A DNA stretch of 64,000 bases from Tubulanus polymorphus. Its lineage: Eukaryota; Nemertea; Palaeonemertea; Tubulaniformes; Tubulanidae. This document shows positions 1 to 64,000 of the stretch, piece by piece (position 1 is the first letter of the stretch; each line of letters begins with the position of its first letter). The stretch is from assembly GCF_964204645.1 (NCBI RefSeq), contig NC_134030.1:21829210-21893209 (forward strand), in the 5' to 3' direction. Under the pieces are notes generated by a model. That model was not told the DNA's origin, did not search any database, and saw nothing but the letters and a program-made list of their open reading frames with translations. The translations under genes were made by a program, and so were the position numbers.

Positions 1-833
1 TGAGCTATTTGTGGGTTAGGATTCGTTAATATTTCAGAGTTTCTGGACATACTTAAATGGATGGAATTATCACGCATATCATATAACATTAATGAAATGC
101 AGGTCATCTCCTCTCTGACTACGTTACAGGCGGGGCACAGTCTTTCACTTCTGTATGAGCGTTCGATCGATTATCTACCGGTAACAAATAGGAACCAATT
201 CTGAATTCGAATGAGCTATAACGCGCAAGACGATACTTTCAAATTTTCAGATATTTTCTTGAACATGTGAATTTAAAAATCGATCATGTATAAGTTTGTT
301 AGACTTTTAAGTGCATATCAGAATGGGTTCACTTAGAATGGTTTAGTTTGATAGAATAGTTTTACTTTTCTGATAAACCGTTTTTCTTTTCATTAAGGAA
401 AAACTCACTTTTTCCTAGACTCACTACACACCAGAGTTTGGTTTACTCCAGACGGTTATATTTGAAATCCATTATGAGTTTGAATTACTGTCCTCATTAA
501 AAACTTAAGTCCTCACCTCATCAAGTTTTCTTCACTTTTTTGTGAATCGGACCCTGACCTACTAGTCTCCTAGACTTGATGTATATCTGTCTGCGGTAAA
601 ACATTGAACACTTTTAATTTTTGAACACCATTAATTTCCTATTCTTTTTGCATACCGGTAGAGATATTTACATCTTAACAATTGAACACCTCGTCTATAG
701 AATTTCATAAAAATGCTTGTCGACAAGAGGTTCCCTGTGCAAGAGCGTCGTTGTAAGATGTGTTTAACTGTTTTCTGTATGTGACGATGATCTGAGGTTT
801 GTGTCTTTATATCCAGGTAATGAATGAATCAAG
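1..833. other. 5' flank of gene A, no gene seen
   Basis: AT-rich sequence with no convincing exon or repeat. A short upstream reading frame (ATG AAT GAA TCA AGA TGA) starts at 821 and its stop codon overlaps the gene A start codon at 834. The promoter could not be located. Confidence 0.4.
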
Positions 834-3800
834 ATGAGGAATCTATGGAGGAATCCGCAGAAGTGTTTAGTGATCTACGTGATTATACTGTTGAATCTCA
901 TGGCGTACAACAACAGCCCACAAGCGTTTAGAGTCAAGAGAAATACAGGTAAGACAACGTGAAAGAACATATCATAGAGTATATATGGAAAATGTATTAC
1001 ATAAGATAAAACTTATCACCAGACTTTGGAAACTTGTATTTGAAATATCTGGGACAAAATGATAGTAGTTGAATAGTCCACTTGAACTGATACATTTACC
1101 TCGAATGAAAACCCACAATCTCTCAAGTGTTTACATTTTACCTTAAACATTTTAACTATTCAATAATTGTATTTTATCTTCTAAAACTCCATCTGCACTT
1201 GATTCTTATATCCGGGTTATGCGTCTCCACTACGCTCGCAACACGCCTTCAATGCTGAGTTTTCCGCAAAACCTGGGTTTTAGAAACCGTAGTTGAAAAA
1301 GAAGGGTCCACTCCTTATTCAACCACGTTCGCGTAAAACTTTTAGAATTTTTACTAGAAGTGTAGAAAGTAAACCCGCGCAACGATTGAACTTAAAATTG
1401 AACTACAGATTGGTAGAAATCCCACAATAAAATCAGCGAAAGAAATTGAAATCAGAATTCAGAATTCATTGTAAACGAGAATATATTTCGAGCAACGTTT
1501 CGGCTAAACACAACTATGAGCCAATCATCAGGCGTACCGATACACGAGATATATTTAACAAGATATTTATACAGAAAATGAACTGAAGAATGAGTGATCG
1601 AAGTTAAATACAGAGTAAAGTTATTCAAAACATAGACAAGGAAACAATAGTAGAAAGAGTTAAGCAACAGCAAACAGCAAACTAGGGGTAAAACGAGGAG
1701 GTAAATAAAACACAAAACCCGAAACTAAAACGAGGAGGTAAACCAGGGGGTAATCAAACAATGGCAAAAACATAACAAGGTTAATCAGAGAGTGAGGGGA
1801 AACAAAGAGGGCAGGATAGAAGGGAAAATTAATATAATGCGGGGACAGGTGAAGCGAGAAATTTTGAGATCAATAAGTTGTGGGGAAAATCGATATTCGA
1901 ATTGTGGCAATTTTCCAGATGTTCAATTATCAGAGCTGATTTCTTAACGTGTCGTTTGGTTTGATTGGGACAGGGACACCGCACGAATACGTTTGTTCAC
2001 TGACTTATGGCATATAATGTATATTTGATATTTCAGCACCTGATGGAGTTGTACTGGACAGTGTGAATGTATTACCGGGTACAAGAATATTACGTATATT
2101 GTGTATTTGATATTTCAGCACCTGATGGAGTTGTACTGGACAGTGTGAATGTATTACCGGGTACAAGAATATTACGTATATTGTGTATTTGATATTTCAG
2201 CACCTGATGGAGTTGTACTGGACAGTGTGAATGTATTACCGGGTACAAGAATATTACGTATATTGTGTATTTGATATTTCAGCACCTGATGGAGTTGTAC
2301 TGGACAGTGTGAATGTATTACCGGGTACAAGAATATTACGTATATTGTTTATTTGATATTTCAGCACCTGATGGAGTTGTATTGGACAGTGTGAATGTAT
2401 TACCGGGTACAAGAATATTACGTATATTGTGTATTTGATATTTCAGCACCTGATGGAGTTGTACTGGACAGTGTGAATGTATTACCGGGTACAAGAATAT
2501 TACGTATATTGTGTATTTGATATTTCAGCACCTGATGGAGTTGTACTGGACAGTGTGAATGTATTACCGGGTACAAGAATATTACGTATATTGTGTATTT
2601 GATATTTCAGCACCTGATGGAGTTGTACTGGACAGTGTGAATGTATTACCGGGTTCAAATATGTTACTGTCGCAGGAAGGTAAAACTGTTAGTATTACCT
2701 GTAAACAGAGCAGCGCTGCAGCGACTGGTGTAGCATTCCAGCTACAAGTGAATAATGGACCAGAAGGGACCTGGATTGCATTACCTTCAGAATCAGCACC
2801 AGTTTGGGTTTTTCAGCCCGATGCTCGTAAAATATATAAATGTGTGGCCATTAATTCAGCCGGAATTAAAGAAAGTCAAATCTACCAATCAGATGTAATT
2901 AGTGAGTATGCATCACTTATCAAATAATGCTGGGAAAATAGAAAAAAAGTTTCCTGTGCACATGTTATATTTTTTCGTGCATATAACTTTTATTTCAGGT
3001 ATAAAGATAAATGAAAACCCGTGTAAACTGCATGAATTCAAACCATCACTAACTTGTACTTGTAAAGCCACTAGTAAGATTGGTAATCCAATCATCAAAG
3101 TAAAATGGTATGCTGATGGATTTACTGAAGGTTCAACGGATATTGATCAGATTCCCGATCAAGGCGTAAATACTCCGGTGAAAGATGGAGTTATCAACAG
3201 GAATCAGATGCGGTTTAATTTAATGCTGTACGCAATATTGATTCAATGTCGGTTATGGAAGTATAATGGGATAGAGTTACCGAAACAAAAACTTCAAGAA
3301 CAAATACTACATCAAACTCCAATGAACGTTACGTGTAAGTTGGAGAATATTTTAATGAGAGAATTTTCATACGATATCAGAGTGACAATAATGCATGTTA
3401 CATCGTTTATTCTATTGGTAACTGCCCATAGTTGGAGATTTAAGAGTTACTATTTCATAACGACTGGTGATCATGCCTATGAAATTCTTTCGTTTTAATA
3501 TTTGGTTCCAAGAAGGTATTTCGAGTACTGAAGCGAATTGTTAATAATAACATTAAAAGGACTAGAATATGAATGTGCATGAATTTGCCTTTGAAATCGA
3601 ACCTACTAGAAAACGATTTCAAAAGTTCGTTTCTGTAACAATTGTCATCTTCGGGTATTCTTATGGCTATATCAGGGTTTTTTAATTTGTAATATGGGAC
3701 AAAGCTTCTTGAACCGGGACAATAGGATCACGCACAACTCACCAGAATAAAGGATTCTTTTCATGAGTGCGATAGATACGCCACCTATCGTTGATATGTA

Positions 3801-5562
3801 TCGTTGCAAAAACAAATAAACTATATTACAATATAATTATGTCGGGAGTTACACCGCTACATTTCCGTCGATTCTAATTTCGACGCCCTTGATAAACACA
3901 CATTCCTCGGTGCGCAAGTAATATTTTACCATGTTTTATGGACGGACGTTTTCTCGATTTTGCACCGATCAGTGAAATTGAAGTGGATAAACTTGATATC
4001 CTCCAAAAATATATTTGCATCTTTATCTTTCAGATTTTCCCGATGAAATTGAAACACCAGATACTTTCACCGGAGAACCTGACATTAGAAATGAAGGAGA
4101 AGTTGTAGAATATACTTGTAGAACAGTGATAGGAAGGCCCGATCCTACAGTGATATACCAACAGAAGAGAAGAGGTTCTGAACAATGGCAGCCAATTCCT
4201 GATCCACAACCTCAAAGAGTACCTGTCTTGGGGGGTTTTGACACGACGTACAAGTTCAAAGCTGATTTCAAACTGCACAATGGAACGTCATTTCGATGTG
4301 CTGTAAAGGAGAACCTTACATTTCCAGAACCTCAGCAATTTAATCCAATCATTGTTTATTGTAAGTAACAGTTTCTTTCTCGAATTCGAGAAATAAGTAA
4401 TTTTCCCTGCAACAATACAGACCCCAGTGGTAGTGCAGACCTATCCACACATATAGCATGTCACAATGTAACCATGCTAAGGAGGAACATGGCAGAATCT
4501 CATGATGTCATCAGGTTCAAATCCCTGCTAGGGAGGAACGTGACAGAGTCTCACGATGCCATCAAGTTCAAATCCCTGCTGAGGGAGGATGTGTCTACTA
4601 GGACAGGGGTTTGTACTGTGACAGAGTCTCACGATGCCATCAAGTTCAAATCCCTGCTGAGGGAGGATGTGTCTACTAGGACAGGGGTTTGTACTGTGAC
4701 AGAGTCTCACGATGTCTTCAGGTTCAAATCCCGTCTGAGGGAGGATGTGTCTACTAGGACAGGGGTTTGTACTGTGACAGAGTCTCACGATGTCATCAGG
4801 TTTGAATCCCTGCTGAGGGAGGATGTGTCTACTAGGACAGGGGTTTGTACTGTGACAGAGTCTCACGATGCCATCAAGTTCAAATCCCTGCTGAGGGAGG
4901 ATGTGTCTACTAGGACAGGGGTTTGTACTGTGACAGAGTCTCACGATGTCTTCAGGTTCAAATCCCGTCTGAGGGAGGATGTGTCTACTAGGACAGGGGT
5001 TTGTACTGTGACAGAGTCTCACGATGTCTTCAGGTTCAAATCCCGTCTGAGGGAGGATGTGTCTACTAGGACAGGGGTTTGTACTGTGACAGAGTCTCAC
5101 GATGCCATCAAGTTCAAATCCCTGCTGAGGGAGGATGTGTCTACTAGGACAGGGGTTTGTACTGTGACAGAGTCTCACGATGTCATCAGGTTCGAATCCC
5201 TGCCGAGGATGATGGGTCTACTATGACAGGGCTTAAGAACTGTGCTAGGTCAGATATAACTTTTACTAATGTTTTGTTTGTTTTTCAATCAGATTTTGCC
5301 GCACCAGTTTACAAGAAATCCAGTGAAAATGAAACAAATGCAGCGTATATTGTAACAGTTAATAGTTACCCATTGACTCAACAAGTTACATGTGACCCTC
5401 CAGCTGTCGTCCAAAAACTATCAAACTCTCAGTGGAATATAACGATACCTATCGTAAATAGTACCACAACTGACTATAGAGGGCGGTGTTTGGCTGACGG
5501 TATTAATGAAAGGGTTATTGATGTCGCTGGTTATCATCACGCCGGTCCAACTGATGAACCAG
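834..5562 (+). CDS. Gene A exons 1-5: signal peptide and four Ig-like ectodomain exons
   Basis: Exons: 834-948, 2611-2901, 2999-3334, 4034-4360, 5293-5562. Exon 1 gives a basic N-terminus, a hydrophobic core (CLVIYVIILLNLMAY) and then K-R-N-T. Exon 2 is Ig-like, with Cys in SITCKQ and in YKCVA and a Trp in GTW between them. Exon 3 has LTCTCKA and IQCRL. Exon 4 has EYTCRT, an SEQW Trp and FRCAV. Exon 5 has VTCDP and RGRCLA plus several N-x-S/T sites (NET, NIT, NST), so it is probably a membrane-proximal Ig-like domain. Exon 2's acceptor is the last of eight near-identical acceptors (see the repeat at 2011-2610). One exon per Ig domain, all phase 1, is the usual arrangement for shuffled extracellular modules. 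Confidence 0.85.
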
Positions 5563-8500
5563 GTAAGATTCCGGGTCACGACTGGATGAATTTTACATGA
5601 ATTTGAAGATTCAAATGATTCAATTCCATGAAACATGATAAAACTCGAGGCCATCATCTCTTAACTCGAAATCATTTCTACACAATCAAACAATTTACTT
5701 ATGAAAGTCGTTATTTTTCAAAATTGTCACAAAACCTAAATTAATATATTTCAAAGTCTCAATTTACTAAGTCATTTGTCATTATTATTGGGTCTCATTT
5801 TACTAGGTGTAAGTCGTCATTCATTTAAAAAGCGTCACATACATACATATTACAAAAAAATAATTTTTGTATTTTACCTAAAGTGTAAATGATTTAGAAT
5901 AGTCAGCACAGCGGAGGAGTCTCGTGACGTCATCAGATTTTAAATCCGTGCGCGATGACGTAATTCTCTGTGTCGTCAGAATTGAGCGTTTTCTATTATT
6001 ATCTGTGAATTCATCACATTCAAATATTACACAATGATTTAGCATCTTTAACTTTCTATCTTGAGGCTGTTTGACTCAATCAAGGAACAATTAATTTTCT
6101 CCCATTTTAAAAACAACTTATTTACTTTATTCAGAGACTATTTGAGCTTTGAAATTAAGGAACAATTAATTTTTGTTTGACCTAGTTAATTATTCAATTC
6201 TCAATTGCTGTTATTTTTATCAATAGTTACAATGGAACTATTTCTAGCTTTATATAATTCAATTCAATCGCATCACCGATTAGTTTGAATTTCCGTTTCA
6301 GATGCAGGAAATGGAGGCAGAGTGGCTGGTGCTGTAATCGGTATACTGATATTACTGATTCTGATAATACTGTTTATACTGTGGCGTCGTGGCTGCTGTA
6401 AGTTTTACATAAAACCATCATTAAATCTTTAAAAAAAATAAACAAACTGCAGAAATGAAATACTGTATTAGGTGTAGAAAACCTAATGATGAACTGTGTA
6501 GCTGTGGAAATAGTTAGTTCTATAATATTTCATATACAGAATGCTAGAAATCCAAAAGTAGTGTACACAGCTGGAAGAATTCAGGGGTCCCAAGGTGGCC
6601 AGATACAGTTCATTCTCAATTATCTGTTCAAATTTTATTCATGCAATTGAATTCAAGAATGTTTGGAACTTAGTAGAACAGAATGTTATCATTTCTGGGA
6701 TTCAGCACGGGTTGGGTCGTAGTTTCAGATGGCTGCAAACGTGAAATGTGCTACGACCAAACATTCACCGGTTCCATAAAAATCATTTAGATGGAAACCG
6801 CCGCCATAGGTTTTCTTAGCCTCCAGGAGAAGCTACTATGTAACATCGTTCTCTTCACAAATAACGGTGTTTGAAAAAGTATCCATTTTATAATGTTTAG
6901 CATCATTCAACTTTCAATCAATTTTCTAGACACAATACGCGCATTATTCAGACCAGAATTTAGGTGCACGAGACGCATTAAAAATCTAAAGCCAGAATAT
7001 GCATAATGTTTATTTATTTTCGTCTGACATCGATCACTTATAGATCTGAATCAGTGCGGTCTAAATAAAACATCGTTTTTATATCTATTGTAAAATGCAG
7101 CATTAATTGAATTATCTAATGGCGAATGAATTACTCGTAGATGCACAGTCTTGGGTACAGGCTCGATACAAGTCACTGCGGGGTCATCAATCACCGTTGA
7201 TAGGTTAAGATTACTTGCCTACGTAGGTTCTGCATTTTCTCGTTGGGAAGTATCGTTAAGTTGTTGTGTGACGATAGTAATAAATTATCACATATGCCTA
7301 CCAGTTATCGGTAATGAAAACTTGCGTCCGGTTCCTTGTCCCAGTTACCATTTATTGCGAACTAGAAATTCCGTAAATCCGTGATTCCGAAATAGTACCG
7401 GAAACTCAAGAAAGTTATGCAGTATTATTGCTTCAATTATCTCATAGCATTAGTATCCATGACTATCTTTAGTGGGTGGCTCCAACAATATCCAAATCAC
7501 ACTGTTTCTTTATTGGGTTGATTTGTCAGGTGAACGTGCATCATGTTAACAAACAGTATTTCTGTTTTCTAATTTACAGTACCGCGTTTATGTCCGAAAT
7601 CTGAAGATGCGATTGAATTGTTGCGTTGGACAAGTGAAACCTGGTATGAAAAAGGTAAGATTCTCTCACATGATTTACTGCACATATTCTCAGATATCGG
7701 TTTGATAATTTTAGGTGTTGTTTTCTCTTTGTAGATCATGAGAATTGGGTGAAAACACGTGACCAACTGCAGCCAGGTACCTATTAACCCTATTTCTATG
7801 TAGAATATTTTGCATGAATACAGTTCATAGTTTTAGAAATCACCCAACTGTAAATGTCAATTTAAGTTTATGGTTTGTTAACAACGTAAGTTCTTGAAGA
7901 TTTCTTGAGAATTCTTTGATCAATTATGTTGATATTTCGTTTACATATTTATTTACCCTAGACACACATCTGTAGTCTTACTGGCGCATGCCTAGCGACC
8001 ATTGTTCTTAAAAGAAACCTCATGCACATTTTTGAAGTCTATGGGAAATTTCGAAGACATTTGGCTCATTTGTCTCGAGATCTGAAGTATACCCTGGACA
8101 AAACAACGTGCTCCGTAAAAAGACATTGGCTTGATCGAAATCAAGATGACTAATTTTCGATTTTCGTTTTCAAAAATCAGTACATTTTTGAAGTTTTCTA
8201 GAGAAATTTTGATAGAATCTATTTTTCTTGATGTTTGGTTTATACATGTATATACCCTAGATGTATCAACAGTTCTGAAAATGAATAGTTGGAATCAAGA
8301 CTGGCGGCTATTGTTACTCGGCAGGGCGGTTAAAACGACCCTCTTCTTTTTTTTACCAGGTCTAGAGGCTTTAAAAGATGGTCGTTTCTCAATATTTGTT
8401 TATTATGGAAATCTTCTTTCTGACCAGAAACTAGTCCATATTCACTTACGTGGAAATCCTGGACTTCACTTGTAGCAAGTGAGGATCCACCAGGTGCAAG

Positions 8501-11500
8501 GAGGCAATTCCTTGCTATTTTTAGAGTCTGACCTTTTCGTGAGAAAGAAGAAAAAGCATGTGAAAATCCCTGATAATGTGTTGGCCTAAGCGTTGTTGTC
8601 GTCGTTAATCGGCGCTTTTTTCGGCAATCCTCCAGTTCATGGTGTTTCATCGATTGTTCATTGCTGTGTTTGGTTGAATGACTGGACTGGTTCTGGGTCA
8701 GGCGTATAGTCTGATCGTGCCTAGAACGCGTCACCACGCATCTAATTTTAAAACGTTTTCCGCGGGAGGACGCCCACTAATTTAACCCCTCCCTCAAATC
8801 CTGGATCCGCCACGTAAAATGCGGCAATAGTGGATTCCCATTGAAAATAAACTATACGCGAGAAACGTTTTTAGATGTCGTCTTTTTTCATGTATATCTG
8901 TAGCTAATATTTGTGTTGTTTGTTTAACAGTTGAAACTGGAGACTTCGAGGTCATTGACAGGTTCAGTCCAGGTATATTAGATATTTATTGTGATTTCAT
9001 TTCAATCAAACAATATAAACTCAGATAATTCATCGATAAATCAACTACCTGTTTGTTAACATCGATGAATTCATTTCAAAAATCAATTTATTGTCAGTTT
9101 TTCTTTATAGAAATTGTTAGAATAATTGTCGATGTTTACGGAACTGAGAATGATTGGGAGTTAACGAGAGATAAGGATAAACAAGGTAAGAGGAGTGATG
9201 ACTCAGTTGCCAGGGTAAGTGTCAAACCGGCTGATTGGTTTGTTGCAACCCGGGGCCGGGTTTATAGACTGGTGTTAACTTTAAACCCGGGGGTTAATCT
9301 AATTAATTTTCAATTGAGTTAACCCCCTGGTTAAAGATAATACCAGTCTATAAAACCGGGTCCTGCATACAATACTGTACCGGAATATGACACTTCCCCG
9401 GGCCTCCTATCTTCATCCAACAGTAATTCAAACTGTTTGATGCACAGTTTATTCAAATATTGAAAAAAATGCTTTTTATATTTCATTTCAGAAAAAGCTA
9501 TCAGAGAATTCCTGTTCCAACAGTTATCACGTGATCAAAGTAAGTAATCGTTTACCTATAGTTTGTTTTAAGTTCATGTACGCTTGTGATGTATGTAAAC
9601 ATGCGCATGTGAGTTATGTGTACATGTACATGTGAGTAATGTGTACATGTACATGTGAGTAATGTGAACATGCACATGTGAGTAATGTGTGCATGTACAT
9701 TTGATTGATACATAGTAAGTTGTGAGTTGCGGAAACATGTTCATGTAAGTTAACATGCACATGTGATTTGTTTACGTGTTTTAAGTTAACACAAGTTTGA
9801 TCAATGTTTATATTTTCAGGTATGTTGGATTTGGTGAAGAAAATTCTAAGTAAGTACAAAATCTCATTATTTTTCTGACCTCTTCAACTCGAATCATGTC
9901 TCTAAATGTGTTTGTTATTATCTATTGACAGGAAAATACACGAGAATAAACAATTTAAAAACGAAACTATCAAATGAGATCGGTAAGAGTTGATTGAATA
10001 CAGTAATTGATGTAATGAGTTTATTGATTATTATTCTACTGTCAACTCATTTTGTAAATGTATTACAGATACATTACTGAACGAGAAGAGGTCAATAGAT
10101 GGCGCTGATGCAGTTTACAATAGAGATGAAGGTACCGTTATTATTTACTGTTCAAATGAAATATTCAGCATTGCTGATAGAAATGTAGCGAATTCTATTC
10201 AAGATGGCCGCTTGGCAGCCTTTTGGCAATAACCTGATAGAAGTGACCAGTTGGGAATTTGTAATATTTCAGTGTGTTATTTCGTGAAATGGAAAGTTAC
10301 TCTCATGCCATTTTTGCCTAAATTCGTACCATTTTTGACAAATTGGATGCATCAAAAGTTGAGAGGGAAATTTCATCTTAAACGTATCAGACTAGAGCTT
10401 CAGAAATAATCAAGTTACAACAAAATAATCAGATTTACATTTGTTATTTAAGAAATAAGACTGATGTGATATAAACTAGGGGTAATGATACAGCATGAAA
10501 CAGAATTTCAATTGAACTAATTTCAAATCTATTTTTTCCGTGTTACAGATGAAATTCGTGTTAATTTTATGACGCAATTGAATGAAGAGAAAAGACCCCT
10601 GACAAACAAAGAGAAAGAGTTCATCAGAGATGGTCAGTAAAACTATGAATTCGGTCTGAGTTCAATTTTCACATGTAGTTGACTACACAGGGTTACCACG
10701 AGTCTTAAGAGTGTTTAAAGAACTTACTGGCGAAAATGGCTTACTTTTTGGAAAAAGTAGTGATTTACTGTGTCGCTGCCGTTTAGGATTTATCTGTATT
10801 TATCGATTTGCAAAATAAAACGAGCGCCTGTGAATCACACTGAGCTTTTTTTCGTAGGTTTCAAATCCCCAGTAAATGTTTATAATGAATTTCTATATTT
10901 TCAGTTGCTTCATCAGTTGTATATATTGTTGATTTCTTTGCTAAAATGTCCGGTAGGTTCCATAAATCATTTCAGTAAAAATACTGTGGAGTTTGTTGTG
11001 GAATTATTGAATAATTGATTGTGTTTATTTTTACTGTAGATGCGGAATTATGTGAACGAGGAATATCCAACATTAAACGTAGGTTTTAATTCTCATTTTA
11101 TCCTCAAATGTTTATAAATACATGTGCTCTATAATCTTCTTTACATGTGCATGTGAGTTCTCTGTAAATGTCCATGTTAGTTTTGTGAAGGATTTGTGAG
11201 TTCTGTGGTAAAAACCTTTACTTTATATTTCAGCTACTGTTGAAATTGTTGGTAAGTTGTAATATTCACTATGATGTTTAAACTGGTGCTGAGGCTGTTC
11301 AATTATAACTGAAATATCACTGTATCTTTTTATAGGTAAGTTTGTGAAGGAAACACTTCAAACAGAAGTTAAACAACAGAATGGTGAGTGTTCAGTTAAT
11401 CTATCATTTCCTCCCTGAAAACTGTAATCTGATTACAAATTAAACATATTTTGTCTAATTACAGAAAACGTCGTTACACAAATAGAAAACCAGAAAGTAA

Positions 11501-14500
11501 CTGATGAAACAAAGAGAGGTTTGTTATACAATAAACTGATTATCATAATTTATCCATAATTTATTCAGATGTTGTTAATATTGAACTATTTACCGGTACT
11601 GAAAAAATGTAGGTACAAATTAACCCGCAATAGTGAATAATAGGCCCGAATAATAGAAACTGTCTTTATGGTTGGTATTACAGAATTGGGAGTGGCCGAC
11701 CGGGACCGTTTTGTGAACAAAGATATTTGTGGTAAGACTGAAAATGTTGTTCTTTTCTTATTTTTCATGCTAATTACAAATCGTTTCGTTAATGAGAAAT
11801 CCAAGGTACAATTAAGCCAGCTGGACCCAGGTAATGTGAACAACTGGCAACGTTGTCAAAATTCATCCGCTTTGTGGGAAATTAAAGGTTTCATAAGACC
11901 CGGTTAATCCAGATGTATTTGGATGAAATTCTAGTTTAAACTGATCTAATCAATATTTATGTTATTCTATCCATGTATTCATTTGTAGAATCAGTTTTAT
12001 CGGAGTCAAGTTTGCAGAAATTAGAAGAGAACAAACATTCTACAGAACTAGATAAAAGTAAGTTTAAACTTTCCTTGTCCCTAGAACTAAATTTACCGAG
12101 TATTTGATGACCATGAATTGAAGATGAAATTTATCGATGTCATCAGATTATCAGAAGCATCTGTTATGATTCAGAGCCGAGTTTTAAGTGGTGTTAAACT
12201 AAGAATGTATCTCGACAGTTTGTGTCGATAATCTTCAGACCGAGTTCGAATCATAGCTTGAAGAAACCATGTTTTGATTGTTATGCATACATCACATGGG
12301 GTGGCTCTGAGAATATCCAAATCATATCATCATAAGATGCTAGCTGAGGGTGATTTTTGTCAAAATCCTGCATTATGGGAAATGATTTTGTGATAAGTTT
12401 ATTTCGTTGTTTAACTATATTTTCAGGTATTTATGAAATAAGTCGAGATGTTTTAGGTGAGAACTAAATAGTACTAACAAACTATAAATATCGTGGTCTA
12501 GGGTCGAGAGCAGACGCTTTAAAAGACATTTCTAGCGGACAAACTCTTAATTTCACTGATAAAAACTTGTTGGATTTAATTTTTATCAGATATTTGAAAA
12601 GAGGTTCAAAATAGCAGTGTTGATTTTCAGCAGCAGTTGATGCTGTGTTGAAATCATGAATTATATTCTTTTTTTCAGAAATCAAATTGAAAATCGCAGT
12701 TTTCAAATCTATCAAAGGTAAGAAGTCTATGTATGGATTGCATCAGAATCAGCCGGGTTTATTCCATCATTTGCCAAGATTCAACCTGAGCTCAATTTGT
12801 TTTCTGAGAACTCAATTTCAGTTCTGATGTCATTTTCCTGGTAATTTATCTTCAAGAATCACTTTTAGAATTATACGCTGGACGAGCTGAAAGATTTCTG
12901 AAAGAACTCAAAGAGAAACTGAAACAAGAGGAAAATGAAGAGAGAAAAAATGAGGAGGAAATGAACAGAATAATTCACAGTTCAGTTTGTCAGGCGTTTA
13001 AATATATCACTGATATGAATGAAAGTAAATATCGATTTTATATCTCAAATTATACATGCACTTAACATGTCACATATTATGTGTGAATGAATACACATGT
13101 AACATGTTCATGTGAATGAATACACATATAACATGCTACATGTTACATGTGAATGAATGCGCATGTTACATGTTCATGTAAATTAATGCACATGTTGCAT
13201 GTTTAGTTCTCTGATATATTTCAGAAACTCTGATGGATAATAAAGTTGTAGGATATGGAGGTTTGTAAATAGTTCAATCACAAACCAGTTTTCAACGTAA
13301 ATAATCTGTTTGATTTTCTCTATTTATATTTCAGTGAGTCCAGAAGAGATAAGTGAGTTCTGATTGATATTTATAAATATTCTCAGTACAGTAGACTGCG
13401 CGCTTGCCTCTGATTTCATGTTGTAATTCGTCATATTTACCTGTTTATAAGTTGCAGTGATTTTCTATATTGATAGATTCTAAACTACATGAATTTGCCG
13501 ATAAAGAGTTTGAAGACAGAAAAGGTACCGTACACATTACAAAGTGTGATGATGCTTGAATGGATTGTTTTGATATCGGTTACCCTAGATCCGGGTGTCG
13601 TACATAGAAAGCAAGCTAACCAGTAGACCATGGGCGTATAAATTAGTCTAGTTTATACGCTCATGAGTAGACCAATAGAACTGTTTAGTGTTTATACAGC
13701 TTGTCCTATATGCGGAACGCTGTGACCTTTTTTGAGCCCAAAAAGTTCATTTTTGCCCTGAATTCCGAGACCTGTAGCTTCCGAATGGTTTGCCATTTTT
13801 CATTGAAATTCGTTATGGATATTTTTCGAAGGGCTCTTAAACATATCAGATGGGCTGACGTTGAATAATGGAATTTAGTAATGTTTTAAATTTTATTGAT
13901 GTTTATGATCAATGTTTATTACAGTCGGTATAAAGACACTTGAAGAAATATTGCCTCTAAAACTGAATATACCGGACCAACTCAGCACTGGTAAGTGACT
14001 ACACTGAAACTGGATGTTTGAATTGAAATTCAATACAGTAAACTTTAAATTTGTCGAGAATCAGGAAAATCGGTTTATCACAAACTTAAGGAATCTTTAT
14101 TTGAATTTAATCTAATTTGTAGACTTGTATGCAGGACGAGATCCAGTTATTCTGCCGGATCGAGCAGGTATTGTATAAGTCCGTAAAAAACTTAAGATAA
14201 CCAGTTTAATTCCATTCCATAATCATGCCGTTATCAAACGCCAACATATCTCAGGGAATAAATCCCGCAAATCTAAATTCAGTGGAAATACCATTCTTTA
14301 TAATACCTTGTACTTCATCGGTCCCAACTGTTGCATCATGAAGGACTTTCACTGTGAACAAAATTTGAGTTTTTTAAGAGCATTAGCCTGAAATATTCTG
14401 CAACTGATCTTTGTCCCTGTAAGGACGATTAATTCTTCTAAGTTCTTGTAACGAATCCTTAAACTGCTCGTTATTAAAACCAGAAAATGCTCTTCCGTCA

Positions 14501-17500
14501 TATACCTAATTGTGAGGTTAAGGCCCTGATAATGGTGTTCTAACCCTGGTTTACTGGTATTTTTAATGTCAAAATGCAAACTTAAAGCAATAACGGTTTT
14601 AAAATGAAACCGCACTCAATGAATGTTGTGTCTATGTTTGCTGTTTTTATATGAATTTCAGTGGAATATTTCAAGGAAGAATTCATTATTGCAATACAAT
14701 CTGATGAATCATTAAAAACTGCTACTCGAACTGCTTTAGTTAACAGTAAGTTACATCTACAGTAAACTACATTTACATCTACAACAAACTACATTTACAT
14801 CTACAGTAAACTACATTTAATACATCTACAATCAACAATTAGATACATTTATTCACTATGATTGTCAATCATAGAAACTTGTTTGTGGTTTTTTTAGAAC
14901 CAAGTAAAATCAACGATTTGTTGAGGAAAGAAAAGTCGAATGGTAAAATTATTTGATGAAATGTGGATAATTTGTTTGTTTTCACGAACCGAAAAATAAT
15001 TCAAACGTTTTTCTTCTATTTCTTAGTTAATAGAATTTATGGTGAAGTGAAAAAGAGAATAGAATCAATGTCTACAGGTTTGGATTTTAATGATTTTCTA
15101 TCAATTCTTGCATTTAAATGTCGGATATATTTCGATCCTCGTGTTGAGGTTTCTTTTCATAAAGCATATTATAATATATCATATTTCGCATAACGAAGTG
15201 GCTACTCGTACGAATAATTCCGTAGGCTATTCGTATGCACCCGTCGGATAACTCTGGAATTATGTGTTCGGGAAGGGATAGGGTTAGGGTAAGGTGAGGC
15301 TATATGTAGTTAAAACATTCGACCGACCGTCAGCGAGCTCGGTGGTCTAGTGGTACGATGCCGGCTAGTAATTTACTAGCCCGGGTTCGAGTCTCGCTCA
15401 ATCCGCTCTATTTTTCTCTAACTCTATTCTCCACACTTTCCTTGAATTTTCTAAGTCGTGCACCTCTGTACGCATGCGCGGCGTTAATCGGCCAATCAGC
15501 GACAGTTATTAGCGTACAGATCCTAGTCCCGTACGAATAGTCTCCAGAGTAATCCGTACGGGTCCGTACGAGTAGCCACAGCGTTCTCATAAACATGTCA
15601 TATCATATTATAAACCACTAGCATATACAATAATAATATATAAAATGTGATTTTGAAGGTGATGAGTTTTGTTTTACTTTTTATCACGGATTGATTCATT
15701 GCTGAATTTACGTTATTATTTCTATTTGTGATTTCAGAGGAATTAAATGAACGAGGAATCGTAGTTTATAGAAGTGAGTAAAAGTCAATTTGTCTGATTT
15801 GAATTCTAATCTGTTCATCAATTCCATATCCTGCTCCATAGTTACCCTGATCCCATAAACTCCTAACAAGAGACTCCCAACACTAGAATCATAACCCCCT
15901 CAGTTTTTTAAATTCAGATTTAGATCAAATTAAGTAAGAATTTTATAGTAAAAGTGAACTGTATGAATTTATCTGTTTAGATCTAATTAATGTATATTTA
16001 TTAGTTATTGTTGTTCTGTTTTTCAGTAAAAGATGAAATAGCGAGTAAGTACTGATAACAACTTCCATGTTAAAGTTTTGATAAATTTATATATCTCATG
16101 TCCTGTTTTAAATAGTAGTGGTTCTTATTAAAATCCAGTGAAACCGTTTTACAGATGATGAAAATACTTCCTTCAAGACAAAAGGAAGGATTGTGAAAGA
16201 AGAACATGTTTCCCTCTCCCTGCAGTAATCTATTGTGTTTATTCTGTTTCAGTGTTTCATATCAGACCAATTATTGCAAACAGAATCCCGGGATTTAAAG
16301 GTGAATACATTGTGTTGACTGTTAGGTGTTTTAATAATCAAATTAAATCGGTACCGAGAGTAAGAGTGGTCGACTGGTACTGAGTAAGGGTGGCGGTCGA
16401 CTGGTACTGAGAAAGGGTGGCGGTCGACTGGTACTGAGTAAGGGTGGCGGTCGACTGGTACTGAGTAAGGGTGGCGGTCGACTGGTACTGAGTAAGGGTG
16501 GCGGTCGACTGGTACTGAGTAAGGGTGAAGGTCGACTGGTACTGAGTAAGGGTGAAGGTCGACTGGTACTGAGTAAGGGTGAAGGTCGACTGGTACTGAG
16601 TAAGGGTGAAGGTCGACTGTATTTTGTAGGAGGATATTTGACGCTGTAGCAGCATAAATAGTTTACATCATCAGTCGATGTCACAGTTGTTTCTAATCAA
16701 CATTGTATAATTACAGATTCATTAGTGACTGTTTTAAAAGAGAAATGTAAAAAGGCTATCAGTATGTGGCCATCAAAACACTGGACATATGATATATCTA
16801 CCGCGAGTAAGTTCACAGTGAAATCAGTTTGTGATTTATAATAGAATTCTATTGTATAAAAACTTGTCTATTGTTTATTACATATAGTGTCTGTACTCAG
16901 TAAATTAACCAGTAAAACTTTAAAGACAAACACAGGTTATTGGAAACAAGTCCAAGAATGTTTCGGTAAATAATAAATTCTTGTTTCACTGAACGTTTTA
17001 TTAAATGATCTGATTTTTATGTTTTGAATAATAATTGTTTGTTCTGTTTGAATAGGAGATGAAATTGACAGTGAAACAAATACAACTGAACTGACAAAAA
17101 TAGGTGAATATCAATACAACAACTTAATATTTCCAGATTAACAAAAATTATTTCGAATTTTGCGTTGAATTCATTGAAGATCGAAATTCATCAATGTGAT
17201 CAGATCTTTAGAGGCATCTGTTTTGGTTCATGGGTTACACAGTATTATCAGTTGAATTCTCGGCTCAAAATCAATCATAGCTTGAAAAAATCACGTTTAG
17301 AGTGTAAAATTAAGAGGTGTTTGAAAATCGTCACTCTTTGGTTACATTTTGTATAGATGTGAAAATTTATTTATTATTCATTTGTTCGTTTATAGTTGAT
17401 GATTGTTTGGGTGAATGCATTAAAACAATGAGTGATAAATGGAACACTGGTGAGTACCCCTCATATGGTGGCTGATAAGGGCCATGAAAATATTTCCTGA

Positions 17501-19651
17501 CCAAAAATTATTTCGTCATGAAAAATAATATTCCATCGAAAAATGTTCGTAAGTAAAAATAATTTCGTTGTGAAAAATAAATTCTCATCAAAAATATTCA
17601 TACGCTAAAATAATTTTATTAATAATCGCCTCCTAAATATAGGCGTGAGTAAAAATAATTCCGCTATGAAAAATAAATTGCCTTCCTTCAAAATATATTC
17701 CTAAAAATAATTGTGGGTTTTTCCGCTAGTGCACGCGTGCGCGCACGCGCTAGTCGCTAGTCACCCCTGATCTAGCCCTAAGTATAGTATAGTGGTACAC
17801 ACTGTGTGCATAATATACTTAAACTACACGGGGGACATACCGCACAGCTCTCATTTACACATGAATCAGGGTACTACGGTAGAGCTTTGGTTTATTTTTA
17901 TCCTGAAATTTTTTGATGAGTCCTTGTGAACTAACTTTAGGAAGGGTGGGATGGTGGTGATGTCGTTGGGTCCATGTGAACAGAAATTATGTGGAGGCAT
18001 TTAAATGAGGCTATTCAGAGTTGAAACAAACTGCAAAGTGAACAAGGTTAAGCGACAGTTTTCTATGAGGTTTAATTTCATGTTTTGTTATTTCTAGGCG
18101 ATTTTAAGAACCGCAAGATGATTGTAGGGAAAGGTAAATATTCCGTATATAATTCCCTTAGAACCGGTTCTATAGTCATCATTACAATTGAGACCAGTCT
18201 AAGACGGTCTCGGTTCAATAAACAACTAGAACCAGTCGTAAGATTTAAGACGAATTTTGGATTCAATTTTCGATTATGGAGCCGGCCACTGGTTATATCA
18301 ATGAAAAACCAATTTCATTATGAAAATCTGTTTGATTTTCTATCCATTTATATTTCAGCGAGTCCAGAAGAGATAAGTGAGTTCTGAGATTAGTAGAATT
18401 TATTTTAGATTTTCACTATTTTGATCTATAAAGTGATTGTTATGTATCCAGTGACAGGTATCTGTGTGAACTGGTGACCAAAATCACAAATGATTAATTA
18501 ATTGTCTTCACTAAAATAGAAACCAGTTGTCAATATCATCCCATGGTGGACCTAAAACCTTAAGTCGCACTTATCTGTTTATCAGACAGTTGTAGTCAGC
18601 GCTTGCCTCTGATTTTGTGGAACCAGTGAATAATAGTGACGTCGAATTACAAGTCACACTAGTTTGTTTAAGTCAGTGATTTTCTATATTGATAGATTCT
18701 AAACTACATGAATTAGCCGATAAAGAGTTTGAAGATAGGAAAGGTACTGTACACATAACAAAGTGTGAATTTCAACATGTTTTATGTTTAAAATCTTATT
18801 GATGTTTATTATCAATGTTTATTACAGTCGGTGAATTTAATCAAATAAAGACACCTGATGATCAAATAAAGACACAAGATGCATCATTCGAACGCGTAAA
18901 AACACCTGAAGAAATATTGCCTCTAACACTGGATATACCGGCACAACTCAGCACCGGTAAGTGACTACACTGAAACTGCATGTTTGAATTTGAATTCAAT
19001 ACAGTAAACTCTGCCTGGAATAAACTGTTATTATTTCACCGAGTTGAGAATCAGGCAAATCCTTTTATCAAAAAACTTTCAGTATTTTCAAAATGTTAAG
19101 ATTCCATTTAAATTTCTGTAGATTTAGATTCAGCTGGACGAGATGCAGTTATTCTGCCGGATCAAGCAGGTATTGTATAAGTTAAGTCTGTAAAAAACTT
19201 AAGGTAACCCGTCACTGCTCTCATAACGCCAACATATTTCAGGGAACAAATGCCGCAAATCTAAATTCAATGGAAATACCATTCTTTATAAAGCCACATA
19301 TTTCATCGGTGCCAACAGTGGTATTATGAAAGACTTTTTCTGTGATAACAAAATTTTCAAAGGTTTTTTATGCCTGAAATATTCTGCGACTGATCTTTGT
19401 CCCTGAAAGGACGAATAATTCTGCTAAGTTCTTGAAAATCCTTTAACTGCTCGTTAGGAATACCAGAAAATGCTCTTCTATCATATGCCGGATTTTGAGG
19501 AACAGACCCTGAAAATGGTGTTCTAATCCTGGTTTACTTTTCTTTTGTATGTCCAGGAGAAGAGAATGTCTTTTAGTAATAATAATAATTAATAATATTA
19601 ATAATAATTAATAATATTAACAATAATAATAATAATAATAATAGTGATGAT

Positions 19652-19693
<42 letters not shown>

Positions 19694-22600
19694 TATTTAA
19701 AGCGACAACAGTTTTAAATTCAGAAACCACACTCAATGAATCCTGTGTTTGCTGTTTTTATATGAATTTCAGTGGAATATTTCAAGGATGAATTCATCAG
19801 CGCAATACAATCTGATGAATTATTGAAAACTGCGACTCAAACTGCTTTAGATAACAGTAAGTTACATCATTCTACAGTAAACTACATTTATATCTACAGT
19901 AAACTACATTTATATCTACAGTAAACTACATTTAATACATCTACAATCAACAATTATATATTCATTCACTAAGATTGTCGATTCTTAAAAATGTTTTTCC
20001 TTTTTTAAGAATCAAGCGAAATCAACAATTTGCTGAAGAGAGAAAACTGGAAAGGTAAATTGTTTGATGAAATGTGTGTAAAATGTTTATTTTTACGAAT
20101 CAAAAATGAATGTTTTAAGATCCGCAAATGACTGGTTTATTTCAATCATTGCAATGAATTCAAATTGACAGCTGATTTTACTGTGTAAAACAATTTAAAG
20201 ATTTTCTTCTATTTTCAGTTAATGGAATTTATAATGATGTGAAATCCAGAATACAATCAATGTCTACAGGTTTGTAGTTCAAACGATTCACTATCAATTC
20301 TTGCATTAAATTGAAACCGTATCTTGTGGGGCAAGCGCCCTTTTGTGACCCATATCATATCATATCATTGTATCATAAATAATGCATCATATATCAGCCG
20401 GTATATACACTTGTATAACGGTTTATTCCCATTTCGCCGCTCATTTATTCCAATTTGGCCTTTTTCCCAATCCACCCCTTTCCCATTTTGCCCCTTTCCT
20501 ATTTCGCCCCTTTGTTCACATTTTTGCCCCTTTTTGTACATTTTCAAAGAAGCTTAGTTTAATTTAAGCAATGTTACATGATTATGCTAATTGTGCCCTC
20601 AGTCATTTAGTTAATTTGAATATCAATCAATAACACAAAAAGGTCCAAGGTGGGAAGGGAGCAAAATAAGAAAATTGGCAGGGCCGAAAAAATGGGATGG
20701 GTGAAATAGAAAAAGAGGCCAATCGGGAAGGGGCGAAATTGGAACACATTTTATATCAAGTCAACACGCTCACACACTCGCACGCATGCACGCACACACG
20801 CACGCATGCACGCATGCATGCATGCGAATCCAGGTTAAAATACCAGAAGTAAAAAATGCCAGAGGAAAAATCCCACCATAGGTAAAAATGCTAGAGGTAA
20901 AAATGCCAGACGGAAATATGAGGAAAATTAAGTGAAGAATTAACCAATATTGGACCTGATATTATATACACTAGATTTTACATAATGAATGCACAGTTTA
21001 CATAACATATTCCTATGATCATAAAATTCAAAAAAATGAATGACAAATTTATGAAATAAAGAGAATCACAAATTTATGAAATAAAGTCTGACATAAGCAA
21101 GAAATTCATTGGAATCATTAATAATATTCTTATTTGGACGAGATGATATTAAGATACAACACATTTTTAGATCATTGGAAATTAGAAAATTAATGCGCAT
21201 TTTCTTATATGATTGAAATCAAAAAGTAAAAATAGTCATGATATAACGCATTTCTAGATTAATGAATATTAACGAATTCAAATGAATGCACTGAGTTTAT
21301 ATTTCGAATGCACAGTTCAGATAAAGCATATTTCTAGGCATAATGATAATTATTAATTAGGTAAGATAATTAAATTCAAAATTTTTAGATGAGTTAGTTT
21401 GCTGTTTTTCATAACATCAAAACAACAATTCGATGAATAGTTTTTAAGTTTTGATACACTTGTTTCTTATAATCATTAAATCAATTTAACCTTCTGGCAT
21501 TATTTCCTCTGGCATTTTTACCTCTAGCATTTTTACACCCCTGACATTTTTACCTCTAGCATTTTTACTTCATTATTACAGCATTATTACCTTCAATTTT
21601 ACTGCATTATTACCGCGTACCCACTCACGCACAGGTCCTTTATCATATCATGCTATGTCATTTATTTTCCATCACGGATTGATTTATTGCTGAATTTACA
21701 TTTTATTTCTATTTGTGATTTCAGAGAAATTAAATGGACGAGTAATCGTAGCTTATAGAAGTGAGTAGTTTGTTCATAAATTCCACAGTTTTGAGTTACC
21801 TTAACCTATAAACTCCTAAGACTAGACTCCTAACACTAGACTCCAAACCCTTAAACTCCTAACCCTTAAACTCCTAACAATTAAACTCATAGCTCTAGAC
21901 TCCTAACACTAGACTCCTAACACTAAACTCCTGACCCTTTCACTCCTAAAAATTAAACTCATAACCCGAAACTCCTAACACTAGACTCCTGACACTAGAC
22001 TCCTAACACTAAACTCCTAACATTAGACTCCTAACACTAGACTCCTAACACTAGACTCCTAACACTATACTCCTAACACTAGACTCCTAACACTAAACTC
22101 CTAACACTAAACTCCTAACACTAGACTCCTAACACTAGACTCCTAACATTAGACTCCTAACACTAGACTCCTAACACTAGACTCCTAACACTAGACTCCT
22201 AACACTAGACTCATAACACTAGACTCCTAACACTAGACTCCTAACACTAGACTCCTGACACTAGACTCCTAACACTAGACTCCTAACACTAAACTCCTAA
22301 CACTAAACTCCTAACACTAAACTCCTAACACTAGACTCCTAACACTAGACTCCTAACATTAGACTCCTAACACTAGACTCCTAACACTAGACTCCTAACA
22401 CTAGACTCCTAACACTAGACTCATAACACTAGACTCCTAACACTAGACTCCTAACACTAGACTCCTGACACTAGACTCCTAACACTAGACCCCTAACACT
22501 AGACTCCTAACACAAGACTCCTAACACTAGACTCCTAACACTAGACTCATAACACTAGACTCATAACACTAGACTCCTGACACTAAACTCCTAACACTAG

Positions 22601-25600
22601 ACTCCTGACACTAGACTCCTAACACTAAACTCCTGACCCTTACACTCCTAAAAATTAAACTCATAACCCGAAACTCCTAACACTAGACTCCTGACACTAG
22701 ACTCCTAACACTAAACTCCTAACATTAGACTCCTAACACTAGACTCCTAACACTAGACTCCTAACATTAGACTCCTAACACTAAACTCCTAACACTAGAC
22801 TCCTAACACTAGACTCCTAACACTAGACTCCTAACACAAGACTCCTAACACTAGACCCCTAACACTAGAATCCTAACACTAGAATCCTAACACTAGACTC
22901 CTGACACTAGACTCCTGACACTAGACTCCTAACACTAGACACCTAACACTAGACCCCTAACACTAGACTCCTAACACTAGACTCCTAACACTAGACTCCT
23001 AACACTAGACCCCTAACACTAGACTCCTAACACTAGACTCCTAACACTAGACTCCTAACACTAGACTCCTGACACTAGACTCCTGACACTAGACTCCTGA
23101 CACTAGAATCCTGACACTAGACCCCTAACACTAGACCCTTAACACTAGACTCCTAACACTAGACTCCTAACACTAAACTCCTAACACTAGACTCCTAACA
23201 CTAGACTCCTAACACTAGACTCATAACACTAGACTCCTAACACTAAACTCCTAACACTAAACTCCTGACACTAGACTCCTGACACTAGACTCCTAACACT
23301 AAACTCCTAACATTAGACTCCTAACACTAGACTCCTAACACTAGACTCCTAACACTAGACTCCTAACACTAGACTCCTAACACTAGACTCCTGACACTAG
23401 ACTCCTGACACTAGACTCCTAACACTAGACTCCTGACACTAGACTCCTGACACTAGACTCCTGACACTAGACTCCTGACACTAGACTCCTGACACTAGAC
23501 TCCTAACACTAGACTCCTAACACTAGACTCATAACACTAGACTCCTGACACTAGACTCCTGACACTAGACTCCTGACACTAGACTCCTAACACTAGACTC
23601 CTGACACTAGACTCCTGACACTAGACTCCTGACACTAGACTCCTGACACTAGACTCCTGACACTAGACTCCTGACACTAGACTCCTAACACTAGACTCCT
23701 AACACTAGACTCCTAACACTAGACTCCTAACACTAGACTCCTAACACTAAACTCCTAACACTAGACCCCTAACACTAGACCCCTAACACTAGACCCCTAA
23801 CACTAAACTCCTAACACTAGACTCCTAACACTAGACTCCTTACACTAGACTCCTAACACTAGACTCCTAACACTAGACTCCTAACACTAGACTCCTAACA
23901 CTTAACTCCTAACCCCAAGATCCTTTGCTGAGACTAAATTCAGCAATAAATAAAAATGATATTTATTTCTAAAAATCGCTTCACATCATGAAAATATCTC
24001 GAAGCTTTTAACCTGAAACATTGAAATGTTACAATATATCAAAAATATCAAATATCAAAAATAAGGTATAGAAATAAAGTAAAACATTGAATGACGATAT
24101 AATGAACAATGATTACAATTACTTAGGAAATAAAAAGAATTTAGAATTGAATAAAACATCAACAGAAATAAATACTCATGTAACAGAAATTTGTTTAAAG
24201 TATTTTTTGAAAGATGAGAAAAGTGTTTAGTTTTCATTATATTCTATAAATAATTAAGTTATATAATGAGTTTTTTTAGATTTAGATTTAAATCAAAAGA
24301 TGTGAGAATTATATAGTTAAAGTGAACCGTATGAATTGACCTGTTTATATCTACTCAATGTTTATATATGAATTATTGTTTTTCCTGTTTTTCAGTAAAA
24401 GATGAAACAGCGAGTAAGTACTGAGAACTGAATCGTTAAACTCTGTCTTGATATTTCCTGCTTTCAATAATACTGGTTCTTAGTAGCTCTAAATCCAGTG
24501 AAACTGCTCAAAGGGCTTTACACTGAAATGCTTTCTTAAGAAATAAACATTTTAAAGGCCGCCTGAATTTATAAATGGAAAGAACATCCCGTGGGCTGAC
24601 TTGACTGAAGGCTAGGCCCCTTATCAATCTTCAATATTTTGGGTTGTTTAGAACCTGTACAGTCAATTTTCATTCTCCGGTTTAACTCAATCGACTAAAT
24701 TTTAGGATGTGAAAGAAGATCATGTTTCATTCTCCCTGCAGTAAATATATTGTGTTTATTCTGTTTCAGTGAATCACATCAAACCAATTATTGCAAACAG
24801 AATCCAAACGGAATTTAAAGGTGAATACATTGTGTTGACTGAGAGACGTACGGGCGAAGGTCGACTGTTTTCTGTAGGAAGATATGTGACGCCATAGGCG
24901 AAGTATAGATATTTCACAATATCAGTCAATGTCACGGTAGTTTCTAATCAACATGTCTAATTATAGATTCACTAGTGACTGTTTTAAAAGAGAAACGTAA
25001 AAAGGCTAGCAGTACTGCGTTATCAAAATACTGGAAGTATGATATATCTCGCGCATGTAAGTTTATCAGTTTTTGATCTCTAATTGAATTCTATTGTCAC
25101 TCTGATATGATATGTCACAAGTTATAATCATAAGTATCTACAATTTCATATCGAAATGTTCAAAATATTTCATATCTCTTACTTCATAAAATACTTATTA
25201 ACTATCAAAATATAACAATAACAATGTAATATGATTTTACTAAATATGTTATTAATATGGGCTTTTATCGTAATCAACATGTCAGACTAGTCATAACGTA
25301 TTCATAGTAATTAACTCCAGTCAATCCTCATCAATAATGAATTTGTGTCTCTCAAACATATCGTTAGTTTGTGATTCCTGTTGGCTACAACTTGTCTGAC
25401 ACCTCTCCCTCCATACACATGATTCTGTTTAATAAAGACTATGTAAAGTTATGATAATCATTCACATTGTGGGATGCAATACAGATAGTACATATAAGGT
25501 TTAACTGCCTGTTCCTGATGGATGGAGTTCTGTACCGCTGGTGTAAATGCTAGCCCCCCCCCCCCCCCCACCCAGCCTACCTGCCGATACAACAACCAGC

Positions 25601-28600
25601 CGGTTACACTATTGTATAAAAACTTGTCTATTGTTTATTACATATAGTGTCTGAACTCAGTGAATTTACCAGTAAAACTTTAAAGACAAACACAGATTAT
25701 TGGAGACAAGTCAAAGAATGTTTCGGTAAATAATAAATTCTTGTTTCACTTCTGATTTTTTTAATGGTCTGACTTTCAGGTTTTGAATAATAATTGTTTG
25801 TTCTGTTTGAATAGGAGATGAAATTAACAGTGAAACAAATACAAATGAACTGACAGAAATAGGTGAATATCAATACAATAACAACTTATTATTCAAATAA
25901 ACAAAATGTGTTGTTGAATTCCAGAAGATAAAATTCATCAATGTTTTCAGATCTTTAGAGGCATCTGTTTTGATTCAGAGCCATGTTCTAAGTTTGAAAG
26001 TCACATTTTTTATCTCTGTGAATGTTTATTTTATTTAATCATTTTTTTCAGTTGATGAGTGTATGGGTAAATGTACTAAAACAATATGGGATGAATGGAA
26101 TGCTGGTGAGTACCCCTCATGAGTACCCTTCACGAGAACCATATATTACTAGTAGACTCAAAATGCAAGTCGTAATTTCAGTACCTGGGTACAAACTACT
26201 GGAAGTTAAGCCAGTAGTTTGTACCCAGATATGTGATCAGTGAAGTGAGTACAGATATATATATATATATATATGAGTACAGATATATATATATAATTGA
26301 TGTGAAACTGGCCCTTTCTTGTGCGGCAGCCGCCGCACAAGGAAGGGCCAGTTTCACATCAATTTTACTTAATAAAAGTTGTCATAAGCAACTGATAGTT
26401 AATTTTCTTCGTGGGACTGACCCCAGTAAACATTCAATAGTATTCATAATCAATCTGATAATAGTGTATATGTAGGATACATTATCTATTGTCAACCTGA
26501 CGACATAGTTTGCATAAATGGCGCAATAGAGGTATTCCAGGTTTCAAATAGTTGTTTTAGATTTTCAAGGCTTGAGATATTAAAAAGTTACGCGGGAGTA
26601 GGTGATCTTTTACTTCCGCATGTGCGAGGCATTCTAGCTGGGCATGGCGTTAATCGCCTAAGATTTGCATATTGCACTCATCACATTCGGCCATGCCACA
26701 GCCTTCCAATATATGTTTCATGCTAAACAACCATATGTAATCATTAACCTCTCCTGCGACTGTAAACATTACATAATACATTTTACTAGACAGGGATCTC
26801 TTATTTTCGGCGATAATTCGGGGTAGAGTGGTTTAGTCGTAGTATTCATTTACAAGAAGTTAGATGATTTTTTCAATACAGCTAATCCCCAAATTTCGCA
26901 AGCATATGATAAAATCGGTTTTACAAGTGCGTCAAAAAGATGGAAAGACGCGTCGTCCCCAAACCTATTTCTTGTGGATTTTTCTAAAACGTGGAATTGA
27001 GCCTTTGCACCACTGTCGGCTTACGTTTTGCGGCATTTGACAAAAGTTCCAGTATGGTTAAATATAACGCCAAGGTCCTTAAACTGGTCGACTATTTCGA
27101 TTTCACCATTTGCTAAGTGAAAATTGAGGAAATATGGAAGTCTTAGAATGCCGGTTTCAAGTCGAGGACACGGAAATTATTGAAATATAATAAACATTCG
27201 TGTGATGTTGATATATAATCTATAACAAGCTTAACAGCTCCTTTTAAGCAGGTAAAATCACCACCAGTTGCTTTATCGTCTCCAACTCGACCATCAGCAA
27301 TAGATAAGGCGTGATTCATTCTGTAACCATAATTATTGATACCACCAGTGTCACGGTTAAACATGTCTAAAATAGTATGCGCTCTGAGACGGTCGACAGC
27401 TTCATTCAGTTTGTCAAACAGACCGTCAACATTTAATTGATTGTCGCCATCGAGAAAAAGATATTGTAGTGTTCTTAGACACATTAGTAACTATCTTCAT
27501 CACTATGGAAAAAAGGTATCGATCTAAATCATCAAACAAACCAGCATGGCCGTATATTCTTCAGGTTCGGGGCTGAAATAAACGCCGCAAATGATAACGT
27601 CTTGTTGCACAGTTGAATTCTAGTTTTACCCATAGACATACATCACTTGTCTCGGTTTTCAATATGAATTTAGCATATTAGTTCTTAACAAAGATTACGG
27701 TTCCGCCCGATCTGCGCACTACGGTTGTTTTATTCACGCGTTAAAGCCTAGGCTTTCCGCAAAATTTGACACCCAGGGTCCAGTTACAGTGATGAGTTAG
27801 AGTTAACTCTTTGTTAAGATTAGTTCATTTTCAATCAGTTAACGCTGGGTCAAATCTTAACTCAGAACTGTGGAACTGGGTCCAGAAATCCAGTGTTTTC
27901 CACCTTTGTTTCGGTTAACACATGAGTACCAAATAGAAACCCTCAACTGAGTACCCGGCCCTGGTACCTGAATTATGTAATTTCAATTCAGAGATCAAGT
28001 TTAACAAGTTTTTGTGAACTTATATTTCATGTTTCAACATTTTAGACGATTTTAAAAACCGAAAGATGATTGTAGAGACAGGTGAATATTGTGTAGCTCT
28101 GATATTCAGCCTAGTATTGCCCCCTGGTGACTGTATGAGAAGTAACTATTCTGTTATTTGTATTTTAGACGAGATTGTTGATGAGATAAAACGCGCACAT
28201 TTTCAAACTCCCGAATTTATAAGTAAGTTTCCAATAAAATCAGAACCTGTTTTAACAACCAGAACTCAAATATTAATATCTGTATGTATTGTATTATTAT
28301 TTATAGGATCAGTTGAGACTGCAGTGAATGAAGCTATCCAGAATTCAGGTAATTAAATATTCATCATAAGTTCGAATTCTGTGTTTGAATTGAGCTCAGT
28401 TTGGCTGAAGGTGTATTGTTTTATTGTGCCGGCTTTCATTATGTTTACAGGGAAATCGAAACATAACAAAAAACCAGACTATGAAGCTGCAGGTTTGTAA
28501 AATATTTCTACAATCAAACAATAACATTTTCTCATTTGACTGATGTAGTTAAGATGTGATCACTCCCTGATGACCACTAGGATGTGATCACTCCCTGATG

Positions 28601-31553
28601 ACCACTAGGATGTGATCACTCCCTGATGACCACTAGGATGTGATCACTCCCTGATGACCACTAGGATGTGGTTTCTTGTTTTCCCCTCAGAATTATATCT
28701 TATCATTTCAGAGAAGTGGATAGCTGATGAAATGAAAGGTAAATTGACTGATAATAAATAAGTTTCATTCAGAGTTGAACAGTTTGTGAGGTTTTTCTAT
28801 TTTTCATTTTACCAATTTTTAATTACAGATTTCAAATTTCCACTACCTGATATTTTTGGTATGTAATATTGTTACCTCTCAGTGGCGGCTACGAACTGAA
28901 ATATTCAACTAATCGATCAATTGAGTAAAAATTATGTTGATTTTTTTAGAGCTCAATGACTATGCTAAACGGGCAGAGAAACAAGGTAAAATGAAGATGG
29001 AAATGTATGGATAAAATTCAGTCATCAATTTTGGTAATATTTTGTGAAGTTAATTAATTTATATTTCAGTCAGTAATTATTCCACATATTTGTTGAACAA
29101 GATACGTGCTATGAAAGATAAAGGTAATTAAAAGTGGCTTAAACATAAACATCTTACTGGCCATAATACTGACCAATACTAAAAAATATATTTGTCAATA
29201 CTAAATCATACTTACTTAATATTAACTAAATTTTGACTCAATACTAACTTAATACTAACAATACTGACTCAATAAGACTTACAACTGACTCAAAACTAAC
29301 TTAATACTGACTCAATACTGATTTGATACTGACTCAATGCTGATTCAATGTTAACCAATACCGACTCTATACCGACTCAATACCGACCACTCATTACCGA
29401 CTCAATACTGATTTAATACCGACTAAATACCGATTCTATATCAACCAATACCGACTCTATACCGACTCAATACCGACCACTCATTACCGACTCAATACTG
29501 ATTTAATACCGACTAAATACTGATTCTATATCAACCAATACCGACTCTATACCGACTCAATACCGACCACTCAATACCGACTCAATACTGATTCAATACT
29601 TAATGCTCAACTCTGATACAATACTTATAGGAACCATCTGTGATGTCTATTTGAGCTTCCTTTTAAAAATATGAAGTTGATTCAATATTATGAAAGAATA
29701 TTGTGGTTGTGAATTTTATTTTATTTTCAGGCGATTTGAAAAGGAAAGGTTTCCTGGTAAATGAAACGAGTAAGTAAATTATGAAGTCGTTATTAGATTT
29801 AGAGCAGGCTCGAGAGATGAAATAGTCTGAGATAGAATAAATCGACGAAATTGAGATGAAATTTAGTTTCGTTTTCGTTTATGAGAAATCTGAAGTATGA
29901 TTAAACCGGTTTAATCTGGATAACTGGCGGGACACCGGGATGAAATTCATGTAGTTTGAGTAGTTTATTCAACGTTTCGACTATATCCTAATAGTCATCT
30001 TCAGGAATACTGTATTCCTTAAGCTAGTGTAGTTTATTCAACGTTTCGACTATATCCTAATAGTCATCTTCAGGAATACTGTATTCATTGAGCTAGTGTA
30101 GTTTATTCAACGTTTCGACTATATCCTAATAGTCATCTTCAGGAATACTGTATTCCTTGAGCTAGTGTAGTTTATTCAACGTTTCGACTATATCCTAATA
30201 GTCATCTTCAGGAATACTGTATACCTTGAGCTAGTGTAGTTTATTCAACGTTTCGACTATATCCTAATAGTCATCTTCAGGAATACTGTATACCTTGAGC
30301 TAGTGTAGTTTATTCAACGTTTCGACTATATCCTAATAGTCATCTTCAGGAATACTGTATTCATTGAGCTAGTGCAGTTTATTCAACGTTTCGACTATAT
30401 CCTAATAGTCATCTTCAGGAATACTGTATTCATTGAGCTAGTGTAGTTTATTCAACGTTTCGACTATATTCTAATAGTCATCTTCAGGAATACTGTATTC
30501 CTTGAGCTAGTGTAGTTTATTCAACGTTTCGACTATATCCTAATAGTCATCTTCAGGAATACTGTATTCATTGAGCTAGTGCAGTTTATTCAACGTTTCG
30601 ACTATATCCTAATAGTCATCTTCAGGAATACTGTATTCCTTGAGCTAGTGTAGTTTATTCGACGTTTCGACTATATCCTAATAGTCATCTTCAGGAATAC
30701 TGTATTCCTTGAGCTAGTGTAGTTTATTCAACGTTTCGACTATATCCTAATAGTCATCTTCAGGAATACTGTATTCCTTGAGCTAGTGTAGTTTATTCAA
30801 CGTTTCGACTTTATTCTAATAGTCATCTTCAGGAATACTGTATTCCTTGAGCTAGTGTAGTTTATTCAACGTTTCGACTATATTCTAATAGTCATCTTCA
30901 GGAATACTGTATTCCTTGAGCTAGTGTAGTTTATTCAACGTTTCCACTATATCCTAATAGTAATCTTCAGGAATACTGTATTCCTTGAGCTAGCGTAGTT
31001 TATTCAACGTTTCGACTTTATCCTAATAGTCATCTTCAGGAATACTGTATTCCTGATCTCATAAATATGTATGTGGTGTAAGGAACACTTTGGACTTAAT
31101 AAAACACCCAGAAAAAGAAATCAAAGATAATTCTAACTGAATCAGGGGTGGAATTAGTTGAGGTATTATTAACGATTGTCACTGTTAACAGTAAAGCCGT
31201 AATTAGTTGAATTTTCAAGAGGTTGTTCATTTTATGAAACAGACTGTAGCGGGTTATATATAGTTGTATAAAAACAGTTACAAGCTAAACACATCTAAAA
31301 CAGAGTAAACTCTAGGGGCCACTGATAAAGTATTGTGAATATAAGTTAAAGTTGACGGGTATCTACATTTAGGGAGTGTGCAGTTGTATTCGGTGTTTGG
31401 TTTATATTGTACATATATCTATTTATAGAAGCTCCTAGTCAGAGTAAAGAAACTGCTGCTAGTGATGGTCAAAGTGCTGCTGATGATAGTCACACAAGTG
31501 ATACCGTACCGAGTGGTGATCGTGAGTGGGGTGATATCGGTACACAAGTCTAG
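834..31553 (+). CDS. Gene A: Ig-domain type I receptor with a 59-exon cytoplasmic tail (65 exons, complete)
   Basis: I assembled this by eye from GT-AG sites, using gene B as comparison. Exon lengths sum to 4578 nt, an exact 1526 codons including the stop at 31551-31553. Approximate residues: signal exon 1-38; four Ig-like exons 39-446; transmembrane exon 447-478; cytoplasmic tail 479-1525. Every intron is phase 1 (exons end one base into a codon), and every internal exon is a multiple of 3, so any exon can be skipped in frame. The tail is charged, mostly short helix-like K/E/L segments with no enzyme motif I recognise. The C-terminus ends G-T-Q-V, a class I PDZ ligand pattern (S/T-x-hydrophobic). 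Exons 27-41 and 42-56 are a tandem duplication. I chose the start because it opens a hydrophobic signal peptide ending in K-R-N-T, the same ending as gene B. Function is unknown; a surface receptor is inferred from topology. Exon coordinates are in the five segment entries that follow. Individual exon ends may be off where a splice site is weak. Confidence 0.82.
1490..1535 (-). other. Hammerhead-ribozyme-like core motif in gene A intron 1
   Basis: On the minus strand CTGATGA (from plus-strand 1525-1531) is followed by a hairpin with GGCT/AGCC arms and then GAAA (from 1498-1501). That is the conserved core order CUGANGA, stem II, GAAA. Hammerheads are known from Penelope-like retroelements, which leave such remnants. 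I could not complete stems I and III, so catalytic activity is unsupported. Confidence 0.3.
2011..2610 (+). repeat. 82-bp tandem array duplicating the acceptor and 5' end of the gene A Ig1 exon
   Basis: Acceptor AGs fall at exact 82-bp spacing: 2036, 2118, 2200, 2282, 2364, 2446, 2528, 2610. Each unit carries intron end GATATTTCAG plus about 56 nt of exon (A-P-D-G-V-V-L-D-S-V-N-V-L-P-G). Only the last unit continues into the full Ig exon. Using any upstream acceptor runs into an in-frame TGA within the same unit (CGT ATA TTG TGT ATT TGA). None of the seven decoy units has a donor. Confidence 0.92.
4412..5215 (+). repeat. 78-bp minisatellite from a tRNA-like (SINE) segment, gene A intron 4
   Basis: The array starts with an A-box-like segment (CCAGTGGTAGTGCAGACC, near 4423). 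About nine units of mainly 78 bp follow, each with CAGAGTCTCACGATG and a B-box-like GGTTCAAATCC or AAGTTCAAATCC. Because 78 is divisible by 3, long frames stay open on both strands; these are not genes. The array lies between the Ig3 and Ig4 exons and is removed by splicing. Confidence 0.8.
6302..6397 (+). CDS. Gene A exon 6: transmembrane segment
   Basis: This 96-nt exon follows a pyrimidine-rich acceptor. It encodes a short glycine-rich linker, then about 22 uninterrupted hydrophobic residues (AVIGILILLILIILFILW), then the stop-transfer sequence RRGC. It is the only transmembrane segment in the gene. The homologous exon in gene B is 44639-44737. Everything downstream should be cytoplasmic. 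Confidence 0.88.
6472..6512 (+). pseudogene. Gene A relic of a cysteine-rich juxtamembrane exon
   Basis: This matches gene B exon 7 (44827-44871) over its whole length (K-P-N-D-E-L-C-S-C-G-N in the aligned frame). It is 41 nt instead of 45, which breaks the frame, and its donor is GTTAGT where B has GTAAGT. Skipping it joins exon 6 (6397) to 7580 perfectly in frame, giving codon T|TA. The next three cysteine-rich exons of gene B have no trace here: the interval 6398-7579 is about 0.8 kb shorter than B's. Gene A therefore appears to have lost the whole CxC juxtamembrane module. Confidence 0.7.
7580..13260 (+). CDS. Gene A exons 7-26: juxtamembrane and proximal tail, 20 small exons
   Basis: Exons: 7580-7654, 7735-7776, 8931-8972, 9111-9185, 9492-9539, 9820-9849, 9932-9982, 10069-10131, 10549-10632, 10905-10952, 11040-11078, 11234-11251 (18 nt), 11336-11383, 11465-11518, 11684-11731, 11989-12057, 12427-12456, 12679-12717, 12869-13024, 13225-13260. 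All are multiples of 3 and phase 1-1, and each has a counterpart of equal length in gene B. The first exon reads IELLRWTSETWYEK. The largest (156 nt) encodes a Glu/Lys-rich likely coiled coil (KEKLKQEENEERKNEEE). Exon 19 begins GTAAGT directly after its acceptor AG, so it carries a donor motif at its own 5' edge. I recognise no domain family. Exon lengths and short sequence matches suggest this stretch is an older, degenerate copy of the 15-exon block that follows. Confidence 0.78.
8380..8815. other. Unidentified element-like stretch in gene A intron 8, repeated in gene B
   Basis: A relatively GC-rich segment ending CCTCAAATCCTGGATCCGCCACGT carries a minus-strand open frame of 135 codons (8330-8737). 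The counterpart in gene B (about 47335-47705) is frame-shifted into two pieces. It is therefore unlikely to be a living gene and may be a transposon remnant. I recognise no family. Confidence 0.3.
9249..9365. mobile_element. Foldback (MITE-like) element, gene A intron 10
   Basis: Arms of about 47 bp pair across a 20-nt AT-rich centre. The left arm starts CCCGGGGCCGGGTTTATAGA; the right arm ends TCTATAAAACCGGGTCCTG. Arms match except for a few small bulges. The orthologous copy is at 48131-48246. Confidence 0.7.
9590..9770. repeat. CATG-rich simple repeat, gene A intron 11
   Basis: Imperfect repeats of ACATGTACATGTGAGTAATGTG. Related CATG-rich tracts occur at 13075-13200, 48460-48650 and 52005-52140 in the corresponding introns. 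The open frames here are repeat artefacts. Confidence 0.7.
13075..13205. repeat. ACATGTAACATG repeats in intron after the coiled-coil exon (gene A)
   Basis: Four or five units built on ACATGTTCATGTGAATGAATGCAC. The same array is in gene B at 52005-52140. Confidence 0.65.
13335..18133 (+). CDS. Gene A exons 27-41: tail block 1 (15 exons)
   Basis: Exons: 13335-13352 (18 nt), 13477-13524, 13925-13990, 14123-14167, 14662-14745, 14898-14942, 15027-15077, 15738-15773, 16027-16044 (18 nt), 16253-16300, 16717-16806, 16888-16965, 17056-17103, 17396-17449, 18098-18133. The order of peptide signatures is SPEEI, KLHEFADKEFE, LEEILPLKL, GRDPVILPDRA, EYFKEEFI, INDLLRKEKSN, RIYGEVKKRIE, ELNERGIVVYR, IKDEIA, IRPIIANRI, LVTVLKEKCKKA, VSVLSKLTSKTLKTNTGYWK, GDEIDSETNTTELTKI, DDCLGECIKTM, DFKNRKMIVGK. 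The same signatures recur in the same order in block 2, so this is a tandem intragenic duplication. The block contains a TIR element (15194-15583) and a 27-bp VNTR in introns. No function is recognised. Confidence 0.8.
13565..13640 (-). other. tRNA-like remnant in gene A block 1 intron (also at 52515-52590)
   Basis: On the minus strand TGGTCTACTGGTTAGCTTGC resembles a tRNA D-arm/A box. It is followed about 30 nt later by a decayed B-box region (CACCCGGATCTAGGG). Probably an old SINE or tRNA pseudogene. Confidence 0.35.
15194..15583. mobile_element. 390-bp TIR element with 9-bp target duplication, gene A block 1
   Basis: Ends are near-perfect inverted repeats (CGAAGTGGCTACTCGTACG at left; CGTACGAGTAGCCACAGCG at right). 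Flanks are TTCGCATAA (15185-15193) and TTCTCATAA (15584-15592), a 9-bp target duplication with one mismatch. The paralogous intron at 60501 reads TTTCTCATAAACATATC, the uninterrupted site. It has no transposase, so it is non-autonomous; the superfamily is uncertain. It contains a tRNA-like core (15330-15402). Confidence 0.8.
15330..15402 (+). other. tRNA-like pol III promoter core inside the TIR element
   Basis: TGGTCTAGTGGTACGATGCC (A-box/D-arm-like), a perfect anticodon-arm-like hairpin GGCTAGTAATTTACTAGCC, then CGGGTTCGAGTCTC (B box). The acceptor stem and anticodon loop geometry are wrong for a working tRNA. It repeats in the gene B copy at about 54314-54386. Confidence 0.45.
16354..16619. 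repeat. 27-bp VNTR, gene A block 1 (about 10 units)
   Basis: Unit GGTCGACTGGTACTGAGTAAGGGTGAA with GAA/GGC variants. It lies in the intron after exon 36. Long minus-strand frames across it arise because 27 is divisible by 3. Confidence 0.9.
18359..28081 (+). CDS. Gene A exons 42-56: tail block 2 (15 exons, introns inflated by repeats)
   Basis: Exons: 18359-18376, 18696-18743, 18828-18956, 19122-19169, 19773-19856, 20010-20054, 20219-20269, 21725-21760, 24396-24413, 24770-24820, 24967-25056, 25648-25725, 25815-25862, 26052-26105, 28046-28081. Order and most lengths match block 1. The exon at 18828 is 129 nt instead of 66 because of added coding sequence (residues such as IKTPDDQIKTQD) that block 2 of gene B also has. 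The block spans 9.7 kb against 4.8 kb for block 1. The excess comes from a composite foldback insertion (about 20835-21614), a 14-bp satellite (21825-23915), a roughly 515-bp insertion (25097-25613), hairpins near 26200-26364 and a LINE fragment (26585-27720), all intronic. All exons stay open and in frame, which argues for selection on the coding sequence. Confidence 0.78.
19578..19693. repeat. AAT / GATGAC microsatellite, gene A block 2 (also 59714-59822)
   Basis: Runs of AATAATAATT followed by GATGATGACGATGACGATGA in an intron. The same composite is found in gene B block 2 and not in block 1 of either gene. Confidence 0.8.
20440..20760. repeat. Inverted GCCCCTTT-type repeats flanking an intronic insertion
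   Basis: CCCATTTTGCCCCTTTCC-type units (20440-20530) are answered by GGGAAGGGGCGAAATTGGAA-type units (20690-20745) on the opposite strand, and a CACGCATGCACG microsatellite follows. These form the outer part of an insertion found only in gene A block 2. Confidence 0.55.
20835..21614. mobile_element. AT-rich foldback element with repeated ends, gene A block 2
   Basis: The left end repeats GGTAAAAATGCTAGAGGTAA; the right end carries its reverse complement TTACCTCTAGCATTTTTAC several times. About 0.6 kb of AT-rich non-coding DNA lies between. The element is absent from the three homologous introns. Non-autonomous, family unknown. Confidence 0.55.
21825..23915. repeat. 14-bp satellite, about 2.1 kb, gene A block 2
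   Basis: About 145 tandem copies of CTCCTAACACTAGA with variants (CTCATAAC, CTCCTGAC, CCCCTAAC). The same intron in the other three blocks holds only a two-to-three-unit seed, for example ACTCCTAACAAGAGACTCCC near 15860, 54850 and 60825. Blocks of variant order recur, showing segmental amplification. Confidence 0.92.
25097..25613. mobile_element. About 515-bp insertion in gene A block 2
   Basis: The homologous introns read AATTCTATTGTATAAAAACTT without interruption. Here TATTG is repeated on both sides of the insert, a possible 5-bp target duplication. The insert contains a run of C and ends CAGCCGGTTACAC. Family unknown. Confidence 0.5.
26185..26228. repeat. Perfect 18-bp inverted repeat
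   Basis: CTGGGTACAAACTACTGG (26185-26202) and CCAGTAGTTTGTACCCAG (26211-26228) with an 8-nt spacer, in the intron after exon 55 of gene A. Confidence 0.8.
26295..26364. repeat. 33-bp-arm hairpin with 4-nt loop
   Basis: Arms 26295-26327 and 26332-26364 are complementary at 32 of 33 positions, with loop AGCC. The one mismatch (T against C) would be a G-U pair in the minus-strand transcript. The arms contain GAAACTGGCCCTT and its complement. It lies beside an (AT)n tract in a gene A intron. It could be a small foldback element or a young hairpin-RNA source. Confidence 0.85.
26585..27720 (-). pseudogene. Truncated LINE (non-LTR retrotransposon): endonuclease joined to late reverse transcriptase
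   Basis: On the minus strand, 27720-27140 encodes a broken exonuclease-endonuclease-phosphatase domain (SGGTVIFVKN, VCLWVKLEFN, GRVGDDKATGGDFTC, NNFRVLDLKP), with stops and frame changes. It is followed at once (27130-26870) by the end of a reverse transcriptase region (EIVDQFKDLGVIFN, LFDALVKPILSYACEIWG). The catalytic middle of the reverse transcriptase is absent. It lies antisense in the intron between exons 55 and 56 of gene A. Dead element; clade not assigned. Confidence 0.7.
27772..27893. mobile_element. Short foldback element next to the LINE
   Basis: GGGTCCAGTTACAGTGATGA at the left and AACTGTGGAACTGGGTCC at the right are imperfect inverted ends of a roughly 120-bp element. Ends resemble those at 36248-36394, suggesting one MITE-like family. 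Confidence 0.5.
28169..31553 (+). CDS. Gene A exons 57-65: C-terminal tail ending in a PDZ-type motif
   Basis: Exons: 28169-28222, 28307-28348, 28451-28492, 28712-28738 (27 nt), 28829-28858 (30 nt), 28950-28985, 29070-29123, 29731-29769, 31429-31553 (last, with stop). The small exons encode charged helix-like pieces (DEIVDEIKRAHFQ, ELNDYAKRAEKQ, YLLNKIRAMKDK). The final exon is Ser/Asp-rich (SKETAASDGQSAADD) and ends EWGDIGTQV. T at -2 and V at 0 match a class I PDZ ligand; that is a pattern match, not evidence of binding. No counterparts of these nine exons were found in gene B within the window. An AATAAA at 31875 would give a 3' UTR of roughly 320 nt. Confidence 0.75.
28556..28672. repeat. 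28-bp tandem repeat, four copies
   Basis: ATGTGATCACTCCCTGATGA followed by CCACTAGG, repeated four times almost perfectly in the intron between gene A exons 59 and 60. Confidence 0.85.
29160..29625. repeat. Degenerate ACTCAATACYG repeats with 3 higher-order copies
   Basis: Short units such as CCGACTCAATACCGACCACT. A segment of about 110 bp containing CTATATCAACCAATACCGAC recurs in the same order, in the intron before exon 64 of gene A. Confidence 0.7.
29948..31053. repeat. 69-bp tandem array, about 16 units, with internal hairpin
   Basis: Each unit contains TTTCGACTATATCCTAATAG followed by TCATCTTCAGG. GACTAT/ATAGTC form a 6-bp stem, and GGAATACTGTATTCC is a palindrome. On the minus strand the unit reads CTGAAGA, stem, GAAA, the core order of a hammerhead ribozyme. 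It sits in the last intron of gene A. Confidence 0.9.
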
Positions 31554-31874
31554 TTCCAACCCGTCGTTCCCCATAAGGGTTGATTTGACACTAAAATCAG
31601 TTGTTGCATTGCAAGACATTGCATGGACAGTTTCTCACCAAACGTTGTAGGGAACCCGAAACAACGACTGGTATTCAGACTACTACACATGATTATAACC
31701 GCCAGTCTCTAGTGGTGGAACTGGGTCTGGGTGGAACTGGGTGTAACTCACAACTGTGGAACTGTGTTTTGTATCACGCTATGATTAAGGATGTTTGTTA
31801 ATCTCTTTTTGATTGGTTTGAATCATTGAGATTTTATACGAAAAGAAAAAGAAAAAGATATGAATACAGTTTCT

Positions 31875-31880
31875 AATAAA
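31875..31880 (+). terminator. Candidate polyadenylation signal of gene A
   Basis: An AATAAA hexamer lies 322 nt after the stop codon. It is followed by T-rich sequence (ATCTTTATCTTTGTTATT) that could be the downstream element. Other AATAAA hexamers occur near 32290, 32643 and 32664, so the main site is uncertain. Confidence 0.45.
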
Positions 31881-32785
31881 ATCTTTATCTTTGTTATTCG
31901 GTTGTATGTAATTTCTGCGCTATTTGATTACTGTAGATCATTGTATAATTATTGCTGAAACAACTAATTATAATAACATAAGTTAATCATAAAATATATT
32001 TTTTGCTTTCATAAACTCTCATAAAATACTGATTATATATTTCTCGTTTTTCGGCGTCGTATCTGTTTTTTTTTTCGCTAGCGAGAAAACTTCTCTTTGT
32101 TTTGCTGAAATCTGTGAAGGTTCACATTTGATTGTTTGACTTTTATCAGTCAAAATACTGAAATGTGCTAAAATATACAGTGTAACTGAAGTAGATGAAA
32201 TACAGTGTAACTGATCTAAAGTGTAGCTGAAATACAGTGTAACTGAATGATTGCAGTATTGTACCGTAGTTGTAACTATATCGAGCAGAAATAAATTGTA
32301 AACGAAATTGCTTTTTGCTAAATCATCAGCGGTTGTTCTTGGGGAATATTAGGCCTACATTGTAGTCCAACTTACGCTGTATAACTGTATTATGATACAA
32401 TGTAACTGGTTTACTGTTTTACTATATATAAAATATGTTTTAAGTTAAAAACTGTAAAAATGCATCACTGATTGACTGAAGTATTATCATTGAAAAATTG
32501 TGATAAGTTTTATTTCATTTGAAAAAGTTTTGTAAAAACGTGACATTTTATGAAACCATTGATGCGGTTTATAAGATCAGCTACTTGCGGACTCCTGGTA
32601 AAACTTTGTGCCGTGTTTTTTGCAAGAAATTTTATTCGCTTAAATAAAAGAATTTATCTTTAAAAATAAAGTCATTGTTTTCTTTTCTATCAACTCAACT
32701 GCAGCCTGAGTAGAACCGGCCCCGGGTCGGATGAGGTTGACGCTTGGTCATGTCCAGTCTTACCAATAGCTTCCCGTTAACCCCA

Positions 32786-32862
32786 ACTCTAGCCGAATAG
32801 GACTCGAACCTAAAATCTTCAGCGTGCCAGCCGAGCACACTAACCACTGGACCATACACCAG
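32786..32862 (-). other. tRNA-like element (SINE head or tRNA pseudogene)
   Basis: The minus strand reads ATGGTCCAGTGGTTAGTGTG (A box), then TTTTAGGTTCGAGTCCTAT (T-arm with intact TTCGAGT loop and B box GGTTCGAGTCC). The anticodon stem is poorly paired, so a functional tRNA is doubtful. A pol III-derived SINE remnant fits better. Confidence 0.5.
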
Positions 32863-33616
32863 TAATTATTCGACGGGTTTGTAAGTTTGTCTGGTCAGGT
32901 GTGGTGAACATTTATCTGTGGTGACTATCAGTCGGGTGTGTGGTGACTGGTGACCATTCAGGTGCGGTGACTGTCGAGTCAGATGTGGAGACACTATTCA
33001 CTAACAGTGCCCGCTCTATCATTCTGTGTTACAGTTACAGCAGTTTCAATGCAATTGTCAGCAATTTCTAAGGAAGTCGTTTTGTCCTGCAGCTCCTAAA
33101 AGTTGCCTCTTTTTCCATAGATGAAGTAGTCAAAATTACACCTTGTATCCATCTCTGAGACTTCTGCCTTCCCGACATCGTGAATGTATTTTGCAATCTC
33201 TCGGAATTGATATCTTTTATTGTATTTCATTAAGATTTTCTAATTGATATCTAAAAGTTTGATAATTTTTGATTATTCAGTTTCTAAAAATGTATACCTT
33301 ATTTTGAGTGGAATGGATTGATTTTAGTAGAGACCCGCAGTTTATGGAGCGTAGATGGATTATAAAAGTAATAGTTCATTGACTCCATCCATCCAATAGG
33401 TGTAACATGCGATACATTGTTAAACCATTCTTGTCGTACGTGGCGTTGACCTCTTTTACCCGACTGGTATTTCTTCACACCTAAAGGTGCTCGCGCATGT
33501 CTCCCGTTATATCAAACGAGCACCTATACCTCTTGTGAAATAGTCATGAAATTCAACGAAAAGCTTAAGATGTAACTGATTAAAGGTGAGTTTGTTGAAG
33601 TATTTAACTCCACTCC

Positions 33617-33770
33617 AGTCGGATCTGTTCAACTCGGAGATAACCGTTCAACTCAGAGATAACCGTTCAACTCGGAGATAACCGATCAACTCGGAGATAA
33701 CCGATCAACTCGGAGATAACCGTTCAACTCAGAGATAACCGTTCAACTCGGGGATAACCGTTCAACTCGG
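33617..33770. repeat. 19-bp tandem repeat, about 8 copies
   Basis: TTCAACTCGGAGATAACCG with a CTCAGAG variant. Intergenic, upstream of gene C. Confidence 0.85.
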
Positions 33771-34283
33771 ATGTTGAAATATGTTTTTGCGGCATTATTT
33801 AAGAAATACATATCATTCAACTCGGATATCCCTCATCAAGTCGGACCTTTTTTTTTGCGGTTCCAAAAGATCCGACTTGAGCGGAGTCTACTGTATTCAA
33901 GAATAAGAGTCAAACTCATACAGGCCTATATGCCACAATTTCATCTTTCAATTTTCTGACCAAAATTCTAAAATTCTAGTGAAACTTTTGACGATTTTAA
34001 AACATTTTCTGAAAGCGGTGAAAATTCTGCATTTTGTACAAAAAAATTTAGACAGCAGTCACTATTTAATGTGCCCCTTGACTTTGGACCCCGGGGCTGA
34101 TATTAAGGTCATACAATTATTGAAGGACGACCAGTGATTTAAACACCTTTCGCTTCCTGCTCAACGCTCGAATATATTGAATGTATCACCGGCGCTGATC
34201 ATCAAAATCTTATCTTTAACTTCCTCAATTATCAGACCAAGTGGAACTCGATTATTTTCCTTTATTCTGTACTCTGTATCACA

Positions 34284-37200
34284 ATGATGAACACACGTTC
34301 GTTCTTGATAATATACACGATTTTATTACAACTTGGAAACTTAAACAGCGCAGAAACATCTGGAAATAAGACGCATAATTCAAGTAAGTCACTCGAATCA
34401 ATGATAGCTTTTCTGTTGTGTCGATTTCATAGATTTCTGTCGATGATAATTCATGCACCTGAGGTATTACGCGCGTGACGTCACAGATAGTTTCACCGTC
34501 GGTGTTTGAGACTCCCGTACATAGGTCTAGCTATACTAACAAATAGGGGATTTATCAAGGGCCTGTCATGTAAATAAATTACCAAGAATCTAAGATGTTG
34601 CAGGCCCGTATGCTGCCTTTCTTTGTTGTGGGTAGTTCTCGAGTACTGTATAGGAGGGGAGTGTTTTGTGGGGATTCCCCAAGAAAACTTTGATCACTAA
34701 AGTCGTCAGTTTGAATTCATTACGTGGCTAATTTATGTATAACTTTAAACAAACGACTGTGGAGGACGATACGTGATGGGAAATGTAGTCTAAAAATTCG
34801 GAACTAGAGATTTTGCTGGGGGGAGGGGGTCACGTGGTGGAAAAAGGACCTAAATAGATTATTCGAAGTTTGTGCGTTTTACTGTTTCATAGACTATTCA
34901 TATTTATTCATTCGTTTTCAGTGATTTATCCAAAACCTGTTCCCGATGGAAAACCCGATATTAAAAGAGAAGGACAATCGATTGAATATATTTGTAAAAC
35001 ACGTGTTAAATATCCTACAGTTATATTCCAACAGAAGAGAAGAGATTCAGAACAATGGGAAACAATTCCAGACGAACTGCTTCGTATAACTAGAAATGTG
35101 AAATATATTACTTCTGCTTCACTAGAATTCAAAGCAGATTTCAAACTGCACAATGGAACAACATTTAGATGTCTCGTTCTTAAGGAAGGCCAAACAGATT
35201 TTGATTATCTTCAGTTTGATCTAATCGTAGTTCATCGAACTGGTAAGTAACAGTTTTAAAATGTGAACCTTCCCAGTCTGGAATCCTGCTACTAAATAAA
35301 CATCGAATCTATCAAAACGAATTAATATTGAAACACAGCGTCTCTGTTACTTTTAAATTACTTCGCAGTCGATTGCATGAATTTATAGTTTAGCAGCTAC
35401 GTATCAAAAGTGCGTTTATTGTAGCGTATGACATGTACATTTTAATGCATTCTAGAATTTATAGAAATAATTCTCAATAAGACGGCCATACGACTCAGCG
35501 TGAAATTCATATTTCTGTTTAACGGATATATAGCCGACAGTTTAATTTGTTGTAGCTTCCTCTTTCATATACCCGTCATTTGTTCATCCATCTCTAATCT
35601 CCATACAAACATATCTTCTTGTGTCAACTACTAATTTCAAGGTCGCTTGATGAGTTGTTGATTTTACATTATGTTTATTTGATATCTAAAAACCTGAATT
35701 TCTTCATTTAAAAAGTAAAAAATTGTCGCCCTCGTCACTTTTGGAATTGGGAATAAGGCTTTTTATTTATGTCTTTTTATTTCAAAAGGGATGTAAAAAT
35801 AATAAGTATCGGCCGTTCTTGTCACTTTCCCAAAAAGGGGTCGATGAGAAACAACCATATTTATTTGCGTGGCCTTAATGCACGCGTCAGTAAACTAACC
35901 AAACACAACCCAACCACAAACAGTCTAAGTTACTTTCTACAGGTAATTGTTTTTCTCATTTCAGATTTGAATCAAATCCCGGCGACGGAAATCAGTAAAT
36001 CAGGGTCAGTATCTATTTCACTTAGCGCACTACATAAATCATATTCTATATGTAAATCATTTCTTTGTTGTCGATGCTTTTTGTGAAATAATTATGAATT
36101 GATATCTCACTCGTCTCATTGGCTTCCGATTAACAGTTCACCTATCATTATTCATCTCAATTTTCACATTTTGCCACAAAAGGTAACAGTAAGGGCAATT
36201 GCAAAATATGTGACCTCGATATCGCTACCACGAGCCCTGCCTTTTCACATCTGGGCCCAGTTGCACAGTCTTGGCTCAAGTCCAAAAGTAGTCTTAAATC
36301 TTAAGACTAGTCTTAATTTCTTAGATTAGCTATAGAACTAAGTTGGTCTTAGACTGGTCTTAAGTCTAAGCCATGACTATGCAACCGGCCTCTGTTCTGC
36401 TGATTTATCTTAATTGTAAATTTCGTCCTTTTCATTCAGAGTTCGTCTGCTTACTGCTGAAAATGTGGCCTCGAAAAACAAGGTCATTATAAATTTAAGT
36501 AATAATCCAACAAACTTGTCAAATAAAGTTCCCCGGATCCCAGACACAGAGTCGAATTAAACCCACTGAACTGTGAACCTTGATTTAGGATATAAAAGCG
36601 AATTGAATTGTATAATATAAACTGAATGATTAATTGATTGATATTTGCAGCTTGTGTTGAGGTTTGATTCCATTCTGTTCGTTTCTAGTTTATACCCGCG
36701 AATTGTCATCCGGTATATTCTACATCCTTCGAGTTTTCCTTTTTTTCTTTCTCTGACCAAATCGGTATACAGACTGGACCGGACCACAAACCTGACTGGA
36801 CCATGATGATAATTTACATCGCTTGTGGAGCTATCGGTTTCCTCCTCGTCATCGTTATCATCGTTGTCATCGTCATTTGCAGGTTTGTACTCAATAATCT
36901 CGGGCAGATTTCATATCTAAGATAATCCCCCTATGACGTCATATTAAAACGTGAAATAATTTGATAAATCAGTGACGTTTTCCAAAAAGATGTCTTCATT
37001 CGTAAAATTTGTATCTACCTATGCGCCGATTACTGGCTGAGTCAATCCCAAATCAGCAGGAATAATTCAATATAATGACCGAAATATCCGAAATCTAAAA
37101 TCTCTTCAACGCTTAAATTACCCATTTTTCAGACGCAGGCGATTGCCAGGTGAAGGTCGTGTGGAGGTTGCGACACCGCAGGTACTCGACGTCTATGACG

Positions 37201-37643
37201 AGTTGTATGATGACATAGATTCTGTTACTGTGACTGACAAACTGCACACCAGCGATCAGAAAGTTACTACAGATCCGTACGCGAATATCGAGGCCGGGAA
37301 CGGCGAAGATACGGCTCGGTACATGGATATGGCAGCCGCGAAGGGTAAAGATACAACTTCATATATAGATATGGAAGCCGGGAAGGGCAAAGATACAACT
37401 CCTTATATGGATATGGGACCCGGGATAGAAGAGGATACGTACAGGAGTACTGAAACCGGGAAGGACAAACACACAACTCCTTACACGAATACCGGAGCCG
37501 AGAAGCGCAAAGATAGACATAGTTACGTGAATACCGAAGCCGGAAAGGCGCGCCATTTGAAGAAAGATACTGATGAACCCGTGAAAGATGATGTTGAACT
37601 TTATTCTTACGCTACTGTTCAATATACTCGCAATAGGCGTTAG
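34284..37643 (+). CDS. Gene C: single-Ig type I receptor with tandem YxDM / YxN tyrosine motifs
   Basis: Five exons: 34284-34383, 34922-35242, 35965-36008, 36773-36882, 37133-37643 (stop TAG), about 361 residues. Exon 1 is a signal peptide (FLIIYTILLQLG) ending near an N-x-T sequon. Exon 2 is an Ig-like domain (EYICKT, SEQW, FRCLV) clearly homologous to the third Ig exon of genes A and B, sharing blocks such as VIxQQKRR and KADFKLHNGT. Exon 4 carries the membrane span (GFLLVIVIIVVIVIC) followed by RRRR. The tail repeats a roughly 18-residue unit of the type GKDTTxYMDM. It gives YMDM, YIDM, YMDM (YxxM, the binding pattern of PI3K p85 SH2 domains) and YANI, YTNT, YVNT (YxN, the Grb2 SH2 pattern), plus YDEL, YDDI and YATV. 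Intron phases are 1, 0 and 2 at the last three junctions, unlike A and B. The 44-nt exon 3 uses a weak donor (GTATCT) and is the least certain part. Confidence 0.8.
36248..36394. mobile_element. MITE-like foldback element in gene C intron 3
   Basis: GGCCCAGTTGCACAGTCTTG at the left pairs with CATGACTATGCAACCGGCC at the right. Internal copies of AAGTC/GACTT and TAGTCTTAA give it a folded structure. A decayed relative with CCCTAGTTGCGCAGTAT and CACTGTGCACATT lies in gene B at about 45003-45133. Confidence 0.6.
37257..37560 (+). repeat. Coding repeat encoding tyrosine motifs in the gene C tail
   Basis: About five diverged units of 51-60 bp in frame. Each encodes Y-x-(D/N)-x, then (E/G)-A-G-K or a variant, then G-K-D-T-T. 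Tyrosine contexts in order are YANI, YMDM, YIDM, YMDM, YRST, YTNT, YVNT. The Tyr and the +2 Asp/Asn are conserved while linker residues drift, which suggests selection on the phosphotyrosine motif rather than on bulk sequence. Confidence 0.7.
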
Positions 37644-38909
37644 AGGGCGCCATTGAGCAAACGACTACTGATTATACATATGCAAAACATAAGGCTAGAA
37701 ACAATTGATTATTTTTCATAATCTGCTGAGCTCAAAAGTTGAATCAGCTGCATGCATACATTATTCATTTCTAAAGAATAACGGACCCGACAGTTTTAGT
37801 AATGAACTGACTACATATCTTATTCTAGTTCACAAAAATGACCCGGTCGACTAGGAGAAACAATTAGATATGATTTATTAGCCTAAGTTTTAAGTTTTTG
37901 ATATACACGGCATTTGTAGATTAGACTAAGAAACATCAATCCACTTCAACAATCATTCAAATTCCACTTTTAGCAAAATCCACATGGAGAATGCTTCAGT
38001 TTACAGGGCAGTATATATTTTATGATATTCAGCTACCAATGGCCTATAGTTCGTAGACTCTTATGAGGAGTTTTAAGTGCCAAATTGACTTGTCAATCAT
38101 CTTCAGGGGCGGATCCAAGTAAGGCCGAAGCGGCCTCCTCCCCTTATCTATTTTGCCAAGAAAATATTTTCACAACATGGATTAGGAATGTAACAAATAT
38201 AGTAGAAAGTCTTCGTCATTCATTTTGTTATTGATTTACTCTAGATGCCCCCAGAAAATGATCCAATCCTGATTCCCTTAAAAATATATAAAATATGGTA
38301 TAAAATCCGTCAGTCTTATTCTTTTCTTGATGATTTCTTTTCTTTTTTCCTCTTTTACTTCTTCGGTCAAACAAGATACATTACACGATGGTAAAAGCTT
38401 TCCTAAAATAGATGTGTTTTAGGATTTCATTCAGAAGTATCGACAGGACGAGGATTCCGGAATACTGGACGGTAAAACATTCCATATTGCTGGGACAGTG
38501 AACTTCAAAACTCTATTGCCAAATGAACTTCTTGGAGACAGGTTTGACTAGATCTGTTTGTATCTTGAATGGAACAGAGAACCACGTGGAACATGTAAGA
38601 CCCTTCAAAGTCGATACCTTGTTTCTCATCAAATCGCGAAGCCGCCCACGTCACTCCCGAAAGCCAAAATAGAATGATAATAATAAAGTTCGAAACCCGC
38701 ATCAGATTGTTTACGGTCGTTTTTTTCTTTTTAGAATAAAAAACACGTGACGCGCGCGCATGATGACGCGTTGTACGGTCGTCTTTTTATATATGTCGCT
38801 TTTTATCGATAATCAGTATTGTGTATTAGTAAGATGATATTCCTCAATCTCAGATTTCACCAAAACCTTCTTTACACTAGAATCGGGGGTCACTGTGGAA
38901 ACAACTATA

Positions 38910-39435
38910 CTGCCAGGACTGGTGGGTGAACCACTACCAGGTCTAGATGAACCGCTGCTAGGACTGGGTGAACCACTGCCAGGACTGGATGAACCACTGC
39001 CAGGACTAGGTGAACCACTGCCAGGACTGGGTGAACCACTACCAGGACTGGATGAACCACTGCCAGGACTGGATGAACCACTGCCAGGACTAGGTGAACC
39101 ACTGCTAGGACTGGATGAACCGCTGCCAGGACTGGATGAACCACTGCCAGGACTGGGTGAACCACTACCAGGACTGGATGAACCACTACCAGGACTGGAT
39201 GAACCACTACCAGGACTGGGTGAACCACTACCAGGACTGGGTGAACCGCTGCCAGGACTGGGTGAACCGCTGCCAGGACTGGGTGAACCACTACCAGGAC
39301 TGGGTGAACCACTGCCAGGACTGGGTGAACCACTACCAGGACTGGGTGAACCGCTGCCAGGACTGGGTGAACCACTACCAGGACTAGGTGAACCACTGCC
39401 AGGACTGAGTGAACCACTACCAGGACTGGGTGAAG
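38910..39435. repeat. 21-bp minisatellite, about 25 units
   Basis: Unit GGTGAACCACTACCAGGACT plus G. The plus frame (ATG at 38895, 221 codons) would encode a heptad (G/D)EPLPGL repeated about 24 times. Frames on both strands stay open because the unit is 21 bp. No signal peptide or splice context supports expression, so I call it a repeat. A coding role is not excluded. Confidence 0.75.
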
Positions 39436-40352
39436 GTGTAGATGGGACAATGAGTCAGTCATTGACTACGCTTATCTCCTTTACCTATTTAGGTCTTTCA
39501 CAAGATTGCGTCAAGTTTTTTTTCAACGACGCGATTGAATTCGTAAACGACACTATCTAATTCGTTCGTATACTCCTAATGATAACCAGGGAAGTTCACT
39601 CCCGACTACCTGCGATATTAACCAATGCACGTAGCAAGTTGTAACGTATAAAATAGGCAGAAATCTACGTGTTTTTATAATGGCAATAATTGAAACGTAT
39701 TCTAGTGAGTAAGAGATTAAACTGGAGGGAAACGGTAAGTAAAACATCTGCGAAAATACCTATATATTTACAATCTTAAGTAACATTTGAAAGTGAAAGT
39801 ACGATTTTACAAATGTGCATTCGTATATGTTGAACTATCTCCCACCGACAGGGATTGAAACTTGTGTCGAATCCCTGTCGAGGGGAGGAAGGTGACGGGA
39901 TAGGGGTGACTGCAGCCTACTACCGTGACTGCTTTACACAGCGCCAATCATATTCAATAAGGTGACTTGTGTTGTTTGGGTGATGATTAAGAAGGAAAAA
40001 GATAAGAATAGTAAAACTGGTACAATTTGCTGACCTTTAGATAGGAATGAATCAGTATATTGATAAACTTATGTCATATCAAACCTGGGTCTTTCATTAA
40101 ACTATTAGAGGATGGAGCTAGAAATATCTGATTTGAAAAAAAACGAGGGATCTGACAAGATATAGAGTTTAGTAGCAGACTAAAGTAAGCGTAGGATTTT
40201 AAAGTGGAAAGAGAATACACTGTTAGATAAAATAACAACTTTTGTGAAAAAGTGAAATCGAAAGTACTTATTTTTGTCTTGTTATTTCGGTTATTATCAT
40301 ATTATACATAGTTTTTTATCGGTCGCAAATTCAAAGTCGATGATAGCGTTTC

Positions 40353-40360
40353 TATATAAA
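40353..40360 (+). promoter_or_regulatory. Candidate TATA box of gene B
   Basis: TATATAAA lies 114-121 bp upstream of the gene B start codon. Initiation about 30 bp downstream would give a 5' leader of roughly 90 nt. No equivalent was seen upstream of gene A, whose first exon and flank are unrelated to B's. Confidence 0.4.
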
Positions 40361-40473
40361 CACATACATGAGACGTGTGAGAAGAACGCGGAGTTTTCTC
40401 TACATAACAGTCGATTCCAATGATACCAAGTATCCAAACATATATTTCAAGGTGACACGTTAACGCCTTGAAG

Positions 40474-43400
40474 ATGAACAACTGGATCCGTTTGTTAATT
40501 CTACTGCTGGAAATCTCGTTCAATTCAGAAGCTGCATCGATACGAAATAAGAGAAATACTGGTGAGTTAAAATGATGAACTACTTTTAAACTGCAGCGTC
40601 CGTTTTTATAGACTGGTATTTCAGCACCTGATGGAGTTGTACTGGACAGTGTGAATGTATTACCGGGTACAAGAATATTACGTATATTGTGTATTTGATA
40701 TTTCAGCACCTGATGGAGTTGTACTGGACAGTGTGAATGTATTACCGGGTACAAGAATATTACGTATATTGTGTATTTGATATTTCAGCACCTGATGGAG
40801 TTGTACTGGACAGTGTGAATGTATTACCGGGTACAAGAATATTACGTATATTGTGTATTTGATATTTCAGCACCTGATGGAGTTGTACTGGACAGTGTGA
40901 ATGTATTACCGGGTACAAGAATATTACGTATATTGTGTATTCGATATTTCAGCACCTGATGGAGTTGTACTGAACAGTGTCAATGTATTACCGGGTACAA
41001 ATATATTACTGTCGCAGGAAGGTAAAACTGTTAGTATTACCTGTAAACAGAGCAGCTCTACAGCGACTGGTGTAGAATTCCAGCTACAAGTGTATCATGG
41101 AGGGACCTGGACTGCATTACCTACAGCATCAGCACCAGTTTGGGATATTGTACTTGACGCTGGAAACATCTATAAATGTGTGGCCACTAACTCGGCAGGA
41201 ATAAAGGGAAGTCACATCTATGAATCAGATGTGATCAGTGAGTATGGTGACAATTTGAACTCTAAGAATCGGCTTGTCACGTGATAATTTATTTCTCCTC
41301 TGCAACTGAACCTAATTTCAATATTGCTGGGATAGGCTGAAAATAAGCCATGATTATAATTTCCCACAATCAGTTCAGAAAATGGCGAATAGATCGTGAC
41401 GTAATCTAATTTATGTTTGATCTTCGTTTCGGCGTTAAATTCATTGTTATCTTCAGACAAATTCAAACGTTGACTCTACAAGAACTTATCGTCTTTTCTG
41501 AACTGATTGACAGATCTCTGGTACTGACTCGGATGACAATTACTAAACCAGTAGCCTTCATACATTTACTGTTCATTGTCGGTTATCTGACAATACATGT
41601 ATTTTTGTGCCAAATTTCAACGCTCTTATTCTCTGTGGAAACAAGTCAGCATATCCTTTCATTCAGCACTTATCAAATAATGCTGGGTAAATAGAATAAA
41701 AGTTTCCTGTGCACTTGGTATTTTTTGTATATATTTTGTATTGTAGGTATAAAAATAAATGAAAACCCGTGTAAGCTGCATGAATTCAAACCATCACTAG
41801 CTTGTACTTGTAAAGCCACTAGTAAGATCGGTAATTCAAACATAGCAGTAAAATGGTATGCTGATGGATTTACTGAAGGTTCAACGGATATTGATCAGAT
41901 CCCCGATCAAGGCGTAAATACTCCGATGAAAGATGGAGTTATCAACAGGAATCAGATGCGGTTTAATTTAATGCTGTACGCAATATTGATTCAATGTCGG
42001 TTATGGAAGTATAATGGGATCGAGTTACCGAAACTAACACTTCAAGAACAAATACTACATCAAACTCCAATGAACGTTACGTGTAAGTTGTATAATATTT
42101 TCATGAGAGATTTTTCATACGATATCAGAGTGACAATAATGCATGTTACATCGTTTATTCTATTGGTAACTGCCCATAGTTGGAGATTTAAGAGTTACTA
42201 TTTCATAACGACTGGTGATCATGCCGATGAAATTCTTTCGTTTTAATATTTGGTCCCAAGAAGGTATTTCGAATACTGAAGCGAATTGTTAATAATAACA
42301 TTAAAAGGACTAGAATATGATTGTGCATGAATTTGCTTTTGAAATCGAACCTACTAGAAAACGATTTCACCTTCTATGATTAGGCTTAAGATTTTGAGCC
42401 CACATGGAAAAATTGCAGCGAAATTGGTAAAAATGTTGACATAAAAAGTTTGTCGTCTTCGGGTATTCTTATGGCTATATCAGGGATTTTTAGTTTGTAA
42501 TATGGGACAAAGCTTCTTGAACCGGGACAATAGGATCACGCACAACTCACCAGAACAAAGGATTCTTTTCATGAGTGCGATAGATACGCCACCTATCGTT
42601 GATATGTATTGTTGCAAAAACAAATAAACTATATTACAATATAATTATGTCGGGAGTTACACCGTTATATTTCCGTCGATTCAAATTTCGACGCCCTTGA
42701 TAAACACACATTCCTCGGAGCGAAAGTAATATTTTACCATGTTTTATGGACGGACGTTTCCTCACGTAAATCAACGATTTTGCACCGATCAGTGAAATTG
42801 AAGTGGACAAACATGATATCATCCAAAAATGTATTTGCATCTTTATCTTTCAGATTTTCCCGATGAAATTCAAACACCAGATACTTTCACCGGAGAACCT
42901 GACATTAGAAATGAAGGAGATGTTGTAGAATATACTTGTCGAACAGTGATAGGAAGACCCGATCCTACAGTGATATACCAACAGAAAAGAAGAGGTTCTG
43001 AACAATGGGAGCCAATTCCTGATCCACAACCTCGTAAAGTACCTCTCAAAATGGTTTTAAAAGGTTTTGACACGACCTACAAGTTCAAAGCTGATTTCAA
43101 ACTGCACAATGGAACGTCATTTCGATGTGCTGTAAAGGAGAACCTTACGTTTCCAGAACCTCAGCAATTTAATCCAATCATTGTTTATTGTAAGTAACAG
43201 TTTCTTTTTCGAATTCGAGAAATAAATAATTTTCCCTGCAACAATACAGACCCCAGTGGTAGTACAGACCTATCCACACATATAGCATGTCACAATGTAA
43301 CCATGCTAAGCAGGAACATGGCAGAGTCTCGCGATGTCATCAGGTTCAAATCCCTGCCGAGGGAGGAACGTGGCAGAATCTCGCGATGTCATCAGGTTCG

Positions 43401-43924
43401 AATCCCTGCCGAGGGAGGAACGTGGCAGAGTCTCACGATGTCATCAGGTTCGAATCCCTGCCGAGGGAGGAACGTGGCAGAGTCTCACGATGTCATCAGG
43501 TTCGAATCCCTGCCGAGGGAGGAACGTGGCAGAGTCTCACGATGTCATCAGGTTCGAATCCCTGCCGAGGATGATGGGTCTACTATGACAGGGCTTAAGA
43601 ACTGTGCTAGGTCAGATATAACTTTTACTAATGTTTTGTTTGTTTTTCAATCAGATTTTGCTGCACCAGTTTACAAGAAATCCAGTGAAAATGAAACAAA
43701 TGCAGCGTATATTGTAACAGTTAATAGTAACCCATTGACTCAACAAGTTACATGTGACCCTCCAGCTGTCGTTCAAAAACTATCAACCTATCAGTGGAAT
43801 ATAACGATACCTATCGTAAATAGTACCACAACTGACTATAGAGGGCAGTGTTTGGCTGATGGTATTAATGAAAGGGTCATTAATGTCACTGGTTATCATC
43901 ACGCCCGTCCAACTGATGAACCAG
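40474..43924 (+). CDS. Gene B exons 1-5: signal peptide and four Ig-like ectodomain exons
   Basis: Exons: 40474-40561, 40953-41237, 41747-42082, 42854-43189, 43655-43924. Exon 1 encodes MNNWIRLLILLLEISF and ends in K-R-N-T. Compared with A, the first Ig exon (exon 2) has about 21 substitutions plus a two-residue deletion over 97 residues. The second Ig exon has only about 7 changes in 112, and exons 4 and 5 have about 7-8 each. The conserved Cys pairs are kept in all four. Exon 2's acceptor is the last of five near-identical acceptors. Confidence 0.85.
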
Positions 43925-46900
43925 GTAAGATTCCGGGTCACAACTGGGTGAATTCTATCTGATTTTGAACATTAAAATGATTTAATTCCATGAAACATGA
44001 TAAAACTCGAGGCCATCATCTCTTAACTCGAAATCATTTCTACACAATCAAACAATGTACTTACGAAAGTCGTTATTTTGATAAATTGTCACAAAATAAC
44101 CTATTAATATATTTCATAGTCTCAATTTACTAAGTCACATTACTGGAGTTGTCTCTATCATTGGGTCTCATTTTACTAGGTGTAAGTCGTCATTCATTTG
44201 AGTCGTCACAATTCGTATTCGAATCAGCCACCAGTATTTTACCTAACCTGTAACTCAATTAGATTAGTCAGTACAGCGGATGAGTCTTATGGGAAATCCG
44301 TGCGCGATGACGTAATTCTCTGTGTCGTCCGAACTGAATGTATTTTTTGTGAATATATCACATTCAAATATTTCGCAATGATTTAGCATCTTTAACTTTC
44401 TATCTTGAGGCTGCTTGACCCAATCAAGGAACAATTAATTTTCTCCCATTTCAAAAACAACTTATATACTTCATTTAGAGAAAATTTGAGCTTTGAAAGT
44501 TAAGAAGCAGTTACTTTTTGCTTGACCTATTTAATAATTCAATTCAATTGCTGTTGTTTTTATCAATAGTTACAATGGAACTATTTCTAGCTTTATATAA
44601 TTCTATTCAATCGCATCACTGATTTGTTTAAATTTCAGTTCCAGAAGAAGGGACTGGGGGAATAGTGTTTGCTGTAATCAGTATACTGATATTACTGATT
44701 CTGATAATACTGTTTATACTGTGTCTTTTTGGTTGCTGTAAGTTTTACATAAAACCATCATTTAATCTGAAAAACAATGATAAACAAACTGCAGAATCAG
44801 AATACTGTGTTATTTCTAATTGACAGTGCGGTGCAGAAAACCTGATGATGAACTGTGTAGATGTGGAAATTGTAAGTTATGTAATAATTCAAATAAAGAA
44901 AGCTAGAAATTGAAAATAGTGCATAAGGCCGAATGTATTCTAGAGCCCTAAGATAACCAGATACAGTTGATACTCAATTATCTGTCCACATTTTTAATCT
45001 CGGGACCCTAGTTGCGCAGTATCATTCAAAAAGTGTTCGTAAACTATTAATCTGGTCTTAAGTTGTTAGTTCGGCTACAAAACTAAAACTGTCTTTAACT
45101 GGCCTTGAATGTTAGCCATCACTGTGCACATTACAAAACATTTAGTTGAAACACACAATAAAATGATGTTATCTGCAATCGTAGATTTTCCCCTGACAAA
45201 ACCGGTCTCGATAACTGAGAGTTCATGAGGTCTGAAATCAGTCACACTTCTAGATTATGCTTAAAATTGCATACATGGGCTTAAAGAAACAACACAATTT
45301 TGTGTGCTTGCGTTTGACAAAAGATGACGATTCAAAAAATGATTGTATTGTTTTTGTTTTTGTTTTCAGCACTGAATTTCAATAGTATAAGCCGTGAACT
45401 AATGATTTGTAATTGTCGCACCGAGGACTCGTCGGACGATGAACTATGTGTTTGTTGTTGCTGTAAGTGTCATAGAAAAATACCATCGTAGAATCGTAGA
45501 AAGGATTATCGCAAATTAGAATAATTTGTTTGTTTGTTTTTAGTGACTTGCAAATTACCTGCTGCCGATGAACCTGATAATGAGGATGATTCCTCAGATG
45601 AACTGTGTCATTGTTGCTGCTGTGAGTTCTATATATAAACTGATAAAGATTAATAGTCAGTAACTGTAGAATAAACGGTTGTATTATTTTCTATTTGCAG
45701 TGGTGTTGAGAAGGGAGCCGTGTACATGTAATTACTGTAAGTTGTATTAACATTGAAAACATTGATGATTAATCCTGCAAAATTAACTGTTATCGTCATT
45801 GGATATTCACGAATTCAAGAATGTTTGGAACTTAGAAGAACAGAATGTTATCATTTCTGGGATTCAGCGCGGGTTGGGTCGTAGTTTCAGATGGCTGCAA
45901 ACGTGAAATGTTGCTACGACCAAACATTCACCGGTTCCGTAAAAATCATTTTGATATAAACCGCCGCCTAGTACCCATAGGAATTAACGCGGAGAAGCTA
46001 CTATGTAACATCTTTCTCTTCACAAATAACGGTGTTTGAAAAAGTATCCATTTTATAATGTTTAGCATCATTCAACTTTCAATCAATTTTCTAGACACAA
46101 TACGCGCATTATTCAGACCAGAATTTAGATGCACGAGACGCATTAAAAATCTAAAGCCAGAATATGCGTAATGTTTATTTATTTTCGTCCGACATCGATC
46201 ACTTTCAGATCTGAATCAGTGCGGTCTAAATAAACCGTCATTTTTATATCTATTACACAGGCAGCATTAATTAGATTATCTAATGGCTAATCAGTAGCGA
46301 ATGAATTACTCGTAGATGCAGTGTCTTGGGTACAGGCTCGATACAAGTCACTGCGGGGTCATCAATCAACGTTGATAGGTTAAGATTACTTGCCTACGTT
46401 AGGTTCTGCATTTTCTCGTTGGGAAGTATCGTTACGTTGTTGGGTGACGATAGTTATACATTATCACATATGCCCGCCGGGTATCGGTAATGAAAACTTG
46501 CGTCCGGTTCCTTGTCCCAGTTACCATTTATTGCGAACTAGAAGAAATTCCGTAAATCCGTGATTCCGAAATAGTACCGGTTTAAACTCAAGAAAGTTAC
46601 GCAGTATCATTGGTTCAATTATCTCATAGCATTAGTATCCATGACTATCTTTAGTGGGTGGCTCCATGAATATCCAAATCACACTGTTTCTTTATTGGGT
46701 TGATTTGTCAGGTGAATGTGCATCATGTAAACAAACAGTATTTCTGTTTTCTAATTCACAGTACCGTGTTTGGGTCCGAAATCTAAAGATGTGATTGAAT
46801 TGTTGCGTTGGACAAGTGAAACCTGGTATGAAAAAGGTAAGATTCTCTCACATGATTTACTGCACATATTCTCAGATATCGGTTTGATGATTTTAGGTGT

Positions 46901-49900
46901 TGTTTTCTCTTTGTAGATTATGAGAATTGGGTGAAAACACGTGACCACCTGCAGCCAGGTATTTACAGAATTATTAACCCTTTATTTCTATAACATGTAG
47001 AATATCTTGCATGAATACAGTTCATAGTTTTAGAGATCATCCACTAATCATCTGAAAGATACACAACTGATTTGCTTCATTATCAAAACCGTAATTATCA
47101 ATTTAAGTTTATGGTTTGTTAACAACGTAATTTTTGACTATTTTATTGTATGTTTTTGGTAGATGTTTAATACAATTAACTGACAATTATTTCTATCTGT
47201 GAAGCACATTTGTAATAATGGCCTCCTAGATTAACTCACTGGATACAATGGAAACTCGTTTACGCAATGAAATAAACCAAATAATTTGGACCAAGAAACT
47301 TTTAGATTTTTCAGAAACTATTCCATATTCACGTACTAAATCCTGGACTTCACTTGTAGCAAGTGAGGATCCATCAGGTGCAAGGAGGCAATTCCTTGCT
47401 ATTTTTAGGGACTGACCTTTTCGTGAGAAAGAAGAAAAAGCATGTGAAAATCCCTGATAATGTGTTTGCCTAAGCGTTGTTGTCGTCGTTAACCGGCGCT
47501 TTTTTTCGGCAGTCCTCCAGTTCATGGTGTTTCATCGATCGTCCATTGATGTGTTTGGTTGAATGACTGGACTGGTTCCGGGTCAGGCGTATAGTCTGAT
47601 CGTGCCTAGAACGCGTCACCACGCATCTAATTTCAAAACGTTTCCCGCGGGAGGACACCCACTAATTTAACCCTCCCTCAAATCCTGGATCCGCCACGTA
47701 AGATGCGGCAATTGAGGATTCCCATTGAAAATCAACTATACACGAGAAACGTTTTTGGATGTCGTTTTTTCATGTATATTTGTAGCTAATATTTGTGTTG
47801 TTTTGTTTAACAGTTAAAACTGGAGACTTTGAGGTCATTGAAACATTCAGTCCAGGTATATTTGATATTTATTGTAATTTCATTTCAATAAAACAATATA
47901 AACTCAGATAATTCAGTTATAAATCAACTACTTGTTCGTAACGTCGATGAATTCATTTAAACAATTAATTCATTGTCAATTTTTCTTTCTAGAAATTGTT
48001 AGAATAATTGTCGATGTTTACGGAACTGAGAATGATTGGATGATAATGAGAGATAAGGATAAACAAGGTAAGAGGAGTGATGACTCAGTTGCCAGGGTAA
48101 GAGCCAAACCGGCTGATTGGTTTATTGCAACCCGGGGCCGGGTTAATAGACTGGTATTAACTTTAAACCCGGGGTTAGTTTAATTAATTTTCAATTGAGT
48201 TAGCCCCCGGGTTAAAGATAATACCAGTCTATAAAACCGGGTCCTGCATACAATACTGTACCGGAATATAACACTTCCCCGGGCCTCCTATCTTCACCCA
48301 ACAGTAATTCAAACTGTTTGATGCACAGGTTTTTTTTATTATTGAAAAAAATGCTTTCTATATTTCATTTCAGCAATAGCTATCAGAGAATTCATGTTCC
48401 AACAGTTATCACATGATGAAAGTAAGTAATTGTTACCTATAGTTAAAGCTATGAACATCACATGTGCTTTATGTGAATATGCACATATGAATTCAGTTGA
48501 CATGCACTTGTGAGTTATATGCACATGTTCATGTTATTATTTGTTTTACATTCATGAGTAATGCATGCATGTACATGTGAATGATACTTACATGTGAACA
48601 TGTGCATGTGAGTTTTAACTGCGCATATGGTTTGTTAACACGCACATGTGTTTAAGTTTAAGTAGAGTTTGATCAATGTCTATGTATTTTCAGGTGTGTT
48701 AGATTTGGTGAAAGAAATCCTAAGTAAGTTTACGAAACGACTCAGTATTTCCTCTTCAACTCGAATCATCGATTCAAATGTGTTTGTTATTATTTATTGA
48801 CAGGAAAATACGCGAGAATAAACAATTTAAAAACGAAACTATCAAATGAGATCGGTAAGATTTGATTGAATACAGTTATTGATGTATGAGTTTATTGATT
48901 ATTATTCTACTGTCAACTCATTTTGTAAATGTATTACAGATACATTACTGAACAAGAACAGGTCAATAGATGGCGCTGATGCAGTTTACAATAGAGATGA
49001 AGGTACTTTATTATTCACTGTTCAAATGAAATATTCAACTTTGCTGATAGAAATGTAACGAATTCTATTCAACATGGCCGCATGGCAGCCTTTTGGCAAT
49101 AATGAATAAACCTGATAAAAGCGACCAGTTTAAAATTTCATCTTAAACATATCAGACTAGAGCTTCAGAAATACTCAAGTTACAACAAAATTATCAAATT
49201 TACAATTGTTATTTAAGAAATAAGATGTGATACAAAGGGTAATGATACAATATGATACAGAATTTCAATTAAACTAATTTCAAATCTATTTTTTCCGTGT
49301 TTCAGATGTAATTCATGTTAGTTTTATTACGCAATCTAATGAAGAGAAAAGACCCCTGACAGACAAAGAGAAAGAGTTCATCAGAGATGGTCAGTAAAAC
49401 TATGAATTCTATCTCTGAGTTCAATTTTCACATGTAGTTGACTACACGGGTTACCACGAGTCTTAAGAGTGTTTAAAGAACTTACTGGCGAAAATGGCTT
49501 ACTTTTTGGAAAAAAGTAGTGATTTACTGTGTCGCTAGTGTTTAGGATTTATCTGTATTTATCGATTTGCAAAATAAAACGAGCGCCAAAGGGAAACTGC
49601 TCTGCGTGAATCACACTGAGCGTAGGTTTTTTTCGTAGGTTTCAAATCCCCAGTAAACGGTTATTATGAATTTCATATTTTCAGTTGCTTCAGCAGTTGA
49701 ATCTATTGTTGATTTCTTTGCTAAAATGTCCGGTAGGTTCCATAAATCATTTCAGTAAAAATACTGTGGAGTTTGTTGTGGAATCATTGAATAATTGGTT
49801 TATTTTTACTGTAGATGCTGAATTATGTGAACGAGGAATAGCCAACATTAAACGTAGGTTTTAATTCTCATTTATCCTCAACAGAGTGTATAAAATACAT

Positions 49901-52900
49901 GTGCGCTATAATCTACTGTACATGTTGTACATGTCAGTTCTCTGTACATATTCATGTGAGTTCTCTATATACTTACGTTTGTGTTCGCGATCTGTACATG
50001 TACATGTCAGGTCTCTGAAGAATTTGTAAGTTCTGCGGTAAAAACTTTTACTTATATTTCAGCTACTGATGAAATTGCTGGTAAGTTATAATATTCACTA
50101 TGATGTTTAAACTGGTGCTGAGTCTGTTCAATCATAACTGAAATATCGCTGTATCTTTTTATAGAAATGTTTGTGAAAGAAACACTTGATAAAGAAATTA
50201 AACAACAGAATGGTGAGTGTTCAGTTAATCTAGAAATCTATCAGGGGGGGGGGGGTTACAACTGTAAACTGATTACATATTAAACATATTTTGTCTAATT
50301 ACAGAAATACTCGTCACACAAATAGAAAACCAGAAAGTAACTGATAAAACAAAGATAGGTTTGTTATACAATAAACTAATTATCATAATCTATGGTGATT
50401 TATTCAGATGTTGTCAGTAAATCCTGTTAATCAAACTTCTGACATATATGTAAATACAATTACAGATATAGGACTGGCCGACCGGAACCGTTTTGTGTAC
50501 AAAGATGATTGCGGTAAGACTTAAAATATCAAATATCCTTTTATTATTTTTTGCACTTCATGACAAATCGTTTTAGATTTCTGAGGTATGAATAAAACCA
50601 GACATTAGACATGAATTCATCCGCTTTATGGGAAATTCCAGCTTTTATGAAATCCAGATGTATTTGGATAAAATTCTAGTTTGAACTGATCTGGTCAATA
50701 TTCATGTTATTCTATTCATGTATTCATTTGTAGAATCAGTTTTATTGGCGTCAAGTTTGCAGAAATTAGAAGAGAACAAACATTCTACTGAACTAGATAG
50801 AAGTAAGTGTAAACTTTCTTTGTTTGTATGTATGAACCTGTTTTTTGTGCTCTGTGCAAATGGAAATTTTGTGGAGCAATAAATTGTTATTGTAATTGTA
50901 TGAAACTATTCGGTCACATTTTGTATTGATATCAATATTCTTCATGATTAAAATCAGTTGCGTAGTTACTCGGTTAAATTGTCGGTTCAAAATGAATCAT
51001 AGCATCATAGTGAAGGATGTCCTAGTTGGCTCTGACAATATCTATGTAACTTCTTCCCTAAAGAATGGCTTCGGGTGGACTTCTGCCAAATGTTCCATTA
51101 CAGGAAATTAGTTTTTGATCTGATAATTTAGTTGTTTATTTCAAACAAGAATGTTATGCAGGAACAAACTTAATCGTTAGCTTTTTGGTTGTCACGCTAT
51201 CCAAGAAAGGGTGGCTCTCACAATATTCAGACCATTTCATCAGCAGGATAACTGAGGGTGGATTTTTGTAAAAATGTTGCATTTTTGGAAATTGTTTTGT
51301 TATTTTGTTTAATTTCATTGTTCAACTATATTTTCAGGTATCTATCTAATAAGCCGAGATGTTTTAGGTAAGAACTGCTAGTAACAAACTATGATCATTG
51401 ACGTCTAGGGTCGAAAGCAGACCCTTTAAAAACAAATATCAGCATAAAAACTTAAAAGAGAATTTTTAGTCATTTTTCGTTTATATTTCTCTTGATTTTC
51501 TGATATGTCAGAAACTTGTTGGATCGAATTTTTATCAGATATTTAAAAGAGGTTTAGAATAGAAGTGTTATGCTGTGTTTGATCTAACCTCATTGTGAAT
51601 TATGTTCTTTTTTTAGAAATGAAATTGAAAATCGCAGTTTTTGAATCTATCAAAGGTAAGACTTCATATAGATTGCATCAGAATCAGCCGGGTTTATTCC
51701 ATCATTTGCCAAGATTCAACCTGAGCTCAATTTGTTTTCTGAGAACTCAATTTCTGTTCTGATGTCATTTTCCTGGTAATTTATCTTGACGAATCACTTT
51801 TAGAATTGTACGCTGAACGAGCTGAAAGATTTCAGAATGAACTCAAAGAGAAACTGAAACAAGAGGAAAATGAAGAGAGAAAAAATGAGGAGGAATTGAA
51901 CAGAATAATTCACAGTTCAGTTTGTCAGGCGTTTAAATCTATCACTGATATGAATGAAAGTAAATATCGATTTTATATCTCAAATTATACATGGACTTAA
52001 CATGTCACATATTATGTGTTAATGAATGCACATGTAACATGTTCATGTGAATGAATACACATATAACATGCTACATGTTACATGTGAATGAATGCGCATG
52101 TAACATGTTCATGTAAATTAATGCACATGTTGCATGTTTAGTTCTCTGATATATTTCAGAAACTCTGATGGATAATAAAGTTGTAGGATATGGAGGTTTG
52201 TATATAATTCACATGTTTCAATCACAAACCAGTTTTTATCGTTAATAATCTGTTTGATTTTCTCTATTTATATTTCAGTGAGTCCAGAAGAGATAAGTGA
52301 GTTCTGATTGATATTTATAAATATTCCCAGTACAGTAGACTGCGCGCTTGCCTCTGATTTCATGTTGTAATTCGTCATATTTACCTGTTTATAAGTTGCA
52401 GTGATTTTCTATATTGATAGATTCTAAACTACGTGAATTAGCCGATAAAGAGTTTGAAGACAGAACAGGTACTGTACACATTACAAAGTGTGAAGACGCT
52501 TCAATGGATTGATTTGATATCGGTTACCCTAGATCCCGAGTGTCGTACATAGAAAGCAAGCTAACCAGTAGACCATAGACGTATAAACTAGTCTAGTTTA
52601 TACGCTCATGAGTAGACCAATAGAACTGTTTAGTGTTTATACAGCTTGTCCTATATGGGTAACGCTGTGACCTTTTTGTGCCCAAAAAAAGTTCATTTTC
52701 GCCCTGATTTCCGAGACCTGTAGTTTCCGAACGGTTTCCCATTTTTCATTGAAGTTCGTTATGGATATTTTTCGAAGGGCTCTTAAACATATCAGATGGG
52801 CTGACGTTGAATAATGGAATTTAGTAATGTTTTAAATTGTATTGATGTTTATGATCAATGTTTATTACAGTCGGTATAAAGACACTTGAAGAAATATTGC

Positions 52901-55900
52901 CTCTAAAACTGAATATACCGCACCAAATCAGCACTGGTAAGTGACTACAGTGAAACTGTATGTTTGAATTGGAATTCAATACAGTAAACTTTAAATTTGT
53001 CGAGAATCAGGAAAATCGCAAACTTAAGGAATCTTTATTTGAATTTAATCTAATTTGTAGACTTGTATTCAGCTGGACGAGATCCAGTTATTCTGCCGAA
53101 TCGAGCAGGTATTGTATAAGTCCGTAAAAAACTTAAGATAACCAGTTTAATTCCATTCCATAATCATGCCGTTATCAAACGCCAACATATTTCAGGGAAT
53201 AAATCCCGCAAATCTAAATTCAGTGGAAATACCATTCTTTATAATGCCTTGTACTTCATCGGTCCCAACTGTTGCATCATGAAGGACTTTCACTGTGAAC
53301 AAAATTTGAGTTTTTTAAGAGCATTAGCCTGAAATATTCTGCAACTGATCTTTGTCCCTGAAAGGACGATTAATTCTTCTAAGTTCTTGTAACGAATCCT
53401 TAAACTGCTCGTTATTAAAACCAGAAAATGCTCTTCCGTCATATACCTAATTGTGAGGTTAAGGCCCTGATAATGGTGTTCTAACCCTGGTTTACTGGTA
53501 TTTTTGATGTCAAAATGCAAACTTAAAGCAATAACGGTTTTAAAATGAAACCGCACTCAATGAATGTTGTGTCTATGTTTGCTGTTTTTATGTGAATTTC
53601 AGTGGAATATTTCAAGGATGAATTCATTAGCGCAATACAATCTGATGAATTATTGAAAACTGCTACTCGAACTGCTTTAGTTAACAGTAAGTTACATCTA
53701 CAGTAAACTACATTTACATCTACAGTAAACTACATTTACATCTACAGTAAACTACATTTACATCTACAACAAACTACATTTACATCTACAGTAAACTACA
53801 TTTAATACATCTACAATCAACAATTAGATACATTTATTCACTAAGATTGTCAATCATAGAAATTTGTTTGTGGTTTTTTAGAATCAAGTAAAATCAACGA
53901 ATTGTTGAGGAAAGAAAAGTCGAATGGTAATATTGTTTGATGAAATGTGGATAAGATGTTTGCTTTTACGAACCGAAAAATAATTCAAACGTTTTTCTTC
54001 TATTTCTTAGTTAATAGAATTTATGATGAAGTGAAAAATAGAATAGAATCAATGTCTACAGGTTTGTATTTTAATGATTTTCTATCAATTCTTGCATTTA
54101 AATGTCGGATATATTTCGATCCTCGTGTTGAGGTTTCTTTTCATAAAGCATATTATAATATATCATATTTCGCATAACGCAGTGGCTACTCGTACGAATA
54201 ATTCCGTAGGCTATTCGTACGCACCCGTCGGATAGCTCTGGAATTATGTGTACGGGAAGGGATAGGGTTAGGGTAAGGTGAGGCTATATGTAGTTAAAAC
54301 ATTCGACCGACCGTCAGCGAGCTCGGTGGTCTAGTGGTACGATGCCGGCTAGTAATTTACTAGCCCGGGTTCGAGTCTCGCTCAATCCGCTCTATTTTTC
54401 TCTAACTCTATTCTCCACACTTTCCTTGAATTTTTTGCTAAGTCGTGCACCTCTGTACGCATGCGCGGCGTTAATCGGCCAATCAGCGACAGTTATTAGC
54501 GTACAGATCCTAGTCCCGTACGAATAGTCTCCAGAGTAATCCGTACGGGTCCGTACGAGTAGCCACAGCGTTCTCATAAACATGTCATATCATATTATAA
54601 ACCACTAGCATATACAATAATAATATATAAAATGTGATTTTGAAGGTGATGAGTTTTGTTTTACTTTTTATCACGGATTGATTCATTGCTGAATTTACGT
54701 TATTATTTCTATTTGTGATTTCAGAGGAATTAAATGAACGAGGAATCGTAGTTTATAGAAGTGAGTAAAAGTCAATTTGTCTGATTTGAATTCTAATCTG
54801 TTCATCAATTCCATAGTTTTCCTGCTCCATAGTTACCCTGATCCCATATACTCCTAACAAGAGACTCCCAACACTAGAATCATAACCCCTCAGTTTTTTA
54901 AATTCAGATTTAGATCAAATTAAGTAAGAATTTTATAGTAAAAGTGAACTGTATGAATTTATCTGTTTAGATCTACTCAATGTTTATATAAGAATTATTG
55001 TTGTTTTCTGTTTTTTTTCAGTAAAAGATGAAATAGCGAGTAAGTACTGATAACAACTTCCATGTTAAAGTTTAGATAAATATATATATATGTCATGTCC
55101 TGTTTTAAATAGTAGTGGTTCTTATTAAAATCCAGTGAAACCGTTTTACAGATGATGAAAATACTTCCTTCAAGACTAAAGGAAGGATTGTGAAAGAAGA
55201 ACATGTTTCCCTCTCCCTGCAGTAATCTATTGTGTTTATTCTGTTTCAGTGTTTCATATCAGACCAATTATTGCAAACAGAATCCAAACGGAATTTAAAG
55301 GTGAATACATTGTGTTGACTGTTAAGTGTTTTAATTAACAAATTAAATCGGTACCGAGAGTAAGAGTGGTCGACTGGTACTGAGTAAGGGTGGCGGTCGA
55401 CTGGTACTGAGTAAGGGTGGCGGTCGACTGGTACTGAGTAAGGGTGAAGGTCGACTGGTACTGAGTAAGGGTGAAGGTCGACTGGTACTGAGTAAGGGTG
55501 AAGGTCGACTGGCACTGAGTAAGGGTGAAGGTCGACTGGTACTGAGTAAGGGTGAAGGTCGACTGGTATTGAGTAAGGGTGAAGGTCGACTGGTACTGAG
55601 TAAGGGTGAAGGTCGACTGGTACTGAGTAAGGGTGAAGGTCGACTGGCACTGAGTAAGGGTGAAGGTCGACTGGTACTGAGTAAGGGTGAAGGTCGACTG
55701 GCATTGAGTAAGGGTGGCGGTCGACTGGTACTGAGTAAGGGTGGCGGTCGACTGGTACTGAGTAAGGGTGGCAGTCGACTGGTACTGAGTAAGGGTGGCA
55801 GTCGACTGGTACTGAGTAAGGGTGAAGGTCGACTGGTACTGAGTAAGGGTGAAGGTCGACTGGTACTGAGTAAGGGTGGCGGTCGACTGGTACTGAGTAA

Positions 55901-58900
55901 GGGTGAAGGTCGACTGGTACTGAGTAAGGGTGGCAGTCGACTGGTACCGAGAGTAAGGGTGAAGGTCGACTGGTACTGAGTAAGGGTGGCGGTCGACTGG
56001 TACTGAGTAAGGGTGAAGGTCGACTGGTACTGAGTAAGGGTGGCAGTCGACTGGTACTGAGTAAGGGTGGCAGTCGACTGGTACTGAGTAAGGGTGGCAG
56101 TCGACTGGTACTGAGTAAGGGTGAAGGTCGACTGGTACTGAGTAAGGGTGAAGGTCGACTGGTACTGAGTAAGGGTGAAGGTCGACTGGTACTGAGTAAG
56201 GGTGAAGGTCGACTGGTACTGAGTAAGGGTGGCAGTCGACTGGTACTGAGTAAGGGTGGCAGTCGACTGGTACTGAGTAAGGGTGAAGGTCGACTGGTAC
56301 TGAGTAAGGGTGAAGGTCGACTGGTACTGAGTAAGGGTGGCGGTCGACTGGTACTGAGTAAGGGTGAAGGTCGACTGGTACTGAGTAAGGGTGGCAGTCG
56401 ACTGGTACCGAGAGTAAGGGTGAAGGTCGACTGGTACTGAGTAAGGGTGGCGGTCGACTGGTACTGAGTAAGGGTGAAGGTCGACTGGTACTGAGTAAGG
56501 GTGGCAGTCGACTGGTACTGAGTAAGGGTGAAGGTCGACTGGTACTGAGTAAGGGTGAAGGTCGACTGGTACTGAGTAAGGGTGAAGGTCGACTGGTACT
56601 GAGTAAGGGTGAAGGTCGACTGGTACTGAGTAAGGGTGGCAGTCGACTGGTACTGAGTAAGGGTGAAGGTCGACTGGTACTGAGTAAGGGTGAAGGTCGA
56701 CTGGTACTGAGTAAGGGTGAAGGTCGACTGGTACTGAGTAAGGGTGAAGGTCGACTGTATTTTGTAGGAGGATATTTGACGCTGTAGCAACATAAATAGT
56801 TTACATCATCAGTCGATATCACAGTTGTTTCTAATCAACAATGTATAATTACAGATTCACTAGAGACTGTTTTAGAAGAGAAATGTAAAGAGGCTCTCAA
56901 TTGGTGGCCATCAAAACACTGGGCATATGATATATTTCGCGCGAGTAAGTTCACAGTGAAATCAGTTTGTAATTTATAATAGAATTCTATTGTATAAAAA
57001 CTTGTCTATTGTTTATTACATATAGTGTCTGTACTCAGTGAATTTACCAGTACAACTTTAAAGATAAACACAGGTTATTGGAAACAAGTCAAACAATGTT
57101 TCGGTAAATAATAAATTCATGTTTCACTACTGATTCTTTTTCAATGATCTGATTTTAAGGATGATCAATAATTGTTTGTTTTGTTTGAATAGGAGATGAA
57201 ATTGACAGTGAAACAAATACAACTGAACTGACAGAAATAGGTGAATATCAATACAACAACATAATATTTCCAGATTAACAAAAATTATTTCGAATTTTGC
57301 GTTGAATTCATTGAAGATCGAAATTCATCAATGTGATCAGATCTTTAGAGGCATCTGTTTTGGTTCATGGGTTACACAGTATTATCAGTTGAATTCTCGG
57401 CTCAAAATCAATCATAGCTTGAAAAAACCATGTTTAGAGTGTGAAACTAAGAGGTGTTTGAAAATCGTCACTCTTTGGTAACATTTTGTATAGATGTGAA
57501 AATTTAATTTGTTTATAGTTGATGGATGTTTGGGTGAATGCATTAAAACAATGAGTGATAAATGGAACACTGGTGAGTACCCCTCATATAATGGCTGATA
57601 AGGGCCATGAAAATATTTCCTGACCAAAAATTATTTCGTCATGAAAAATAATATTCCATCGAAAAATGTTCGTAAGTAAAAATAATTTCGTTGTGAAAAA
57701 TAAATTCTCATCAAAAATATTCATAAGCTAAAATAATTTTATTAATAATCGCCTCCTAAATATAGGCGTGAGAAAAAATAATTCCGCTATGAAAAATAAA
57801 TCGCCTTCCTTCAAAATATATTCCGATGACAAGATATTTTTGCAGCGTAAAAATAATTGTGGGTTTTTCCGTTAGTGCACGCGTGCGCGCACGCGCTAGT
57901 CGCTAGTCACCCCTGATCTAGCCCTAAGTATAGTATAGTGGTACACACTGTGTGCATAATATACTTAAACTACACGGGCACAGCTCTCACTTACACATGA
58001 ATCAGGGTACTACGGTAGAGCTTTGGTTTATTTTTATCCTGAAATTTTTTGATGAGTCCTTGTGAACTAACTTTAGGAAGGGTGGGATGGTGGTGATGTC
58101 GTTGGGTCCATGTGAACACAAATTATGTAGAGGCATTTAAATGAGGCTATTCAGAGTTGAAACAAACTGCAAAGTGAACAAGGTTAAGCGACAGTTTTCT
58201 ATGAGGTTTAATTTCATGTTTTGTTATTTCTAGGCGATTTTAAGAACCGCAAGATGATTGTAGGGAAAGGTAAATATTCCGTATATAATTCCCTTAGAAC
58301 CGGTTCTATAGTCATCATTACAATTGAGACCAGTCTAAGACGGTCTCGGTTCTACAGCCAATAAACAACTTAGAACCAGTCGTAAGATTTAAGACGAATT
58401 TTGGATTCAATTTTCGATTATGGAGCCGGCCACTGGTTATATCAATGAAAAACCAATTTCATCATGAAAATCTGTTTGATTTTCTATCCATTTATATTTC
58501 AGCGAGTCCAGAAGAGATAAGTGAGTTCTGAGATGAGTAGAATTTATTTTAGATTTTCACTATTTTGATCTATAAAGTGATTGTTATGTATCCAGTGACA
58601 GGTATCTGTGTGAACTGGTGACCAAAATCACAAATAATTAATTAATTGTCTTCACTAAAATAGAAACCAGTTGTCAATATCATCCCATGGTGGACCTAAA
58701 ACCTTAAGTCGCACTTATCTGTTTATCAGACAGTTGTAGTCAGCGCTTGCCTCTGATTTTGTGGAACCAGTGAATAATAGTGACGTCGAATTACAAGTCA
58801 CACTAGTTTGTTTAAGTCAGTGATTTTCTATATTGATAGATTTTAAACTACATGAATTTGCCGATAAAGAGTTTGAAGAAAGGAAACGTGAGAGAGGTAC

Positions 58901-59785
58901 TGTACACATTACAAAGTGTGAAATTCAACATGTTTTATGTTTTAAATCTTATTGATGTTTATTATCAATGTTTATTACAGTCGGTAGATTTAATCAAATA
59001 AAGACACCTGATGATCACATAAAGACACAAGATGCATCATTCGAATGGGTAAAGACACTTGAAGAAATATTGCCTCTAAAACTGGATATACCGGCACAAC
59101 TCCGCTCTGGTAAGTGACTATACTGAAAAACTGCATGTCTGAATTTGAATTCAATACAGTAAACTCTGCCTGGAATAAACTGTTATTATTTCACCGAGTT
59201 GAGAATCAGGCAAATCCTTTTATCAAAAAACTTTCAGTATTTTCAAAATGTTAAGATTCCATTTAAATTTCTGTAGATTTAGATTCAGCTGGACGAGATG
59301 CAGTTATTCTGCCGGATCGAGCAGGTATTGTATAAGTTAAGTCTGTAAAAACTTAAGGTAACCCGTCACTGCCCTCATAACGCCAACATATTTCAGGGAA
59401 CAAATTCCGCAAATCTAAATTCAATGGAAATACCATTCTTTATAACGCTATGTATTTCATTGGTCCCAAAAGACTTTAACTGTGATAACAAAATTTTCAA
59501 AGGTTTTTTATGCCTGAGATATTCTGCGACTGATCTTTGTCCCTGAAAGGACGAATAATTCTGCTAAGTTCTTGAAAATCCTTAAACTGCTCGTTAGGAA
59601 TACCAGAAAATGCTCTTCTATCATATGCCGGATTTTGAGGAACAGACCCTGAAAATGGTGTTCTAATCCAGGTTTACTTTTCTTTTGTATGTCCAGAAGA
59701 GAATGTCTTTTAGTAATAATAATAATTAATAATATTAATAATAATTAATAATATTAATAATAATAATAATAATAATAATGATGAT

Positions 59786-59821
<36 letters not shown>

Positions 59822-62442
59822 TATTTAAAGCGACAACAGTTTTAAATTCAGAAACCACACTCAATGAATCCTGTGTTTGCTGTTTTTATATGAATTTCAG
59901 TGGAATATTTCAAGGATGAATTCATTATTGCAATACAATCTGATGAATCATTGAAAACTGCTACTCAAACTGCTTTAGATAACAGTAAGTTACATCTACA
60001 GTAAACTGCATTTGTGTTCATCTGTAAGACTACATTTACATCTACAGTAAACTAAATTTACATCTACAGTAAACTACATTTATATCTACAATAAACTACA
60101 TTTTCATACATCTACAATCAACAATTAGATACGTTTATTCACTAAGATTGTCAATCATAGAAATTTGTTTGTGGTTTTTTTAGAATCAAGTAAAATCAAC
60201 GAATTGTTGAGGAAAGAAAAGTCGAATGGTAAAATTGTTTGATAAAATGCGGATGCGATGTTTGTTTTCACGAACCGAAAAATAATTCAAACGTTTTTCT
60301 TCTATTTCTTAGTTAATAGAATTTATGGTGAAGTGAAAAAGAGAATAGAATCAATATCTACAGGTTTGTATTTTCATGATCTTCTATCAATTCTTGCATT
60401 TAAATGTCGGATATAATATATCCGACATTTAAATGCGAAATATTATTTCGATCCTCGTGTTGAGATTTTTTTGTCATATAGCATATTATAATATATCATA
60501 TTTCTCATAAACATATCATATCATACCACTATCATATACAATGTCATCAAGTACATATATAAAATACGTATATCACATATCATATCACGTCATATCATAT
60601 CATTTATGCTTGTAAAATGTGATTTTGAAGGTGATGAGTTTTGTTTTATTTTTATCACGAATTGATACATTGCTGAATTTACGTTCAACTTCTATTTGTG
60701 ATTTCAGAGGAATTAAATGAACGAGGAATCGTAGTTTATAGAAGTGAGTTAAAGTCAATTTGTGTGATTTGAATTCTAATCTGTTCATCAATTCCATATC
60801 CTGCTCCATAGTTACCCTGATCCCATATACTCCTCACAAGAGACTCCCAACACTAGCATCATAACCCCCCAGTTATTTTTAATTCAGATCTAAATCAAAT
60901 TAAGAATTTTATAGTAAAAGTGAACTGTATGAATTTATCTGTTTAGATCTACACAATGTTTATATATGAATTATTGTGTTTTCTGTTTTTCAGTAAAAGA
61001 TGAAACAGCGAGTAAGTACTAATAACAACTGAATCGTTAAAGTCTTCATAAACAGATATTTGTCATGTCCAGTTTTGAATAGTAGTGGTTCTAATTGAGC
61101 GCTAAATCCAGTAAACCGTTTTACAGATGATGAAAATACTTCCTTCAAGACAAAAGGAAGGATTGTGAAAGAAGAACATGTTTCCCTCTCCCTGCAGGAA
61201 TCTATTGTGTTTATTCTGTTTCAGTGAAACACATCAAACCAATTATTGAAAACAGAATCCAAACGGAATTTAAAGGTGAATACTGTTGACTGTTAGGTGT
61301 TTTAATTAACAAATTAAACCGGTACCGAGAGTACGAGTGGTGGTCGACTGGTCCCAAATAAGGGCGAAGGTCAACTGGTACTGAGTAAGGGCGAAGGTCG
61401 ACTGTATTTTGTAGGATATGTGACGCTTTAGTAGCATTATTAGTTTACATCATCAGTCAATGTTGTAATAGTTTCTAATCAACATTGTATATTTACAGAT
61501 TCACTAGAGACTGTTTTAAAGGGGAAATGTAAAAAGGCTCTCAGTATGTGGTCATCAAAACACTGGGCATATGATATATCTACTGCGTGTAAGTTCACAG
61601 AGAAATCAGTTTGTGATTTACATTAGAATTCTATTGTATAAAAACTTGTCTATTGTTTATTACATATAGTGTCTGTACTCAGTGAATTTACCAGTAGAAC
61701 TTTAAAGACAAACACGGGTTATTGGAAACAAGTCAGAGAATGTTTCGGTAAATGATTAATTCTTGTTTCACATCTGAATTGTTTTAGTGATCTGATTTTT
61801 TATGTTTTGAATAATAATTATTTGTTCTGTTTGAATAGGAGATGAAATTAACAGTGAAACAAATACAACTGAACTGACAAAAATAGGTGAATATAAAAAA
61901 ATTCAGATAAACAGAAATATAGTATTGAATTCATTGAAGATGAAATTCATCAATTTAATCAGATCTTCACAGAGACCTGTTTTGATTCAGAGCAATTTGA
62001 ACTAATTTCAAACTAAGAGCGCTTGAAAGTCCCGACCCTTTGGTCACAGTTTGAATCAATGTGAAAATTTATTTTTGTTTATAGTTACTGAGTGTTTGGG
62101 GGAATGCACTAAAACAATGCGTGATAAATGGAATACTGGTGAGTACCCCTCATGAGTACTTCATATGAGTACTCCTCATGAGGACCTCTCATAAGTACGT
62201 CTCTTGAGTACTTTTCATGAGTGAGTACCGTATTCAAATAACTATCAGCCATCTTGAGTACGTTAAGTAGAGGACTCAAATACAAATCGGAAACTGAGTA
62301 CCCGAGTACCATATAGAAACTATCAGAAGTTTAGTGAGTAACACAAAATAACTAATCTTCTTTGAGCTTTAATTTCATGTTTTAATATTTTTAGACGATT
62401 TCAAGGAGAAATTCAAGCTCTACGGGATGATTGTAGATTCAG
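40474..62442 (+). CDS. Gene B: tandem paralogue of gene A, 60 exons visible, 3' end not found in window
   Basis: Exon-by-exon homologue of gene A: signal peptide, four Ig-like exons, transmembrane exon, then 54 small tail exons. Visible exons sum to 4387 nt (1462 codons plus one base), all multiples of 3 after exon 1 and all phase 1. Differences from A: exon 1 is unrelated apart from the K-R-N-T end; four cysteine-rich exons follow the membrane span; and no homologues of A's last nine exons follow 62442. In A the next exon lies only 87 nt further on. Here 1.5 kb of AT-rich and LINE-like sequence follows, so the gene either continues past 64000 or lost its C-terminus, PDZ motif included. Reading through the last donor meets a stop within about 40 nt. 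Intron sequence is also closely similar to A over most of the length, which points to a recent duplication or to conversion. Exon coordinates are in the segment entries that follow. Confidence 0.8.
40613..40952 (+). repeat. 82-bp tandem acceptor/exon array, gene B
   Basis: Same unit as in gene A, with acceptors at 40624, 40706, 40788, 40870 and 40952: four decoys plus the real one. Copy number differs from A (8), so the array has expanded or contracted since the genes split. Confidence 0.92.
43250..43576 (+). repeat. 52-bp minisatellite with B-box motifs, gene B intron 4
   Basis: Five units at 52-bp spacing (first GGCAGAGTCT at 43320, then 43372, 43424, 43476, 43528). Four of the five carry GGTTCGAATCC, a perfect match to the pol III B-box consensus GGTTCGANNCC. 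It occupies the same intron as the gene A array but with a different unit length. Confidence 0.8.
44639..45736 (+). CDS. Gene B exons 6-10: transmembrane segment and cysteine-rich juxtamembrane module
   Basis: Exons: 44639-44737 (membrane span, FAVISILILLILIILFILC), 44827-44871, 45370-45462, 45544-45621, 45701-45736. The last four are repeats of one theme: an acidic stretch ending D-E-L-C-x-C (DDELCRCGN, DDELCVCCC, SDELCHCCC), then a short EPCTCNY exon. Clustered cysteines just inside the membrane could be S-acylated or could bind metal; neither can be decided from sequence. Gene A keeps only one broken relic of this module. Confidence 0.78.
46762..52195 (+). CDS. Gene B exons 11-30: proximal tail, 20 small exons
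   Basis: Exons: 46762-46836, 46917-46958, 47814-47855, 47993-48067, 48374-48421, 48694-48723, 48804-48854, 48940-49002, 49306-49389, 49685-49732, 49815-49853, 50063-50080, 50165-50212, 50305-50358, 50466-50513, 50734-50802, 51338-51367, 51617-51655, 51804-51959, 52160-52195. Every exon has the same length as its gene A counterpart. The 156-nt exon is again a Glu/Lys-rich likely coiled coil. The 30-nt and 18-nt microexons are preserved. Confidence 0.8.
48131..48246. mobile_element. Foldback (MITE-like) element, gene B intron 14
   Basis: Same inverted-repeat element at the same position as 9249-9365 in gene A. It was therefore present before the gene duplication. Arms include AATAGACTGGTATTAA and TAATACCAGTCTAT. 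Confidence 0.7.
52279..58269 (+). CDS. Gene B exons 31-45: tail block 1 (15 exons)
   Basis: Exons: 52279-52296, 52421-52468, 52871-52936, 53061-53108, 53603-53686, 53882-53926, 54011-54061, 54725-54760, 55022-55039, 55250-55300, 56855-56944, 57026-57103, 57193-57240, 57519-57572, 58234-58269. Same order as gene A block 1. It contains the orthologous TIR element (54178-54570), and its 27-bp VNTR is expanded to about 1.4 kb in the intron after 55300. Confidence 0.8.
54178..54570. mobile_element. TIR element, gene B block 1 (orthologous insertion)
   Basis: Same element at the same intronic site as 15194-15583. Left end is CGCAGTGGCTACTCGTACG; right end is CGTACGAGTAGCCACAGCG. Flanks are TTCGCATAA and TTCTCATAA with the same single mismatch as in gene A, showing one shared insertion event. 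Confidence 0.8.
55354..56757. repeat. 27-bp VNTR, gene B block 1 (about 52 units)
   Basis: Same unit and intron as the gene A array but roughly five times longer. Variant types (GAAG, GGCGG, GGCAG) are arranged in higher-order order. The rare variant GGTACCGAGAGTAAGG occurs twice, about 461 bp apart (near 55943 and 56404), with the same run of variants after each. Frames of about 500 codons on the minus strand are repeat artefacts. Confidence 0.92.
58503..62442 (+). CDS. Gene B exons 46-60: tail block 2 (15 exons)
   Basis: Exons: 58503-58520, 58840-58896, 58981-59109, 59277-59324, 59901-59984, 60184-60228, 60313-60363, 60708-60743, 60994-61011, 61225-61275, 61499-61588, 61670-61747, 61839-61886, 62085-62138, 62395-62442. 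The 129-nt exon shared with gene A block 2 shows that the two blocks had already diverged before the genes duplicated. This block lacks the satellites and insertions that inflate block 2 of A and so spans only 3.9 kb. The last exon is 48 nt (DFKEKFKLYGMIVDS) against 36 nt in A. Confidence 0.8.
60396..60436. repeat. Perfect 19-bp-arm palindrome in gene B block 2 intron
   Basis: GCATTTAAATGTCGGATAT, spacer AAT, then its exact reverse complement. The homologous introns at 15110 and 54104 have only the first arm running into ATTTCGATCC. The second arm therefore arose here by an inverted copy of neighbouring sequence. Confidence 0.85.
61318..61412. repeat. 27-bp VNTR seed, gene B block 2
   Basis: About three degenerate units (GGTCGACTGG, GGTCAACTGGTACTGAG) in the homologous intron of block 2. 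In gene A block 2 (near 24845) only about half a unit remains. Confidence 0.7.
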
Positions 62443-64000
62443 GTAGATATGAAAATTCATTCACAGGCAAAAGATGAGACTCAAGCTTGAATTGAAATAA
62501 ACTGGTCCCTAAATCGCCATCAAACTGTTTAATAAAGTTTTCTAACTTAAATTCTGTCTCTCAGTTTCAGTTCAGTTTAGTTTATTCACTCCACAAGTTA
62601 TAATAACATTGCACAGAGCACAAAAGTAGCGCATAGATTACAGCATATTACAAAAAATATAATGATAGTATTAATAATAATTATATTTATAATAATAACA
62701 ATTATGATAATAGTAAAAATAATAATACTAATAGTGATAGCAATAATATAATACTTATAATAATAATTGTAATTATAATGAAATTATAATGCAAAAGATG
62801 AGGCGGAATAAACCATTTTACAGTTGCTAGCCGCCATTTTGTTAGGGTACTTTTGTCCCGTATTGTTGGGTCATTTTTTTCTCCTTTTTAAAAACTATCT
62901 GTGATGCGTGTTGTATCATATTTCATCTGTCCCTGAATGGATTTTGACAGTTTCAGCAACATTCAAACCGCGTGAATCTCTAGTTTTCAGTTATGTAAAA
63001 ATCATTTCTCAAATTTACAACAATGCGACATGAGAGCGATATAAAAATCGGTGGTCAGTTTTTGCCGTGCGCATAGAAATCAAGGGTACTGAAATTTGAA
63101 GTTCGTTATTTTCAGAAATAATTTTTTAAAAAACCCAAACATTTCAAGAACTGTGCGCATAAATGCCCTCTTTCAGGTGAACTTTGAAATGTTAAGATAT
63201 CTTGCCTAGTTTTTTTCCTATGGCACTTTAACTGCAGCGCGTGTATTGTCATTCCGAGATTCGGCGCTGTTTTCTTTGCGTGTATTTCAGTATATGGGAG
63301 TTATTTCTTCATTTTCACTACGAGTTGTTAGGTTTGCTAGTGAGGTAGTCATTCGATCAACTTTTTCGTTTACTTCCGGTAGAATGCTGATTTTCTGAAG
63401 GATTTCCTGGAGCAGAGTCTCGATGTTGCTGCAGCTCTTACACTAGTTGGTGGACATTTTTGTTCCTTTTCTTTTTCAGTATCGCTTTTTTGCGCACGCA
63501 TTTGTTAACGGGAATACTGAGCGGTCATGTCAGATTGACGACTGCAATAACGGGAATAATGAGCGACCGGGAGTCACAAGCTTTGGTTGTTTACAGCTCG
63601 GTACTTTTTGTTCAGTAGAGCGGAACGATTTGAGTTCGGATCGGTTGTGTATGTCGAGTATGCACCACGATTGAATTAAAAATGGCGACTTATTTGAAGC
63701 AATTCCAATTTAAACACAAAACCAACAGAACCAACAAAAAGAAAAGTCAATATCTGACGAACGGCGATTTCTGCAGAGCCGTCTTTCTTACACTATAACG
63801 ATCTCCTCAACTTTGCGCTAATTTAATATCAGCTGATTTGTGTTAAACGTGTTAAGCAACTATTAAAGTTTGAGCACACTCACGTACGGTTTTCCTCGGT
63901 GAAACACGGTCTAGGGCAGCTCTTGTGGCTTCAGATGCTGCCCAACGGTTCCTTCGACAGTATTCCAAAGTTCGAAAGTGTTTAGATTTTAAACGTAGTC
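62443..64000. other. Region after the last visible gene B exon
   Basis: Mostly AT-rich sequence with AATAATA-type runs (62640-62790). No homologues of gene A exons 57-65 were seen. It is either a long intron of gene B or its 3' flank. A LINE-like fragment lies at its right side. Confidence 0.5.
63286..63470 (-). pseudogene. Possible LINE ORF1-like fragment
   Basis: The minus strand reads CKSCSNIETLLQEILQKI, then ILPEVNEKVDRM. This CxxC plus leucine-heptad pattern resembles the N-terminus of some non-LTR ORF1 proteins. There is a stop codon shortly after the upstream ATG and another at the end. Tentative; it could instead be an unrelated coiled-coil fragment. Confidence 0.3.

Follow-up and report, generated by a model that had tools for sequence, protein, structure and literature searches.

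Gene A, a predicted Ig-type receptor, carries 59 consecutive internal exons, running from its transmembrane exon to an exon at 29731-29769, whose lengths are all multiples of three and which are all (59/59) in phase 1-1, each boundary splitting a codon behind its first base. The gene lies in a window of 64,000 nucleotides, by which we mean the whole stretch of DNA analysed here (C6:21829210-21893209), in a genome of 267.8 Mb with twelve large contigs; lengths were read for 19 of its 77 contigs, twelve measuring 11.5–32.1 Mb and seven at most 0.25 Mb. We lean towards a reading in which gene A is the long member of a paired receptor system, with a constrained tail of phase-1 cassettes that would be exchanged within a receptor array and would meet PDZ-type partners, and with a short receptor that would provide signalling.

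The exon chain of gene A was obtained by dynamic programming over AG/GT splice sites and then refined by hand. It closes with a terminal exon that ends in a TAG stop codon at 31553, and encodes 1079 amino acids, approximately 1047 of which lie behind the transmembrane exon. The internal exons are small, 56 of 59 falling within 18–90 nt (the exceptions being 96, 129 and 156 nt) and 39 of 59 being no longer than 51 nt. In the 64-kb window we counted 145 phase 1-1 exon candidates, compared with 14–36 for each of the eight other phase pairs. Gene A was also scored with splice matrices for which gene B was the sole training set; phase 1 then reached a score of 300.6 in the gene A region, versus 82.8 for phase 0 and 38.4 for phase 2, and the best score among dinucleotide shuffles of the region (n = 20) was 19.5. 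In the dynamic programming, the reverse strand of the same region gave at most 2.9. The chain found unaided with the gene-B matrices has 49 exons, 45 of them exactly among the 59, and the 14 exons outside it have weak donors and are supported by hand refinement and by paralogs. The re-built chain, the phase-pair counts and the shuffles confirm what an earlier note on this DNA had read from the letters, namely 59 consecutive phase 1-1 exons that are multiples of three and mostly 18–90 nt long, and the tail of 1047 residues that it gave was likewise recovered.

The same note had held that gene B, further along the window, repeats the design with the same lengths. Indeed, 20 of 20 exons in the first part of the gene B tail equal those of gene A in length and the tail follows the same plan, but four further exons stand in the juxtamembrane part of gene B, and the end of the last internal exon of its tail lies approximately 4.2 kb past the window. 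The features of both genes, and of a short receptor (S) between them, are collected in Table 1.

Table 1. Positions in the window of the features of genes A and B and of short receptor S.
Feature	Position	Strand	Remarks
Gene A signal-peptide exon, MRNLWRNPQKCLVIYVIILLNLMAYNNSPQAFRVKRNT	834..948	+	phase-1 donor; by eye
Gene A Ig-like domain 1 exon (Ig1)	2611..2901	+	Pfam Ig_2 E 0.027, below cut-off
Gene A Ig-like domain 2 exon (Ig2)	2999..3334	+	coding DNA identical to paralog g4
Gene A Ig-like domain 3 exon (Ig3)	4034..4360	+	Pfam C2-set_2 E 0.011, below cut-off; low-confidence model
Gene A membrane-proximal domain exon (D4)	5293..5562	+	
Gene A transmembrane exon	6302..6397	+	first of 59 phase 1-1 exons
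Gene A tail first part, exons 2-21	7580..13260	+	364 aa; single copy in all nine annotated genes
Gene A tail module 1, exons 22-36	13335..18133	+	15 exons, 254 aa
Gene A tail module 2, exons 37-51	18359..28081	+	duplicate of module 1
Gene A tail C-part, exons 52-59	28169..29769	+	
Gene A terminal exon	31429..31553	+	end ...GDIGTQV*
Short receptor S	34284..37643	+	signal peptide, one Ig exon, transmembrane exon, tyrosine-rich tail; exon ends by eye
Short receptor S, Ig exon	~34923-35241		related to gene A Ig3
Short receptor S, tail	~37134-37643		
Gene B signal peptide and ectodomain	40474..43924	+	Ig1 40953-41237, Ig2 41747-42082, Ig3 42854-43189, D4 43655-43924
Gene B transmembrane exon	44639..44737	+	
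Gene B four Cys-rich juxtamembrane exons (ja-jd)	44827..45736	+	absent from gene A chain
Gene B tail, exons 2-21 and two modules	46762..64000	+	C-part outside window

Several repeats accompany these genes. Tandem repeats of 82 bp lie at 2013-2658 (7.9 copies) and 40617-41009 (4.8 copies), and because the repeat copies carry the acceptor and the first codons of the Ig1 exon of genes A and B, several competing acceptors precede Ig1. The intron before D4 holds tandem repeats of a tRNA-like element, recognised by eye, at 4475-5231 and 43312-43570, with several frames open. A 27-bp minisatellite occupies the same intron in both genes, with 9 copies in gene A (16368-16619) and 51 in gene B (55368-56757); one unit of it has 22 exact matches in the genome, all at C6:21.807-21.886 Mb. 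Another minisatellite, with a 14-bp unit and approximately 150 copies, lies within a gene A intron (21812-23913). Lastly, the segment 6473-6530, outside the gene A chain, is probably, as judged by eye, what remains of an exon corresponding to gene B's first juxtamembrane exon (RKPNDELCSCGN, donor gttagt).

We annotated nine genes of the long type (A, B, g1, g2, g3, g4, g7, g8 and g16), the sequence used covering neither the end of g2 nor the g3 transmembrane region. The annotation followed similarity to gene A with phase 1 imposed, and the conservation of phase in the paralogs is therefore partly by construction. The following test of constraint on stops and gaps is free of this weakness. Each of the 59 gene A exons, together with 120 nt of flank, was aligned to eight paralogs by DNA similarity only, and exon places were accepted at ≥70% of length and ≥70% identity (362 kept, 46 dropped as low quality). 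No stop codon was seen in the gap-free exons of the eight paralogs, where 64.1 were expected (5274 codons, 1176 substitutions), and frame-breaking gaps numbered 16 in exons (0.84 per kb) versus 1448 in flanks (22.4 per kb), which makes them approximately 27-fold rarer in exons. Gaps of three or multiples numbered 34 (1.78 per kb) in exons versus 455 (7.0 per kb) in flanks, and over the 362 places exons diverge from gene A by 8.1% and flanks by 13.4%. Judged from these alignments, the tail exons of gene A are under coding constraint; a pseudogene or a non-coding chain is excluded by the lack of stops and by the deficit of frame-breaking gaps. The splice sites are also conserved. In seven paralogs (g16 left out) the acceptor AG diverges by 0.5% and donor positions +1 to +6 by 2.8%, and intron flanks beyond approximately 30 nt diverge by 12–20% versus 7.8% for exons, so that nothing points to extended regulatory flanks.

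An earlier exon screen, which set aside 56 partial places and passed 324 of 347, had flagged 2 stops and 10 frameshifts, part of which are misalignments (exon 12 of g2, for example, is without a stop). The real lesions are a 1-nt deletion in exon 16 of g16, a lost donor at exon 20 of g16, and a truncated exon 18 in g4. Paralog g16 (L012, L013, L017; C6:18.06-18.08 Mb) sits 3.7 Mb off, and because of its two lesions it may be a decaying copy.

The annotated genes share one order, namely transmembrane exon, juxtamembrane exons where these occur, exons 2-21, one or two 15-exon blocks, C-part, and the terminal exon where it was found. The 15-exon block has two copies in A, B, g2, g4 and g8 and a single copy in g1, g3, g7 and g16, and the Cys-rich juxtamembrane exons are present in B, g1, g7 and g16 and were not found in A, g2, g4 and g8. 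For exons 2-21, 157 of 160 positions are filled in the eight paralogs, and 149 of the 158 labelled exons share the length of their gene A counterpart (in this count exon 16 of g16 is missing, label 15 occurs twice in g16, and exon 13 of g2 is present though unlabelled). In g8 a single exon is duplicated in tandem. By this comparison of sequences, cassettes are duplicated both singly and as a 15-exon block, and are also lost, in frame and with the T-x-V end of the protein kept. The coding DNA of Ig2 in gene A (3001-3333) is identical to that of g4 (L014:3447-3779), which suggests very recent gene conversion. Module 1 of gene A is nearest to that of gene B (5.6%), and exons 2-8 of g3 are identical to those of g4, yet the module of g3 is nearest to that of g7 (8.2%). 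That the nearest paralog differs by segment suggests that cassettes were exchanged between array members.

A profile self-comparison of the tail returned a weak likeness between exons 12-15 and 29-32 (E 0.0012, probability 19%, the exons being mapped by eye), which hints weakly that a block was duplicated at an earlier time, and the comparison detected no mutual relation among the exons within one block. Descent of all exons from one duplicated exon was considered and rejected, the self-comparison having given this one weak older block likeness only.

The best Pfam matches of the ectodomain were Ig_2 for Ig1 and C2-set_2 for Ig3, both under the curated cut-off; no Pfam Ig profile matched Ig2, D4 or the Ig exon of the short receptor, and none of the matches was to a butyrophilin family of Pfam. 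The structure models are of low confidence (pLDDT 68 for Ig1 and 58 for Ig3), and most of the Foldseek matches shown for them have an Ig fold, although those for Ig1 include some phage capsid chains; none reached E ≤ 0.001. From these sub-threshold profile matches and low-confidence models, the ectodomain exons appear to be Ig-like. The earlier note had proposed a search for relatives of the 1047-residue tail, and none was found in Pfam or, by sequence and profile, in the PDB; the searches of the PDB gave weak haemoglobin and L27 matches (E ≥ 0.27) that we took as chance, and a scan of prokaryote genomes with alignment A2 gave no relative of the tail. The hydrophobic periodicity of the tail peaks at 90–100 degrees (z ~5–6 versus 30 shuffles, and ~6 at 90–95 degrees), and the tail is therefore probably helical, with the periodicity of an amphipathic helix. 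Exon lengths do not follow a heptad rule, the number of residues being a multiple of seven in 8 of 58 exons. All six terminal exons found among the nine genes close with T-x-V, four of them as TQV and the other two as TVV; they were found by likeness to that of gene A, so that a different C-terminus could be missed, and g1, g2 and g16 gave none. This C-terminus matches the pattern of a class I PDZ ligand.

Rates of change were estimated with a codon model (IQ-TREE, GY+F3X4), gene conversion lying outside the model. Omega was 0.57 for the ectodomain; within the tail it was 0.80 over exons 2-21, 0.975 over the modules and 1.48 over the C-part. The ranges, interpolated on a likelihood grid at a two-unit drop, were ~0.46–0.75 for the ectodomain, 0.6–1.05 for exons 2-21 and 0.8–1.2 for the modules. 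By these ranges, amino-acid change relative to synonymous change is higher in the modules than in the ectodomain, and exons 2-21 overlap the latter. For the C-part the excess over 1 is not significant (1.33 units at omega 1), and the modules do not differ from 1. Among the ectodomain exons omega was 0.57 for Ig1, 0.48 for Ig2, 0.80 for Ig3 and 0.61 for D4, Ig3 being no lower than exons 2-21, and pairwise values scatter widely (0.45–2.0 for the tail; 0.23–0.50 for the ectodomain exons of A versus B). Fast change in immune receptors is usually extracellular. The idea put forward in the earlier note, that this receptor changes on its signalling side, is supported here between paralogs in evolution, where tail omega is 0.80–1.48 versus 0.57 and cassette numbers differ; a tail omega near 1 equally fits weak constraint on residues.

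Weak constraint of this kind is part of the alternative that survives best, namely that the uniform phase is a record of phase-1 block duplication, with constitutive exons, a weakly constrained and drifting tail, and a modularity that is not used. The recent block duplication, the weak older likeness between exons 12-15 and 29-32, the conserved splice sites and the module omega close to 1 would all be expected under this account. However, the exons inside one block are not detectably related and single-exon duplication thus cannot explain all of them, the tail is not dispensable since its frame stays intact, as does the T-x-V C-terminus wherever this was found, and whole-ectodomain omega is below module omega. 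We consider this alternative rather unlikely.

With regard to splicing, the earlier note had stated that any subset of the exons can be skipped. The reading frame is indeed kept in every case, and 1746 of 1770 forward junctions leave the joint codon open, but in the remaining 24 the joint codon is a stop, the upstream exon being the transmembrane exon in 19 of these and exon 47 in the other 5. Because the transmembrane exon ends in T, splicing from it to many of the tail exons (19/59) would give a tailless receptor. The donors fall into two classes, and weak donors mostly stay weak in the paralogs: gtttgt is kept at exons 15 (8/10), 21 (9/9), 28 (12/14) and 54 (8/8), gtattg at exon 25 (11/13), and gtactg at exon 23 (10/14). 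Frame-safe exons, open junctions and two conserved donor classes are what would be expected if many of the 58 exons after the transmembrane exon were independently included or skipped, giving many intracellular tails per gene, and excerpts of published accounts offer precedents in the seven optional tail exons of shrimp Dscam and the few skipped tail exons of chicken BG0. However, exons 2-21 are almost fully retained in the eight paralogs, the splice sites are conserved yet the intron flanks diverge beyond the exons, exon lengths do not come in units of a helical repeat, and the T-cell tail variants of chicken BG are described in the excerpts as intron read-through, not free skipping. The retention, the near-invariant donors and the divergent flanks are at least as compatible with constitutive inclusion, and judging from the sequence most tail exons are probably present in most transcripts, with some in-frame skipping. 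Extensive combinatorial splicing is an unlikely explanation in our opinion, and we are more doubtful still of an extended form in which the tail would be a combinatorially spliced intracellular code, with a near-identical ectodomain, a set of tail exons that varies by cell or individual between a fixed anchor and a fixed PDZ-ligand end, and identity placed on the signalling side, and in which the short receptor would read the same ligand by tyrosine signalling. Finally, it is very improbable that the chain joins two genes, an Ig-transmembrane receptor with a short tail and a separate downstream gene, as might be suggested by those 19 immediate stops and by the 1182 nt between the transmembrane exon and the first tail exon in gene A, since the order of ectodomain, transmembrane exon and tail and the phase are the same in A, B, g1, g4, g7 and g8, the six genes for which all four ectodomain exons were found (phase 1 being imposed by the annotation), g16 shows Ig2, D4, transmembrane exon and tail, and the transmembrane donor, gtaagt after the exon's final T, is kept in 8/8.

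The window sits in a tandem array of 11 long and 10 short one-Ig receptors in alternation, most of the long and short labels being assigned from Ig3 identity. The array (C6 21.68-22.09 Mb) holds 22 Ig3 matches, the distance from a short receptor to the next long one is 7.6–9.7 kb, and no short receptor is among the matches listed between the first two long receptors of the array. In the whole genome the Ig3 exon of gene A has at least 69 matches, 24 of them at ≥77% identity (the long type), 39 at 42–56% and 6 partial or weak, and by sequence identity genes A and B are two of up to about 24 predicted paralogous long receptors. A conserved 52-residue tail exon has at least 18 matches, of which 16 fall on C6 and one each on C9 and C19, and 4 of the 18 listed matches contain a stop within the six-frame match. 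Searches of the genome for COX1, STING, GFP and GH6 families gave no match; as control genomes gave none either for the last three, those results do not demonstrate absence.

Those members of the 42–56% class whose tails were read, namely receptor S, the ones beside B and beside g4, and those at C9:4.40 Mb (L043) and C6:18.34 Mb (L044), are of the short type, combining a single Ig exon with a tyrosine-rich tail. The relatives of S beside B and g4 are close and those at L043 and L044 more distant. The tail of S contains YMDM, YIDM, YMDM, three YxN sites and YSYATVQY. In the four short tails scanned, YxxM occurred in 4/4 and YxN in 3/4, presumably as PI3K and Grb2 sites, with a canonical ITIM pattern in one (L043) and an ITSM-like one in another (L044); the motif scan found no ITIM pattern in the gene A tail. 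Ig3 of gene A is 51% identical to the Ig of three short receptors. As in paired receptors, the neighbours have related ectodomains and different tails, the short tails of the array having been read in three.

Long runs of tiny multiple-of-three exons are a feature of schistosome micro-exon genes, which encode secreted proteins without the Ig-transmembrane receptor layout. The Alr proteins of Hydractinia and Podocoryna are hard-to-recognise Ig-like receptors. Like the genes described here they are encoded by clustered, much-duplicated receptor genes, whereas the excerpted description (PMC13119343) makes no mention of a many-exon tail. The statement of the earlier note that known splicing diversity mainly concerns ectodomains leaves out chicken BG (PMC4046983, PMC5938342), shrimp Dscam (PMC6851185) and Botryllus FcoR (PMC12065747), and as far as the excerpts of these papers go, tail diversity as such is already known from BG and shrimp Dscam. 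Our literature search encountered no description of the present receptor family.

According to the same excerpts, chicken BG genes, of the butyrophilin family at the MHC B locus, have an Ig-V domain, a transmembrane exon and 13–36 tail exons of 21 or 24 nt (PMC4046983). The first codon of each tail exon is split one base to two, which equals phase 1, truncation occurs by intron read-through, and tail variation appears selected while Ig-V variation does not (PMC5938342); in BG0, a few skipped tail exons are reported (PMC5043582). The two families are alike in being tandem multigene families with an Ig-like ectodomain, a single transmembrane exon and a long many-exon tail in phase 1 (59/59 in gene A), whose exon number varies by paralog. 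They differ in that BG has one Ig-V domain and heptad exons of a presumed coiled coil, whereas the present genes have four Ig-like exons, up to 62 tail exons (in gene B, with transmembrane and juxtamembrane exons included) of mostly 18–156 nt and a duplicated 15-exon block, and they alternate with short receptors. A tail of BG-type heptad exons (21, 18 or 24 nt) was rejected for gene A, where lengths range over 18–156 nt and 8/58 are multiples of seven residues. Set beside BG by description, the design of genes A and B could be seen as a larger, non-heptad variant of the BG kind.

Two further systems resemble parts of this arrangement. In Penaeus monodon Dscam, the transmembrane region and tail are encoded by exons 31-44 and seven tail exons can be included or skipped (PMC6851185); it is likewise an Ig receptor with optional cytoplasmic exons, but by this excerpt it is one gene whose variants are mostly mutually exclusive ectodomain exons (26, 81, 26). 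In Botryllus, the adjoining fester and FcoR genes are neighbouring paired Ig-type receptors, one without known signalling motifs and the other with a tyrosine-motif tail, and splicing of FcoR can swap an ITIM for a hemITAM or the reverse (PMC12065747). Unlike the long receptors here, fester as excerpted has a short tail and three transmembrane segments, and its splicing variation is mostly between the transmembrane and Ig/Sushi regions. In the same source, 64 fester variants found by PCR were unconfirmed by bulk transcriptomes, which is a warning for any claim of this type of splicing diversity.

In the reading that we prefer, with an adjustable long receptor paired to a short one, the long receptor would consist of a signal peptide, four Ig-like exons, one transmembrane segment, a tail of ~1,000 residues and a C-terminal T-x-V. 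The tail would be an adjustable helical arm or scaffold between the membrane and PDZ-type partners, its fold and partners being guesses because it has no Pfam or PDB relative. The uniform phase would let recombination in the array alter the length and composition of the tail, and since every internal exon is in phase 1, a change of cassettes leaves the T-x-V C-terminus in frame. The alternating short receptor, with its related Ig and YxxM tail, would be the tyrosine-signalling partner, and the paired system may serve self/non-self or pathogen recognition. If this is true, the solution of the BG type, namely an Ig receptor with a frame-safe cassette tail in which change is concentrated inside the cell, would have been reached in this animal, whose genome is smaller than those of birds, in a larger form and with a regular pairing of long and short receptors. 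It would also make testable, at one locus, whether uniform phase is kept for the exchange of cassettes between genes or for their mixing by splicing.
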